A stretch of DNA of 64,000 nt from Scenedesmus sp. ARA3 (Eukaryota > Chlorophyta > Chlorophyceae > Sphaeropleales > Scenedesmaceae). A model generated the notes under the pieces. The model was given only the letters and a program-made list of their open reading frames with translations. It had not been told where the DNA came from and did not search any database. Shown in pieces: positions 1 to 64,000 of this stretch. The first letter of the stretch is position 1. Every line of letters starts with the position of its first letter. The position numbers and the translations under genes are program-made. Location of the stretch: the NCBI GenBank assembly GCA_004335835.1, contig RWJK01001232.1:4636-68635 (forward strand). Reading direction: 5' to 3'.

Positions 1-50
<50 letters not shown>
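1..50. repeat. CAG triplet run at the left edge
   Basis: An uninterrupted CAG run of about 16 units that continues beyond the window. On the minus strand it reads CTG, the orientation seen before 3' splice sites elsewhere here. It lies downstream of the last visible pescadillo exon, so it may be the acceptor tract of the next pescadillo intron (inference). Confidence 0.9.
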
Positions 51-53
<3 letters not shown>

Positions 54-263
54 CACATGAAACACACGCTGCCTTTGCAGTTTTGAACAACAGCTGCTGC
101 TATGCTCTGTGATGCCCTCTAGATCTACTGCTCACAGCTACTGCACCTCGAGTCCCAAAGCCTCAAGCGCCGTAATCAATCACGCTGCTGTTGCTGAGCA
201 AATAGCCCATATACCAGCAGCCTCAAACACCACCACTGCAGCAGCAGCAGCAGCAGCAGCCCT

Positions 264-413
264 CACCGTATTATGAGCAGCAGCGGCTCCCGAGGCACCT
301 CCCGTGCCAGCCAGAACACGCAGCCCTGCAGCAGCACGCTGCACAGCCCCGCGTCGTCATCGGGGTCCACTGACCCAAGCCCACCACCGGCAACGGCAGC
401 ACCAGACACACCT

Positions 414-448
<35 letters not shown>

Positions 449-536
449 TGCAGCGTCAGTTTCAGGTATGCTGAGGCACCGATCAGGGTCCACGCTGCCC
501 AGGCCGCCACCTGCAACAGCAGCGCCAGAGACACCT

Positions 537-578
<42 letters not shown>

Positions 579-771
579 TCGGCAGTGTTCGGGTCAGTTG
601 CAGGCATGGTGCGCCTTTCCTTGGCCTACACCACCAAGCTGCAGCACCTGAGAACCACACTGTTCACAACTGCAGCAGTCTTGCTTTTTCATCTGTACCT
701 GCAAGCTGTTTGTTGGCCAGCCAGCTGCCAGGCATGCCCTCACCAGCAGCATCGTCATCATCACCAGCCTC

Positions 772-823
<52 letters not shown>

Positions 824-988
824 TCTTCACTGCCTGCCGCATCCTTTTCACTCTCTTCTGCTGAGCTGCCCTCCTCATCTTCCTCCTCCTCATCCTCATC
901 CTCTGCTGCATCTGCTTCAGAATCAGCTTCTGATTCGCTGTCATCGCCACCGCCAGAATCTATCTCTGGCAGCTCCTCCGACTCATCC

Positions 989-1023
<35 letters not shown>

Positions 1024-2990
1024 ATCACCCTGCTGCTGCTGCTGTTGCAGCTCCTGAAGCTTCTTGCCCAGCGTGCCCAGCCGCTGCACCACATCCGGCA
1101 GCGCTGCTGCTGCTGCTGCTGTGCCGTCCTGCTGCTGCTGCTGCTGCTCGCCCTGCTGCTGCTGCTCATCTGCAGCCAGGCCTGCAATGTCCTTCATGAT
1201 GCCTGCCAGGCCTGCTGCTGCTGCCTCCAGGCTCTTGTCCGCAACAGGAGGGTACCTGCAGCAGCAGCAGCAGTAAAGGGCGGCACAGCAGCAGCAACGG
1301 CGGCAAAACACGTCAGCACAGGCACATAGCTTGGTTACTGCATGTTGCTGCCAGTCCTGCCTCTGCCACGACAGGTTGACCACCCAACTGTCACAAGCAC
1401 GGCACAGCAGCAGCAACAGCAGGATGCTGACGTTTCCAAAGACAGCCATTGCAGTCTCCAATAGCAACGATGCTTTAAACCTTAACCCCAAGCCCCTTGC
1501 AATCCCTAAACCGCACACCTGGGCCCCAGGTTGTGATAGAGCCTGAACATCACAAACTGCACCAGCATCGCGTAGAACTCCAAAAAGGCGAGCATCAGCA
1601 AGCTCAAAACCCTGCACCCTGTTACAAAACACCCCTAAACCACGCACCTGAGCCCCAGGTTGTGGTAGAGCTTGAACATCACAAACTGCACCAGTGTGGC
1701 GTAGAACTCAAGGAAGGTGAGCATCACAGTGAAGTCCACGTCAGCGGGCAGCACCTGCGCCAGCTGGTGGGGCACCAGCCACGTCACGCTGCAGCCCGCC
1801 ACCTCCGCCTGCAGGGTTCAAAGAATGATCATTTGTAAACGGTTTAGGTGTGGATAGATCAAACGATTTGGCCAGCTGGTGAGGGACCAGCCGTGTGACA
1901 CTGCAGCCCGCCACCTCCGCCTGCAGGGTTTCAAAGGCAGTAACGTGCGGAAAAGTTGGGTCTGCTGAGATCATACGGTTTAGCCAGCTGGTGGGGCACC
2001 AGCCAAGTGATACTGCAGCCCGCTACCTCCGCGTGCAGGGTTGAAGGCGTCACATGGGTCAACAGGTGCAGGGTTGAAGGCGTCACATGGGTCAACAGGT
2101 GCAGGGTTGAAGGCGTCACATGGGTCAACAGGTGCAGGGTTGAAGGCGTCACATGGGTCAACAGGTGCAGGGTTGAAGGCGTCACATGGGTCAACAGGTG
2201 CAGTTGTGTGCATAACAGCAACATGTGGCTGGCGGGACACCAGCAGCGTGACGGCGCGCGGCAACTTGCAGGACTGCCGCAAGCTGCCGTGCAAGTTCAA
2301 TACCCAAATGTGACATTAGGGTATGGAGCTTGCATGTTCAGGCACTGCACAACAGCAGCCGCTGCTAACGCCGCACCTGGTAGTAGAAGCCCTTCACGCT
2401 GACTGGGTGGAGGTTTTGTGGTGTAGGCTGTCTATCACATCAGAACCCCCAGCCGCCGCACCCACCTGGTAGTAGAAGCCCTTGACGCTCACAAACACGC
2501 GCCGCAGGCTGCTGGTGCGCGCCACATACGCGTTCCACTCCAGCACCAGACGCCGGCACCTGCAGCAGCAGCACCAGCACCAGCAGCAGCAGCACGATGC
2601 GGTCACAAAAAGCCAGCCGCAGGTGGTGCTGGCGTGCAATATGCTGCAGCCATACATACAAAGGCACAGTGCATGGTTGAAAGCCGGGTGCACAGCTACT
2701 CAGAATAATCAACTGATATGCTGCGGCTGTTTGCTGGCAGAATCTAATAATGTTCCCCTCCCTCACCCCCTGCATCATGCTGCATGCAACCACAGCCACT
2801 GCAGCCTGAACCAAAGCCACAGCTACATCGTGTAGTATTTACGGCCCCAGCCAGCCTCACTTGTCCACGGTTGATGCGCTGATGCCCAGCCGGCCCTCAG
2901 CAGGCAGTGTGGCGAACAGGTGCAGCAGCGTGAGCGGGTCATCCAGGTCACGCAGCGCATCAATGAAGGAAGGGTAGCTGCGGCAGAAAT

Positions 2991-3027
<37 letters not shown>

Positions 3028-3932
3028 TACACTTGAACGAGAGCAAGTCACAAATGCACAGCTTGTGATGGGCGATTAGGAAACAGGGGCACTGCAGCAG
3101 CAGTGAAGGAGGTAAAACCGCAACGCAAACAGTGTTACGGGGTAGTAACATACGATATGACAAAAATAACACATGTAACAGCAAAGTAACAACTCACCGC
3201 TCCCTGACCAGGTGGTCCAGCTTGTAGCCTGGCTTGGCCCTCATCAGGCGCCTCGCCAGGCTGAAGTCAGCCTTGGCGCGCACCTTGAATTATTATGGTA
3301 CAATAACACAAAGTGACACATATGTAACACATGTAACAACAACTCACCGCTCCCTGACAAGGTGATCCAGGTTGTAGCCGGCTTTGCCCTCAGCAGGCGC
3401 CTCGCCAGGCTGAAGTTGGCCTTGGCCCGCACATCCATGCATTACCGTTCAAAAACATAAAGTAACACAAATCAACACATGCTATAACAAGCTCACCGCT
3501 CTCTGACCAGGTGGTCCAGCTTGTAGCCCGGCTTGGCCCGCATGAGCCGCCTCGCCAGGCTGAAGTTGGCCTTGGCCCGTGCCTTGCTCACACGCCGCTC
3601 ATGCACCTTGACAGCCCTGCGGCAAGCAGCAGGCGGCAGCAGCACACAAGGTTTGTAAGCAAGGGTCCAGCACTGCTGCTGTGCTGCTGCTGTTGCCTAG
3701 GATACTACTGTTGTAGATGCTGCTGCTGCTGCTGCTGCTACTGCCATGCCAGCGCTTGTTGCCAGTTGGCCCCACTGCAGGCTGCAGCTCCGCGTGCACA
3801 GCATGCTGCACAGCAGCCGAGCCTGCGCAGATGCACCGGGCTCTGCGACGGCAGAGCTCGGCTGCGAAAGCCAGCCTGGAAGGTGCTTGCAGCACTGCAC
3901 TGCTGCACCCACAGGGCGGTGTAACCTGCAGC

Positions 3933-3967
<35 letters not shown>

Positions 3968-5308
3968 AACACTGCAACACGCCCTGTCAACCCGCCAGCC
4001 AGCTGGGCAGATGCCCCGCTAGCCAAGCCCTTGCTGCTGCTGCTGCTGCTGCTGCAACACTGCAGCACACCCTGCCAGCTCGCCAGCCCACCAGCTGGGC
4101 GGCCAGGCGTTCAGCTACCAAGCCCTTGCTTCTGCTGCTGCTGCTGCTGCTGCTGCAACATTACTGCGCACCCTGTTACCCAGCTGGCAAGCCAGGCCCT
4201 TGCTGCTGCCTTTGCCACATGCCCTTTTGCTGCTGCTCCTGCTGCTGCCGCCGCCTGTCCTTGCTACTGCCGTCTGCCCTTACTGCCACCTGGCCAGTTG
4301 CTGCTGCTGCCTCACCTGAAGTTCTGTATGAGCGGCTCGTGTGCCAGCCAGTTGATGTCCTTCACGTGGTAGTAGGTCTTGTTGGCTCCTTTCACCTTGC
4401 GCTTGGGCTCGCGCGGGTGCACGCCTTTGAGGATGCATAGCCGCCTGACAGCATGGGCAGCAGCAGCAGCAGCAGCATGATGAAGCACAGGCAAATGAGT
4501 ATCAAGCTCTTTCTGCAGTTGGCGCGCCCTTCAGGATGCACAGCCGCCTGGCAGCAGCAGCAGCAGCAGCAGCACACAAAGCACCAAAAACAGGGGTCAG
4601 TCTCATGTGCTGTCTGCAGACAGCATGGCCTTCAAGATGCACAGCCGCCTGGGGCGGCAGCAGGCGCGGCGGCAGCAGCAGCAAGCAAAGCAGCAGAGAG
4701 CACAAACCGCCAGGATACAAAGTGAAAATGACGAAAAGGGCTCTGTTACTAAGGTGCTGGCAAGATAAAGAAAGCTGCACATCTAGCGTGCTGCAACACA
4801 ACATTGTTGCAGACAACAAGCACAAGTTGGCAATCTAAATGCTCCACATTCTCAGGAGAGAATGTGGAGCATTCAGACTGCCAACTTGTGCTTGTTGTCT
4901 GCAACATGTTGTGGCTGCAGCTGCTATCATTGTGAATCCACAGTCGCATACAACTGAACTGTACCAGCTGCAGCACTGCTTGCGGTGCTGGGCTGAAAGC
5001 TGAACGTGGCAGCCTGCTGCCGTCACTGCTGCTGCTGCTGCCACTGCAGCCTGGCTCCCCTAGCTGTCTCGGCTGCGGCTGCAGGTATCGTCAACACTGC
5101 TACAAAACCAATCTCATTGCTTACCTGAACTCAGACAGGCGCAGCTGCAGCTTCTTGATTGCCTGATTGCGGGTGAGGTACTGGGCAGCGTTGCCCGCCT
5201 TCCCCTGCGAAATGACGATGCATGAGCGACTGCTGGCCTACACAGTAGATTATGAATCACATAAAGATATATGTTTAAACTGCATACCCTCTTCTGCTTC
5301 TTCCCCAT
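264..5308 (-). CDS. PES1: Pescadillo homolog (PES1/NOP7), 3' end outside window
   Basis: Nucleolar ribosome-biogenesis factor; in yeast and animals it forms the PeBoW complex for 27S/32S pre-rRNA processing and 60S maturation. Exons, read in order: start ATG at 5308 (MGKKQKR, donor gtatgc); 5125-5204 with [19 protein letters not shown]; 4316-4442 with [15 protein letters not shown] and [15 protein letters not shown]; about 3498-3616 with [14 protein letters not shown]; about 2864-2979 with [20 protein letters not shown]; about 2466-2562 with [15 protein letters not shown]; about 1650-1812 with [16 protein letters not shown]; about 709-1258 starting [10 protein letters not shown] and turning into an acidic D/E/S-rich and poly-Q linker; about 272-360 with [17 protein letters not shown], the start of the BRCT domain. 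These match the pescadillo N-terminal domain in order. The rest of the BRCT lies left of base 1. Five exon edges are tandemly duplicated inside introns, so exact splice-site choice is uncertain. Confidence 0.93.
1508..1728 (-). repeat. Duplicated exon end plus donor in PES1 (2 copies)
   Basis: The end of the pescadillo exon carrying [10 protein letters not shown]...KLYHNLGL and its donor (1643-1728) is copied about 135 bp downstream in the intron (1508-1593). The second copy is diverged by several substitutions but keeps the exon-like core and the gtgtgc-type donor context. Confidence 0.8.
1748..2040 (-). repeat. Triplicated acceptor plus exon start in PES1
   Basis: Three copies of the 3' splice site and the exon start coding EVAGCS(V/I)T(W/R)LVPHQLA, with exon starts near 1812, 1925 and 2040, spaced about 113-115 bp. 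Only the copy at 1812 runs on into the pescadillo sequence [12 protein letters not shown]; the two upstream copies break off after about 60 bases. Confidence 0.85.
2033..2203. repeat. 33-bp minisatellite, 5 copies
   Basis: Five near-identical 33-bp units beginning gtgcagggttgaaggcgtca at 2033, 2066, 2099, 2132 and 2165, in a PES1 intron. The unit starts with the acceptor-proximal gtgcaggg of the neighbouring exon-edge repeat, so it probably arose from it. Because 33 is divisible by three, open frames cross it on both strands; these are artefacts. Confidence 0.97.
2375..2495 (-). repeat. Duplicated exon end plus donor in PES1 (VKGFYYQ)
   Basis: The exon end coding VSVKGFYYQ with its donor (about 2464-2495) is repeated at about 2375-2402, roughly 90 bp into the downstream intron. 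Both copies keep the same reading frame to the donor. Confidence 0.75.
3190..3610 (-). repeat. Exon end plus donor of PES1 in three copies
   Basis: The exon segment coding [20 protein letters not shown] and KLDHLVRER with its gtgagc/gtgagt donor occurs at about 3500-3600 (attached to the upstream exon part), 3350-3440 and 3195-3290, spaced about 155 bp. All three keep an open frame and a donor; the middle one has lost or changed a few residues of the [14 protein letters not shown] stretch. Confidence 0.88.
4418..4690 (-). repeat. CTG tract, acceptor and exon start of PES1 in three copies
   Basis: Read on the minus strand, a CTG-rich tract, a (C)CAG or TCAG acceptor and the exon start GCGGCTGTGCATCCTGAAGG-like occur near 4653, 4550 and 4442. 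Only the innermost copy (4442) continues into the full exon. The outer two are followed by unrelated intron sequence. Confidence 0.8.
4790..4919 (-). ncRNA. Long near-perfect hairpin in PES1 intron 2
   Basis: Arms 4806-4853 and 4858-4905 are complementary over 48 bp with a 4-nt loop (4854-4857); after a single-base bulge about 8 further pairs follow. On the plus strand there are two A/C mismatches, but in the transcribed minus-strand RNA both become G.U wobbles, so the whole stem can pair. It lies between PES1 exons 2 and 3. It may be a pre-miRNA/siRNA-type hairpin or a small foldback element; the sequence alone does not decide. Confidence 0.6.
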
Positions 5309-6068
5309 GGTGTTCTGCTAGCGTACAGCCACCGCGAGAGGCTACGCAAGCTGGTTTGACCGCCGATAGACCTAATTGACAGCCTGGAAGCTGTGACTAG
5401 TTAACAAAAACATCAACACGCTTCACAACTGTCGTGTTAGTCACTGCAGTGAAATAACAGTGACTGCCGGCGGGTGGACTGCAGCCACTGCTCGCAACTC
5501 AAGAATTCTCCAGGAGTACCTTTGGCTTGACTACGTTAGATTGGTTTTGGTGACGGAGGTGTTGCGCTCACTTCGACTACTTCAGGCAGGGTTCGTACTT
5601 TCACAGTGCATGTCTGGCATCACTGCTGTCTTGCAGCCAATAATCACAGAGGTGCATGTCTACGAACAGCACAGCTCCTGCTCTGTTATCCTCGATATTT
5701 CCAGCACCGTGTCCCTTTCAGTCTGTTTGAAAGGTGCAATGAAATGGCCATGGTGCTTCACATCTCCTTCCCTACTTAGCCAAGAGCTGGTGTGGTCCTG
5801 CAATGCTCAATGGTTTGAAATGCCAAGGTGACATGCAGCTACAGACCCATCACCAACTGCAGATGCTTGCTGGCATGCTTTGCTGGTGACTGGTAGGAAT
5901 GTTTATACTTTCCCTGACAAGCAGCTGTGGGCACTGCCGAGCCATCAGGCCAAATTCACATGCATTCATGCTGAATATGCACCCATGCATCATCCTGCAA
6001 CGCTGACACTCGCGTATACAATGCCAGCATCGTGCATCACGGTGTCCACGACTTGTGGACTCTGAAAG
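5309..6068. other. Intergenic: PES1 upstream region and LRR-gene 3' region
   Basis: PES1 starts at 5308 and runs left; the LRR gene ends at 6069, also on the minus strand. The interval should hold the PES1 promoter/5' UTR and the 3' UTR of the LRR gene. No clear coding exon, TATA box or TGTAA-type poly(A) signal was recognised. Confidence 0.5.
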
Positions 6069-6538
6069 TCAATCGCTCTCGTCCTCAACCACTACCTTGC
6101 AGCCCCTGTCAGACAGCTGCTGCAACAGCACCCGCCCAGCCTGCCCAGCCGCCTGCCCATCAAGCATCAGCAGCCGCAGCTGCGGCAGCCCCGCGGCCAG
6201 CTGCTGCAGTGGCAGTTGCCGAGCACAGCAGCGCACCCAACGCAAGCGAGTGAGGCTAGGAGGCAGCGCAAGCTCAGCTGCTGCTGCTGCTGCTGCTGCT
6301 GCTGAGCCCTGGCTACAAGCACCACTGCTGCTGCTGCCGTCCACCCCTGTTCCCGCGGCATCACCTATTACGCCGCTGCTGACGAGCGTACTGGCGCAAG
6401 GATTCCTGCTGCCACTCGGACCGCTGTTGCTGACACTGCTGCTGCTGCCGCTGCCCCCGCAGTGCTGCAAGTCCAGGTCCCGCAGCTGCAGCAGATCAGC
6501 CAAGCAACCACCACCACCACCACCATCACCACCACCAC

Positions 6539-6572
<34 letters not shown>

Positions 6573-8708
6573 TGGGAGCTCCGGCAGGCATGACAGCTGC
6601 AGCTGCTCTAACGCAGGCAGGCATGCCAACGCCTCAAACAGCGGCCAGCATGCATGCAGTGCTGCTGGCTGCTGCTGCACTGCAGCTGCTGCTGCTGCGT
6701 TGGACCCATGGGTCCCATTCTGCAGGGTGAGCTGCAGGCGAGTGAGGCCCTGCAGGCAGCCGAACAGCTGGCACAGCTGCAGTGTGGCAGCATCCTGCTG
6801 CTGCTGTGGCTGCTGCTGCTGCTGCATGTTGACACCAGCCAGCCCTGCTGCTGCAGATTCTGCTTCCTGCATGCCTCCTGTGCTGTCTCTGCCGCTACAA
6901 GTAGTAGGTATGAGCTGAATTCCTGCCAGGCCTGTGCAGGGCGCTGCCAGCAGCAGCACCCGCAGCCTCGGCAGCACCTGCTGGCCCGGCAGCACCCCTG
7001 AGTCAGGCTGCTGCAGCCCAGCTGTGCCTCGTGCTGCGGCTGTCCTACTGGCAACCTGCCGCTGCACTGGGGCGACTTGCACATGATGCTCCTCCATGTC
7101 AGCCTCGCCATGGTTGTCGCCCTCGTCAGCATCATCCGCATGAACATCAGCACCAGCATCAAGCATGTTGATGTTGCGCAGGCCCTGCTGGTGCTCCTCA
7201 TTGCTGCCACCCTGCACATGGTTGTCGTCCTCGTCAGCAGCAGCATCAAGCATGTTGATGTTGTGCAGGCCTTGTTGCTGCTGGGCCTCATCGCTGCCTC
7301 CCTGCACAGCGCCCCGCAGCACGTCACTCAGCCCCCCAGCCGCCGCAAATGCACCCGCCTCCGCCCACTGCAGGCTCAGCAAGCTCAGCTGACGGCTGCT
7401 CAACAGCAGCAGCAGCGGCTCTAGCTGCATTCTGTGCAGGTCATAGCCTGCCAGGTGCAGCTCCTGCAGGGCTGGCAGCGCTGGCAGGTGCTGCTGCTGC
7501 TGCATTGCGCCTGTAGCATTGACCAGATCTAGCCGAGTCAGGTGTGGCAGTGCTGCTGATGATGATGATGTTGAGGTGGTGCTGCTGCAGGTTGGCCAGG
7601 CGGCTGCGCAGTTGAGCTGCAGCGTCAGGTGCTGCAGGGCCGGCAGCTGGCAGAGGCAGGCTGGCATCGCAAAGGTGTGCTGCCACTCTGCATGGTGGAC
7701 AATCACATCAGCAATGATATGTTTGTTATCAAAGGTCGTGCTGTGGGTTAGCGGGTGAGGTCTGTGGTGATACTGGCTGCATGACGCATGCAGATGTGGA
7801 AGCAAGCAGTGTTGAATGCACGAGTGGTAGGGGGAAAGCCCGCGGCAATTGTTGCCGCAGCCACATTCAACTGCTGTTGCCTCTCAGCCAGCTCATGTTC
7901 CATGCGCACCGGTCCAACAGCCAGACTCACTCCAGTAGTACGCGCACCTGGTGTGTTGCTGCTGATGGCAAGCTGCTGCAGCGCACTGCAGCAGCGCAGC
8001 TCCTCAGGCAGGCTGCTGAAGCTTCCGGCCAGCCTCAGCAGCCGCAGCTGCTGCAGCTGGCCCAGGCAGGCAGGGGCCTGTGCCAGGCCCTGCAGGGTAA
8101 GGCTGGTGAGGGCCCTGCAGCGCTCTGCCTGGAAGAGATGCTCTGGTAGGCTGCGTTGTGAGCAGCAGCAGGGAGTGTTCTGTCAATGCGGGGGTATTGT
8201 GTCGGGTAAGATAAGCCAGTTGTGGTTTGCTGAAATGTTGGGGGAGACCATCTAACTAGAAGGAAAGGCAGGCAGCAGCACTGTGTGCTGGCAAGAGACG
8301 CAGCCAGCAGGATGCAGCCTCAGGCTGTGCAAACTTGTATGTTGGTGTCGTGTATCCCGGCATTGCTGCCATGCACCGCACTTCTCCACAGTCCTTTCTA
8401 CCAAAGTTGCATCATGCAACATCATGCAGCATGATGCCTGGTACCCACCTGTCGATGTGCAGTGTCAGGCTGGCGACCCTGTCCAGCTGGTGGTGCAGCG
8501 CTGCCAGCCGGCTGATGGCGGTGATGCTGTGGGGCCATTCCCTGCCAATATGAGTCTCTCATTCGCCAGGCAGCACCAAACGTGCCGCATGGATGGCGTG
8601 GTTCACAGTTTCCAGGTGCAGCAGCAGGTGGGGGTCTTCTGTGTAAGACAGACACCTCTCAATCAGCTCAAGAGGCAGACGTGGATGATGAAAACGGCTT
8701 TCGAACAT
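6069..8708 (-). CDS. Leucine-rich-repeat protein, F-box-like N-terminus, in-frame TGA
   Basis: Visible exons: 8449-8708 (ATG at 8708; LPLELIERCLSYTEDPHLLL, reminiscent of an F-box helix); 7948-8132 (ALTSLTLQGLAQAPACLGQL, QQLRLLRLAGSFSSLPEELR); and a long exon from about 7700 to the stop at 6069 with LRR-like units such as LPALQELHLAGYDLHRM and LPHLTRLDLVNATGAM, interrupted by His/Asp- and Gln-rich insertions, poly-Ala and poly-Gly, and ending near LPQLRLLMLDGQ and VVVEDESD. The LRRs resemble plant/algal LRR proteins; substrate or partner unknown. Odd: codon 50 of exon 1 (8559-8561) is TGA although the frame stays coding-like on both sides up to the donor at 8449. This may be a sequencing error, a null allele or a mis-modelled start. 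Confidence 0.75.
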
Positions 8709-9584
8709 TCCGTTCACGATAATTGCTTTCTGTCAGGGGCTCAGAGCGCTGCATGCCTGGTGACGGATGCTCGTGTAGGTTGTCGATACCGACAAACGAC
8801 GGTATATCTTACGGCGTTAACTCAGTCCACCGTTTGAACGTCCTGCCTTACTCGCGAGATCGCCCGAAACGTCCTGAAGCAACCCTCGCATGCGACGATT
8901 TGAACATAACACCTGGTGACACCCGTGTGAAGGGGTTGTCATGAGCTGTATGTTTTTTAGTACTGTCTCACCAAGAAAAAACTGTTCCATAAGCTCCATA
9001 AAACTGTTCCATAAGCTACTTCACGCGCTCGCACTGTCTTCAACGGTCTCATTTCACGCACGCACACACTTGCCTGAGGACGATTACCCCCTACGCCTGA
9101 TCCTGATGCAAATTTAAGAAGATGTTTCACATATTCGGGATGGCCTTGCACTCAAAAGGCAGCAGCAGGGCTGGACCATCTGCTGGCAGCACCAACCCCA
9201 CACTGAACATGTGTATGTTGCGATGCTCGCACAACAGGCTGCTGCCCTGTGTGTTGCCTCTTGCACGGTCTCCTTTTGTACGCTTAGGCTGGCAGGACAC
9301 AGCTTCGTTCCTGCTGCACTGCTCCGCTAGCCCAGACTTGTTCTGCAACAGCACTGTGCTGGGGTTCAGGGTATGCAGTGTTACGAGGCTGGGCAGGCAT
9401 GGCAATTTCCAGCATCGATGCCCTATTACGGGAAATCGCATCTGTAAGTTCGTAGCAACATCGCAATGCTCAAGTTTGTGACGCACCAACGGCACTTGCT
9501 AGCTGAGGTATCAAATGTGACCAGCAGCAGCACCTGATGGGTCCGTGCAAGCTTGCTCTATTTTGATTCTCTAGTTGCTGTATA
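8709..9584. other. Divergent promoter region
   Basis: Lies between the starts of the LRR gene (minus) and the SIM-motif gene (plus), so it should carry both promoters. No coding exon or clear core promoter element was recognised. A 16-base repeat, ctgttccataagct, occurs twice near 8980-9015. Confidence 0.45.
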
Positions 9585-10707
9585 ATGGATGAAACTGGTT
9601 GGGACCATGATTTGGGTTTCGCTCAGAAGCCGATGGTCCTATCTCCCTTGAAGGAGGAGCAAGATGTGTACTATCGGGCTGTGGTGGTGTTCGTGAACAG
9701 GCAACGCAAGATGGTGAGCAGTGTTGTTGAGACTGTGAGCGGGACTGCGACACAGCAGCAGCACACAGCACGCCTGCACCTCTGCATCAGCAGCTCCACT
9801 GCTTGAGGGTGTCAGCACTGCTACAAGCATAATTGCGAACTTAATGTGGGTCTGGGGGTTGATGGGATTTAGGAAATCGAACCTCTTTCGGGCCTGTGCA
9901 GCTGCTGCTGCATCAGCAGCAACAGCAGCAGCGGCATTCACGAGCAGTTGTGGCAAGTGTTGATGGTTGGCACAGCAGCATACGTGTTGCAACAATGCAG
10001 ATCACATTTGATGCTCTCACCAGCAGCATCCAGGTGCTCTCCAGCAACACGCTTGTCAGCGTGATGTGATGCTTGTTAGCACCACCGTTACCCCGCGTGC
10101 ACGCTCTACCGGCCCACGCGCCACTATCCATACCACCACCCACCTAGTTACGCTGCTGCTGCTGCGGCTGCTACTGCTGCTGCTGTGACGGACCCGTCTT
10201 GCATATTCAGCAGCTGCCTTCAAAACACAACCACTGGCAGGCCTACTTGGCGCATCACCGTCATCACGCTGCTCCTCCGCATCCCTGCAAAAACCCCACA
10301 CGCTTCGCACTCCGCACGCCCCTGCTGCGCGTGGCTGTGTGCTACCCCTGGCACCCCGCACCCCTGATCCTTCACCACTGCTCTGCATACTGCTGCTGCT
10401 GCAGGTCAAGCTGCAGTGGCCAGAGTACGTGAAGATTGTGCCTCGCGAGTTCTCCTTGCCGCTGGGTGATGAGCGCATCTGGCGCTACACCTGCAGCCAG
10501 GCCTACTGGGATCAGCTGCAGCACAACACAACCAGGAAGGTGAGCCGGCGGGTTCACAGGGTGAGCTGCAGCAGGCACCTGGCAGCAGCAGCAGCAGCCT
10601 CCGCCGTCCATGCAACACGGCCTGTGCAGGCAGCAGCTGATCGCTGAGCAATGCCTCGGTTCCACAGCGCCTAAAGGCGCCTTCTCAAGCTTCTCCTTGA
10701 GCTGTGC

Positions 10708-10762
<55 letters not shown>

Positions 10763-11893
10763 AGAGCCAGCGCTGCACGTACCCGGGCGGCTGGCGGCCC
10801 AAGCCAGGGGCCAAGAACCACCCCTACTGCTCATTGCCTGTCAGCCAGCAGCAGAAGCAGAAGCCAGCCATGAAAGGGGCACCACCAGCTGCACAGAACA
10901 GCAGCAGGCACAAAGACAAGCGGCAGCGGCAGCAGCAGCAGCGCAGCTCCAGTGGGCGCCGCTCGGAGGGTGCTGGTACAAGTGGGGGCAGCACCGCTGA
11001 TGCAGCCGCGGCAGCAGCACCAGGTTTCAGGAAAGGCAGGAAGCTCAGTAAGATGGAAAGGCTGGAGCTCATTCTGGCAGGGGCGCCTGCTGCTGCAGCA
11101 GCTGCTGCGGCAGGGCGCGGGCTAGGCGGCAGTGGCAGTGCCAGCGGTGCGCACTCAGGGCCGAGTGCAGCAGCAGCAGCAGGAGCAGCAGCAGCAGCAG
11201 CAAGAGCAGCAGCAGGAGTCTGAGCAGCAGCAGAAGAAGCAGCTGCTGCAGATTGACATTCAGCGCTTGCTGGCTGCCCAACTAGCTGCAACGCAGCGGC
11301 AGCAGCAGCAGCAGCAGCAGCGGCAGCAGCAGGAGCCTGAGCAGCAGGAGCCTGAGCAGCAGCAGAAGCAGCAGCCGCTGCCGATTGACATTCAGCGCTT
11401 GCTGGCTGCCCAGCTAGCCGCAAGGCTGCGGCAGCAGCAGCAGGAGCAGCAGCTGCAGCAGCAGCAGCGCCCTATCATCGACCCTGTTCAGCAGATCAAC
11501 ACTATTCCTGCTGCTGGTGCTGCTGCTGCGGCCACTGATGCATCGCCATCTACTGATGACGTAGTCATCATTGATGATGACGATGAGGCAGACTCTGAAC
11601 AGCTGCAGCAGCAGCAGCAGGCGCAGTATCTGCGGCAGCTGCAGCTGCAGCATCAGGATGCTGCGCACTTCCATCCGCCTGCTGCTGCTGCTACTGCTGC
11701 TGCTGCGGCGGCGGCAGCGACGGCTGCTGCTGCCAGTGCTGAGGACTTCATGGGGAGGTGGAACCACATGAAGCAGCAGGCGCAGACGGCGCTGCAGCAG
11801 CAGCAGCAGCAGCACAGGCAGCGGCAGCAGCATGCTGCACCACGTGCACCTCCTGCTGCTGATGACGCCGTGATTGACTTGACAGAGGATTGA
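9585..11893 (+). CDS. Uncharacterised Gln-rich protein with two SUMO-interaction-like motifs
   Basis: Exon 1 9585-9713 (ATG; ends FVNRQRKM|gtgagc). A likely exon near 9999-10060 codes ITFDALTSSIQVLSSNTL. Exon 10405-10539 codes WPEYVKIVPREFSLPLGDER and RIWRYTCSQAYWDQL. Exon from 10765, entered through (CTG)17CAG, codes RCTYPGGWRPKPGAKNHPYC and a basic, low-complexity stretch (GFRKGRKLSKMERLELILAG). All junctions are phase 0. The C-terminal part (11132-11893) lies in another frame: poly-Q with the motif IDIQRLLAAQLAA twice, the acidic DDVVIIDDDDEADSE and the terminal AVIDLTED. VVIID and VIDLT fit the established SUMO-interaction motif (hydrophobic core next to acids). How the frame changes between 11132 and 11221 is unresolved. 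No enzymatic family recognised. Confidence 0.65.
10711..10764 (+). repeat. (CTG)17 run forming a 3' splice site
   Basis: Seventeen CTG units directly followed by CAG and then the exon starting AGCCAGCGC at 10765. The upstream exon ends at 10539, so the triplet run occupies the polypyrimidine/acceptor position. Confidence 0.85.
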
Positions 11894-14800
11894 TTACCGA
11901 GTCGATTGTGCCATCCCTTGTTTGGGGGAGTGGCTGGTTTGGTGCGGCACGGTAGCGTTGAGTTGATTGGCTGCTGATGTGGCGAGCTCATCGTGCTGTC
12001 CCCTGGTTGGAAGTTGCACACAATCCTTTGATGCGTTGAGGATGCTGTGTGTGCACACCACGTGGTGCCCATAGCGCCGTGACTTGCACGCATTGGTTGC
12101 TCCGTGCTGTGCAGAGCAAAGCAAGCATGCGGTAGTGCTCTGGTGCCTGGGCCAAGGCGCCCCATATAGTCTGCAAAAAATTGGCGGCTCTTGAATGCCG
12201 TTGTCCAGGTTGCCCTGCGCAAGGGGCTGGGGCATTGCAGCAGCATGTCTAGGGTGTCTCAGTCCACACGCCTGTGAATGCCGCTGCTAGTGATCTTGTG
12301 CCTGGCGCCGCGCTGGTTTGCTATTGCACCCGCTGGCATAGTACGCACTTCTCTGTGTTGCTGCTGGAGAAATAGCTTGTTTACCTCGCCAAGCGCCGGG
12401 TGCTGCTGGGGCAAGTGCACCGGTGCATACGGGCCGCCTGTTCAGGGGCTGTGCCACAGCAGTGCCTCCAGGCATGGATAATCCATGGCCTGAAGTTTTG
12501 GCTGTTCAGCTGCGTCATGGCGTGCGTTTGCTGCCGCGTCCCCAGCATCTGTTTAGTTGATCCTCTGATGAGAGATATTGATTCCAAGATGTTGACAGCG
12601 AGTTTGCATATGGACGTGATTCTGTGTATCTCAGAGGCAGGACATGCTGCCTGACACGCCGCACACAGCAGCCCACCTGCTGCAATTCTGCTGGGTCTTG
12701 GCGGCCGCATGAATTTGCATGGCTGCCCGCACGACAGCCGCAATGCTTATAGTGTGCAACCAAACTTTTTCGGCCGTTACAACAATCGACAGAGTATCTT
12801 GCCAGCATTATGTATGTGACTACCTGCAACCCTGTATACACATCACCACTTGCCAAGTTGGGGCATTGTGTGGGGTGTCCGGCTCAGCTGTAGCGGGCGC
12901 ATGTCTGGGTCATGCTTGTTATGGGTGTTGTGCCGCGTTGTGATGTCTGGCAACTGCAACTGACCTGCTGTACAGCATGTGCGTGTGGCCGCCACACGTG
13001 AGGGCCTCACACCCTACAGCAGCACCGCACACTGGCGCTGGCAGCCCCAACACCAGCACTATTGGCTGTCATTGCAAGGCACGGATTTCATCATGTACAT
13101 CAATTACAGGCAATTACGTTTAGCGCTTGGAGCTCCTGGTCGCGCCTGGTCTTCAGGGACACCCCAGAAATTGGAGTGCAGCTGAGGTGTGCAATTACAG
13201 CTGAGAGGTATCAGCTGTCAGAAGTTGAACGTGGAATACTTGACTGATGGTGGACAACACTGCTCAGCAGTGCTGCTGTCCGTTCGTCATCTTTTAAAAA
13301 GGCGGTCACAGCTGTCATCAATGGCGGGTACAACGGCTTTGATGCCGGGTGCTCTGGACAATTTACCGACCGGCTTTCGTATGATTATGAACGGCACTAT
13401 ACCACAACTTGCTATCAACTTATCGCTACACCTTCACTTGCTTCTCGTGCAAAGCTTCTAATTTATCTCGAGCTGGCAAGTCTGCGAGTGTCTTTCTTAG
13501 CTTAATATATTTTCTAAACTTCCTCTGCAAAATTTAGCCTGAATCAAGCTCGCCGCCCATGTCTGGCGATGAAGCAGCTCCTGCCATAAACGCCTTAAAA
13601 GGCTAATTTACATAAGTGAATAAGTATTTAAAGTGTGGATGATGAAGGGGAACGTGTACATGCTGCTGGTTTTCATCACAGCAGTGCATGATTCTGTGAG
13701 AGCTCTCACCAGTCTCGAGACAAGCATGCAGACGCTTCCTTCCTTGCAGCACGATCAATCACTGCTGCCTGTGCTGGTGGTGCACGCATGCGTATGTGTC
13801 TCGGCCTCTGAGCGTGCTTGCTCATGCCAGCACTCATGGCTGCGTGGGGTTACTACTATTACACTTCTTGGTACAGTTTGTGGAGTTGGGAGTTGGCCCC
13901 TGTTGCGACGCTGCAGGTGTGCTCAGTGCCTGCAGGACTTTTTGCCTCAGTGCCTGCAGGGTCCGGTGGTGCTTGCAGGAAATGTGGCAGCGGCAGTGTC
14001 CTGCACAGCAGTGCCTGTTTGAAGTGCGCATGCTGATGCAGCACTGTGCATGTTACTGCCAGACGTGCTTCAGGGCTGTGGCGTGTGAAGCATGTGTGTA
14101 CATGTGCATGCATATGCATGGTCTGACTGGCAGCATGTGCTCAGCTACTGCGAGAGTTTGACAGAGCTGCCACAGTCACTTTCGCAGGTGCAGTGTGAGT
14201 TCAAGGGCTTTCAAATACTCTGCAGACTGTCGCAGTACGTGAGCTGTTGTTGGCTTTGCAGCGGCATAGTTCCGCCTCACAGCCTGTGAGCTCTGGCAGA
14301 GCATTGCCAGGGGTTTGCTGGCACGTTGGCTGGCTTCAAAAACGCATGCCTTTTGCTGCGTCCTCTCGCATACGTAGACTAGTCCAAGCGCCTGCGATAG
14401 CTGAGAACTGTTCAAGCACCCAACATAATCTTTACAGTGCTGTTGACTAGCTGCTACGCATTGTTCAATAAGGATATACTTATAGAACTGTTCTGTGGCA
14501 TGCATGTGGTGCATGGATGCTGGTCGGCTGATGAGACCAGCAGCTGCTGATCAGCGGTTATGAGTGGTTAGCAATGCCATGTTTACCTCGGCAGTGTGAG
14601 GAGCCTGGTGGGGATCTGGTTTGATATGTTGTGGCTGCAATCATGTTGCATAAGCTGCTGCATGTGGCAAAAAAACAATGTTGTTGGGCAAACCACCACA
14701 TGTGCTGGAGAGCCTCATCATCCGGGGTGAGTCAGTGCTTGTCCCTGCTGTACTGCATGTGCATATACAATAAGATGCACACGAATCCGTAGAGAAGTCA

Positions 14801-15479
14801 ATAACTTCTGTGCAGCGGAACGTTCACGCTGTGTTACTTGTTGCCTGGTCAGCGCCGCTGGCTGGTGTGCATGCATGGGTTGTGCAAGCCCAATGGTGCC
14901 TTGCAATTGCTGATGTTGTGCCGGCTTGTGCTGCGTGGCTGTGTGCTGATGTGCCGATGTTGCGCCGGTTGTGCCTGTTCTGCACAATAAAACTCCTTGT
15001 GAAAACTTGTCAAGTTCTTCAGCAGAACTATCTTAGAGCATAGTATAAAGAGTTACAGCGTGCATGCAGGTCAGACATTTCAGTGCAAGCACCAAACATT
15101 GGACCACCACGAACGTCTCTGGCACGTGCTGAATGAACCCTGTTAGCCACTGGTTGCAGGTGTCGCAGACTTACGCCAGTACATTGCCAATGGTACGCCC
15201 TTTCAATACGCTTGCATCCTGCAGCACGAGGCATTTCCGTGCGGTCATGGTTTGTCTGATCTGGTTACAGCGTATCATGCCTCACCAAGCTGCAGCCGTC
15301 GCCGACAAAGCCAAAAAAAGCAACGCCTTCAAAAAACCATGGGCGAAATTCCATCTGCTTCGTTACAATTTGTGCTGCGCCGGGCCTTTGCGCAGTGGCG
15401 GCCACCAAGCCCAACAGGAGCAGCAGGCCGGCCACTGGTGTGCTCAGCATCACCGCTCGCTGCACGCAAATGGGAGAGG

Positions 15480-15540
15480 ATAGTTACATGTGGGTCCTGG
15501 CACCATCTTGGTTGGTGTGAGCCACAACAGGCTGAACACA
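15480..15540. repeat. Dispersed repeat, copy 1
   Basis: About 60 bp beginning tagttacatgtgggtcctgg, shared with 17556-17615 with several substitutions. Copy 1 lies downstream of glyoxalase I, copy 2 in one of its introns. Confidence 0.8.
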
Positions 15541-15570
15541 TGGTCTGCAAACTGACACAGCATCAGCTGG

Positions 15571-16135
15571 TAGCGCTCGAGGCTGTGCAGGATATCGGCA
15601 GCAGAGATGTGCCACTCAGCGGTCATCAGATGGCTAACCAGTCCAGTGAGTTACCACAGATATCATGCTTCACCAAAAGCCCAGCTCTGGAGGCCTGGTA
15701 CAGTAAAAAAGTTACAACGTGCATGCAGGCAAGCATTACAAGCACAATGCAGCATAGTAGCACAGGCCATGTGTGTGCCGCGTGCTGGCACCCCGTTGAC
15801 CTTGCTGGCATCAGTAGCACACACTGCATGCTCAATGAGGGCGTTCTGGAGTTCCTTTTTCTGCGAGACGTCCTGTGCTGCTGCTGCTGCTGCTGCTGCT
15901 GGTGCCAGGACTGGATAGCCCTTTATGTGGACAGTCCACTGCTGTCCTTCTGAACTGCTGGTGCCTGCTGGCTTGTTAGTCTGCTTGACGGCATCGGCAA
16001 CGCGCCTTCCACCCTCTGAGGAGGCGGACACTACGACTGATATCACCCCTCTGATGGCGCCTGGCTTGTGCAGCCCTTCATGACCACTAAGTGGCACATC
16101 TCTGCTGCCAATATCTTGCACAGCATCGAGCGCTA
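15571..16135. repeat. 56-bp imperfect inverted repeat
   Basis: The plus strand at 15571-15626 (tagcgctcgaggctgtgcag...) matches the reverse complement of 16079-16135 with about five substitutions in 56 bases. The arms are separated by about 450 bp, just downstream of the glyoxalase I stop codon. Confidence 0.85.
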
Positions 16136-16170
16136 GCAGGCTGCTGGTGCCTGGCTTGTGCAGCCCTTCA
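16057..16170 (-). repeat. Tandem copy of the glyoxalase I stop region
   Basis: The sequence ctggcttgtgcagcccttca followed by tga occurs at about 16054-16073 and again at 16151-16170, where it contains the glyoxalase I stop codon. The first copy is downstream in the 3' UTR, about 97 bp away. Confidence 0.75.
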
Positions 16171-16257
16171 TGACGCTGCCTGTCCAAGCTTGCCGCTGGC
16201 AGCTGGGTTGAGGATCTCGATCCAGTAGCCATCTGCGGAAAGCCGCACGAACACCAA

Positions 16258-16318
<61 letters not shown>

Positions 16319-18772
16319 CATCAGACCTTGATGTGGCCACATGCTCAGTGGTTGCTGAACCTCAACTTCTAGCAGAAGCAGTGAACATTGGCTTGCAGCT
16401 GCTGCAGGGTGCCGCATGCTGCTGTAAGGTTCAGCAGCATAGCAGCATTGGTGCAGACATGCTGGTGGCAAAACCCATCTCTGAACAAATGTTAGCGGCT
16501 AACTCAAAGCCGCAGGCATAAGCGCCATCAGCAGTGCAGCAAGCATGGCAGCACTCTTGCACGCTGGGGCATGCGGATCATCACTGGCATGAAATGTGGT
16601 GCAATGCCATCAGCATGTGCTAGACCACGCCATCAGCGGCTGCACGCCACTCTGACCCAATACGACATTATCAATACACTTGCTACCTTTTTGCTAACAG
16701 TAGGGTACAAATTGTGTTGTGTTATAACACTGTTAGTAACATACAACAACCCACCTGGGTCCTTGATGAAGGCCAGCCCCTTCATTGAGCCGCCGTCTGG
16801 CTTCTTCACAAACTCCACACCCAGCCTGGCAGCAGCAGCAGCAGGCAACAGCAGTAGCCGCAGCAGCAGCAGCAGCAGCAGCAGCAGTCGCAGCAGCAGC
16901 AGCAGCAGCAGCAGTAGCGGCAACAGCAGTAGCGGCAGCAGCAGCAGCAGCATCACTGGTGCAGGCACATACAGGCTGCACGATGCGCACCACTGCTCGG
17001 CAATTGCGGTCAAACCCCAGCAGCATGCAAGGCACTGCTGCCTTGAGCCACACCAACCAAATGCACCTCTCTGCAGGCATGTGCCCCGCCAAACATGTCA
17101 CACACAGCTCCTCGTGCATCCGTGCTGCCTACGTGGGATACACTGCACGTGGATTTCCACTGATGGCTGCTGTTTAAGCTGCTGCCAGCGCCGCATCAAC
17201 GCAGCAATGCAGCACCAGCACGTGCTGCGCATATCTAATCTGCATGCACGAGGCTGCTGCTGCAGCCCTATTTTGTCAAGCTGCCTGCACTCACATCTCG
17301 AAGCGCTCACAGGCTGCATACACGTCAGGCACCGCCAGCCCTATGTGCCCAAAGCCCCTTGGGTCACTGTTGCCGCTATGGTAACCTGCACAACAGCAGC
17401 ACAACAGCAGCAGAACAGCGCTTTGGAACGAGCAGAGAATCCTGACAACCAGAGAGAGGGCAGAGACAGTAAAGCACATGCGGGCTGACCACTGGCAGTG
17501 TGATAGCGAGCACCAGGACACCTACACTGACATGCACAGCAGGAATGACAAAGGGTAGTTACATGTGGGTCCTGGCACCATCTCAGATGGTATAACTTAC
17601 AACAGGATGAGCACAACGCGTGAGGCCGGAAAATTGGATGATTGTGCCTGGGCATGCATGGGACAGGCCCTACCTGGGAAAGAGTCGTCGCTCTCCGTGC
17701 CCCAGTTGTGAGTCAGCTCCAGCACTGCAGGCCGGCTGAACATCCAGCGCGCCTGGCAGGATGGGAGGCGCGGCAGGTGGTGCGGGCGGCACACAAGGAG
17801 GAGCGGACAGCGTGTAAGAGAGAGCACAGCACGATGCAGCGGTACTGCATAGGATAGTGTGGCATCCTTGTCCAACGTTTGAGCAGAGCAAGGTGGAGTG
17901 CACACCGAACAACAGCATCGTGCTTTTGCTGCTCAGCTGCATTTGCACCGCTGCCTATTCGCAATTTGCTTGGCGCCAGCCCCCATCCACTACAAATCCA
18001 CTGCACAAAGCTTTCACTTGCATAACCCCAGTCATAAAAGCCAAAACCTCGTTAAACGCACCCTCTCTGCTGGGTCCTCTGGGATGTCTTCCTTTTTCTC
18101 ATAGCCCAGGAAGTACAGCCTGCACAAGCAGTAAGGCAAGCACACAAACATGCACACACAGAAAGCAAGATGATGTTGGCATTCATGTGCAGGCCACGTT
18201 CTCCTCCTTCTTTGCATAGCCCAGGAAGTACAGCCTGCACAAAGGGCGGGGTGCGTACACACGGCCAGAGAGACAGCAAGATGGTGTCATCATTCCTTGG
18301 CAGGCCAAGCATGTCCCACAGGCAGTGCTGGTGGTGCTGGCTGCTGCTGCTGCCACCTGCACAGCAGCTGCCCTGCCGCAGGTCCTGCAGGTCCTGTTGC
18401 AACCTGAATTCTGCCACCAGAGACGTCCACATCGGACAAAAATATCCGATCAGTGCAAGCAACCAGCCCACTCACACTGCCCTAATTGCCCCAAAACAGC
18501 GAGCTTCAGTGCAATGCTCGAATGAACCTCATGTCGGCACAGTCCAGCCTGGCCAGCAAATCGGTCAGCCAATCAGAAAAAGCAAACAGCTTCCTCACAC
18601 TACTGTTATCAGCCCAAAACCCGTGAACTTCAGGCCAGTGCTCACGTGAACTTCATGTCGGCAAAGTCCAGCTTGGCCAGCAGCGTCATGCCCAGCACGC
18701 GGGTGTAGAAGTCCAGCGCCCGCCCAGGCTCCTTCACACGTAGCATGGTCTAATTTTCCATCATCAGCAGCA

Positions 18773-18809
<37 letters not shown>

Positions 18810-18916
18810 GCATGTCTAGTTGCAATGTGAGGACCCGAAACAGGTGCTGCGGGGCGGCTGCGGAGGTGCTAGTGCACTAGTGGATGCAGAGGGTGCGCCC
18901 CTCCTGCTGCTGCTGC

Positions 18917-18954
<38 letters not shown>

Positions 18955-19308
18955 GGCTCTGCCAGTGTGCTGCATCTACCTTGGTAATGTAACAAGTGTG
19001 CTCCTTGCTGTACGTTGTAGCTCATTGCAGCTGCAAACAGCTGCTAGAGCACCTGGCCATGCTGTACCGCTCACGACCCTGCAGCCTGACATAATTTAGT
19101 ACAATGCAGCAGTTGCTGTTCGTTGATGAGCTGTCTGTCCCGCGCTGGGAACACCTGGTACCACAGCTGCTGTTAAAACTGCTTATCTGCTGCTGCCTTG
19201 GTGCTGTGCTGCTGCAAGCCGCACCTGCTGAAAGATGAAGTCTTTAGTGGAGGCATCCGGCTCTGCACACACGCCTGGCGTGGCACGCAGCTGCTGCAGG
19301 CTGGCCAT
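16168..19308 (-). CDS. GLO1: Lactoylglutathione lyase (glyoxalase I)
   Basis: Converts the methylglyoxal-glutathione hemithioacetal to S-lactoylglutathione. Exons: 19308 (ATG) to about 19223, [10 protein letters not shown]; about 18655-18749, [20 protein letters not shown]; about 18054-18110, [19 protein letters not shown]; about 17675-17755, [17 protein letters not shown]; about 17298-17392, [20 protein letters not shown]; about 16752-16830, [20 protein letters not shown]; 16168-16234, [18 protein letters not shown], stop at 16168. The junction KDP-D is formed by G|AT across the last intron. The product is about 180 residues, the usual single-domain length. Metal ligands known from the human enzyme are all present: Q of FQQTM, E of LELTHN, H of FGHIG, E of WIEI. 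An upstream in-frame ATG at 19452 would add an Ala/Leu-rich N-terminus, possibly a transit peptide. Several introns end in CTG-rich acceptors and two exon edges are duplicated. Confidence 0.96.
16261..16317 (-). repeat. (CTG)19 on the GLO1 sense strand, before the last exon
   Basis: Nineteen CAG units on the plus strand, thus CTG in the transcript, about 27 bases upstream of the acceptor at 16235 of the last glyoxalase I exon. Confidence 0.95.
17556..17615. repeat. Dispersed repeat, copy 2
   Basis: Second copy of the repeat at 15480-15540 (tagttacatgtgggtcctgg core), inside the glyoxalase I intron between the ELTHNWGTE exon and the [11 protein letters not shown] exon. Confidence 0.8.
18085..18245 (-). 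repeat. Duplicated acceptor plus exon start in GLO1
   Basis: The exon start coding LYFLGYEKK with its acceptor (about 18085-18130) is repeated at about 18205-18245, roughly 115 bp upstream in the intron. The upstream copy lacks the rest of the exon. Confidence 0.8.
18500..18690 (-). repeat. Duplicated exon end plus donor in GLO1
   Basis: The exon end coding [11 protein letters not shown] with its donor (about 18637-18690) is repeated at about 18505-18550, roughly 135 bp downstream. The copy has a few substitutions. Confidence 0.78.
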
Positions 19309-21654
19309 GGCAATGCTGCTAGGAGTCCTGGGCTTGCTGCTGGGCCTAAGTAAGGAGGGTGCTGCTGGAAGCCTGGTTGATTGAGCTGCAGGGCAGCAGC
19401 ATAAGTTGCAGCAGCAGTAGCAGCATGGCATGGGTCCTGCAACAGCTACCATTGTGCATTACATACTGAAGCCCTGAGGATGAAGCAAGCACACAGCAGG
19501 CCTGATACTATTTATAGCCTGTCTAAGATCGCAATAGCATTCGGCTGTGTGCTTGCAACGGCTTCTGAAAAGCTGCTTGTTCAGTTGCTTCTGGTGACTA
19601 CTGCAGTGACTAGGAGGACGCATTCATGCCAGTAGCTCTGGTGCCTCATAGGCTTTGAATAGTAACAATCTCTCTTTTCAATACGTTGGCACGTTCACCT
19701 GCACCGCGACCTCTTGGGCTGGCTGCAGAGTGGTGACGTGAGCGCAGAGCAAGCATGTGGAAGGTGTAGCAACGAAGTTACCCAGCTTGCAGAAACGCTG
19801 ATAAATTCAATAACGTGACAGTACTTAGCAATACGTGCAGGGCGTGGATGCTGCCTGTCACGTCGCAGGGTTCATGTTCTTGCAGGCGTTAAGTCAGGCC
19901 AGCAAGCCCGCGAGCAGAAGATGCCGTGCTCTCACCGTAGACGAGCAGCAAATGCTTGAACATCCTGCAGGTTGTTACCTGTATGACATTAAACGTGCCT
20001 GGGCCCTGACTGTCGGCCCAAGTCAAGCCCAGCACCATACCAGCACAACTCACAGGCAAGCTCCTCTGCTGCTTCTCAACCAACTCAACAACGCAACACC
20101 CCGGCCACAAGGCATGGCCAAACGTATCCATCTGCATGCTACGAACAACCCCTTGCACTGCTGCAAGGGTCCGATGTGATAATCACAGGCAAACAACACG
20201 CACACACACGCTGTGTCTATCCACACAATCAATCTGCTCAAGGAGCCGTCTTTGTACATGCACATGCAGCTAGCCAAAGGTGCTGCGCCTGCTGCCGCCA
20301 GGGCTGTACAGAGTGCAGAACAGTTGAAGTGACGTCAACAAGAGTGTGTCCGGGCGCCGCTGCATGGCTGCCTCAGTCTGTCTGCCTCTGCCTGCACTCG
20401 CATGCATGATGTAGGAATGGTCCGCAGCAGCGCCGCTGCCGCCAGTCGCATGTCACCTGCCTAACGTCCTGTACTGGTCACGCTACCTGGGGTGCAACTC
20501 GCTGCACTGCTTGAGCCTACGCCTACACACATCGCCAATCATCGAAGCTGATGTTTATGCAGCACACATCAAAGCGTCGCAAACCGTCACAGTAACATAG
20601 CTAAACAGCACACTGAACATCAACCACATGTGCCTGTCTGCTTGCAGGAAGAGCTGTGCTGCAAGATGGCAGCCCTGCAGCATTGTGTGGTGCGCTGCTG
20701 CTGCACCTGAACAGTCAAGCTAGCAAACAAAAACCAGAATAGATAGAGTGCTCTCATCAAGCCTAACTCTCTAGCTCCTTGCACTGTGTGTGTGTCAGCC
20801 ACTGCACTGAGGCAGCACCCAGCAGCACCTGGCAGCACAGCTGCAGCAGCATGACGCTGTTTCTGCTGCTGCACTCGGTAACATGCACATGCGCCAGTGG
20901 TGTGGCCTAACAACACACAGCACGCCGATATTTGTCAATTTGCCTTCCAGATTCTTGTCCAACTGCGGATGCGGGAGTGCCAAAAAGCCGTGCGATGCCT
21001 ACCTGACACAGCAGCAACATGTGCAGGACTGAAACCGCACATGCACATGCAACAAGCTGAGCTCTGAGGCCCATCTGTGCTCGAACAGACCACCACAACT
21101 GCACTGCACATGACTACAACACAAGCACCCTGCCAGCTGCTAGCACGCCGACTGCTTGCGCTGCATGCACCCTGGTCACAACCGACTGTACCCTGCGGCT
21201 GTTGCGTGCCGCTGTGTAACAGTCCAAACCTGCAGTAAAGAGAAAACAGCGTTGCGTGCACACTCTGCCGCCCCGCAGCACACGCTGTGCAGTTGTAAAC
21301 TACTGGTACTGCCAGCAGCTGCTGTGCAGAGGGCGCTGCTCGCAGTGACAGCAACAGCAAGTTGCGCCACACGCCTGCTGACTAGCATACACACCCATAA
21401 ACACCACACGTGCAGGGTACAGTCGTGACAAGTCTGGAGCTATGCACAGCTACTGCAGCCCCCGCAACAACCCGGCCACCACCCTCTGCAAACTCTGCAC
21501 ATGCCCTACACACACCAACCACGCAGAACCCCGCCACACCATGTGCCTGCTATCGCTACCGCCCGCCCCGTATGTACCGTGCCATGCACTGCTCATTTTG
21601 TGTGCAGACGCGCGCTGCACCTGTGCAAGCAATGAAACTGCTGTCTCCGCAGCA

Positions 21655-22030
21655 CGAGCGCCAGCCCACCAGCCAGCCAGTGAGCCCACCAGCCAGCCAG
21701 TGAGCCCACCAGCCAGCCAGTGAAGCTGTGTGCTGGCTGGCAGCCGGTCAGCCAGCCATCCAGTCAGCCCAGCAGCCAGCCAGCCAGCCAGCCCACCAGC
21801 CAGCCCACCTGCCAGTCAGCCAGTGAGCCCACCAGCCAGCAGTCAGGCTGTGTGCTGGCTGGCAGCCAGTCAGCCAGCCATGCAGTCAGCCCACCAGCCA
21901 GCCAGCCAGCCATGCAGGCTGTGTGCTGGCTGGCGGCCAGTCAGCCCAGCCAGCCAGCAATCCAGACAGCCCACCAGCCAGCCAGCCCACCTGCCAGTCA
22001 GCCAGCCACCTAGCCAGCCAGTCTGGCTGT
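21655..22030. repeat. CCAG/GCCA tetranucleotide satellite with higher-order unit
   Basis: Long CCAG-rich tract (cagccagccagc). The non-repetitive insert gctgtgtgctggctggc recurs at about 21725, 21848, 21919 and 22026, giving a higher-order arrangement. All frames are open over long stretches because of the repeat, not because of coding. Confidence 0.95.
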
Positions 22031-23904
22031 GTGCTGGCTGGCGGCCCGCGCTGCTGCAGCCACCCCACCAGCTCTCACTCTAATCACAAACTCTGTACGC
22101 AATTCTGCTCAGGGCTGGCCGCTGCGCCCTGCCAACCTGCCGGCCGCAAACAATGAAAGGACAAACAAAGCAGTTGCAGCTGCAGGCCGCATGGGGCCTA
22201 GCCTGATCTGATCTGATCGAGAGATGCGTGCGTCGTGATGTATCAAATGCGCCTGATGCGTCTGCGCACATGCGTAACCATTCTGGCTTACTCATTCTGG
22301 CATAGTAACTGCGTTGCTTTCTGACGGCAGTGGCTGCATACAGCAGCACCGCCTGGCTTGTGCCAAACACAACACAAGGTGTGCCACTGCAGCAGCAGCA
22401 ACACCTGGCCCTGCAGAGCTGCCTGCCATACTGCTGCCAAATTGCACTCCCTGTGCGAGTCCAGCTGCCGCACGAGCATGCCTTGCTGCTGCTGCTGCTG
22501 CCACCTCCACTGCCTGTCCGCCCTGTGCCGCGCCCATTCCCTGCCACCCCTGCCACACCCAATCAACGCAGCGTAGGCCACAATCTGCCACAACAGCCGA
22601 CATGACTTGTAACCCAACGCGCAGCACCAGACGTGGCAGGGTGTGCCCTCCTCAGCACGGGGCACCACTGGCAGCGCATGAGGCACACGAAACACTACAT
22701 GCCACTAACACCACTCTGCAGCAACATGTACACATCTACAGCAAAGGAAGGTGAGGTATCAATGAAAGGGGCAGCTGCCGGGCACGCAGGCATGCAGCAG
22801 CAGCGCACACCTCTGCAAGCAGCTGCTTTTTGCCACTTGACAGTCCGTGTACTGCTGTACCCTGCAGCACCAGCCAACACAACCACATCAAATAACCCCT
22901 TGTCCCTCCCTGCCTCACACACTTCTATCAGCCACAACCACACAACCATGGCTCGCAGCTGCATGCCGCAAGCAGCACAGCACCCCGAAACACCCCCACC
23001 CTAGCCCTACCCGCCCTAACTAACAATAATAAAACTAAAACCTAATCCTGCTGAGCTCATCCTGCAAGAACCGACACAACCTGGGCAGCACAGTACCTGG
23101 CCTAACAAACAACCCTACATACGCGCGCGTGCATTCAAAAACCAATGCCAACCACCCTTCTGCCGATTGCGCAGGCAAACAGGCGGCGGCAGGCCTGTGC
23201 ACAAGTGCAGTCCACCGCAATTGCAGCATTCATGCGTGAGCGTGCACAGTGCATCCAGCATGCATGAAGCCTTGACGCCTGGTAACCCAACATCAGCTGG
23301 CAGCCTGAAGTGCGCATGGCTGCAGGTAACAGCCTTGCAATGTCTCTGGCATCAGCTAGATGCTGCCGAGGGCCCCAGCAAAAGCGCTGCCCTGCCCTGC
23401 ACTGCGCTGTGTGCAGCTGGCGCTGCTGCTAGCACCAGCGGCCTGTGCGCCATCTGCCGCCGCAACTGCAATCGTGCACAGGTCTGCGCCTCATTGTCAG
23501 ACCCTAAGCGCACTCTGTCAAGTTTGAATTGGTGTGTCACTTCTTCGTGTAGCACTTCCCAGCCTGACAGCTACTGTGTAACGTCATAACATACCAGCTG
23601 CACTACTATCGCTGTATGTGTGTGCGCTGCTACATCTCTGGACTGACCTCAAAGCTTGATGCGGCTTTGCGGCTGCTGCCTCTTGGGGCTGCTGCTGCTG
23701 CTGCTGCACAATGCACGTCTGCTGGCATCTGCTTGCTGCTGCTGCTGCTGCTGCTGCTGCTGTGTACTGCCTGCACTGCACTGATCTGTTCTGTGTGTGG
23801 GGGCGGACGCTTTCATCAGCCAACGTTGAACATCAGCTCCCTCGCAACTGCAGCAGCAGCAGCAACAGCAACAGCAGCAGGGTGAGGTTTGAACAAGGAA
23901 AGAG

Positions 23905-24065
23905 GTAACAGCTACAGCCAGGCACCGCCAGTGACGACATGCTCTGGAGCTAATGCATTAGATCGCAGCGACCAGCACATGATCAACAGCAGCAGGATGA
24001 GTTTGAACAAGGTAACAGCTACAGCCAGGCACTGCCAGTGACAACATGCTCTGGAGCTAATGCGC
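23905..24065. repeat. Two-copy repeat of about 95 bp
   Basis: Sequence ggtaacagctacagccaggc...ctctggagctaatgc occurs at about 23905-23960 and 24010-24064, each followed by gcagc(g/c)accagcacatgatcaa. Confidence 0.85.
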
Positions 24066-24265
24066 AGCCACCAGCACATGATCAACAGCAGACCGCATGC
24101 TGCTGCTGCAACCCAATGCATTCCCAAGTGCACAGCAACATATGTGAGGCTCCCCTTCGCCTCTGTGCTGCTGCCTGCCTGCTGCCTGTGTCGCTGCTGC
24201 TGCCGCTCCCAGCCCGTCATGCTTAATGTTCAGCTGTTCAAACGGCAAGCTGTACCTTCTGCGTT

Positions 24266-27200
24266 CTACGCTGCTGCTCTGCCGGGTGCCTGCAGTCGCC
24301 TGCACACAAGGCTTCCCCTGCTGCTGCAGCAACAACTCAAGCACAGATGGCCACACATCACACCCTCACCTGAGCTGTTGCCCACGCCTCCGCCCACATG
24401 TGCTGCTGCCGCACTGGCCTGCAGCTGCTCAAAGTGGTGCGCCGCTGCTGCTGCTGCTGCTGCCGCCTCACTCCCCGGGTCACTCGCCAAGCTACCCATG
24501 CTGCCTAGGCCAGCAGCACCCGGGCCACCCATGCACGGCAAACTCATGCTGCTCAAGCTATCCGTGACATGCCCCACATCACTGCAGCTGAGGCCCTGCT
24601 GGTGCTGGTGCTGCTGCTGATGCTGCTGGTGTTGGTGTGGCCCACCCATAGGTGTAGCCGCAGGACTCGGGCCCCTACTGCCCATGCCTGCAGGCAAAGG
24701 CGTGCCCCCACTACCAGCACCCACCATCCCCGCTGCTGCTGCTGCTGCTGCCGCCGCCCCTGGGCCAGCGCCACTCAGTGGCATGCCGCCAGTCATAATG
24801 GGGTTTAAGCCGCCGCCGGTGCTGCTAGGCCCTGAACCGCTGCCGCCGGCACTGCCCAAGTGCTGCCCCAGTGACCCCAAATGCTGCCCCATAGATCCCT
24901 GAGGCAGCAAAGTGCCGCTGCTGCTGCTGTGCTGCTGGCTCAGGCCGCCGCTGCCGCCTCGTGTGAGTGCCCCGAGCTGGCCTGCAGATGGCGTGCGCAG
25001 GCTGCTGCGGCTGCTGCTGCTGCGCATGAGTGCTGCTGCTGCTGCCGCGTTGCTGCTGCTGCTGCTGCCGCTGCCGCTGCCGCCTGTCATGATCTCTGCA
25101 TACATCACTTTGAGCCGGAAGCCGGAGCCGGCTGGGAACTCGATGCCGTTGAGCTCTGCCACTGCTGCTGCTGCTGCTGCGGGGGTGGAGTAGTTGACGT
25201 AGCAGTAGCCCTGCAAGGGTTGCAGTACAGAAGGGTGCAGTGCAAGTGCAGCATAGCGTGAGCGTGGCTGCGGTAGGTATGCAGCGTTGGGCGTGGCGGT
25301 TCGCACTGTGAGCAGTGGCCTAGGGGTTGTGCAGGTGGCTTTTGCCAGTGGCCTCGTCCTTGTCAGACCACCTACCCCATGCTGGTGTAGCTGCGGAACA
25401 GCAGACACCACCTTGCGCAACCTGAACCTGCCGAGTATCCGCCACATCACCCACCTCACTCTTGCCAGTGGCCTTGTCCCTTCTTTGAGTTGTAGTACTT
25501 CAACATCAGGTGGCACAAACAGGTCAGACGCAATGACAGAAGACTTGGCACACGCAATCACCTTGCTCTTGCCAGTTGCCTTGTCCTCATTCGAATGGCA
25601 GGACCGCAGCAGAAAGTGCAAAAACAACTTCTTGCAAATCAGTCCTGCAGCCCACCTTGCTTTTGCCGGTGGTCTTGTTTTTTTTGGGGTCACATTAGAC
25701 CGTGCAAGGGTAGCTGCGAACAGCAGACACCACAACCTAAACCTGCCAAGTAAGTAACCGCCACACTGCTCACCTTGCTCTTGCCAGTGGCCTTGTCTTT
25801 CTTCAGGTCGCAGTACTCCATGCCGGGGTAGCTGCAGAACAGCAGACACCAGGATCTAAACCTTCCAAGTAACTGCCCCACTGCTCACCTTGCTTTTGCC
25901 GGTGGCCTTGTCTTTCTTCAGGTTGCAGCTTTGACAACGCGTGGCACAAACATACACAGACAATCAATTGGCACAATCATACACACGCAATCACCTTGCT
26001 CTTGCCGGTGGCCTTGTCCTTCTTCAGGCCGCAGTACTCCATGCCGGCGTAGCTGCAGAACAGCACACACCACAACCTCAACCTGCCAATCAACCGCCAT
26101 ACTGCTCACCTTGCTCTTGCCAGTGGCTTTGTCTTTCTTCCGGTCGCAGTACTTTAACAACAAGTGGCACAAACATACACAGACAATCCATTGGCACAAA
26201 CATACACATGCGATTACCTTGCTCTTGCCAGTGGCCTTGTCCTTCTTCAGGTCGCAGCACTCAGCACAAACAGACCCAGAACGCTGAACTAAATTAGACA
26301 CAAGCAATCACCTTGCTCTTGCCAGTGACTTTGTTTTTCTTCAAATCGCAGTAGTCAAACAAATCGTGCAATGAAGACTACTTGCAAACCACTCCTGTCG
26401 CAATCACCTTGCTCTTGCCGGTGGCCTTGTCTTTCTTCAGGTCACAGTACTCCATTCCTGGGTAGCTGCGGAACAGCAGCCGCAGCGAATCATCGCTGAC
26501 AGACTTATGCACAACCACAAACAGCCGCTGCTGGCTGAGCGGGGGACCACCCCCGCCATGCTGCTGCATGCCCTGCTGCTGCTGCTGCTGCTGCTGCTGC
26601 ATGCTGGCCGCCGCTGCTGCTGCTGCCGCCGCAAAGTCATGCGCGCTGGGTCCCATGCCCTGCTGCGCTGCTGCTGCCGCTGCTGCTGCCGCCATGTGTG
26701 ACATGTGCGTCATCATTGCGTTGTTGTGTGCTGCTGCTCCCGGGCTAAGCCCCATGAAAGGGCCTAACGGGAAATTCACATTGGTAAGGCTGCTGCTGAC
26801 GCTGCCCATGCTGCTGTTGTTGCCGGGGGAGGACTGGAAGGTGTTGTTGGGGCCCCCTGCTGCTGCTGCTGCCGCGCTGGCTGCTGCTGCTGCTGCTGCC
26901 GCGTGGCTGATGCCTGCCATGCCTGAGGTGTCTGGTGTGGACAGGGGCGTCATGAGGTGGTGGTGGGCGGGCCCAAGGCCAAAGCTCTGGAGGTTGACCT
27001 GCAGGGGAGCAAGGAAACAGGTACAGCACACCGGAGAATCAGTCTGCTTGCTCGGCAGCAATGCAATACCATAATTGTGACATGTGTCAATGTGGCGCAG
27101 CTGCTGCAGCAGGCTACTGTGTACAGCAAGACATTAGCAAACACGACTGCGAGCCATGCGCTGAAGTTGGCCGCTGCTGCATTTGACACAGACTTCCCAG

Positions 27201-28735
27201 ATGCGCATTTGGCGCCTAGCAGACGCAGCAGCTGCTGGCAGCTGCCGTCGGTAGCTCTGGCACCATCACACACCTGACACGTGCTGAAGCTGCTTGTGCC
27301 AGCTTCTGCTACAGTGCATTTGAAGCTATTGCAGCAGCCTCTTCTAGTGCGGCTTCATGCTGAGCAGCAGGTGCTACAGCATAGTTCAGGCTGCGACTAC
27401 AAACTGTGTGTCTCAGGCTAGCCGCCAGCTGGTCCTCACCTGCCCACCGAGCTCCATGCCACCACCCCCAGCTGCTGCTGCTGCCGCTGCTGCTGCTGCC
27501 AGCCCTGTTGCATTGTTGAACCCCATAAAGCCCTGCAGCGGGGTGTAATCGCCACCTGCTGCTGCTGCCGCCGCTGCTGCTGCTGCCGCTGCTGCATGGG
27601 GCGCGCCGGCGCCAAATGCTGCTGCTTGCTGCGCTGCAAACATTGTGTTTGCGGTGGCTGCCCCTAGCCCAAAGGTGCCAAACTGCCCCGCTGCTCCTGG
27701 CGATAGCCGCATTGCACCTGCAGGGTTGAGTTTGTTGGCAGTAGAAAAGCTTGTTTGAACCAGGAACACGTGCCAGCAGAAGGCGATAATAACAAATGCA
27801 GCAGCAGATGAAGCAGCAGCCACCAATTGCTATAAAATCACTTGGTCGCACTGCCGCAGCCACTGCCCCTTACGCTACTGCTGCTGCTGCTGCTGCTGCT
27901 GTCATCGCATCAACGCCAGATCAACCACTCACTCGCTGCGTCCAGCCCCACGGGCGGCAGGTGGCTCAGCCCACCCCTGAAGCATCAACACCGCACCCCT
28001 TGAAAACCATCTGCACCCCTGAACCCTGCTTGCTACTCACTGGCTGCATCCAGCCCCAGGGGTGGCAGGTGGCCCAGCGCGCCTCCCGGCCCAAACAGGC
28101 CCGGCACCAGAGCATGACATGAGGCAGCAGGCACCAGGCCCCCGAGCACTGCTTCGCACTGCCGCCGCTGCTGCTGCTGCTGCTGCTAGTCATGGCCCTA
28201 CAAGAGACCCCACCCCATCCGCAACACGTTCAAACACCCCTCATAACTTCATAACTAGTAACTCACTGGCTGCGTCCAGCCCCAGGGGTGGCAGGTGGCC
28301 CAGCCCACCCCTCAAGCATCACAACCGCACCCCTTTAACACCATCTATACCCCTGAACCCTGAACCTGAAGCTTGCTACTCACTGGCTGTGTCCAGCCCC
28401 AGGGGTGGCAGGTGGCCCAGCGCGCCTCCCGGCCCAAACAGGCCTGGCACCAGCTGCTCCGGCCGCGCGCGCTTGGTCTTGGGCTCAGCCAGCATGACCT
28501 TGACCTTGTAGGAGGCCAGCTGCGGCAGCAGCAGCAGCAGCAGCAGCAGCAAGAGATGAGCAGGGCCAGATCGATGTGTCACATGACAGCAGAACAGTGC
28601 GGTGGGCAGGCAGCAGGGGCTGAGTGGGGGAGGGATGTGTGCATCCCGCTGCTGCAGCAGCTGTTGCAGCGTTGCTGTTGCATGAACAGCTAGTACCCAT
28701 CACCACATGATGTGGGAGTGTTGCTGCTAGGTAAC

Positions 28736-28770
<35 letters not shown>

Positions 28771-28977
28771 AACAAGCCTTGCAATTGTCGTGACATGCTG
28801 CTGCTGCTGCCGGTAATGCTGCTGCCGTTGTTGCTCCTCGCTTGTTGCTCTGCTGCTCTAAACCCATAGAACTGCTGCCGCCGCTGCCATGTCGCACAAC
28901 GCACCATGCGCTTGCTGCTGCACCCGCCAGCACTGCCAGTGCGCTGCATTACCACTGCTGCTGCTTTTCTGTGACAG

Positions 28978-29017
<40 letters not shown>

Positions 29018-29842
29018 GCTGCTGTGTGCCACCACTCACCATGCCCTTGGCCGCCACGTCCTCCAGTGCTGCCAGTGCGCTGCATCACTACTGCTGCTTC
29101 TCTGTGACGACGCTACCAGGCTGCTGCTGCTGCTGCTGCTGCTGCTGTGTGCCACCACTCACCATGCCCTTGGCAGCCACGTCCTCCAGTGCCGCCAGTG
29201 CGCTGCATCACTACTGCTGCTTATTTAACAGCGCCGCTGCTGCTGCTGCTGCTGCTGCTGTGTCCCGCCACTCACCATGCCCTTAGCCGCCACGTCCTCC
29301 AGTGCTGCCAGTGCGCTGCTGGCCTTTGCGTACTTGACAAACACCACGCCCTTGCTGGAGATGAGGTCAGTCTTGCAATACTCCAGGTCAGGGTAGCGGC
29401 ACAGCTCCTCCTGCAAGGGTTTTGATGTGGGGTTTGGGGTTTAGAAGTGGGCAGGGGCAGCACAGCATGATGAGTTGTTGCGTTGTGTGTGAATTCGAAA
29501 TGATGTGTTGACGCACCAAAAGGCATGTGCAGTAATGACCCTGCCTGCTGCTTGGGCTGCAGCTGCTGCTGTTTTGGTGTGGCAGGTGACATGCTGACTC
29601 GCATCTTCTGCATGCACTGACGCTGTTGATACTGACATCATTGAGAGCATGGCGCATTGCTGCTGTTGCATTCTTGGCGCGCTTTCCTGCTGTGCATGCC
29701 ACGCGGCGCTGGCGGCAGCACCACACATGCTGCAACACGCCTGCTGCTGCTGCTGCTGCTGCTGCCTTTTCTTCACTGCAGCATTGATTTACTGCAGAAC
29801 TTCATGAGCGTAGCAGCTGCTGCTACTGCTGTTTTGGATGAT

Positions 29843-29877
<35 letters not shown>

Positions 29878-31263
29878 ACTCCTGCTGCTGCAGGTCGCTG
29901 CTGCTGCTGCCACGCACGTGTATGAGCTGGCCGTCTGCTGTCTTGGGCACCACCAGGAACAGCCTGCTGCGAGGTGGCACATTGTCAGGGTCGCTTGCTG
30001 CTTCCTGCTCCGGGGCAGGCATCAGCTTGGCAGCACCTGGCTGCTGCTGCTGCTGTGGATGTTGCTGCACGACCCTGCAGCAACATAACACAAGACAGCA
30101 AATGACACATGAGGGTCAGCGGTAGCATGCGCATGGCAGATAGGGAGGGTGAATGTGTGGGGTGCCGGTAGGGGTCAGACAATTGCAAGTAGTTGTCTAG
30201 AATGCTGCAGGACATGCACAGCATGCTGTGGGGACACCGCTGCTGTACTGCAGGGGCAAACAGCTGCTGCTGTTTGTACTGCTACTGCTTTTGCTGCTGA
30301 ATCGGGCCCCCATGATAGACGTTGACTCAAGTGCACAAACGTTCGCCTGCCAACCGGCCCCTGAGATGTCAGGCCCCAGTTGCTGCCTGCAGGAGAGGCT
30401 GGGGGACCTGCTGCGAACATCGACACCGTGTGCTGGCTGCTGCTGCCGGCGAGCCTGTATACTGCCTGGTTGCTGCATAGCACGCAACATGCTTCTCCGT
30501 AGCCGATTGCTTCGGCTGCGGCCAATGGGCCACGCCACAAGCTGCACACCTGGGCGTTGGAGCTTCTGCCAGCAGCACCTTGAGCTTGGGGCCCTTGCCG
30601 TTGTTCAAAACAGCACCATTAAGGCTCTCCATCGCCAGTGCGGCGGTGCTGGCCTTGTCATACTTCACGAAGCACACTGCAGGATGTGGGATAGATGCAA
30701 AGGGTCAGCGCGGGAGCACAAGGTGGGCCTGATCAGCTACGTGAGGGCTCGAACAATAGTTTGATGCACATTGCAACCGCATGGCCGCAGCTGCATGCCG
30801 GCAGAGCATCTCCTGCAGGACGAGTGTGTGCAGCAGCTGACCAGGGTACCCCCCGCAATAGATCTGATGTGCGCGCACAGCCTCTGCTAGCAGCCGGTTG
30901 CCGGCCAGAAAGCTTTGAAATTCCATGCAAGAACTAGTACTTGAGCTGCTGCTGGCTGAACCAGTGCCTGCTGCTCTTGCGAAGAGATACACGACTGTCG
31001 CATCTGACCAAGTGACTGCACCCACCTCCCTTCTCCTTGATCAGCTTTATGTTTTCCACATTGCCAAATGGTAGAAAGGCCTGCTTGAGCACGTCCTCCT
31101 GCTCATGGCGGGCGGGTGCAGCAAGAGGCAAGCCTTTCAGCCATCCGAGCCCACTGTTGCGCCAATACGCTCACGGCAGGCCTGCTGCGCCCTTCCTCAC
31201 CTCGACTGATCTACCACAGACTACAAAGAGCCTGGAATGCAGCGGCAGCTCCGTGCCCTGCAT
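24266..31263 (-). CDS. RBM45-like RNA-binding protein with three RRM domains
   Basis: RRM1: ATG at 31263, HSRLFVVCGRSVE; 31028-31101, EDVLKQAFLPFGNVENIKLI; 30551-30679, VCFVKYDKASTAALAMESL and GPKLKVLLAEAPTPR. RRM2: about 29925-30050, SRLFLVVPKTADGQLI; 29274-29413, CRYPDLEYCKTDLISSKGV and VVFVKYAKASSALAALED; 28392-28525, YKVKVMLAEPKTKRARPE. Then Ala/Gly/Gln-rich linkers (27438-27735 and 26418-27002). RRM3: QRLFVVVHKSVSDDSLRLLF, YPGMEYCDLKKDKATGKSK; then [20 protein letters not shown] and FRLKVMYAE (to about 25214), followed by a long Ser/Gly/Ala/Gln tail. The (F/Y)VKY and LFVV elements are RNP1/RNP2-like, and the spacing of LEYC and LAEP motifs resembles animal RBM45/Drb1. A donor-like gtgagg near 24373 suggests a further 3' exon, so the end at 24266 is uncertain. 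Four exon edges are amplified in introns. Confidence 0.85.
25325..26470 (-). repeat. About 11 tandem copies of an RRM3 exon end plus donor
   Basis: The exon end coding YPGMEYCDLKKDKATGKSK and its donor gtga recurs down the intron. Plus-strand positions of the copies begin near 25331, 25455, 25558, 25655, 25769, 25885, 25989, 26105, 26214, 26309 and 26402; the last is joined to the upstream exon. Spacing is about 93-124 bp. Copies at 25769 and 25989 are the best preserved; those at 25331, 25558 and 25655 are more diverged. Nearly the whole 1.2-kb intron consists of these units. Confidence 0.95.
27930..28440 (-). repeat. RRM2 exon end plus donor in four copies
   Basis: The exon end coding GPGGALGHLPPLGLDTA and its gtgagt donor occurs at about 28385-28440 (attached), 28262-28310, 28030-28090 and 27933-27975. 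The exon-like part is conserved; the intervening intron sequence is partly shared (accccttgaaaaccatctgc-like). Confidence 0.9.
28880..29330 (-). repeat. RRM2 exon end plus donor in four copies (ALEDVAAKGM)
   Basis: The exon end coding SALAALEDVAAKGM plus gtgagt donor occurs at about 29270-29325 (attached), 29150-29205, 29032-29085 and, weakly, 28890-28950. Units are about 120 bp and each is followed by a CTG-containing stretch. Confidence 0.9.
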
Positions 31264-32511
31264 CGCTGCGATTTCAAATGGGCTACTGGCGGAGTGCATC
31301 CATCTTCCTCCTGTCATAGTCATCCCAAACACTCACATAAATAAGTGTGGAAGGCTGCGTTGTGATCACCTCTAGGAAACCAGTAACACACCTTGGGCGG
31401 TTTTGTCAGAGGAAGCAATTCGAGGCCATTCATGACTATTCGCTGACTCAGAAAGCAATCGAATCAACCAGGTGTGGCTTTCGGGCTGTTGTCAACACCA
31501 CCCGCCCTCGGGCAATCGGACTGCTACTGCAGCATCGAAGCCTCTCTGCTACAGCTGCTCAGACTTTGACCGGAGGAGTGATCATAAGAGGCAGGAACGG
31601 ATAGAACAGCAGTCTCATGAACTGTTTACCGTTCTGAATTGATTTAGGCACCCGGCATCACCTTCAAACTTGTCTGCGGGCGCCGAAGCAGGCAACTGCT
31701 TTGCCACAGCCTGGCCTTGCTCAGCGGCTGAGCAGGTATGGCCAAAATGCACACAATTCACCGTTACATGGCGGTCGTTCGCCTCAGCAACTGCCTGCAG
31801 CAGCCAACACTTGAGTAGCAGCTGCTGTGCATCCCAGGGCCTGTTTCCAGGCTTGATCAGCTGGTCAGGCCTGCAGGCACGACAGTTTTTTTCTCACAGC
31901 GACCTGTCCGCACACGCAGCAGGCGGCAGAGACAAACATCTCACCACAAAGACATCACGGCATCAGAAGTCAACTTACAAGCTGTACATGCTGCAGACAA
32001 TTGCTTCGTGTAGTGGGAGGCACTCAGTGACTGCCTGGGCATGGGATGATCTTTGCATCCGTTGTGGACTTGGGCGGCAACGTCGTGTGAGCAGGTCGGA
32101 AAGCCTTCTTATTTGGAGAATCATAAACACCATAGGTGTTTGTAACCAGGTGGTGGGCACGGCCTGGCCGGGCCAATGGCATGATGCTGGAAAAGCCCTA
32201 ATCCTCAGTTCAAACGCTACCTCAGCATGCCCAGTTCCATCGCCTGCCAAAACTAGTGTATTACTCATGATGTGATTCGTTCAGCGTTGCCGGGCAACCG
32301 CTTACGCTCACTTGTGGTAATTCTTACAAGTGCCCTTGCTTTCTTCCATAGAGTCCGATGTGCACACCAAAATGCGCTGCAATCAAGATTTACAGTGTAA
32401 CTTGATGCTACGAACCAAAACTTGAGCGTACTCTGCATCGTCGTCACTGCGACAGCAGTACAGCAACATCAGCATTGACCAGTCACTGCTGGCATCCAGC
32501 CGCTAGCAAAC
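31264..32511. other. Divergent promoter region
   Basis: Separates the start of the RBM45-like gene (minus) and the armadillo-like gene (plus). No coding exon recognised; composition is less repetitive than the surroundings. It should hold both promoters. Confidence 0.5.
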
Positions 32512-33744
32512 ATGAACCAAGCCGCCAAAGCGCCTGAATCACTGCAAGTGCTGGTGGAGCACCTCTCTGCTGGGGCTGGGGCCAGTGCGGCAAGCCAGGT
32601 GCGTACGAAAGCACCAACGCTGCTGCAACGACGGCACATGGTGTGGTTAATCGTGGCTTGCTTGCAGGAAGGTGCACACTACATCTGACGACATGCATGT
32701 TGCGTTTAGGCAGGCAGGCAGGCTGGCAAACAGCAGGGCGGCAGCAGTCACAAGCATCTGGGACCAGGTGCTACAAAGCGATGCAAAGGCAAGCATCGGC
32801 TGCGCCAGGACAGTTAGCTGTGTCCAACTGGTCGCATGACAATTATGCATACCTAAACACCCCAGCAGTCTCTGTGTAACTGCACTGAGCTGCTTATGCT
32901 GATGCCATGCAGTTTCATGCACAAAACGCTTTCGTAGCAGCCTCGCATGCACGATGCAAAATGCTGCGGGCGGCACTGCTTGCATGGCAAATGCTGCTGC
33001 CATTGCTGACAGCACCATTGCTGCAAATTTTGACAACGTTGGTTGCTGTTGCTGTTGGGCTGGTGCCGCTGCAGAAAGAGGAGTTGCTCAAGCTGGCAGT
33101 TTTGCCGCGTCTGCTGCAGCTGATGGAAGGCCAGGCAGCAGACGCAGAGGCGGCTTATGCAGCAGCAGGCTGCCTGGCGTGCTTGGTGCAGCACCCCAAG
33201 TGGCTGGCAGAAGTCAGCGCAACAGGCGCCCTCACAAACAAGGTGCGTGTGCGACTTCTACCATGCACCAGTAATAGGAACAGCTGCAAGTGCACCAGGC
33301 TAAGAGTCAATGCTGCTGAGGGCCAGAGGAGGAGGCAGCAACAAGTTCATACACAATTGAAAGGCTCACGTTAATGTGCACATACATGCGCGCATAGTAG
33401 CCTCCAGAGTTGGTTGCACCAGGTTGGTTCAGCTGCTGCTGCTGCTTTCAGGTTGTTGCTGCTTGCTTGGGCTTGTTACGAGGCTGCCATGACCGCAGCC
33501 GCTTGCCAGCTGCGCAGCTGTTGCTGCTGCTGTCGCGGCAGCCAGCGCTGGTGCCGAGCTTGGAGCCCTGCTTGAGCACACTGCTGGCACTACTAGCTGA
33601 AGCAGGTGGGCAACAGCAGGGGCAGCTGGCTGCTGTACATTGCAGTGCAGTGCTGGCGCTTGTCATGCAGTCCTGCAATGGCTGCATGAAGGATGCATGC
33701 TGCTGCTGAGCACTGCTGCTTGTCTCCCATCACCAGATGCGGCG

Positions 33745-33803
<59 letters not shown>

Positions 33804-33853
33804 NNNNNNNNNNNNNNNNNNNNNNNNNNNNNNNNNNNNNNNNNNNNNNNNNN

Positions 33854-33908
<55 letters not shown>

Positions 33909-35561
33909 AGGCGGCCCTGGCTGGGCTGGTGGCCGGCAGCTGTCCACTGCTGCAGCAGGCGTGCTGCAGGCGCTGCTGGAGCCCAGCGAGTACGAGCCGG
34001 AGCCAGCCAAGCAGGTGCGGGCAGCGCCTGTCAGCACATGCAGCTGCCAGTAGCTCGTAACTGTCTGGAGGACACCCGCTCTTTGTTGTGCTGCAAGCAT
34101 ATCAGCTGGCATTCTGCCGGTTGCTGCTACTACTGGCCGTCAAGAGAGCGTTGACTCACTTTGATGACCTGAGTGTTCTGCTGTGCACTACGCCTGCCTG
34201 CAGTTGCGCCGCCAGTCCTGCCTGGCCAGTGGTGCTGTGGGCATGCTGCTGGGGCAGCTGCAAGGCGCCAGCGGCCCGCTGCTGCTGTCTGCTGCCGCCT
34301 GTCTGCGCTTCATGGCACTGGCGCCTGGAGCTGCAGAGGTTCTGGCAGGTGCGCGCTGGGCCAGGGGTTCATTTACTTGGGATTTGCTTGTTTGTTGGCA
34401 GCTGCAGGGGAAGATATGTTGTTGGCCAGGCATGAAATGTTATATGGAGCCTTTCCAGTCCAGCTTGCAGGAGATGTGCTGTGCGCTTGAAGCTGTATGC
34501 CTCGTCCGCGACAACGAGCGCTAGAAGTGGACCACGCAGATGTATGCAAGCGCGTTCCTGCACAGCAGTAGCTGCTGGACCTGCTGGTACGCCACTGCTG
34601 TCGTCGAGAGCCATGTGGCCCGACACACATTACTGTGCACGAATGACAACATTGCGCATGTGGTGATGTCTCAAATGGGCGCTGCAGGTGACCCTGCTGT
34701 TGCACGGCAGCTGCTGCAGCTGCTGAGCCGTGGCGGTGACGGCGTGCGAGCCTTTGTGAGCGGCATCACCTGGGAGCTGGCTGCGGCGCCGCTGCCAGCG
34801 CAGCAGCTGCTGGAGGCAGGCGCAGTGCCAGCGCTGTTAGGCGTAGTGCAGGCCACGGCAGCCGCAGCAGGCGCCAGGTCCGGCAAGAAAGGCAGCAAAG
34901 GGAAGAAGAAAGGTGACAGCAGCAGCAAGGATGGTGCTGCTGGTAAGGCAGGGCAGCAGAAAGAAGGCAGTAAGGGGGCTGCTGCTGGCAAGGCCCCTGA
35001 GGCAGGCAGCCAGCCTGCCAGTGAGCTGCTGCAGGACCCTGCTGCTGCTGCAGCTGCGGCGCTATGCAATGCCACAGGTGAGTGCTGGTGCAGCAGTGGG
35101 CAAGGCATTTTGATCGCTGCAGTGCTTTTGCTACCAGCATCAAGGTGATGCAGGCCCGGTGCAGCACCGCAGCCAGTGCAATAGAGTTTACTGCAGTGCT
35201 GACACAGTGAAAGCTCCGTTCCAGCCAGACAACTATGATGATGTGGTTACTGTGTGCTGGCACAGTTGAAGCTCCGCCTCAGCCAGGCAATTGGTGATTG
35301 TGTGGTGCTGTTTCTGCGCTTGGTGCTGATGCAGGTGCCCTGCACCACCTATCATTCATAGACGAGGCCAAGCAGCAGCTGGGGCAGTCGCCGCAGCTGC
35401 GCCTGCTGGTTGAGCTGCTGCTGCGTGGCAAGGCTGACAGCCAGACGTATGACAACCTGGTGGGCTGCCTGTGGAATGTGGGCCTGCTGGCTGAGAACGG
35501 CCCGCGCCTGGCAGCAGCGGGCGCGCCAGCACACATTGTTCATCCTGTGCCTGCTAGGTGA
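32512..35561 (+). CDS. Armadillo-like helical repeat protein
   Basis: Exons: 32512-32598 (ATG; LQVLVEHLSAGAGASAASQ); 33075-33242 (LLKLAVLPRLLQLMEGQAAD, AAYAAAGCLACLVQHPKWLA); 33452-33605 (VVAACLGLLRGCHDRSRLPA, LLALLAEA); about 33911-34014 after the CTG tract and gap (VLQALLEPSEYEPEPAKQ); about 34204-34349 (ASGAVGMLLGQLQGASGPLL); about 34688-35077 (VARQLLQLLSRGGDGVRAFV, a Lys/Gly/Ser-rich low-complexity insert); 35333 to the TGA at 35559-35561 (RLLVELLLRGKADSQTYDNL, VGCLWNVGLLAENGPRLAA). Repeated amphipathic helices with the CLWNVG-type segment suggest an armadillo/HEAT fold. No specific ortholog recognised. A donor-like ag|gtgagg at the stop codon leaves open a short extra exon near 35815. 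Confidence 0.75.
33746..33910 (+). repeat. CTG expansion containing a 50-N assembly gap
   Basis: CTG from 33746 to 33803, fifty N (33804-33853), and CTG again to about 33907, ending in CAG. The tract precedes an acceptor of the armadillo-like gene in the sense orientation. True length is unknown because the gap lies within the repeat. Confidence 0.97.
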
Positions 35562-36714
35562 GGTGCCAGGACTGGGCTGTACTTATCAGGGTGGGGGGCA
35601 TTCCTGCCTGCTGTAGTATGTGTAGTGCTCGGCATATGTTGGCACCTGTAGATTCAAATCAATACTGATAACAAAATCAAAGGGAAGCCAGCAGCGTTGG
35701 TGTGTGTCAATGCTCAGTGCTCAATGATTTGAGGTGGCCTGCCTTTGCAGCTCTCCTGCTTGCTGAGCACTGACTGTGCTTACCTTACATGTTGCTGTGC
35801 CCCATGTTGCAGGTGGAACTGTGCAGCAGGCTGAAGAGAAGCTCATGGCTAGCATAGCGCAACTGCCTGACCAACAGGCCCTACCGGCGGCATGATTCGG
35901 TCACAACAGCAAGGCCTGCCCTGCGCTGAAAGCCTGCGCTGCGCCATGCAGCTTGCAGCAAAGCCAAGTGGCATATGCAGATACGTAGAATTTGTGGTGC
36001 ATGGTAAACTATCCGGCCAGACGCGGCAGTGTTTTGAGTCACTCCAGGCTTGACAGACGTGGCAGAAACAGTAATGCTGAGCAGGGTTGTGCTTTGTCAA
36101 GTCATATGCAGCAGCGAATATCATGGGTCTGTTGTTCAGGGTATTTGATGCCTGTGTGACAGGAGCTTGTTGGACTGTAATACTGAGGCTCACACAGCTT
36201 GTGCTGCTGGACCAGCAATGCACTGTATTGCCAACTGGCAGTTGGCACCAACGCTGCAGCGAGGACTAGTTGTGCCATGCACAAACACCGGTGATTGGTA
36301 CATACTACAGGTTTTTGATCACCCGCCATCAGCCGCCTTGACCTGTTTGCACTAAATCACGCGGGTTCATGCGTCAAAGTAATCATGTGTCCTTACCAAG
36401 TCACTCCCAACACGTGTTATAAAGCACAGCTGTAGGCAGCAGTACATTGACGTGGTTCTCTCGCACAAAATCAACTGTGCTGACTTGTATGGGTGCATTG
36501 CTTCCTGATGCCTTGGATCTTGGCATGCGAAGGCTGGGACTTTCAGCATGTCAGTGACGAGGGTGTGTGGCCAAACCCTAGCTGTGTTGTATTTCGAGAA
36601 ACGCCAGACCATGCATGTGAATTTATTGCTAGTATGATGTATTGACACGTTGCTTGCCCTTGAAGGCGATCTCCCGGTGCGAGCGTGAAGTACAGAAAAA
36701 GTTGACCAGACACG
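35562..36714. other. Intergenic, both flanking genes on plus strand
   Basis: Holds the 3' flank of the armadillo-like gene and the upstream region of the coiled-coil/AKR gene. An acceptor-like ttgcag|gtggaactgtg at 35814 may belong to a last short exon of the upstream gene. Nothing else recognised. Confidence 0.45.
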
Positions 36715-39700
36715 ATGTCGAGCGTTGAGGTAGCCTCATCGCAGCAGCCCAATCCATGTCCACTGCTATCTACATTGTACAAAAGTCAAAGGCCGGCTGC
36801 CACTCTAGTGCCGGGTGTGCAGCTAGCACCCATCATACTGTCATGCAGCATGCCCACAAACCATCAGGTGGGAAAGCCAGCTTCACCGCAACGACCTGTG
36901 TCAGCATCCAAACGGATATGTATAAGCATGGTATCAGCCGTTTGTGGGCTGTTTTTTTGTGCTGCAGGCTATGTTGGCTGAGAATTGGACGTCCAGAGCA
37001 GCAGCAGATGCAGAAGCCCTCAACAGCAGCACTTCACAAGCAGCAGCCCCTCCAGCCTTCAACCCTGCAGCGCCAGAGTACAATGTAAGTGTATCTACGA
37101 AAGGTGCATAGGCGATTCAGTGTCTGCTCACAGCGCATGCAGTTTAATGCTGCAAGTGTGGTAGCAGCAGAGACACTGCAACCAGGCCTCCAAAGTAGGA
37201 CAGCTCAACGGCTTCCTGCAGCAACGCATACGCAGCACATCTATACTGTGCAGCACTTGAGCAAGTACAAGATCACCAACAGCATGGTGTGACAGCAGCA
37301 ATCCACACTTTGCTGCAACCGCACATTGATATGCACACCCATGCACGACATTGCGGCGCATGTGCGGCATGCTCTGCTTGCAGGAACTGGCGCGGCGTGT
37401 CAGCCAGTCCTCAGCCATGCGGCACTGGAATGAGCTGACGATCCGCGCAAAGCAGCTGGAGAAGCAGCTGCCAGGCCTCACAGGAGATGCAAAGGAGGTG
37501 CGCAGGTTTACAGCAGTGCAGCTGGTGCTGCTCCATGTGGCAGCATGGCGCTGTGTTGTACTGAGGAATGCGCTGTGTGTGCATGCTGCGCATGTGCCAT
37601 CATTGTCAACCATAGAGCTGATGCCACTCACTGTTCGGCTGCTGTTCTGCTCCTGCAGGCCAAGCAGCAGGAGATTGAGGAGACGCAGCAGCAGCTTGCA
37701 GATGCACAGGCAGCGCTGAGTGACCTGCAGGCATCCTTTGAGCCCGTGAGCACCACATGCACAAAGCAGACCTGTCTATGCAGTACAGAGCTGGTTGAAG
37801 CTACAGAAGCATGCGCACAGCAGCTGACTGCAGCTGCTGTCAGCATGGATGGCAGCAGTGTGAATATCCCTGCTAGACGCGTTCTGTGCAGCAGCTGTTT
37901 TATGAAAGCTGTGTTAAGGTGTGCTGCTGCTCTGCACTGAGCATGCTTAGGCTTGCAGGCCGCTGCGTATTGTACTCTGCAGCTCAACACAGCCAGCCTT
38001 GCTAGCAATAGCTGATATTTCAACATAAGCGGTGTGCTGATTATTCCTGCAGGACCCACTGTCACTGGTGCCATGGATGAGTGCGCTGTTTGCGCTGGCA
38101 GACGCCGGCTGCCGCAGCTTTGACACAGGAGGCGCAGGCTGGCCGCCCTGCCCAGGCCAGGCGCCCCTCACGGAGCTGCTGGCAGGCTCCTACGGTAACC
38201 CAGCAGCTGCATCTGCGTGGCTGTACGGCGGCGCTGAGAAGGTGCTGGGAGTGTTTAAGCGCAGGTGGGTGCCGGCAGCGCGTCTGGCCCTGTCATGGGT
38301 ACATCTGTGCTCCTGCAGCTCGGGTTGACGTAAAAGCAGCCGGCACCGCCGTGTCCCTCTTTGCATCTGACTGATTGCACATAGTAGAGCCCCTGCTGGC
38401 GGCGGCAGGTGTGTGGAACATGGCAGCAGGTGCGTGCTGGTTGTGCCGGGTAATCTTGCCAACCATGGCGACCTTGCTGCGCTGCCTGCAGGTATGAAGC
38501 AGAGCGAGGCCCCGGCAGCGTGTCAATCTTCACGCGCTTGTCGGTCAACTGCTTTGGCGATGACAGCGCAGCACAGCTGGCGGCTGCCGTAGAGGCTGCT
38601 GTGGAGCGCAGCAGGGTGGCGCTGCTGGGCCCTGAGGCTGCTGCTGCTGGCGGCTGCCTGGACCTGGTGCAGCTGGCATGGCTGGACTACAAGGTGAGGC
38701 CGCAGCACGGCACGATCTCTACTACTCTTGAACAGCTTGCTGTTTGGCTGTAGCTGGTTTTGTCGGCAGACCTCATGGCAGCCACAGCTGGAGTTGCTAG
38801 ATTGACGTGGACACAGAGCTGAGATGGCGGTTGTTCGCCCGCAGCGGCACTCCTTGCTGGTGTCGATGCTTCTGTACGTGGCATGCTGCACATCTTACCC
38901 AGTGTGCGGGAATTGCACATTGCCACCAGGCCGCTGCCTGTCAATTCTGCTGCTGCTGCTGCTGCTGCTGCTCTCCCGCCAGGAGTGTGACTTTCTGCCG
39001 GTGCTGCTGGCGCTGGCGCGCCTGGCCAGGGACAAGTCTGAGCCCAACCCTGAGGGTGGGCCGCCGGTGGTCACGGAGCCCAAGCGCATCGCAGGCATTG
39101 GGCTGGTGGATGCGCCAGTGGAGGCAGTCACGGCAGCGGTGAGCAGCAGTGTGCCGCTTGGGTGCCTGGGCAGCTCTGGGGCTCCAGCGGCCAGCAACGG
39201 TGGTGGTGTCTTGGTGTGTACAGAGGTTCCTGGGATGCTGAGCATCAGCATGTAACCCAAATGACTGTGCCGTAACATGCACATGTGCTGCTCTGCCATG
39301 CTGCCTGCAGCTGCGTGCGGGCGTGCCACTGGCCTGTGTGACTGTGAGCTACAACTTGCTGGACGTGGCTGCTGCACCACTGCTGGAGCTGTGCCGAGCC
39401 CGCGGCATCACGGTGTTTGCAGCCGGGGCGCTGGCACATGGCCTCATCAGCGAGGCATTCCTAGGGGTGGCAGCACCCAACACAGCAGCAGGGGCAGGCT
39501 CCGCGGCAGCTGGCAGCACCGCTGGGGGCAGTGTGGCTGCGGCTGAGGCGCTGGGGCCTGACAACCTGGCGGCTGCCATGCAGGCTGTGGCAAGGTGAGG
39601 GAACTGTGCCTTACGGCTCTGTTGTATCTGTGTGCAGCAGTTGAGCAGAATATTTGACTTACCGCCGTATTACCGCGGTTGCAAACACACTTGTAGCATG

Positions 39701-40303
39701 CACACCTCAGCCGTTAGGCAAGCAGTGTAATGGCTGCTGCTGAAATCTGTTGCTGGCTGCTGCTTCACCCCACCTTGCAGGTATGGCGGCTGGCAGCGCT
39801 TCCAGCGCCTGCTGGCGTGCCTCAAGTCCGTGGCAGACAAGCACCGCGTGTCGCTGGAGGCGGTGGCGCTGCGCTGGCTCATCGACCAGGGCACCTTCCC
39901 GCTGACAGCAGCACGCTGGAGCGCCAGCGCGGGCCCCTGGGCCACATTCGGCCACACCTACGGCCTGACAGCATCTGCGCAAGCAGCAGCAACAGATGCT
40001 GCCAGCCAGGACGCCGCTGCTTCAGCAGCAGCAGCAGGCGGCGAGGAGGGTGCTGGTGAGGCGAACGAGGCAGAACAGCCCGCAGAGCAGCAGCAGCAGC
40101 AGAGTGAGGTGGCGGGTGTGGCTGTGTCTGTGCAGAAGCGTGAGGTGCCGCTGGGTGGTGGTGAGGCGTTTGTGCCTGGCGTGGATGGTGCGCTGTTCCA
40201 GGTGGCCAGCTTCCTGGATGCTGAGGACGTGGCTGCACTGGGCAGCCTGTGCGGGGCAGCAGTGCAGGGCCAACGTGCCGCTGTGGCGGGTGGCTGGTTG
40301 TGA
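36715..40303 (+). CDS. Coiled-coil / aldo-keto-reductase-like protein with F-box-like end
   Basis: Nine exons: 36715-36867 (ATG), 36967-37085, about 37381-37497 (coil: NELTIRAKQLEKQLPG), 37660-37746 (AKQQEIEETQQQLADAQAAL), 38053-38264, 38491-38693, 38983-39138, 39310-39595, 39781-40303; about 620 residues. After the coiled coil comes an AKR-like TIM barrel: FALADAGCRSFDTG, LYGGAEKVLGVFKRR, VSIFTRLSVN, LDLVQLAWLDYK, RIAGIGLVDAPVEAV, SYNLLDVAAAPLLELCRARG, VFAAGALAHGLIS, VADKHRVSLEAVALRWLIDQ. The Asp of the known AKR Asp-Tyr-Lys-His tetrad is in SFDTG, but no Tyr follows at the usual place, Lys is Arg (FTRL) and His is Ala (VQLAW). It therefore looks catalytically impaired. The C-terminus VASFLDAEDVAALGSLCGAA resembles an F-box. 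An extra exon near 40371-40520 is possible. Confidence 0.8.
38947..38982 (+). repeat. CTG run in an AKR-gene acceptor
   Basis: Eight CTG units followed by ctcccgccag and then the exon ECDFLPVLLALARLAR at 38983. Another example of a sense-strand CTG tract in the pyrimidine-tract position. Confidence 0.85.
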
Positions 40304-41050
40304 GAATGCCGTGGCATGGCATGGAGCCTGTGTGTGGCATGGTGTGCCACACCATTTGTCTGGTTACTGCAGCTGGTGCTTCATGGGCCAAGGGGAGACA
40401 GGCTGCATGGTGATGATGTTGCAGCCACATCAGCTGCACCTGGTGGTGTTTTCCAGGCAGCAGTGATCTACCACAACAGGGATAGTGGGGGTAGCGCAGC
40501 AAGGGACCCTTTGATTTGAGGTTGGTTATGCACTTGAACTTCGAGATTGAATCAAGTGCTCAAGTTGAGCAGGGCTTTTCGACAGATTGTGATCAGCTTT
40601 AGGACATTCTTCGATCATATTACCCGGGGAACTGGCATGCACCTGGTACAATATCAGTCACAAAGTGCTGTGGGGCAACTTGCGTTTTGTGCCAGCTATG
40701 CATCCATGAGCCAGCACCCTCTGCTTCTTCCCGGCCTGGCTTCCAAACAGCCAGGCCAGCTCTCGGCCTTTGATGCCAATGCAAGCAACACTTGAAAAAA
40801 TAATGAGCAGCAGATTTGCCGCCTGGCGTGTTGGGATGAGCTGGCGCAGTCTATATCCCAGCCTGGTATACAACTGTCAAGGCGAGGCATGTCAAACATA
40901 ACAAAACAGCTCTGAACAACTGGACATGTCACGTTGAATTATCCACTGCAGCGGCAGCAGCAGCAGCGGCGTACATCCCCACCACTCGTCGCTATCATAG
41001 CAACCAATGCTGCTGACACTGCTTCACATGCCGCCTGCTGTGCCTGCCAC
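40304..41050. other. Convergent intergenic region
   Basis: Between the 3' ends of the AKR-like gene (plus) and the helical orphan (minus). A possible terminal exon of the AKR-like gene lies at 40371-40520 (open, preceded by ggttactgcag). No other feature recognised. Confidence 0.45.
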
Positions 41051-42637
41051 TTAGTTGCCAAACACCAGCGCAAAAGGCACAGGGTCCGCGACACTTGCAG
41101 CCCAAGGCCCAAGCCCTGCTGCAGCTGCTGACATGCCTGGCTGGCTGGCAAGCCGCACCATCACTGAAGCAGAAGCCCCCAGCACAACCACCCAACACGC
41201 TTCTGCTGCTGCTGCTGACGAACCCTGCAGCAGTGACAGCAGCTTCCCAACCTGCTCAGCTGTGAGCTGCCTGCCAGACAGCAGCCGAAGGAATGGGGCG
41301 GCACACTGTGCTGCATTTCTCACAGGGCAATGCGCTGCTTGGTGCGCCAGCTCCATCAGTGTTGCTGTTGGCAGCTGCGCAGCTGCTGGCAGCCTGCAGA
41401 ATTTCTTGATGATGTGTGGCCAGTGGCAGGCCACCGAGTGATGTGTGACTGTGCCGCGCAGCTGCACTGCCAACCGCAGCAGTGCTTCCGCTGCTGCTTC
41501 CGGTAGCTCAGCTGCAGCAATGTAGCGGGACCTGTGGAATATGCTGGAGATGCGTTTGACTGCTTCACAGAGACTCCAGCTGTTCAAGCCGCTGCATGCC
41601 GCCATGTTGAGGGCAACAGCAAGCAAGCCTGCTGTGCGGGATGGTGGCAGGTGCTTTAGCATCTGCGGCAGCGGCAGGGGCAGCAGCAGCAGCACATTCG
41701 TCAATGACAGCAGGTGATGTGCCATGGAAATGTGCACGGCAGATGTGAACCGGTCAACCTCTGCCCTGGAATGCAAGCTATGTATTGTACTGCCCGTGGT
41801 GTCCCTTCAGCATCATGCTACATAAGATATGTCCGTTGCACACGAGCCACTTGCACCTAGCCACCTGGCAACCGTGCATTTCCACTTGGATTTGTAACAG
41901 GATATGCACAGTGCCCAACCTGTTGTTGAGGGTTGCTCTATCTTGTAACCTGGTGAAGCTCATTAGCAAGAGCCGCAATAGCTGCAAGCCAACAGCCTGA
42001 CACGTGACCGTCACAGCTGCACTGAAACACTCGGCTGGCTACGCAGTCTGTCCTACTAGGATGATAGTATCATTGTTGCAACATGCCACTCCTGCTGCCA
42101 TGGAGCACCCACCTCGTCCATACGGTAGCTTGGGCAACACATCCACCGTAGCTCTTCAGGCAGGTCAGCAGCCCACTCCGCCATTGGCACCCCAGCAGCA
42201 GCGAAAGCAAGTGCCCACACCACAAACCCCTGAGCATAGTCATAAGCACGTGCAACGAGCTGCGCCTCTGTGATCTGCAGTCGTAGCCCAGCCCGCACAA
42301 GCGCCTCCGCAGCAGCAAGCGGCACACCAGGGATTGCCAGCAGCTGCTGGCTGCACTGGTTGATCATAGCTGCAGTCACTGCCGGCTGGTGCAGCCGCCA
42401 GACAAGCGCCTGTATACTGTTGCGTTTGACTGCTGCTGCCACTTCTGCTGCTGCTGCTGCTGCTGTTGCTTGTGATGCTGCTGGTGCTGGTGCTGCTGCT
42501 GCCTGCGCTGCTGCTGCAACGCTGCGCACCAGCAGTGCATTGCTGGATGGTGCGCTGAGCCGCGAGCTGCACAGCTGCTGCAGTGCCTGGCTGCTAGCCC
42601 TCAAGCGGCATATATGCTCTGCAGGCAGGTTTGTCAT
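41051..42637 (-). CDS. Uncharacterised Ala/Leu-rich helical protein
   Basis: Two exons: about 42113-42637 (ATG at 42637; MTNLPAEHICRLRASSQALQ, then poly-Ala, then SIQALVWRLHQPAVTAAM, FVVWALAFAAAGVPMAEWA) and 41051 to about 41768 (DRFTSAVHISMAHHLLSL, SSIFHRSRYIAAAELPEAA, PFLRLLSGRQLTAEQVGKLL, stop at 41051). Donor near 42113 (gacgag|gtgggt) and acceptor near 41766 (ttccag); the exact junction phase is not settled. Repeated short helices suggest a solenoid of pentatricopeptide/OPR or armadillo type, but no diagnostic motif is present. Function unknown. Confidence 0.6.
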
Positions 42638-43945
42638 GCGATCTGCGTTGATCACGGCACGGTTGCATCTACAAGATCCGGTTTCCAGCTGCAGTACCTC
42701 ACACGCATTTTCATAAGTGCTAGGTCCCTACACCAAGCGCATCGCTATTAGATCAAGGTATGAGCTCTCACGCGAACCAGCATACTGTACTAGCACTAGG
42801 ACTACGCCCTTGCACTGGAGTGATCCAAGCGACACCGTATGCAATACAGGCAGTTGCGGGTCACACATAACAAGCACAACACGACATGATGACTACTGAG
42901 CGATACAATGTGGCCCTCTGCAGCAACACTGAGGACAGATAAAGCCATTTTACAGAATATCCTGTTTGAGTCTGGAATGCAGGCCGCGCTCCTGTGCAGC
43001 GCAACAACCAGTGTTGGTTGCTGCTGCATGACCACATGCAACTGGAACGTATTTGTTACAGCACTTTGGCGAAAGTCAAAGTGGTATGGTACACTCAAAT
43101 GACATAAGGCCCAAACGATTGCACAAAATGCACAGCATTGGAAGCTGTAGAAGCTGCTTCAACTATTGCTGACGGCCTATGGAGTGCCGCTGACGGCCAG
43201 CTGCGCCTTGAAGTGAAGCATACGGTGTCCGAATCAGTGCCTGTCAATCCAGCTCGCGCAGGTGATGCAAAAGAGGACTCCCTGTGCCACTGACAGCACA
43301 CACTTCAGCTCGCCAACGCTGCTGCTGCACTCATCTCCAATCGCAGCAGCCTCCGCGGCACCCGCCAAACACACACCAGCTCCCACAGCTGGCAGGCTGC
43401 GCAGCCTGCAACAGCGACATTCTGGTGCGCTGCCAACAAAGACCACTGCACTGGCAAGTCTGCTGCTGTGGACTGCATGCACAACTCAGCACCCTGCAGC
43501 CAAGTTGTCGACGACACTGCACAGCTAGTGCAAGATTGGCCCTCTGCACAGCACATCTAAGCAAGGTGCTTTTGCAGTGCATGATCGCCGTTGAAGGCCT
43601 GTTGCTGCTGCCGCTGCTGCCGCCACAGCCCTGCAGCCCTACGCTGCCGTGTTGTGTGTGGGCCCCTCCTGCGCCAGGCTGGGCAGCTGAGGGGCCTTGG
43701 CGCTGGACATGTCGCGCTGGATCATCCACTGCAGCAGCAGCAACAGCAGCAGCAGCAGCAGCAGCGGCGGCAGCAACTCAATCAGCTTTGAAATGACACA
43801 CCAAACATGCGCACCACAATGCAAGCGTTCAACTGTGTCTGTTACAGCCCAGCCGCGCCTCCCAAGCCGCACTTTGTTTTCGGCCAGAGCACTGCTTCAC
43901 CTGCAGGGCAGCTTACCAAGGCAGCAACAAGCACCCGCCATGCAT
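42638..43945. other. Intergenic: upstream of helical orphan, 3' flank of ATG6
   Basis: No coding exon recognised. Contains a CAG tract at 43730-43765 and a minus-strand TGTAA poly(A)-like signal (43842-43846) belonging to ATG6. Confidence 0.5.
43842..43846 (-). terminator. Candidate poly(A) signal TGTAA for ATG6
   Basis: ttaca on the plus strand reads TGTAA on the minus strand, 100 bases beyond the ATG6 stop codon. TGTAA is the established green-algal poly(A) signal; its use here is inferred from position only. Confidence 0.45.
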
Positions 43946-46900
43946 CTAATCCTCAGCCACTTCCTTCCTGGCATGCACACGCAAGTGCGCTTGATCGCAG
44001 CAGCTTCCACCACCAGCAGCAGCAGGCGGCAGCAGCAGCAGCAGCATCCCTGCAGCTTCCACCACCTGCAGCGCCACCTTGAGGTCAGCCAGCAGCAGCT
44101 TGAGCGCCTTGGTCCACTTGGCGTCCTTGCTCAGCAGCGACAGCCGCACCGTGTAGTTGCCCACCTGGCGGCAGCGGGTTGTACAGCAGGGTGCAGCAGG
44201 GCAGGCTTCAGGCGACAACGGATCTAAAGGCCATGCATGCAGAGGAGGGGTGAGCAGCGTCAGGCTGTGTGGCAATCCAACGCAGTGCAGCCGCACAGCA
44301 ACGTTTTTCCTGCAAGCTGCTGAACTGCCATTGTAGGCTATGCTGCTGCTAACATGGCGGGTGATGTGGAAGCACCACAGCCCAGCATCTGCTGCCACCA
44401 GCAGATGCTCAGCGTGCCTTGGCGCACCTTGTCACCCTCAATGGCGAAGGGGAACTCAAACAGGCTGGGCTGCCCCTCAGCAATGTCCCTGCAGCAGCAG
44501 CAGCAGCAGCGGCAGCAGTACAGCAGAAGCAGTACAGCAGAAGCAGAGGTCGGTGGCTGAGCCAGCTGATGCGCACAGCAACAATACGCACATACTGGCC
44601 CACCAGTCAGCAGCACACCTACAGGAGCTGTCCCTGCAAGAGCAGCAGCGCCAGCGGCAGCAGCAGCAGCAGCAGCAGCACAGCAAAAGCATTAGTCAGT
44701 GCAGCAGCAGCAGCAGCACAGCAAAAGCAGTAGTCAGTGGTTGGGCAGAATGACGGACGCAGTGCTAGCTTACGCACCCTCGCCGAAGATTGGCGGCGCC
44801 CCTACAGCAGCCTCACACCAACCCTACAAATCAAGCCCAACACCTGCCGGCAACCCATCAACGCCCATCATCAGATGCAGCAGCAGTCCACCAACATGCT
44901 GTCCCCGCGCCTATCGGCTCTTCCACCCCACCACATCACACAGTTCTGCAAGCCTCACCGTGCGCGCGCAAAATCACCAAACTCCTCATGCACCCCATGT
45001 GCATGAGCAGCTGCAACCGCTGTCACGCTTGGCGGCACTTTCACCGCACCACAGCGCAATGCAGCGCTGATTGCTCACCATCGCCGCGCAAAGTCGCCAA
45101 TTTCTTCAAGCAAGCCAGGAAGCCCGCCATGGCCTTGTCCAACAAGCCGCCCCATACCAGTGCTCTAACAACAGCCTAAACCCTTGCCCTTGGCAAGTTC
45201 TGCAGACAGCTGCAGGCAGCTTGCACCCATCCTTCCAGCTGGCCCCGACACATGGCCTACAACATCAGCTGCCGCAAGCAGCCCCACACCCAGGGACTTG
45301 CACCACACAACATGACACCACCGCCCTCACCGTGCCCGTGCAAAGTCCCCAAACTCCTTCAAACAAGCCAGGAAGCCCGCCATGGCCTTATCATAACTCC
45401 CGCCCCACAGCTTGGCCACGGGCCCAAACAGGTCGTACGTGCCACGCTTGTCGGCCACACGGGGATGGCTGCCCATCGGCAGCAGCCGGTACGCTGCGGC
45501 GGCAGCAGCAGCAGGGGCAGCAATAGGTATCATGGCAGCAGCATGAGAATATGCGTGTTCGCCACCCAAGGGTGGCTGCCCATCGGCAGAAGCCGATTCG
45601 CTGCAGCCAGCATCAGCAGCAGCGCCAGCATCAGCAGCGGCGGCAGCAGCAATATGGGCCAAGGCAGCAGCAATCACCATACTTGCAAAGTTGCACTCTT
45701 GAACGCAAGAAACTTGCTCAGTCCTCCACTAGCACTCGGCTTCAGACAGCAGCAGCCACACACGTTCGCCAAGACCTGCGCAGCGCAAGGCCGCACTCTT
45801 CTGCAGCTGCCTGAGCCCACACCCACACCCCACCCGCGCACCTGAGAAGTTGAGCTTGCACTGCGTCGCCATGGTGGCCAGCAGCAGCACCGCCTGGCCC
45901 CACGCCGCGTTGATCTCCTCCCACTCAACAGGGGCCTCGGGCGTGCGGCCCAGCCTGAAGCCGCTGATGGTGCCAAAGGGGCCGTCGTGCCAGATTCTGC
46001 AAAGGATGAAACCAGACACAAACAGTATGCTTGTTTGCGGGAATGGCAGAGATGTGCATGGTGTCTTATGTCGGTGCTGATGGTGCCAGAAGGGCTGCCG
46101 TCACGGATGCTGCTTTGCTGCTGCAGACAGCACGGCAGCGCAGGGCCAAGGCACAGGTGTGAGCAGCGTGCAGGCGGGGCGCGCATGTCACCACCATGAA
46201 CTGAACCCAACACGAGGTTGCAGCAATCACCTGAAGGTGTCGTTGAGCACGTTTGTTGACTTGAGCAGCAGCAGCTGCTGCCCCGCCCTGTCAATGCGCT
46301 GCAGCAGCCCGTCCCTCTCGCTGATATGCTGCTGCAGCGACAGCTGGTACTCGTTCAAATCGTGCCAGTAACGCTCCTCTAACGCTGCTATGTCCGCTGC
46401 GATGGCCTGCTGCGCAGCCAGCTCCCGCTGTACTGCTGTGAGTGCTGATTCAGCCTGGGCCTGCTGCTGCTGCGCTGCTGCTGTCTGTGCTGCCAGGCCT
46501 GCCAGCTCTGCTGCAAACTCCTCCTGCAAACGAGCAGTGTTCGAAACAGCAGTGTATGGAACAGCAGTGTACGCAACACCAGTGTACGGAGGCCAGAAGC
46601 GAAGTATAGTACAAGAGCTGACAGCTCTGTAGCAGCAAACTGACTGTTGGAATTGCTTGTCCTGCAAGCCAAACGCAACAGGGAACAAACAGCAGGGGAA
46701 GATGACAAAGCCTTGCATCGCTGTGTTCAATTGGCCATACCGCAACTGCCAGTGACACACTGCCCCAAATGCCTCCTGCTGCTGCACTTGGATGCACTGA
46801 CAACCTAGGCCAGCACTTGCACACCACACCTGCCCGCCAGCTGCACCCACCTCGCTGAGTGCTGCTGCTCCCTCCTCCCCCAGCTGTCGCAGCGCGTTTG

Positions 46901-48430
46901 AATACGCGCCGATCTCGCCCTCCAGCTCAGCCACCTGCACCCGCCATAACAACATATATTGTGATATGTGCCGTTTTCTGGTGGGTTGGTACTTTTGCTG
47001 AGCAGTTGCGTTCTAAGGACTGGCCACAAACATGCATATAATTCCCGCTCAGCGCACCTGCGGCTCAACCTCCTCCCGCAGCTGCGCAGCGCAGTCCAGG
47101 GTGACTGACCAAAATCCATATGCTAAACGACCAGCATCTTCCACTCATAACCCAAGGATCCCAACTCAGCGAACCTGCGCCTCAACCTCTTCGCGCAGCT
47201 GCGCCGCGCAGTCCAGGCACAGCAGATAACCAACGCATATCTCAACAACCAGCACTAACAATCAACCCGAAACCCACAGCAGCCAGGCCAGCGCACCTGC
47301 GCCTCCACCTCTGCACGCAGCTGCGCAGCGCAGTCTAGGCTGACTGACCAACCCCGTATGCACAGCGACACGCATGTGCCAGACACAACAGAGAGGCCTC
47401 AGCTCAGCGCACCTGCGCCTCAACCTCCTCCCGCAGCTGCGCCGCGCAGTCCAGGCACAGCGGGTGGTCCACGCCAGTTTCGCTGCTTGCCAGCTCACAC
47501 AGCGAGGCCAGCGCGTCAAGCTTGGCATCTAGCCCGCCACCAGCCGCACGCGCACTGCTGCTGCTGCTGCTGCTGCCGCCGGCGCTTCCGCTGCCTGCTG
47601 TTTGGCCTGCTGCTGTTGGTGGTGCGCTTGCAGGGGAGGCATGTACACCAGGCTGCTGCTGTTGCTGCTGTGGATGTGGGGTAGGGTCCTGGGTGCCTGC
47701 TGCATGTGCTGCTACTGCTGCAGCCTGAGCAGCTGCTGCTGCTGCCGGGCCTGGCCGCAGCACGCTTGCTGCTCCTGGAAGCACCACAAAGGACTCCTCT
47801 AGGCTGCGGCCTGCAGGAGGCCCGAGGCCAGCTGCTGCTGGCAGTTGCGGCCCTGCTGCTGCACCTGTTTTGTCATGTTACATTATCGCAGAGGATGACA
47901 GCAGTCAGTGTTGAAAGACCAGAGCAGGGTGGAAGTGCGGGCCAATGACAGACACTGCAGCCCTGTTGAAGAGGAGTTGGCACAGTTCTGCTTGCTGACA
48001 TGTTTGCAAGGCCAAAGTAACCCGAATAAGACACATCTGATACCAAAGGGTACAGTTATGTGGCTTGTGATGCATAGCGTGCACAAGCTGGCCTCCTGTA
48101 TGACCCAGCGGTGTGTGCTGCTGCTGCTGCTGATGTTTGAGCCCTGGGCAACTCGGATGGAGCCTGAACATACTTGCTGCTGGTGTAGCAGCACTCGTAC
48201 TTCGATCAGACGATTGAGCTGCGTTGGAGCGGCCTGTGGAGCTCACCCGGCCTTCTGTCATCCAAGACGATGAACGACTCGTATGTCTTGCCAGACTCGA
48301 ACACGCTGGCGTTCAGAGCTGCCCAGGAATCAGGTGGCCGTTTATCCCCTCCATCGCTGTCTCCACGGACTAGAACCAAGCGAGCTCTGCATGACTGGCA
48401 GAAGAAGGCTTGCTGCTGCTGCTGCTCCAT
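43946..48430 (-). CDS. ATG6: Autophagy protein ATG6 / Beclin 1
   Basis: Subunit of the class III PI3-kinase (VPS34) complex that starts autophagosome formation. Exons: about 48248-48430 ([17 protein letters not shown], an N-terminal Cxx[12 protein letters not shown]); 47413-47808 ([16 protein letters not shown], Gln/Ser/Ala-rich insert, [20 protein letters not shown]); about 46852-46932 ([16 protein letters not shown]); about 46231-46526 (coiled coil, [29 protein letters not shown]); 45842-45998 ([36 protein letters not shown]); about 45333-45500 ([29 protein letters not shown]); about 44430-44490 ([13 protein letters not shown]); 43946-44165 ([32 protein letters not shown]). This is the Beclin order of coiled coil and evolutionarily conserved domain. 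Several exon edges are multiplied in introns. Intron 6 ends in a CTG tract. Confidence 0.95.
44940..45430 (-). repeat. ATG6 exon end plus donor in three copies
   Basis: The exon end coding [19 protein letters not shown] and its donor (about 45330-45400) recurs at about 45080-45150 and, shorter, at 44955-44995. The segment is partly degenerate in the distal copies. Confidence 0.8.
45440..45605 (-). repeat. ATG6 acceptor plus exon start in two copies
   Basis: The exon start coding [15 protein letters not shown] (about 45455-45495) is repeated at about 45560-45600 upstream in the intron, about 105 bp away. Confidence 0.8.
47044..47460 (-). repeat. ATG6 exon end plus donor in four copies
   Basis: The exon end coding [14 protein letters not shown] plus its gtgcgc donor recurs at about 47405-47460 (attached), 47284-47340, 47161-47220 and 47044-47100. 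Spacing is about 118-122 bp. Copies differ by single substitutions. Confidence 0.92.
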
Positions 48431-48971
48431 GGCTCCTACTGGCTCCCAAGCACGGCCTGCCCTCTAGCTGCTCATGCACGAAAACCAGACGAAACAAGTT
48501 ACCAGTACAGTCACATTACGCCCATTGCTTCAGTTCAGCAGCACCAATCACAAGTAGCTCCTCGCATCACTTGCTCCCCGCGCTGCTCAGCAATACTTCA
48601 AAGCAGCAGCACGAAGCACAGCATCTGCACGAGCATCCATCAACATCAAATACCACGAGGCCCAGCATATGGTCTTTGAGGGACAGCACCTGTTGACACC
48701 TCAGCAGTGCTCATAACAAGAGCTGAAACCTGGCCTCAAACCCTAGACTGGGTGTGCGGTCCAGCGCGCAACATGCACCGCCTGTCAGCTGAATGATGCT
48801 AGAAACACGCATCACAGCCAGCAAATCAGGCTGAACTGCGATTCACACTAAATGTCATCTGCATCGCCAAGCTAGCTCTGCTGCTGCTGCAGCGACAGCA
48901 ACCACTCTGCCGGTGGCCCCGCTCCGCTGGCGCAGCAGCCGGCGGCATCACGCCTCTCTTGGGCCCTGCTG
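48431..48971. other. Intergenic: ATG6 upstream, aminopeptidase 3' flank
   Basis: Both flanking genes are on the minus strand. Includes a degenerate copy (48880-48920) of the aminopeptidase C-terminal coding sequence found at 48995-49030. No other feature recognised. Confidence 0.5.
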
Positions 48972-51900
48972 CTACTGCTGCTGCTGCTGCTGCTGCTGCA
49001 GTGACAGCACCCACTCTGCCAGCGTTGCTGCGCCGAAGCCAGTAGGCAGCCCCGCGTCATCATCCCATGCCGGCCCTGCCACGTCCAGGTGGCCCCAGGT
49101 GACCCCGGGTGACACAAACTGCTGCAGGAACAGCGCGGCGGTGATGGCCCCGCCCCAGCGGCCTGCAGGTGCACATGCACACATAGGTGGAGCAGCAGAC
49201 CTCAATCAAAGCGGAGAAGTGTAGAATAGTAACAGCGCTGCAGTGATGGCACCGCCCCAGCGGCCTGCAGGTGTATGGAAGAAAGGAAGTGTGGGTGGGC
49301 AGCAGCAAGGATTAACACCAGCGAAGCCAATCAGGAACTGCAGCGCTCAGCAAGCGACAGGGAAGAGACAGGCGGTTGCAAGACAGGGCAGCACAGCACG
49401 TGCAGCAATGCTTCAAGCAGCACATGCCTACATGCGGCAATGCTTGCCGATGCCACTCCCTTCACCGCCAGAGTTGCTGGCTTCCGACATACACAGCGAT
49501 CATGCCCTGCAAAACTGCACTCTGATGTATTATACTCTGCCTTGCATATGGATAGCGTCAAGGGTGGTGTGTGTGCGCACCTGCATAGTTCTTCAGGTCA
49601 GCGATGGGTGAGTCCAGCTTCTTTGCTAGTCCCTTGTTCAGCGGCATGCGCCATAGCTTCTCGCCTGCAGCAGCAGCAGGAGGAGCAACAGCAGGGGCAT
49701 CATACAGCACAGAGTCAGCTCTAGCAGGTGTAAGCGGGTGCGAGCATGAACAGCCAAAGCGGCTGCATGCCACGCAGTCAGACAGCATGTTGCTGGTCAC
49801 CTGGCAGATGTGACAGCATCTCTGCATCAGCTCTTGCAGGTGCAGCAAAAGCAGCGGTGGTGGAGCAACCACACAACAGAAGCAGCAGATCACTGCCGCT
49901 TTTGAATCACGGGAGTGTGCAGCAGTCACCGCTTGGCCCTGGTCAGCTGCATTATAGCACTGGCGCCAGCAGCGGCAGCATCAGCTGCGCTATGCCTCAG
50001 ATACCAGGTGACCTGCCACTGCTGCCAGCTTGATCAAAGTAGGCACAGAGCCTAGTTGCATCAAGTTTGGCTGTGCTGAAGCTGCAATCGCCGCTGCAAA
50101 CATCCAGTAGCTTGCAACCAATTGAAACTACTTCTCTGTTTCAAACTAGTTGCATCAAGCTTGGCTGTGCTGAAGCTTCAGTCCATGCTTCAGCTGGCCA
50201 GCGCACCTGCCCGCCTGCTGGCTGCATCCAGGGATGCAGCCAGGGCGTCATCGTTGGCAAACAGCGCCCCTGTGTCCTGGCCCAGCGCAATGCCAGCTGC
50301 CCCTGTCAGTGTTGCGATGTCCACAACAGTCTGCAAGCAGGCGGTCACACACGTACATAGGGTGTGATGTAAGTACAGCAGGCATGTGGCAAACAGCGCC
50401 CCTGTGTCCTGCCCCAGGGCGATGCCGGTTGCCCCGGCTAGCGTGGCAATGTCGACCACAGTCTGTAAGCAGGGGAATGACATATGCACGTAGTTGCAGC
50501 AGGCATGTGGCGAACAGTGCCCCCGTGTCCAGGGCGATTCCAGCTGCGCCTGTCAGCGCGGCGATGTTCACCAAAGTCTGCGATGGCAAGCAGGGGCTCG
50601 ACATGTGTGCTGCCCATCAGCAGGCACGTGGCGTGTGCAAGAGGTAGCTGCAGGCAGGTGGCATCGCTGATACTCGTAGCGGCTTGCAGGCCCGCATCTG
50701 CAGCTGCATGCTTCGTTTGTGAGGATCGAGCAGCAGCGTATGCAGTGCTGTTCAAAAACATCCAGCTTCTGCGTCTTACAATTTAGGAATCAGGTTCACG
50801 CTGCCATAACTTGCGCTACTCATTGCGGTTGTTACAGCGGTGCAGGGCTACCTCAGACCAATCCCTGTAGCCAATGCAGCTGCTCCTGCACCTGCCGGCT
50901 GACGCATATGCCCCTGCGCATGGTACGAGCAGCTGGTAACGCGGAGTCAACCTCCAGGCAAGCCTGCGCTGGCTGAGGAAACCACCCTCACCGTTGCTTT
51001 CGCCTGGCTCTGCGCGTACCACAGCGCGTTAGCCAGCATATTGCAGCTGGGCATCGCAGCTCAAACAAGTGTCTAGTTTGTAGACAAGCTGGCGGCTCAG
51101 AGCATCCCAACTGCTGCTGTGCGTGTGCCTGCCGCCCTCACCGTTGCTTTCGACTGTGTTTGCGCGTACCACAGCGCGTCAGCCAGTGTGAGCCGCCCCT
51201 CAGCGTCAGTGTCGTTCACCTCCACGCTGATGCCTGCCGCGCTGACGTGCACGTCGCCGGGGCGGGTTGCCGTGGCGCTGACCATGTTTTCACAGCATGC
51301 GGCAATGAAGTGCACCTGCGGCAGAGGTGCAGGGGCAGGGCGTGCAGGGGTCCAGCACCTTGCACTGTGTATGAGGTGCACACACATGCGGGCCGCCACA
51401 GTTGCTGCCCTGGATATGCACTGCACTTTCGAAAACTGAAGGCAGCAGTGCAGCTTCCTCCCCATCCCCATGCCCACCTGCACCCGTGCTATCTCCAGCA
51501 TTTTCAGCAGCAAGCAAGTCGCACATCTTGCTGCAGCAGCAATGAGTCCGTCACACACCCACACCCACCCACCTGCACGCCAGCTGGCTGCAGCACCGCC
51601 AGACAGCAGCAGCAGCAGCAAGCACTTTCCCACACAACCCACTCACCTGCACGCCTGCTGGCTGCAGCACTGCCAATGACTGTGCCGCGCCCAGCACTGC
51701 CCCTGCTCCCGCCATGTCGCACTTCATGGTGTGGATGCCTCCCTGGGTCTTTAGGTTGTAGCCGCCTGAGTCAAAGGTGAGGCCCTGCAGCAGAAGAAGT
51801 AGCAGCAACGGCAGCAGCAGCAGCAGCGAGTCAAACAACAGCGATGGCAGGTGAGCCTGCTGGGTGAGGCAATGCACAGCATGAATGCAGCAGCTGCGCA

Positions 51901-52091
51901 GCAAGTACAGGCAGTGCCAGGCATGCTGCAAAGCATTCGTGCGCAGCAATGGCTGGAGGTTGAACGTCATAACGGCGTGCTACGGTTATGCAGGGTGCGT
52001 TAGCTGTACAGTTGACGGGTGCCTCACCTTGCCAACCAGTGCCACCTTGCAGCAAGACAGCAGCAGCCGCGCGCACAGCAGAAACAACAGC

Positions 52092-52125
<34 letters not shown>

Positions 52126-55107
52126 GGCGGGCAGCAGGGGCAGCCAAAGTAAAGGGCCAATTGCATAGTGGTTGGCGGTTACAATAAACGGTTGCTACAG
52201 GGTGCAGCTTGCAGGGCGCAGCAATCAATGCGCATTAGATCAGCAGCCCAGCTTGGGTCGCCACAGACAGCACCAAAACTGCAGCATATTATTCCAACCT
52301 GTCATCTCCTTTGCTTCCAACTGCGCCGCTGTCACGCACCACGCTGTGCAGCTGCCTTCTTTCGAGTGCTTTGCTGCACTGCACATGCGACATGCAATGC
52401 GCTGCCACCCACCACTTGCTTCACGGGCCCGTGCGGTGTGTAGGTGAGGTGCAGCAGCTTCAGCGGCTCCGCAGCGCCCTGAGCCACTCCCAGAAACAGA
52501 CCCATGCGCAGCGCACGCACCTGGGACTCATCAAGCACCTGTGGCAACATGCCGAACAGCAGCAGTAACGCAATGAGGGAAGGGTTGAGACATTGCCACG
52601 CCCAGGAACAGACCCATGCGCAGACCACGCACTGCGGGCTCGCCCAGAACCTACAGAGACACACGGCACAATGAATTTGTGACAGTTGAGTACACAGCAA
52701 AATCAGCTATGCAAGCTGCCTGCTGGAGCTGCCGTGTGCCGCAGCAGCACGCGCCTGGAACGCTGCCTTGCACACAGACCCTTACCAGTGCAGCGGGCTG
52801 GCCTGCATACACAGGTGCGCAGTTGTGCAAGTACCATGCCTACAACTGTCTTTTCCCACAAAAACAAGCAAGCACATTGTGTTTTTTCCTTTGGCCAGCC
52901 GCCAGGCTCACCTTGAGAGAGAAGTGGGCGGGGTCCAGTGCGGCAAGGTGTGCTGCTGCTGCTGCCAGGTGGCTGGGCGTGCACACGTTGGCGGGCGCTT
53001 CCACCAGGAACCTGGCCAGGCGCAAGCGCAGCATTGTTGCTTAGGCAGGGTGGTCATGTTACTCATGAGCGGCCGCAATGTCAGCGCTGGCGACAAGTAT
53101 ATCCTGAGAAGAAGACCTGGCTGTGCTGGCACCTGATTTGGAAGCGGCAAAGAGCCCAGGCATGGTCTCTGGCAGCAGCAGCAGCTGCAGCAGCAGCAGC
53201 GGCACTGCCTTTCCTGCTGCCTCAAACCACCGCACCCAGTGCACAACCTGGCCACTCACTGCGACATGAGTGTGCCATGCGCTAGAGCAACCCCACGCTC
53301 AGCTGCTGCGCGCAGCGCCGCCAGGCATGCTGCATCATCAGGATGGGCAGGCAGCACCAGCCTTATGCTGCCCAGCTTCACCTGCCAGTGCAGGGTGTGG
53401 GCCAGCGGTGCAGCATACAGCAGCAGAGCATGATGGCCAGAGCAAATGGAGCGCATGACAAACACAGCAAGCGGTGCAGCATAGCTCAGCACCACGGCCG
53501 TGCAGGCGCTGCCAGCGGCATGGCTGCCTGCCTGAACTAATGGTGTGGACGGCTGGCAACAACAGGCATTCTTGGCAACAACATGTTTTAGTTAGTGTTA
53601 TCATCTGCAGCTGTGGGTGAGCAGCCAAGCCAGCTTTAGCGCCACCCACCTTGCTCTCTGCCTTGCTGCTCCTGTACCTCACACTGCCCTCATACAGGCC
53701 TGACAGCGCAGCAGCAACAAAGCAGCTCATAGCACGCGCGGCAGCAGCTGCTGCTGCAGCCTCCTCATCTGTGTGGCTGCCTGTGCCGTATGCGCCAGCT
53801 GGCGGCACGTACAGCTCCAGCAGTGTGTTTTCTAAGCTGTACTGCTTGGCAGCAGCAGCCAGTGCTGCTCCGGCAGCCTGCAAGGCAGCCAAGCACCCAC
53901 AGACGGACAGCAGCAGCAATAATCTGTCTGTAATAGTCAGCAATCAAATGCGGAACACCTGCAGGTGAGCGTATGCGGCCGTGTTTAAGCATTCCTGGTC
54001 GGCAGCAGCTGCCAGGGCCACACAGCAGCCTGCAGCAGGGACGTACTGTACACAGGCACAAGTGCATCGCATCCAGCTGCAGCTGCTGGGTGCTGCGACA
54101 CGCTGTGTTAACTAGCAACCAAATGCTTGAGTGTGCCTTAGCCTATCTCTCACATGGTGGCTGTTTGTTCCATGCTGCACCTGGTGATTGCAAGGTCGCT
54201 GTTATGTGCATCGCCAAGGCGCACAGCAGTCAAATTTTATGCTTCGGGGTGCCTAAGCCTGTCGCTCACATGGTAGCTGTTTGCTCCCCAGTCCTCCTTG
54301 GTGAGGCTGGCAGCACCACCCAGGCCCAGCAGCAGCAGCGGCACAAAGCTTTCGGGTCCAGCGGCAAGCATCACAGGAGGCAGCACCTCACCCTGCAACA
54401 GCAGCAGTAACAGCAGTAACACTGCAAGTAGTGCTGGAGCTGCTCTTTTCGCCATGCAGACGGCTCATGCTAATATACATTCACTGGTTCACCCGATGCT
54501 CTGCTCAACACAGATATGGCATGTATGCCTCAGCACCATGACTGTCACCAACACTGGCACTCGTGGATTCGGTCCTGCTGTTGCTGCTGCTGCTGCCTCA
54601 CCTGTTTGCCCTTGAAGTCGCACTGTGCTGCTGCTGCCTGCACTGCCTGCTGCGCCTCTGGCGGCAGGCAGGCCAGCATGCTGCTGCTGCTGCTGCTGAG
54701 GCCTGTGCCTGCATGCAGCAGAGCATTGACTCCTTACGACACAAACACCATGGTCCTGGCCCCAATCCCTGCAGCCCTTTGAAGACAGCGACTAAGAACA
54801 GCAGCAGCATGCTGATCGATGCTGCACCGCATGCTCTCGACACCGCAGCTGCAAATGCGATGTGCGGCAGCAGATGGCGACTGCGCAACAGTGCACTGCA
54901 TGACAGTACGCTGCATCACAAGCACCTAAGGCAGCAGCACAGTTGAAACAGTCTGCCGTCACCTGCTGCATCCTCTGGCACTGCCAACACCAGCGCCTCT
55001 GCGCTGCGCAGCTGCTGCAGCAGCGGCTGCTCCAGCAGCGCCTGCCACTCCTCAACAGCTACGGCAGGCAGTGACTCTGGCTCAAAGGGTGCCGCAAAGT
55101 TCTGCAT
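48972..55107 (-). CDS. LAP: M17 leucyl aminopeptidase
   Basis: Two-metal hexameric peptidase family removing N-terminal residues. ATG at 55107 ([15 protein letters not shown]). Further exons, approximate: 54601-54670 ([15 protein letters not shown]); 54310-54395 ([20 protein letters not shown]); 53650-53880 ([18 protein letters not shown]); 53260-53382 ([20 protein letters not shown]); 52905-53015; 52420-52545 ([20 protein letters not shown]); 52028-52045 (VALVGK); 51646-51788 ([38 protein letters not shown]); 51137-51316 ([36 protein letters not shown]); 50205-50335 ([20 protein letters not shown]); 49585-49672 ([11 protein letters not shown]); 48972-49165 ([38 protein letters not shown]). 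Family residues present: Lys of [11 protein letters not shown], both Asp, and Asp/Glu/Arg of TDAEGRL; the usual NTDAEGRL signature reads DTDAEGRL. A plastid form as in plants is possible; no clear transit peptide seen. Confidence 0.95.
49130..49270 (-). repeat. Aminopeptidase acceptor plus exon start in two copies
   Basis: The exon start coding GRWGGAIT with its acceptor ctgcag (about 49135-49168) recurs at about 49235-49270. Confidence 0.8.
50265..50585 (-). repeat. Aminopeptidase acceptor plus exon start in three copies
   Basis: The exon start coding [20 protein letters not shown] with its acceptor occurs at about 50265-50340 (continues into [15 protein letters not shown]), 50385-50465 and 50505-50585. 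Spacing is about 120 bp. The most distal copy has changed to [17 protein letters not shown] with a small deletion. Confidence 0.92.
50985..51190 (-). repeat. Aminopeptidase exon end plus donor in two copies
   Basis: The exon end LADALWYAQ...KAT with its donor (51137-51190) recurs at about 50990-51045, about 145 bp downstream. The second copy has substitutions but keeps the gtgagg donor. Confidence 0.8.
52028..52045 (-). other. 18-nt microexon carrying the metal-binding lysine
   Basis: GTGGCACTGGTTGGCAAG (VALVGK), bounded by ctgcaag acceptor and gtgagg donor. In M17 peptidases this segment precedes GxTFDSGG and supplies the first metal-binding Lys; the next exon starts GLTFDSGG at 51788. No other AG lies close upstream, so the exon is very short unless a non-canonical acceptor is used. 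Confidence 0.7.
52495..52655 (-). repeat. Aminopeptidase acceptor plus exon start in two copies
   Basis: The exon start coding [17 protein letters not shown] (52490-52545) recurs at about 52595-52650 as [17 protein letters not shown], about 105 bp upstream. Confidence 0.85.
54130..54295 (-). repeat. Aminopeptidase exon end plus donor in two copies
   Basis: A segment with gctcacatggt(a/g)gctgtttg occurs at about 54245-54290 (next to the exon end SLTKEDWG) and again at 54130-54175. Confidence 0.75.
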
Positions 55108-56334
55108 GGCGGCTGATATGATGCTGTACTGTTGTGCACAACAGCTGGCCTGTACGACTGAGGACCTGCAGTGATACGCCAGAACAGGCAAAGTAACACA
55201 CACATCAGCAACACAGACCGCAGCCGATACCATGTACGAATGCAGCTCACCAGACAGCTGCAGATATTCACTGCTATCAAGCTGTTGGTTTGGTGGGCGT
55301 ATTTCCAGCTGTGTATGGATGGCACTAGACAAGCAGCGGCAGCAGCAGCAGCAGAAGGCAAGTATATGTGCAACAGCAATAAGATATGCCTGGCCACTGC
55401 TCCACTCCATGTTTTATTTGAATGCCTGTTACTTTCCAGTTGTTGTACCCCGAGTAAGAGCTGTTTCAAAGCAAATCGTAGCTGGGGCGGTTTCCGACAA
55501 GCAGCTGAGCAGCAACATATGTTCCTCACCGCGAATAGACACTAGATTACATCAGAACAATAGCACAGTGTGTATCAACGTGCTCTTGTGCCGCCACCAG
55601 TCTTCTGCACGAGGTGTGTCTGCAAGTATAAGATCACCCGAACCCTAGGGTTGCTGTGATGCTTGACCAGCCTGAGCTGCCGACAGGAGGCTTGATTTGA
55701 TGCTGGATCTTTAATAACATACTTTCACTAGTCGTTCTTGCAATTCCCATGAGCCTGTTCAGCTCTTGCAGCGCATACCATCATGAAGCAAATTACCTTG
55801 GTGTACATGTCCACGTGCCTGCCGCAACCGCTTACTGTACAGTGCAGGCGATCATGCACACAACACGGCAGTGATCAAGGTTGTTGTACAACACGCACAT
55901 GTGCGTAGGAAGCTGCCAATGGGGGCATGCTGAGATGCGGCACATGTCACAAAGTGGCAGTTGAACTGACACTGACAACACCTCTAAAGGCCCTCCCAAT
56001 GCTGACAAGCAGCAGTGCTGTCATCAAAGCACAACACCGCTGTCCCATGCCTACTGCAGACTTGAAAACTTCCTAACACACAGACAGACCGGACCCTTGT
56101 ACCATGGTCAACTTATTTGGATTCTCATCTGTTGCCAACACAGTTCAGACACAAGCATCTGATGCACCAGGAACCCATCCTCATCAGATGGGTGACCCGC
56201 ATAGCCCTAACATGGACTACACAGCATGTGTGCCTGCAGGCAGCACAAGACTGCCAGCGGTGCAGCTGTCTGACACTGCTGCATACGTGAAAGCAGCTGT
56301 GAGAAACAGCACGGCACACCACAACATGACCTGG

Positions 56335-56760
56335 TGCATTATTTGCCCCCCAAGGTTTGTTGCTTGCAGGACGCACAACTCCAGCTGCTGGCTACCACTG
56401 CAGCAGCTGCAGGTGGATCACACATGCAAAGCAACCAACGCGTTATTGCCTCCCAGAGTTTTCACAGCATATTATTGCCACCCAAAGTTCCACCACACAT
56501 TATTGCCTCCCAGAGTTGATGCCACGCATTATTGCCATTCAAACTCAACGCATGCGTTGACCGCACATGCCTGCCACCAGCAGCACCATGTAGGCTGTGC
56601 TTGCTACTGTACTAGCATGCTGGATGGCCCACACACCTCCTCTGCTGCAATGACTGCTGCAGCAGCTGCTGCTGCTGCCAGTCAGCACACCCAAAGCACA
56701 CCATGCACACAGGACCATCCACATGACTCAGTTACTGCCTCCCAGAGTTTCGGAACAAGC
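56335..56760. repeat. Dispersed ttattgcctcccagagtt repeats
   Basis: Core ttattgcctcccagagtt at about 56445, 56503 and 56733 (as ttactgcc), with variants ttattgccacccaaagtt near 56473 and ttatttgccccccaaggttt near 56339. Confidence 0.8.
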
Positions 56761-57014
56761 AGTGCACCAGCGCTGCTGCTGTCCTGCTCGCTGCCACTTG
56801 CAGGACACCGGCAGATTGCTGCTGCACTCTTACAACACAGCCCACTTCCTCACTACTGTCCAGCAGATGCAATGCGCAGACGCTGCTGCTCACTGTCACT
56901 TGTGACAGGATGCAGCAGACTACACATGCACAGGAACAGCTGGACATACTTATTGCCTTGCATAGGCTTCTTACACACCACAATGATGCACCGCCCTGCC
57001 AGTGCTGCTCACTG

Positions 57015-57150
57015 CGCCATGCAAAACAGGGCACAGCAGGGCGCAGCATGCACCGTGCTGTGACAGCAGGGCACAGCATGCACAGCAGGGCACAGCATGC
57101 ACCGTGCTGTGACAGCAGGGCACAGCATGCACAGCAGGGACAGCATGCAC
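57015..57150. repeat. Short satellite with cacagcatgca core
   Basis: Units with gcagggcacagcatgcaccg and tgctgtgacagcagggcaca alternate about three times. Both strands stay open through it. Confidence 0.9.
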
Positions 57151-57225
57151 CATCATGAAGGAGCCCTCCAAGCCTCCCATAGAAGCCCACAAGGCCTCAA
57201 GCATCTCACACTTCCAGATGCCAGG

Positions 57226-57720
57226 TTGTTATTTGGGTGGTTGCTCAGCATGGCTGAGTGGGTTTGATTGTTGCCGCTTGGTTGGCCCGTAGGTGCCAGC
57301 AGGCCGGCGGTTGTCTGTCGCCAGGGCACGTGCGGCACCAGGATCCCAGCAGCACAGCGTCTTATTTTGCAGCGGGTCGAACACCTGCAGCAGCAGCAAC
57401 AGCAGCACAGCAGGCAGCAGGATGGGTTAGTGCTTGTAATATCATGCGTTGTAACAGCGGCATTCCTAGCTGCTGCTGCTGCAGCAGACATGCACTTGAC
57501 AGGAAGGCTGCAGATGCAGCACAATGTCCGAAGAATAATGCATGTGTCCGTTCTTGTAATTGCTGGGCTGCATGGTGGCTGCATACTTTTGGTGAACACA
57601 GTGCTGCATATGAATGAGCAGCAGGCTGTACTGTGTACCAGCAGCACAACTGCAGTCAGCTGTGCCAGCAGCAGCTGCTGCTGCTGCCAGTGCTCGGCAT
57701 TGGCTCACCTGCTGCTTCAT
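57226..57720 (-). CDS. Possible very small two-exon gene
   Basis: An ATG at 57720 (MKQQ|gtgagc) can be spliced in phase to an exon that begins after a CTG-rich tract and CAG at about 57385 (VFDPLQNKTLCCWDPGAARA, then ATDNRRPAGTYGPTK) and stops near 57226, giving about 55 residues. An in-frame stop lies just upstream of the ATG. The exon has coding-like composition and the CTG-type acceptor of other genes here. It may instead be the terminal exon of a gene I could not otherwise find. No family recognised. Confidence 0.3.
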
Positions 57721-57724
57721 TATT

Positions 57725-58093
57725 CCACAGCATCGTGTGGTAGGTCAGGCTGATGAGGAGCCATTATTGTTGCCTTGGCTGGCTGGCTGGGTGGCTCTGC
57801 AGTGCCACCTAGGGGAGGCTTATTGGCCGCATGCCATCCAAGGTAGTGAGGCAAAGCCACCTGGGGCATTGTGGCTCTGCAGTGCCCACATGCCACATGT
57901 GGCTCTGCAGTGCCACCTAGGGCAGGCGTATTGGCCGCAAGCCCAGCTCCTGGTAGCCAGCTGGGTGGTGGCTGTCAGTGCGCGGGGCATCACGGGAAAG
58001 GTGGTGGCTGCCGAGTGGTGGTTGGTGGTGTCATGGTAGGGTGAGGGGTGATGAAGGGCTGTGCTGCTGCCAGTCAGCACGGGGGTGACATGG

Positions 58094-58132
<39 letters not shown>

Positions 58133-58557
58133 GGCGTTGGCGTCACTTGGGAGCCTCTGTGCCTGCCCAGGGGTCTGGGCAGTGCCACTGGGAGACCTGC
58201 AGCAGCAGCAGCCAGCAGGACACACACGTGGTTGTCAGCGATTTGATAAGGTGAGTGATGGGGGCACACATGTAGCATGCTGCAGTGTGAGCCTGCAGGG
58301 ACTGGCAGCACCAGCAGCACCAGCAGGCCAACTGCTGTACTGCGAACCTTGCAGACGCTGCAGTTGCGTGCCAGCCTTCTCTATCGTCGAGTAAGCAGCA
58401 AACAGATGCGATGATGCTACTTCGACGAGGCTGGTGTGAGAACAACGCGAAGCTTGAACCAGCGGTGCCAGCAGCAGCACCGGGCTTACCCGACACGGTC
58501 CGCTGTTCACGCCATTCAATCATCTTTAAGCCTAAGCCTTTGGCATAAACTATTCAC
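57725..58557. other. Non-coding interval with short repeats
   Basis: Contains tggctctgcagtgccaccta in three copies (57790, 57870 variant, 57900) and a CAG run at 58100-58130. No gene recognised. Confidence 0.5.
57788..57950. repeat. Three-copy repeat, ggctctgcagtgccacctag
   Basis: Copies at about 57790-57840, 57870-57890 (shortened) and 57900-57950. Two are followed by gg(g/c)agg...tattggccgca. Confidence 0.85.
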
Positions 58558-58893
58558 TGTTATGGGAGTTGTCAGGCCTTCTATGTTGAGGAGACCGTGC
58601 ACTCTGCCCTGTTTATGGGTCCAGTTCAGAGTGACTCCACAGCTACTAGTGTAAGATATGTATTTCATGCATCCTGTATGCACAAAGCCAGGCCTGCCGA
58701 ACACAAGCGAGCCCCGCTCCTTATATAGCCCTGGTGACACTACGGACACGGGTCACTACGGACACGGGTCACTACGGACACGGGTCGCGGAATCGTCAGA
58801 TTGCAATCTTGTTTATGACACAGTATTTCTTTGTTCGAGCGACTCAATATATTGAATTTACGTTTCTTGTCATCATATTGGTGGCGAAATGCG
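58558..58893 (+). mobile_element. LTR-retrotransposon fragment: LTR plus primer-binding site
   Basis: An LTR-like block runs from TGTTATGGGAG (58558) to CA at 58874-58875 (318 bp). It holds a TATA-like TTATATA (58721-58727) followed by three exact 16-bp repeats, cactacggacacgggt (58738-58785). Three bases after the CA, 58879-58893 reads TGGTGGCGAAATGCG. A primer-binding site of an LTR element begins TGG because it pairs with the CCA end of a tRNA, which fits. The block is distinctly lower in GC than its surroundings. No gag, pol or second LTR is seen in the window, so this is a 5' end fragment, truncated downstream. Family (Ty3 or Ty1 type) cannot be told. Confidence 0.55.
58738..58785. repeat. 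16-bp tandem repeat, 3 copies
   Basis: cactacggacacgggt three times without mismatch, directly downstream of the TATA-like sequence of the LTR candidate. Confidence 0.97.
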
Positions 58894-60954
58894 TTGACAC
58901 ACACTGCAGAGGGGTCCTGCAGAACGAACAGATTATGCTGCTGTTGATACGTAGATTTTGTAAGCTCCGCTTCCTGATATAGTTTTCAAAACGTGAATTG
59001 TATTGTTATACTGACTAATTACATGTTCTGGGTGCTTGTCGCTCATCTCAATGTGTAGTTCGTTTGTGATTTCGCCACATGAAATCAAGACGCAATGCAT
59101 GCATGAGGTGCAAGAAAACATTTCAATAGTGCTTCAATATTTGTGGGTGTACCTCCGTGCGACAAATGCCTTGACGTCAAGGGGTGATACTCGTGCAGGT
59201 CACCCCCCTCTCATGACGAGCCAGCCTTGACGGCCAGGCTCAGCCGTGGAACAATTTCCTCACAAACTCAGCGTAAACTCAAATACAGCTATAACAGCAA
59301 TATTAAGCTTTTAGTGCTTTAAGCGTGCGGTCATTGCCTTACATAAACCACTGCCTGCTACACACCAGGTGACAGCACAGTTGATCGTTCGTTGCCTCAC
59401 AAGGGCGATGACAGGCGACTGCACAGCACAATGCGGCAAAATAAGCATGTACAGTAAATCAGGGGGCCCTATTCACCGAGGTGACCTGTTGCAGTGTGCA
59501 CAATACTCATAACAGTGGTTGCATCATGACGCTGCCAGCACTGCTGCCTGAGGCACCCAGCAGCTGAGGCATGCACTGCACACTGCGATCACGATCCCTG
59601 CCAGCCCTACGCAGACTGTAACAGCAGAATATTGGGAAAATTTGCCATAGCACGTCGGAGCAAGCTCCCTGGCAGGCTGCAAGTGCAGTGCCTGCAGGAA
59701 ACTGCAGCACACCAACGCACGTGCAGCACAACAAAACAGGTGTACGCACGTGCCAGCAACTACGCACATGCGCACCACACCTGACAGCCAGGCAGGCAGA
59801 ACAACCTCCCAGACGCCGCAAGTGCTACATGCATGCACATGTAAGCACATAAAACTAGCCAGCACAGAACCAGCTGCGTCAGCGCTCCCCTGGAGCACTG
59901 CAGCATGTCCTGTGGCAAGGCAGCACACTGACTAGACACTGCTGCACGCACTCAAGCAGTTCGGATGTGTCAACAGGATGCACTCGATGGGATGCCTCAT
60001 GCAAGTTGCTGCAAATTGCCATGTGGTGCTGACATGCCACAAGAATCCATGCGACCTGATGCTGATAAGGCACTACTAGTACTATTACATGATGGCATCA
60101 TGGCTGTAACGTCACCACACGCATGGTCTTGCCATATCAGCATCAGATTGCATGGATTGTAGTACAAGCATGTTCAACAAGCACAGTGAGGCCTGCAGGG
60201 ATGTACTGCGTCAGCCCTCAGCTGCCGTGAGCCCCTCTTGGGCTGCAGCCTGGACAATGCGATTGCCAATCGAACGTGTGGTCGCCAAACACGCAGCAAG
60301 TGCGTACTCGCAGTGAAGGATGCACTTGAATAGTGCACTGCCACCATGGTGAGGCTCAATGACACGACAGGCGATTGCAGCACATGCAGATAACACAGCT
60401 GCACTGCCGTTGGGATTGCCAGCTGATGCAGCCAAACCACACCAGGCATCGCCAAGACAGGAAAAAGACCATTGCAACACACGTGGAGCCCACTGCTTGC
60501 TGCACCTGGGCACCAGCGGCAGTGCCGGCCATGATGTGGCTGCTGACGACTGCAGGTATTCACTGCTGTGCAGCCGCTGCTGCAGTTGCTTGTGATGCTG
60601 TGCTGCTGTCTGACAGGTGGCAGGAGGGCGCCAAACAGCCGGAGGGTATGCAGGGGCGCACGCCCAGCACGCGCACTGCCTGACTGCTGCTGCTGACAAT
60701 GTTGATGATGCATGTGTTCCACTGACACACCGCTGCTGTCAGCAGCTGTTGCCGAATCGTGCCGCTGGTGCTGCTGCATGATGCGCCAGCATTGCAACTG
60801 CTGCTGCTGCTGCTGCTGTTACGTCCCTGGCGAACTTGGGCAGCTGCCTCCCCAGCACTGCTGGAAACTTCAGCAGCAAGCAGCAGAGCAGTCACAGAAA
60901 CAACCTGCTGCTGCTGCTGCTGCCGCTGCCGCTGCCGCTGCCGCAGCTGTTGCT
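58894..60954. other. Interval without recognised gene
   Basis: The first 350 bases are AT-richer and follow the putative primer-binding site, so they may be the untranslated leader of the truncated retroelement. From 59250 to 60900 composition returns to the local norm. No coding exon or RNA gene was recognised. Confidence 0.5.
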
Positions 60955-61776
60955 TTACTGGCGTGGTGCCAGCACAACCAGCGAGTAGGCCAGCAGCCCT
61001 AGCACGCCAAAGAACAGCAGGTTGAGGCCCCAGGCGCCCTCAAACAGTTGAAAGGGGCTGGCCAGGCCAGCTAGCAGGGAGCCTGCAGCAGCTGCTGCCT
61101 GGCCACCATACTGCTGCAGCACTGCCAGGCCCTGCAGGGGCAGCAGCGGCAAGCAGGCGAGCAAAAGGCGGGAGCAACGTTGAGTCAGCTGCAGAGCAAC
61201 TAGACCAGTGGGGTCAGTTGCTGGTTGTTCCAAGGAATCTGCAGACGCTGACTGGCCTGCCATGTTGCTGCGTCGCTGCCTCAGCATGCTGGGATGAGAT
61301 GGTGCAACAGCCCTTGACAGTAACACAAGGGAAGAGCAGCTGCGGTGCTACTGCAGGCGGTTCATGTGTAGCCTGCTGATACACGCACTTGCAAACGCCT
61401 ATCCTTCAAGGTAGGGCAGCAGCAGCTGTGACATCAGCTGCCGGTGCTGCTGCTGCTTCTGCTGCTGCTGCCACTGCAAAAGAACACAGGCTCAGAGCCC
61501 CTGAATCCATCTTACCTCCTTCGCTGTATCTAGGTCCACATTCATATCACTTGGCACACTTATGCTGGGTAGCTGCTGCTGCAGCTGCTCGCTGATGCTT
61601 GCTGGTGGGGCTGTGGCTGTGGTGGTGAGAGGGACACCGTTGAATGAGGCAGAAGGAGCGCGAGCAGGCCGACCACGCACAACATAACGCTGAACACCAC
61701 CCAATTGTTGCGAACAGCGACGGCTGCTAGCCAATGTGCCGCTGGAGGGACGAGTGGTGACCGAGGTGGAGTACAT
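60955..61776 (-). CDS. Small putative plastid membrane protein
   Basis: Model: exon A 61516-61776 (ATG; MYSTSVTTRPSSGTLASSRR, Ser/Thr/Arg-rich and poor in acids like an algal transit peptide; ends VDLDTAKE|gtaaga) joined in phase to exon B 60955-61131 (acceptor ccctgcag; GLAVLQQYGGQ, then LFEGAWG and the hydrophobic LNLLFFGVLGLLAYSLVVL, ending APRQ). This gives 145 residues with one clear and one weaker membrane segment. Alternatives: exon A may splice to a short Gln-rich exon near 61405-61465 and stop, or exon B may belong to a separate ORF starting at 61287. Plastid location is inferred from composition only; no family recognised. Confidence 0.5.
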
Positions 61777-62541
61777 GTCGTGCTGCAAGCCCCTTTGCCA
61801 CAGTGATTGACAGCAGCTTTTTGACAAGTAACAAAAAATGTAAAAGTTAGTATGCAATCGCCTCAAGGTACCTTCAACAGCTGTGCAGCATGTGTAACTT
61901 GGTGCAGGTTCAGGGCTGTGTGTTTGAAAGCAAGGAGCTTGGGTGACCGGCAGCACTTGCAGTCCGTGCAAGCCACTATTCAAGGCTTGCTCTACCAAAC
62001 CCAACGCAGCAGAGACCTGGGATGAGTTTGCCGTTCTACCATCTGAGGAATTGTGCCGCCCGACCGGCAACAACAAGATGGAAGCAACATGCATGATGCA
62101 ACATCGCCAGCCTGTTCACATCGGTGATGTGCATCTCAATGCAAACAACTTGCACATAGCCAGTTCCATAGTAGTGTACAGCTGCTGTACAGATGCTGCT
62201 GCGCCGTGATTCTTGTGTGCCAGCATGAACTGCAGCCTGCTGGCTGGCTGCTCCCTGCATCACCACTGCAGCAGCTGGTCACTACTGCAGGCTCCAATGC
62301 AGCCAATCTCCTGCACCTCAGCCCAGTATTGGGCGGTACTGTGGCTGCAGCACTACCAACAACCAGACCTACTTGCCGTGTATCACTGCCAAGCAGCATG
62401 CCAACACACACGACAGCATCTGCCTGCTATCTAGCCTGGCAACACGACAATCCATGCACAGCATGCAGCATAGTGAAAATCACCAGTTCACAACTTGACA
62501 TGCACCGAACGCTAACCTGCATGCAGATGCAACTGCTCACA
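61777..62541. other. Intergenic on minus-strand gene pair
   Basis: Separates the small membrane-protein gene from the end of the Ala/Gln-rich orphan. The minus-strand frame remains open to 62094, so an additional upstream exon cannot be excluded. No repeats of note. Confidence 0.4.
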
Positions 62542-62647
62542 CTACTGGTGCCCCTGCGCCGCAGCAGCAGCGCAGCGCGTGGCATCTTCCCGCCACCTGG
62601 CCAACAGGTAGCACCCCAAGGGGCCCAGCTGACCCACGCCAGGCAAG

Positions 62648-62679
<32 letters not shown>

Positions 62680-63618
62680 AGTGCCGCCACTGCTGCTGCC
62701 GCCGAGGCCGCTGAGCCCACCGCCAGGCCCTGCAAACGGCCGCTGCTTGCCCAGCCCTGCAGGGGGGGTGCTGCCTAGCCCAAGCTGCTCCATCTTGCGC
62801 TGCTGCTGCTGCTGCTGCTGCAGTACAGGCTGCTGCTGCTGCTCTACCTCGCTGATCTGTGGCAGCTTCTGCTGCTGTTGCTGTGGCTTTGACCGCTGCT
62901 GCTCCAGCCCGTCTGCTGCTGCTGCGCCAAACATGCTGGCTGCTGCTGCGCGAAGTTTGACCAGCGCAGGCTGCTCGTTGACCGACAGCTGCAGAATGGC
63001 CTCGCACAGCAGCCGTGAACAGCTGCCCGGCTGCAGCTGCTCCAGCTGTTGTAGCGCTGATGCAGCAGTGTCAATTGCGGCCTGCGGCACAGCATGGGGA
63101 CCAGCAGAAGAGCAGAGCAGATCAGGTTGTGTGATGGAACACAGCTCGCAAGCAAATTGCCAGTAGCACACCAGACTGCCTGCACAGCTGCCTGAGTAAG
63201 TAGAGTAGCAGGCGCACAGCTGACAGCAGTGCTGCTATGCTCAAAAGCAGACCGCCAACAGCAGGCTGCGCTTCTGCAGTGCTATCGCGCTGTCCAATGC
63301 TTGTTTGGCCCGTTGGCTCAAGCACACGCTGTGCATTTGGTGTATAAGAGAGGGCTTTAGGCATGCCGCTGCCCACCTGCACGCCTGGTGCCGGCCCCGC
63401 CCCTGCAGGCCCCCCAGCGCCCTGCAGCGACTGCAGCGCAGGCAGCAGCAGCCGCCCCAACGCTGCGCCTCCATCTGCTGCTGCCGCTGCTGCTGCTGCT
63501 GCTGGTCCTGCTGCGCTGACGGGGGCGCTGGTGCCGTCCTGCCAGACCACGCGTGATGACACGATAGGGATGGCGCCCGGCGCTGACCCGTTGCCGGCAG
63601 CACCACCTGTGCAAGGCA
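62542..63618 (-). CDS. Uncharacterised Ala/Gln/Gly-rich protein, 5' end not found
   Basis: Exon about 63386-63618 enters through a CAG acceptor (PGAIPIVSSRVVWQDGTSAP, then poly-Ala, ALGRLLLPALQSLQGAGGPA, ends PGVQ|gtgggc). Exon from about 63092 to 62542 codes AAIDTAASALQQLEQLQPGS, CSRLLCEAILQLSVNEQPAL, VKLRAAAASMFGAA, then poly-Q and poly-Ala/Gly stretches, stop at 62542. The helical middle part may be a small interaction domain. Upstream sequence to the window edge is AT-rich and plastid-like, so the first exon(s) lie beyond it or outside the window. No family recognised. Confidence 0.5.
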
Positions 63619-63694
63619 GCAGCATCAGCAACAGCAGGTGAGTGTGTGGACAGGCAAACAGGCAGGCACAGGGCAAATCTCACTTTGTGAGCAG

Positions 63695-63925
63695 CGCTTT
63701 GGTTCTATAGAACCTTTTGTTCTATAGAACAAAAGCGTCTAAAGACCCAAAGGCAAAGCTTCAAAAAATTTATGGTTCTAAATTTTATATTATTTTTTTT
63801 ATTTAATTCTATAATTTCTAAAAATAAAAACCTTTTGTTCAAAGAACAAAAGTGCTGCGCCCTTTTGTTCAAAGAACAAAAGTGCTGCGCCCTTTTGTTC
63901 AAAGAACAAAAGTGCTGCGCCCTAT
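63695..63925. other. AT-rich plastid-like patch (possible NUPT)
   Basis: About 230 bases of strongly AT-rich DNA in a GC-rich neighbourhood, with palindromic short repeats (ggttctatagaacc; cttttgttctatagaacaaaag-type) and the tandem repeat below. Such small palindromic repeats between genes are typical of chlorophycean plastid genomes. Transfer of plastid DNA to the nucleus is the likeliest reading (inference). Confidence 0.55.
63831..63920. repeat. 30-bp palindrome-bearing tandem repeat, 3 copies
   Basis: Exact units at 63831, 63861 and 63891. Each holds the inverted repeat cttttgttc-aaa-gaacaaaag followed by tgctgcgc. Confidence 0.97.
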
Positions 63926-64000
63926 GGGGCGTTGCTTTGCTGGCACCTGGCATGGCGGTGCACAGACCAGTGATCAGCAGCATTGAGCACATACTGCTAT

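Follow-up and report, generated by a model that had tools for sequence, protein, structure and literature searches.

Why do introns of ordinary genes in a green alga carry repeated copies of the edges of the exons beside them, splice sites included? The question was raised by a 64,000-nucleotide stretch of DNA from Scenedesmus sp. ARA3 (contig RWJK01001232.1; hereafter the window), whose 87-Mb assembly is close to Tetradesmus obliquus. An earlier note on this stretch had put the number of such arrays in introns of PES1, GLO1, an RBM45-like gene, ATG6 and an aminopeptidase at 15 or more.

Exon-edge arrays in the window and beyond

We counted 19 arrays in these five genes (PES1 4, GLO1 2, RBM45-like 3, ATG6 3, aminopeptidase 7; Table 1), taking copies that scored at least 24 and lay no more than 1 kb from the edge, and adding the RBM45-like array at 26408 by eye. 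Steps between neighbours were 74–152 bp, except for two of 226 and 252 bp. Left out of this count were matches scoring 20–24, the edges at 21808 and 21975 (GCCA-rich low complexity) and the plus-strand edge at 8011 (distant, score 24). The ten-copy RBM45-like array sits in the intron preceding exon 25210–24386; some of its copies are degenerate, the last is without a donor, and there are two kinds of spacer. By eye, several RBM45-like copies follow an AG.

Table 1. Exon-edge arrays in the window (positions of the window)
Gene	Real edge	Copies	Unit (bp)	Span	Strand	Basis or remark
PES1	donor, exon 1808-1648	one (donor 1519)	129	1504..1726	-	homology and copy search
PES1	acceptor, exon 1808-1648 (EVAGCS)	1920, 2032	112 (each)	1759..2045	-	
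PES1	donor, exon 2559-2466	one, 2377	89	2374..2492	-	
PES1	donor, exon 3616-3497	3348, 3198	149, 150	3188..3586	-	spacer recognisably homologous
GLO1	acceptor, exon start 18119 (LYFLGYE)	18234	115	18087..18242	-	
GLO1	donor 18646	18522, GT lost	124	18488..18682	-	
RBM45-like	donor, exon 26560-26408 (CDLKKDKATGKSK)	ten		25373..26408	-	counted by eye
RBM45-like	donor 28384	28267, 28041, 27933		27927..28453	-	gene finder; alignment to distant homologue stops at 28380
RBM45-like	donor, exon 29410-29276 (ALEDVAAKGM)	29163, 29040, 28905		28900..29330	-	
ATG6	donor 45331	45079, 44959		44953..45407	-	
ATG6	acceptor, exon start 45493	45600	107	45446..45651	-	
ATG6	donor 47413 (LREEVEAQ)	47297, 47175, 47058		47041..47461	-	
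M17 aminopeptidase	acceptor, exon 49162	49264	102	49126..49273	-	
M17 aminopeptidase	acceptor, exon 50330-50207 (DIATLTG)	50462, 50577		50255..50581	-	
M17 aminopeptidase	donor, exon 51315-51142	50992	150	50982..51186	-	
M17 aminopeptidase	donor, exon 51784-51647	51573	74	51563..51675	-	
M17 aminopeptidase	acceptor, exon 52538-52413	52650	112	52483..52652	-	
M17 aminopeptidase	acceptor, exon 53877-53650	54029, weak (score 25.5)	152	53826..54040	-	
M17 aminopeptidase	donor, exon 54392-54270	54154	116	54123..54287	-	

For the aminopeptidase and PES1, exon models were obtained by spliced alignment to the proteins P0001 and P0121 of T. obliquus; for the RBM45-like gene, P0314 and P0241 served as alignment targets. 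Pfam matches (Glyoxalase 2.5e-16, APG6 1.1e-40) identified GLO1 and ATG6, whose edges, like that of the RBM45-like gene at 28384, were placed by a purpose-made gene finder, and outside the three aligned genes all exon models are its predictions, made from the DNA of a single genome. This gene finder fuses adjacent genes and puts the RBM45-like donor at 26382 where homology alignment puts it at 26408, which leaves the ten-copy array with less than its due weight in the statistics.

The arrays are real and extend beyond the window. In a 248-kb sample, consisting of the window and a further 184 kb, 125 of 611 predicted exon edges had a nearby copy; 218 copies scored at least 20 as against 0 with the target reversed, and 362 as against 3 scored at least 16. 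Since 33 of the 378 exons called by the gene finder are probably copies, which is a warning for annotation, the 611 edges include some that are themselves edges of copies; under a stricter rule with copy-like exons removed, 75 of 571 edges (about one in eight) had a copy. In eIF4A (locus L013), for instance, the one copy that had been called as an exon proved on alignment to be an insertion that the eIF4A of PDB chain 3eiq_A lacks. Exons shorter than 30 nt, the 33 exons judged to be copies and matches without a mapped border were left out before counting; most analyses also left out copies more than 1 kb away, and codon-position analyses left out genes without an open frame. Both donors (43) and acceptors (31) were affected in this sample, which argues for a process at the DNA level that is blind to direction. 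Assembly error is an unlikely source of the arrays, judging from the copies themselves, because they differ by about 10% and half of their spacers are not alike.

The earlier note had asked whether tandem units overlap exon borders more often than random placement would give, and at the 248-kb scale they do: 69 of 82 tandem clusters overlapped exon edges where 30.8 were expected, and the excess persisted even against a local null. Among clusters that were recent over the full unit, 7 of 8 lay at edges (3.3 expected), although these are few and one qualifies via a 33-bp minisatellite only. The refuting condition set in the earlier note was thus not realised at that scale. The excess is no clean proof of a mutational bias at borders: a conserved exon keeps the copies attached to it recognisable for longer, whereas intron-only duplicates fade, so that the excess partly reflects retention. 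That the copied unit always includes the splice site was put too strongly, as 5 of the 13 intron-only tandem clusters fall in the window. Copies were distributed unevenly over genes (chi2 86, df 30) and occurred at both ends in 15 of 58 copy-bearing introns, neither of which a uniform process would explain. Copy density was not linked to GC3 (rho 0.06).

Unit length and intron growth

Intron growth is usually ascribed to transposons and diffuse indels. Gao and Lynch in 2009 reportedly described internal gene duplication with intron creation and found small duplications inside genes to be common, as they are in this alga; we know of no splice-site-anchored arrays at such density in that work. 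In the alga, the first copy lies about 120 bp from the real edge, equally for donors and acceptors, and within the 70–170-bp range to which the unit-length and spacer-class analyses were confined, the first-copy unit was 117.8 ± 15.3 bp in 29 arrays with a recognisable spacer and 121.0 ± 18.1 bp in 29 with an unrecognisable one. The longer the exon part (about 51 nt), the shorter the spacer (about 68 nt; rho −0.77 and −0.61), indicating that unit length is the fixed quantity; where the splice site falls inside the unit varies from array to array. A unit length fixed for each array was considered and rejected, as variance between arrays did not exceed that within arrays (F 1.41, p 0.20, 20 arrays).

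Copies were borne by 58 of 309 introns in the 248-kb sample. The median length of these introns was 448 nt as against 296 nt for introns without copies, and fell to 218 nt once array spans, which make up 13.5% of intron bases, were removed. A sizeable share of introns has thus grown by stepwise copying of exon edges. T. obliquus introns average 462 bp as against 230–302 bp in four other green algae (PMC5966456), and the copying bears on this length. At each of the 11 edges with copies in the aminopeptidase and PES1, P0001 and P0121 have the edge once only and the orthologous protein runs on without the extra ones, indicating that existing introns were lengthened and not that new ones arose. 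The earlier proposal that introns grow by tandem duplication across splice sites therefore gains from the unit length, the variable place of the site and the longer introns, and loses from the decoupling of spacers described below: the intron part of the unit is recognisably homologous in 29 of the 58 first-copy arrays and not in the other 29.

A related case is potato RdRp, in which an intron was gained by tandem duplication across an intron–exon boundary (PMC4974935). Both there and in the alga the duplication crosses an existing border and carries splice signals, but in potato a new intron resulted, whereas in the alga existing introns grow, by units of about 115 bp, in up to ten copies and at about one in eight sampled edges. 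Full-text searches of the literature, with sources seen in part, listed no account of splice-site-anchored arrays in a green alga, which is not proof of absence.

Exon parts and spacers

Although exon parts were about 90% identical in the 29 arrays with unrecognisable spacers, similarity there stopped 8–14 nt past the exon, and only the other 29 first-copy spacers resembled the real intron more closely than the 95% null allows. A neutral simulation left 4% of spacers unrecognisable, and none at an exon identity of at least 0.95, where 7 of 15 were observed; simple neutral duplication alone thus fails. Between copies, the exon part was more alike than the spacer in 55 of 63 pairs. Judged by these alignments, the repeats resemble one another more closely than independently decaying copies with such flanks should, as in concerted evolution. 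Either exon edges overwrite the copies, or spacers turn over fast, or the decoys are selected.

The account that we prefer, at an even chance, is that recurrent tandem duplications of about 115 bp cross exon borders and enlarge introns, and that in addition the exon parts are re-homogenised. Short duplications would recur in the alga's genes, and where the duplicated segment crosses an exon border the intron would acquire a second exon edge, splice site included. Splicing would still use the authentic outer edge, which alone adjoins the complete exon with its partner site, presumably by exon definition; the copy would be tolerated, the intron would be one unit longer, and arrays would build up by repetition. 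Of this, the unit length, the crossing of borders and the greater length of introns are observed directly, and the skipping of copies is read solely from the orthologous proteins. Arrays anchored to an exon would stay recognisable, one member being held by selection, and slippage or very short-tract conversion may re-homogenise exon parts with the real exon while spacers diverge, as their decoupling suggests. The duplicating step might be the filling-in of staggered breaks, by analogy with mammalian cells, in which small tandem duplications arise from 3'-overhang breaks through fill-in by Pol alpha-primase with CST (PMC8355091). More tentatively, exon edges might be masters that overwrite intronic copies again and again over about 50 bp and stop near the splice junction, giving whole genes self-renewing arrays of working decoy sites that are tolerated or maintained because splicing recognises whole exons. 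At the sole site informative on overwriting, aminopeptidase copy 50992 has Ala (GCG) as in T. obliquus and its own exon has Ser, so this copy is unconverted.

Plain neutral duplication anywhere, with spacers that only seem unrelated through several-fold faster intron change, mainly by indels, is in our judgement a doubtful account. Recognised spacers did have 4.37 gap openings per 50 nt as against 1.02 per 40 nt in exon parts, the leftover similarity past the border in the unrecognised class and the slight excess over the null of spacer pairs below the cut (p 0.0035, units of 70–170 bp) point the same way, and a 2–3-fold spacer rate reproduces the overall unrecognised share (0.36–0.58). However, at an exon identity of at least 0.95 rates of 2–4 fold predict only 4–17% unrecognised against the 7 of 15 observed, and a 6-fold rate that gives 33% there gives 79% overall, where 50% was observed; exon identity, moreover, was the same whether the spacer was recognised or not (0.911 and 0.892, p 0.33).

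Coding constraint as the main cause of copy similarity was rejected. Third positions were in about 2.3-fold excess among differences between real exon and copy, close to the value for a freely decaying copy beside a constrained exon, and changes private to one copy were only mildly third-position biased (55/64/88 by codon position, p 0.013), so that the retention of frame stressed in the earlier note is nothing special. Since the synonymous fraction of exon-part differences was 0.49–0.50 (0.247 for random changes, about 0.40 calculated for a neutral copy beside a constrained exon), we keep weak constraint or a past coding history as a possibility. Some comparisons, e.g. the third-position, private-change, copy–copy, synonymous-fraction and donor +4/+5 figures, still include a few coding-repeat arrays whose steps are longer (L011, L013 minus strand, L020).

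A mobile or template-borne insertion of an exon edge with a foreign spacer, introner-like or as filler DNA, we regard as very improbable. In eIF4A (L013), 56 exon nt and the first 6 intron nt are repeated at 98% around unrelated spacers, and among 12,613 cross-locus spacer pairs 15 scored at least 14 as against 0 in the control, a small excess. Only 3 of these pairs reached 16, however, with a maximum of 17.5 (control 13), and no clear spacer family emerged; unit length was the same as in plain duplicates, exon-part and spacer lengths were anticorrelated (−0.61, part of which may come from noise in measuring the exon part), and filler of random sequence would seldom be expected to bring a functional splice site to the border. 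Introners (PMC9860276) likewise change intron content genome-wide but are dispersed copies of one element, whereas the alga's spacers are essentially gene-specific; similar copies in many genes were not found in the cross-locus comparison of the 248-kb sample, and spacers as an element family found no support there. When spacer origins were sought within 8 kb (units of 70–170 bp), 8 of 43 scored above 16 in forward and 2 in reverse orientation (1 of 129 in shuffled or reversed controls); the forward matches are expected, because an array's own copies lie inside the region searched.

Exchange with a diverged second gene copy, of hybrid or homeologous origin, would account for similar exons, unrelated introns and working splice sites at once. 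Yet for the aminopeptidase and for PES1 the 87-Mb assembly contains a single close locus each (further loci among the matches listed are 44–66% and 28–46% identical, respectively), and third-position divergence was alike for recognisable and unrecognisable spacers (0.165 and 0.177). We therefore reject this source, which has next to no probability left.

Decoy splice sites

The sample contains 122 decoy edges, each with about 50 nt of authentic exon. Within 2 nt, 65 of 74 donors and 43 of 48 acceptors were intact and near authentic strength, in agreement with the earlier note that many copies retain the splice consensus, so that, by their motifs, ordinary genes of the alga appear to carry many intact-looking decoy splice sites. 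Strength was kept even where the flanks no longer align. Such decoys may have been kept by selection as alternative sites that tune splicing or give unproductive transcripts, a reading that we hold unlikely. In its favour, besides the intact sites, decoy acceptor tracts score far higher than background AGs in introns (median 1.86 versus −2.57), and donors of the unrecognised-spacer class (n=35) match at +5 and +4 in 0.97 and 0.60, nearer the consensus pattern than plain copying (0.78 and 0.30 expected of unrelated donors). On the other hand, the T of GT is altered in 11–16% of donor copies, the acceptor tract is weakened in the recognised class (0.99 versus 1.66), the weak bias of private changes gives no clear coding constraint, and the copies were not found in the orthologous proteins.

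An opposite splice site (PWM>3, within 8 nt of the far end) was found no more often than in the control (0.15 of 74 and 0.04 of 48; control 0.17 and 0.08). Complete micro-exons or whole-exon copies were accordingly rejected in general, and tandem alternative exons, which comprise a whole exon with acceptor and donor, do not describe the arrays. Duplications of exonic AGGT of the type described by Rogers resemble the alga's in that tandem duplication supplies splice sites (PMC4974935 and PMC2891723), but there both sites stem from an exonic AGGT proto-site, whereas here the unit holds the authentic donor or acceptor of the border. The 122 decoy edges amount to a natural experiment in which exon definition can be put to the test directly in an alga.

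Exon-edge copies in the window and the wider sample

The earlier note had claimed that introns of five genes hold tandem copies of the adjoining exon edges together with their splice sites, and this was borne out in all five (M17 aminopeptidase, PES1, GLO1, ATG6 and RBM45-like, all on the minus strand), with 19 arrays in the window, each comprising a real exon edge and its copies. Exon models of the aminopeptidase and PES1 were obtained by spliced alignment of T. obliquus proteins with an aligner that permits GT/GC-AG introns only (13 and 9 exons recovered, respectively), and copies were found in the adjoining intron at 7 of 24 and 4 of 16 edges, respectively. The T. obliquus proteins have a single copy at all 11 of these duplicated edges. 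The largest window array, counted by eye, bears ten copies of the CDLKKDKATGKSK edge of the RBM45-like gene, some of which are degenerate and the last of which lacks a donor; its spacers (the intron parts of the unit) are of two kinds, whose recurrence points to slippage or exchange between copies.

The assembly comprises 87.27 Mb in 1567 contigs, the window being positions 4636–68635 of contig C892, and contains one close locus each for the aminopeptidase and PES1. Judged by sequence, the source is a Tetradesmus-like green alga: the aminopeptidase draft shares 94% identity with T. obliquus OEZ85_004757, PES1 shares 89% with a pescadillo of T. obliquus, and the RBM45-like protein shares 92% (over 18% of the query) with Scenedesmus sp. 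NREL 46B-D3.

A small gene finder was trained on the spliced-alignment genes and applied to 248 kb of sequence, made up of the window and 184 kb from other contigs. Among its training exons, 11 of 13 in the aminopeptidase and 6 of 8 in PES1 were recovered with exact borders. At least one copy with a score of at least 20 was found for 125 of 611 edges, which include those of copies miscalled as exons, and such copies numbered 218 versus 0 with the target reversed. Once the miscalled exons had been removed, 75 of 571 edges (13%) passed a stricter rule. Affected genes include eIF4A (match to PDB chain 3eiq_A), coatomer alpha (Pfam COPA/B propeller) and a flavodiiron-like gene (Pfam ODP; the name is our own reading). 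Copy load was uneven between predicted genes (chi2 = 86, df = 30, p = 2.6e-7), and copy-free ones (two are listed in the table) stand beside genes in which as many as 12 of 26 edges are copied. The edge-copy phenomenon is genuine, is widespread across the sample and shows quantitative regularity. On the minus strand of three loci (L011, L013 and L020), copies resemble repeated coding blocks with steps mostly of about 200–310 bp, a different kind of repeat from the edge arrays with their ~115-bp unit.

The duplicated unit and its splice sites

Unit length peaked at 110–119 bp (33 of 122 units) with a median of 123.5. Among units of 70–170 bp, to which this statistic was limited, the first-copy distance in 58 arrays was 117.8 ± 15.3 or 121.0 ± 18.1 bp, depending on whether or not the spacer resembled the real one above the null. 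The exon part (mean about 51 nt) and the spacer (mean about 68 nt) varied inversely; therefore the total length is the set quantity, and the splice site may fall anywhere within the unit. Both donor (43) and acceptor (31) edges were affected, and no opposite splice site beyond control was found at the far end of the copies. Introns with copies were longer than those without (448 vs 296 nt, p = 5e-5), shrank to 218 nt once array spans were removed, and had copies at both ends in 15 of 58 cases.

The decoys, i.e. the splice sites of the copies, were intact to within 2 nt at 65 of 74 donor copies and at 43 of 48 acceptor copies. Their median PWM scores were 6.2 and 5.8 for donors and acceptors, respectively, compared with 6.5 and 7.3 for real sites and −0.8 and −0.1 for all GT and all AG in the sample. 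Acceptor tracts of copies far exceeded those of intronic AG (1.86 vs −2.57, p = 6e-17), and did not differ significantly from real ones (p = 0.16; 41 and 28 sites). For 24 acceptor copies whose flanks were unrecognisable, the tract scored 2.21 (real: 2.95) at an identity of 0.48, compared with about 0.6 to −0.4 under a neutral decay model; for 22 recognised copies it scored 0.99 vs 1.66 for the real sites. Tract strength despite unrecognisable flanks is suggestive, in this small sample, of selection or renewal.

Similarity of exon part and spacer

If duplication is contiguous, the intron part of a unit is expected to be almost as recognisable as its exon part, given two free lineages versus one. 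The spacer was unrecognisable in 29 of 58 arrays. Real-to-copy identity was 0.79–1.00 per position over the last six exon nucleotides and, ungapped, 0.45 (donor) and 0.56 (acceptor) at 10–14 nt into the intron, with residual similarity extending about 8–14 nt beyond the junction; gaps are frequent in spacers, and many of the estimates in this section are based on 45–60 nt. Between copies, neither being the real exon, the exon part was 86% identical, yet only 32% of spacers exceeded the 99% null. Exon identity was equal with and without a recognisable spacer (0.911 vs 0.892, p = 0.33), and at exon identity of at least 0.95, 7 of 15 spacers were unrecognisable. Under neutral simulation 4% of all spacers became unrecognisable, and 0% at this identity; a higher spacer rate could match either the overall figure or the high-identity one, never both. 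In the eIF4A array, 56 exon and six intron nucleotides were 98% alike, and the surrounding spacers were unrelated.

Placement, age and origin

Of 91 tandem clusters, 69 lay at an exon edge, 13 were intron-only, 5 exon-exon and 4 intergenic, whereas a 115-bp unit placed at random in the vicinity of each cluster (a local null) would be expected at an edge in 30.8 ± 4.3 of 82 cases (about 38%). This excess is partly retention, because an exon-anchored copy diverges from a constrained partner and an intronic copy from a free one. Of the eight clusters that were both full-unit and recent, 7 were at edges (3.3 expected), and one of the eight qualified only through a 33-bp minisatellite; a birth bias of duplications toward exon edges is possible.

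Most likely the arrays stem from ~115-bp tandem duplications that recur within genes and would be tolerated where they cross exon borders, since it is the whole exon that is recognised. An added factor maintains copy likeness: either exchange between copy and exon, very rapid turnover of spacers, or selection acting on the decoys. At the end of one aminopeptidase exon (see table), the copy encodes Ala (GCG), the T. obliquus state, and the own exon Ser; the copy therefore predates the change and is unconverted there, and this single site argues against that copy having been overwritten recently. Events of the same kind are described as single cases in PMC4974935 and PMC2891723; in the literature listed by our searches, no description of the density, the fixed unit or the exon-limited similarity was found.

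The 33-bp PES1 minisatellite unit had no second site in an exact whole-genome search. CAG/CTG triplet runs are very numerous across the whole window, in introns and coding sequence.

Positions of individual features (window coordinates unless another sequence is named)
Feature	Sequence	Position	Strand	Observation
PES1 intron	window	2033–2203		perfect 33-bp minisatellite, 5.2 copies, directly adjoining an acceptor-type array
PES1 intron	window	about 4797–4915		long near-perfect inverted repeat (hairpin), by eye
RBM45-like array	window	25373–26408		two recurring spacer kinds; 221-bp higher-order unit
Predicted gene	window	32512–40303	plus	copies at 0 of 28 edges
N run	window	about 33804–33854		assembly gap within CTG repeat
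Aminopeptidase exon	window	51315–51142	minus	Ala/Ser difference at exon end
Minisatellite	window	57031–57151		49-bp unit, 2.5 copies
Minisatellite	window	63831–63923		perfect 30-bp unit including a palindrome, 3.1 copies
RPL8-like gene (name our own reading)	joined C1220 sample	24256–27106		copies at 0 of 10 edges
Coding-block repeats	L011	about 3084–3712	minus	
Coding-block repeats	L013 (eIF4A)	about 8660–9437	minus	
Coding-block repeats	L020	about 700–2400	minus
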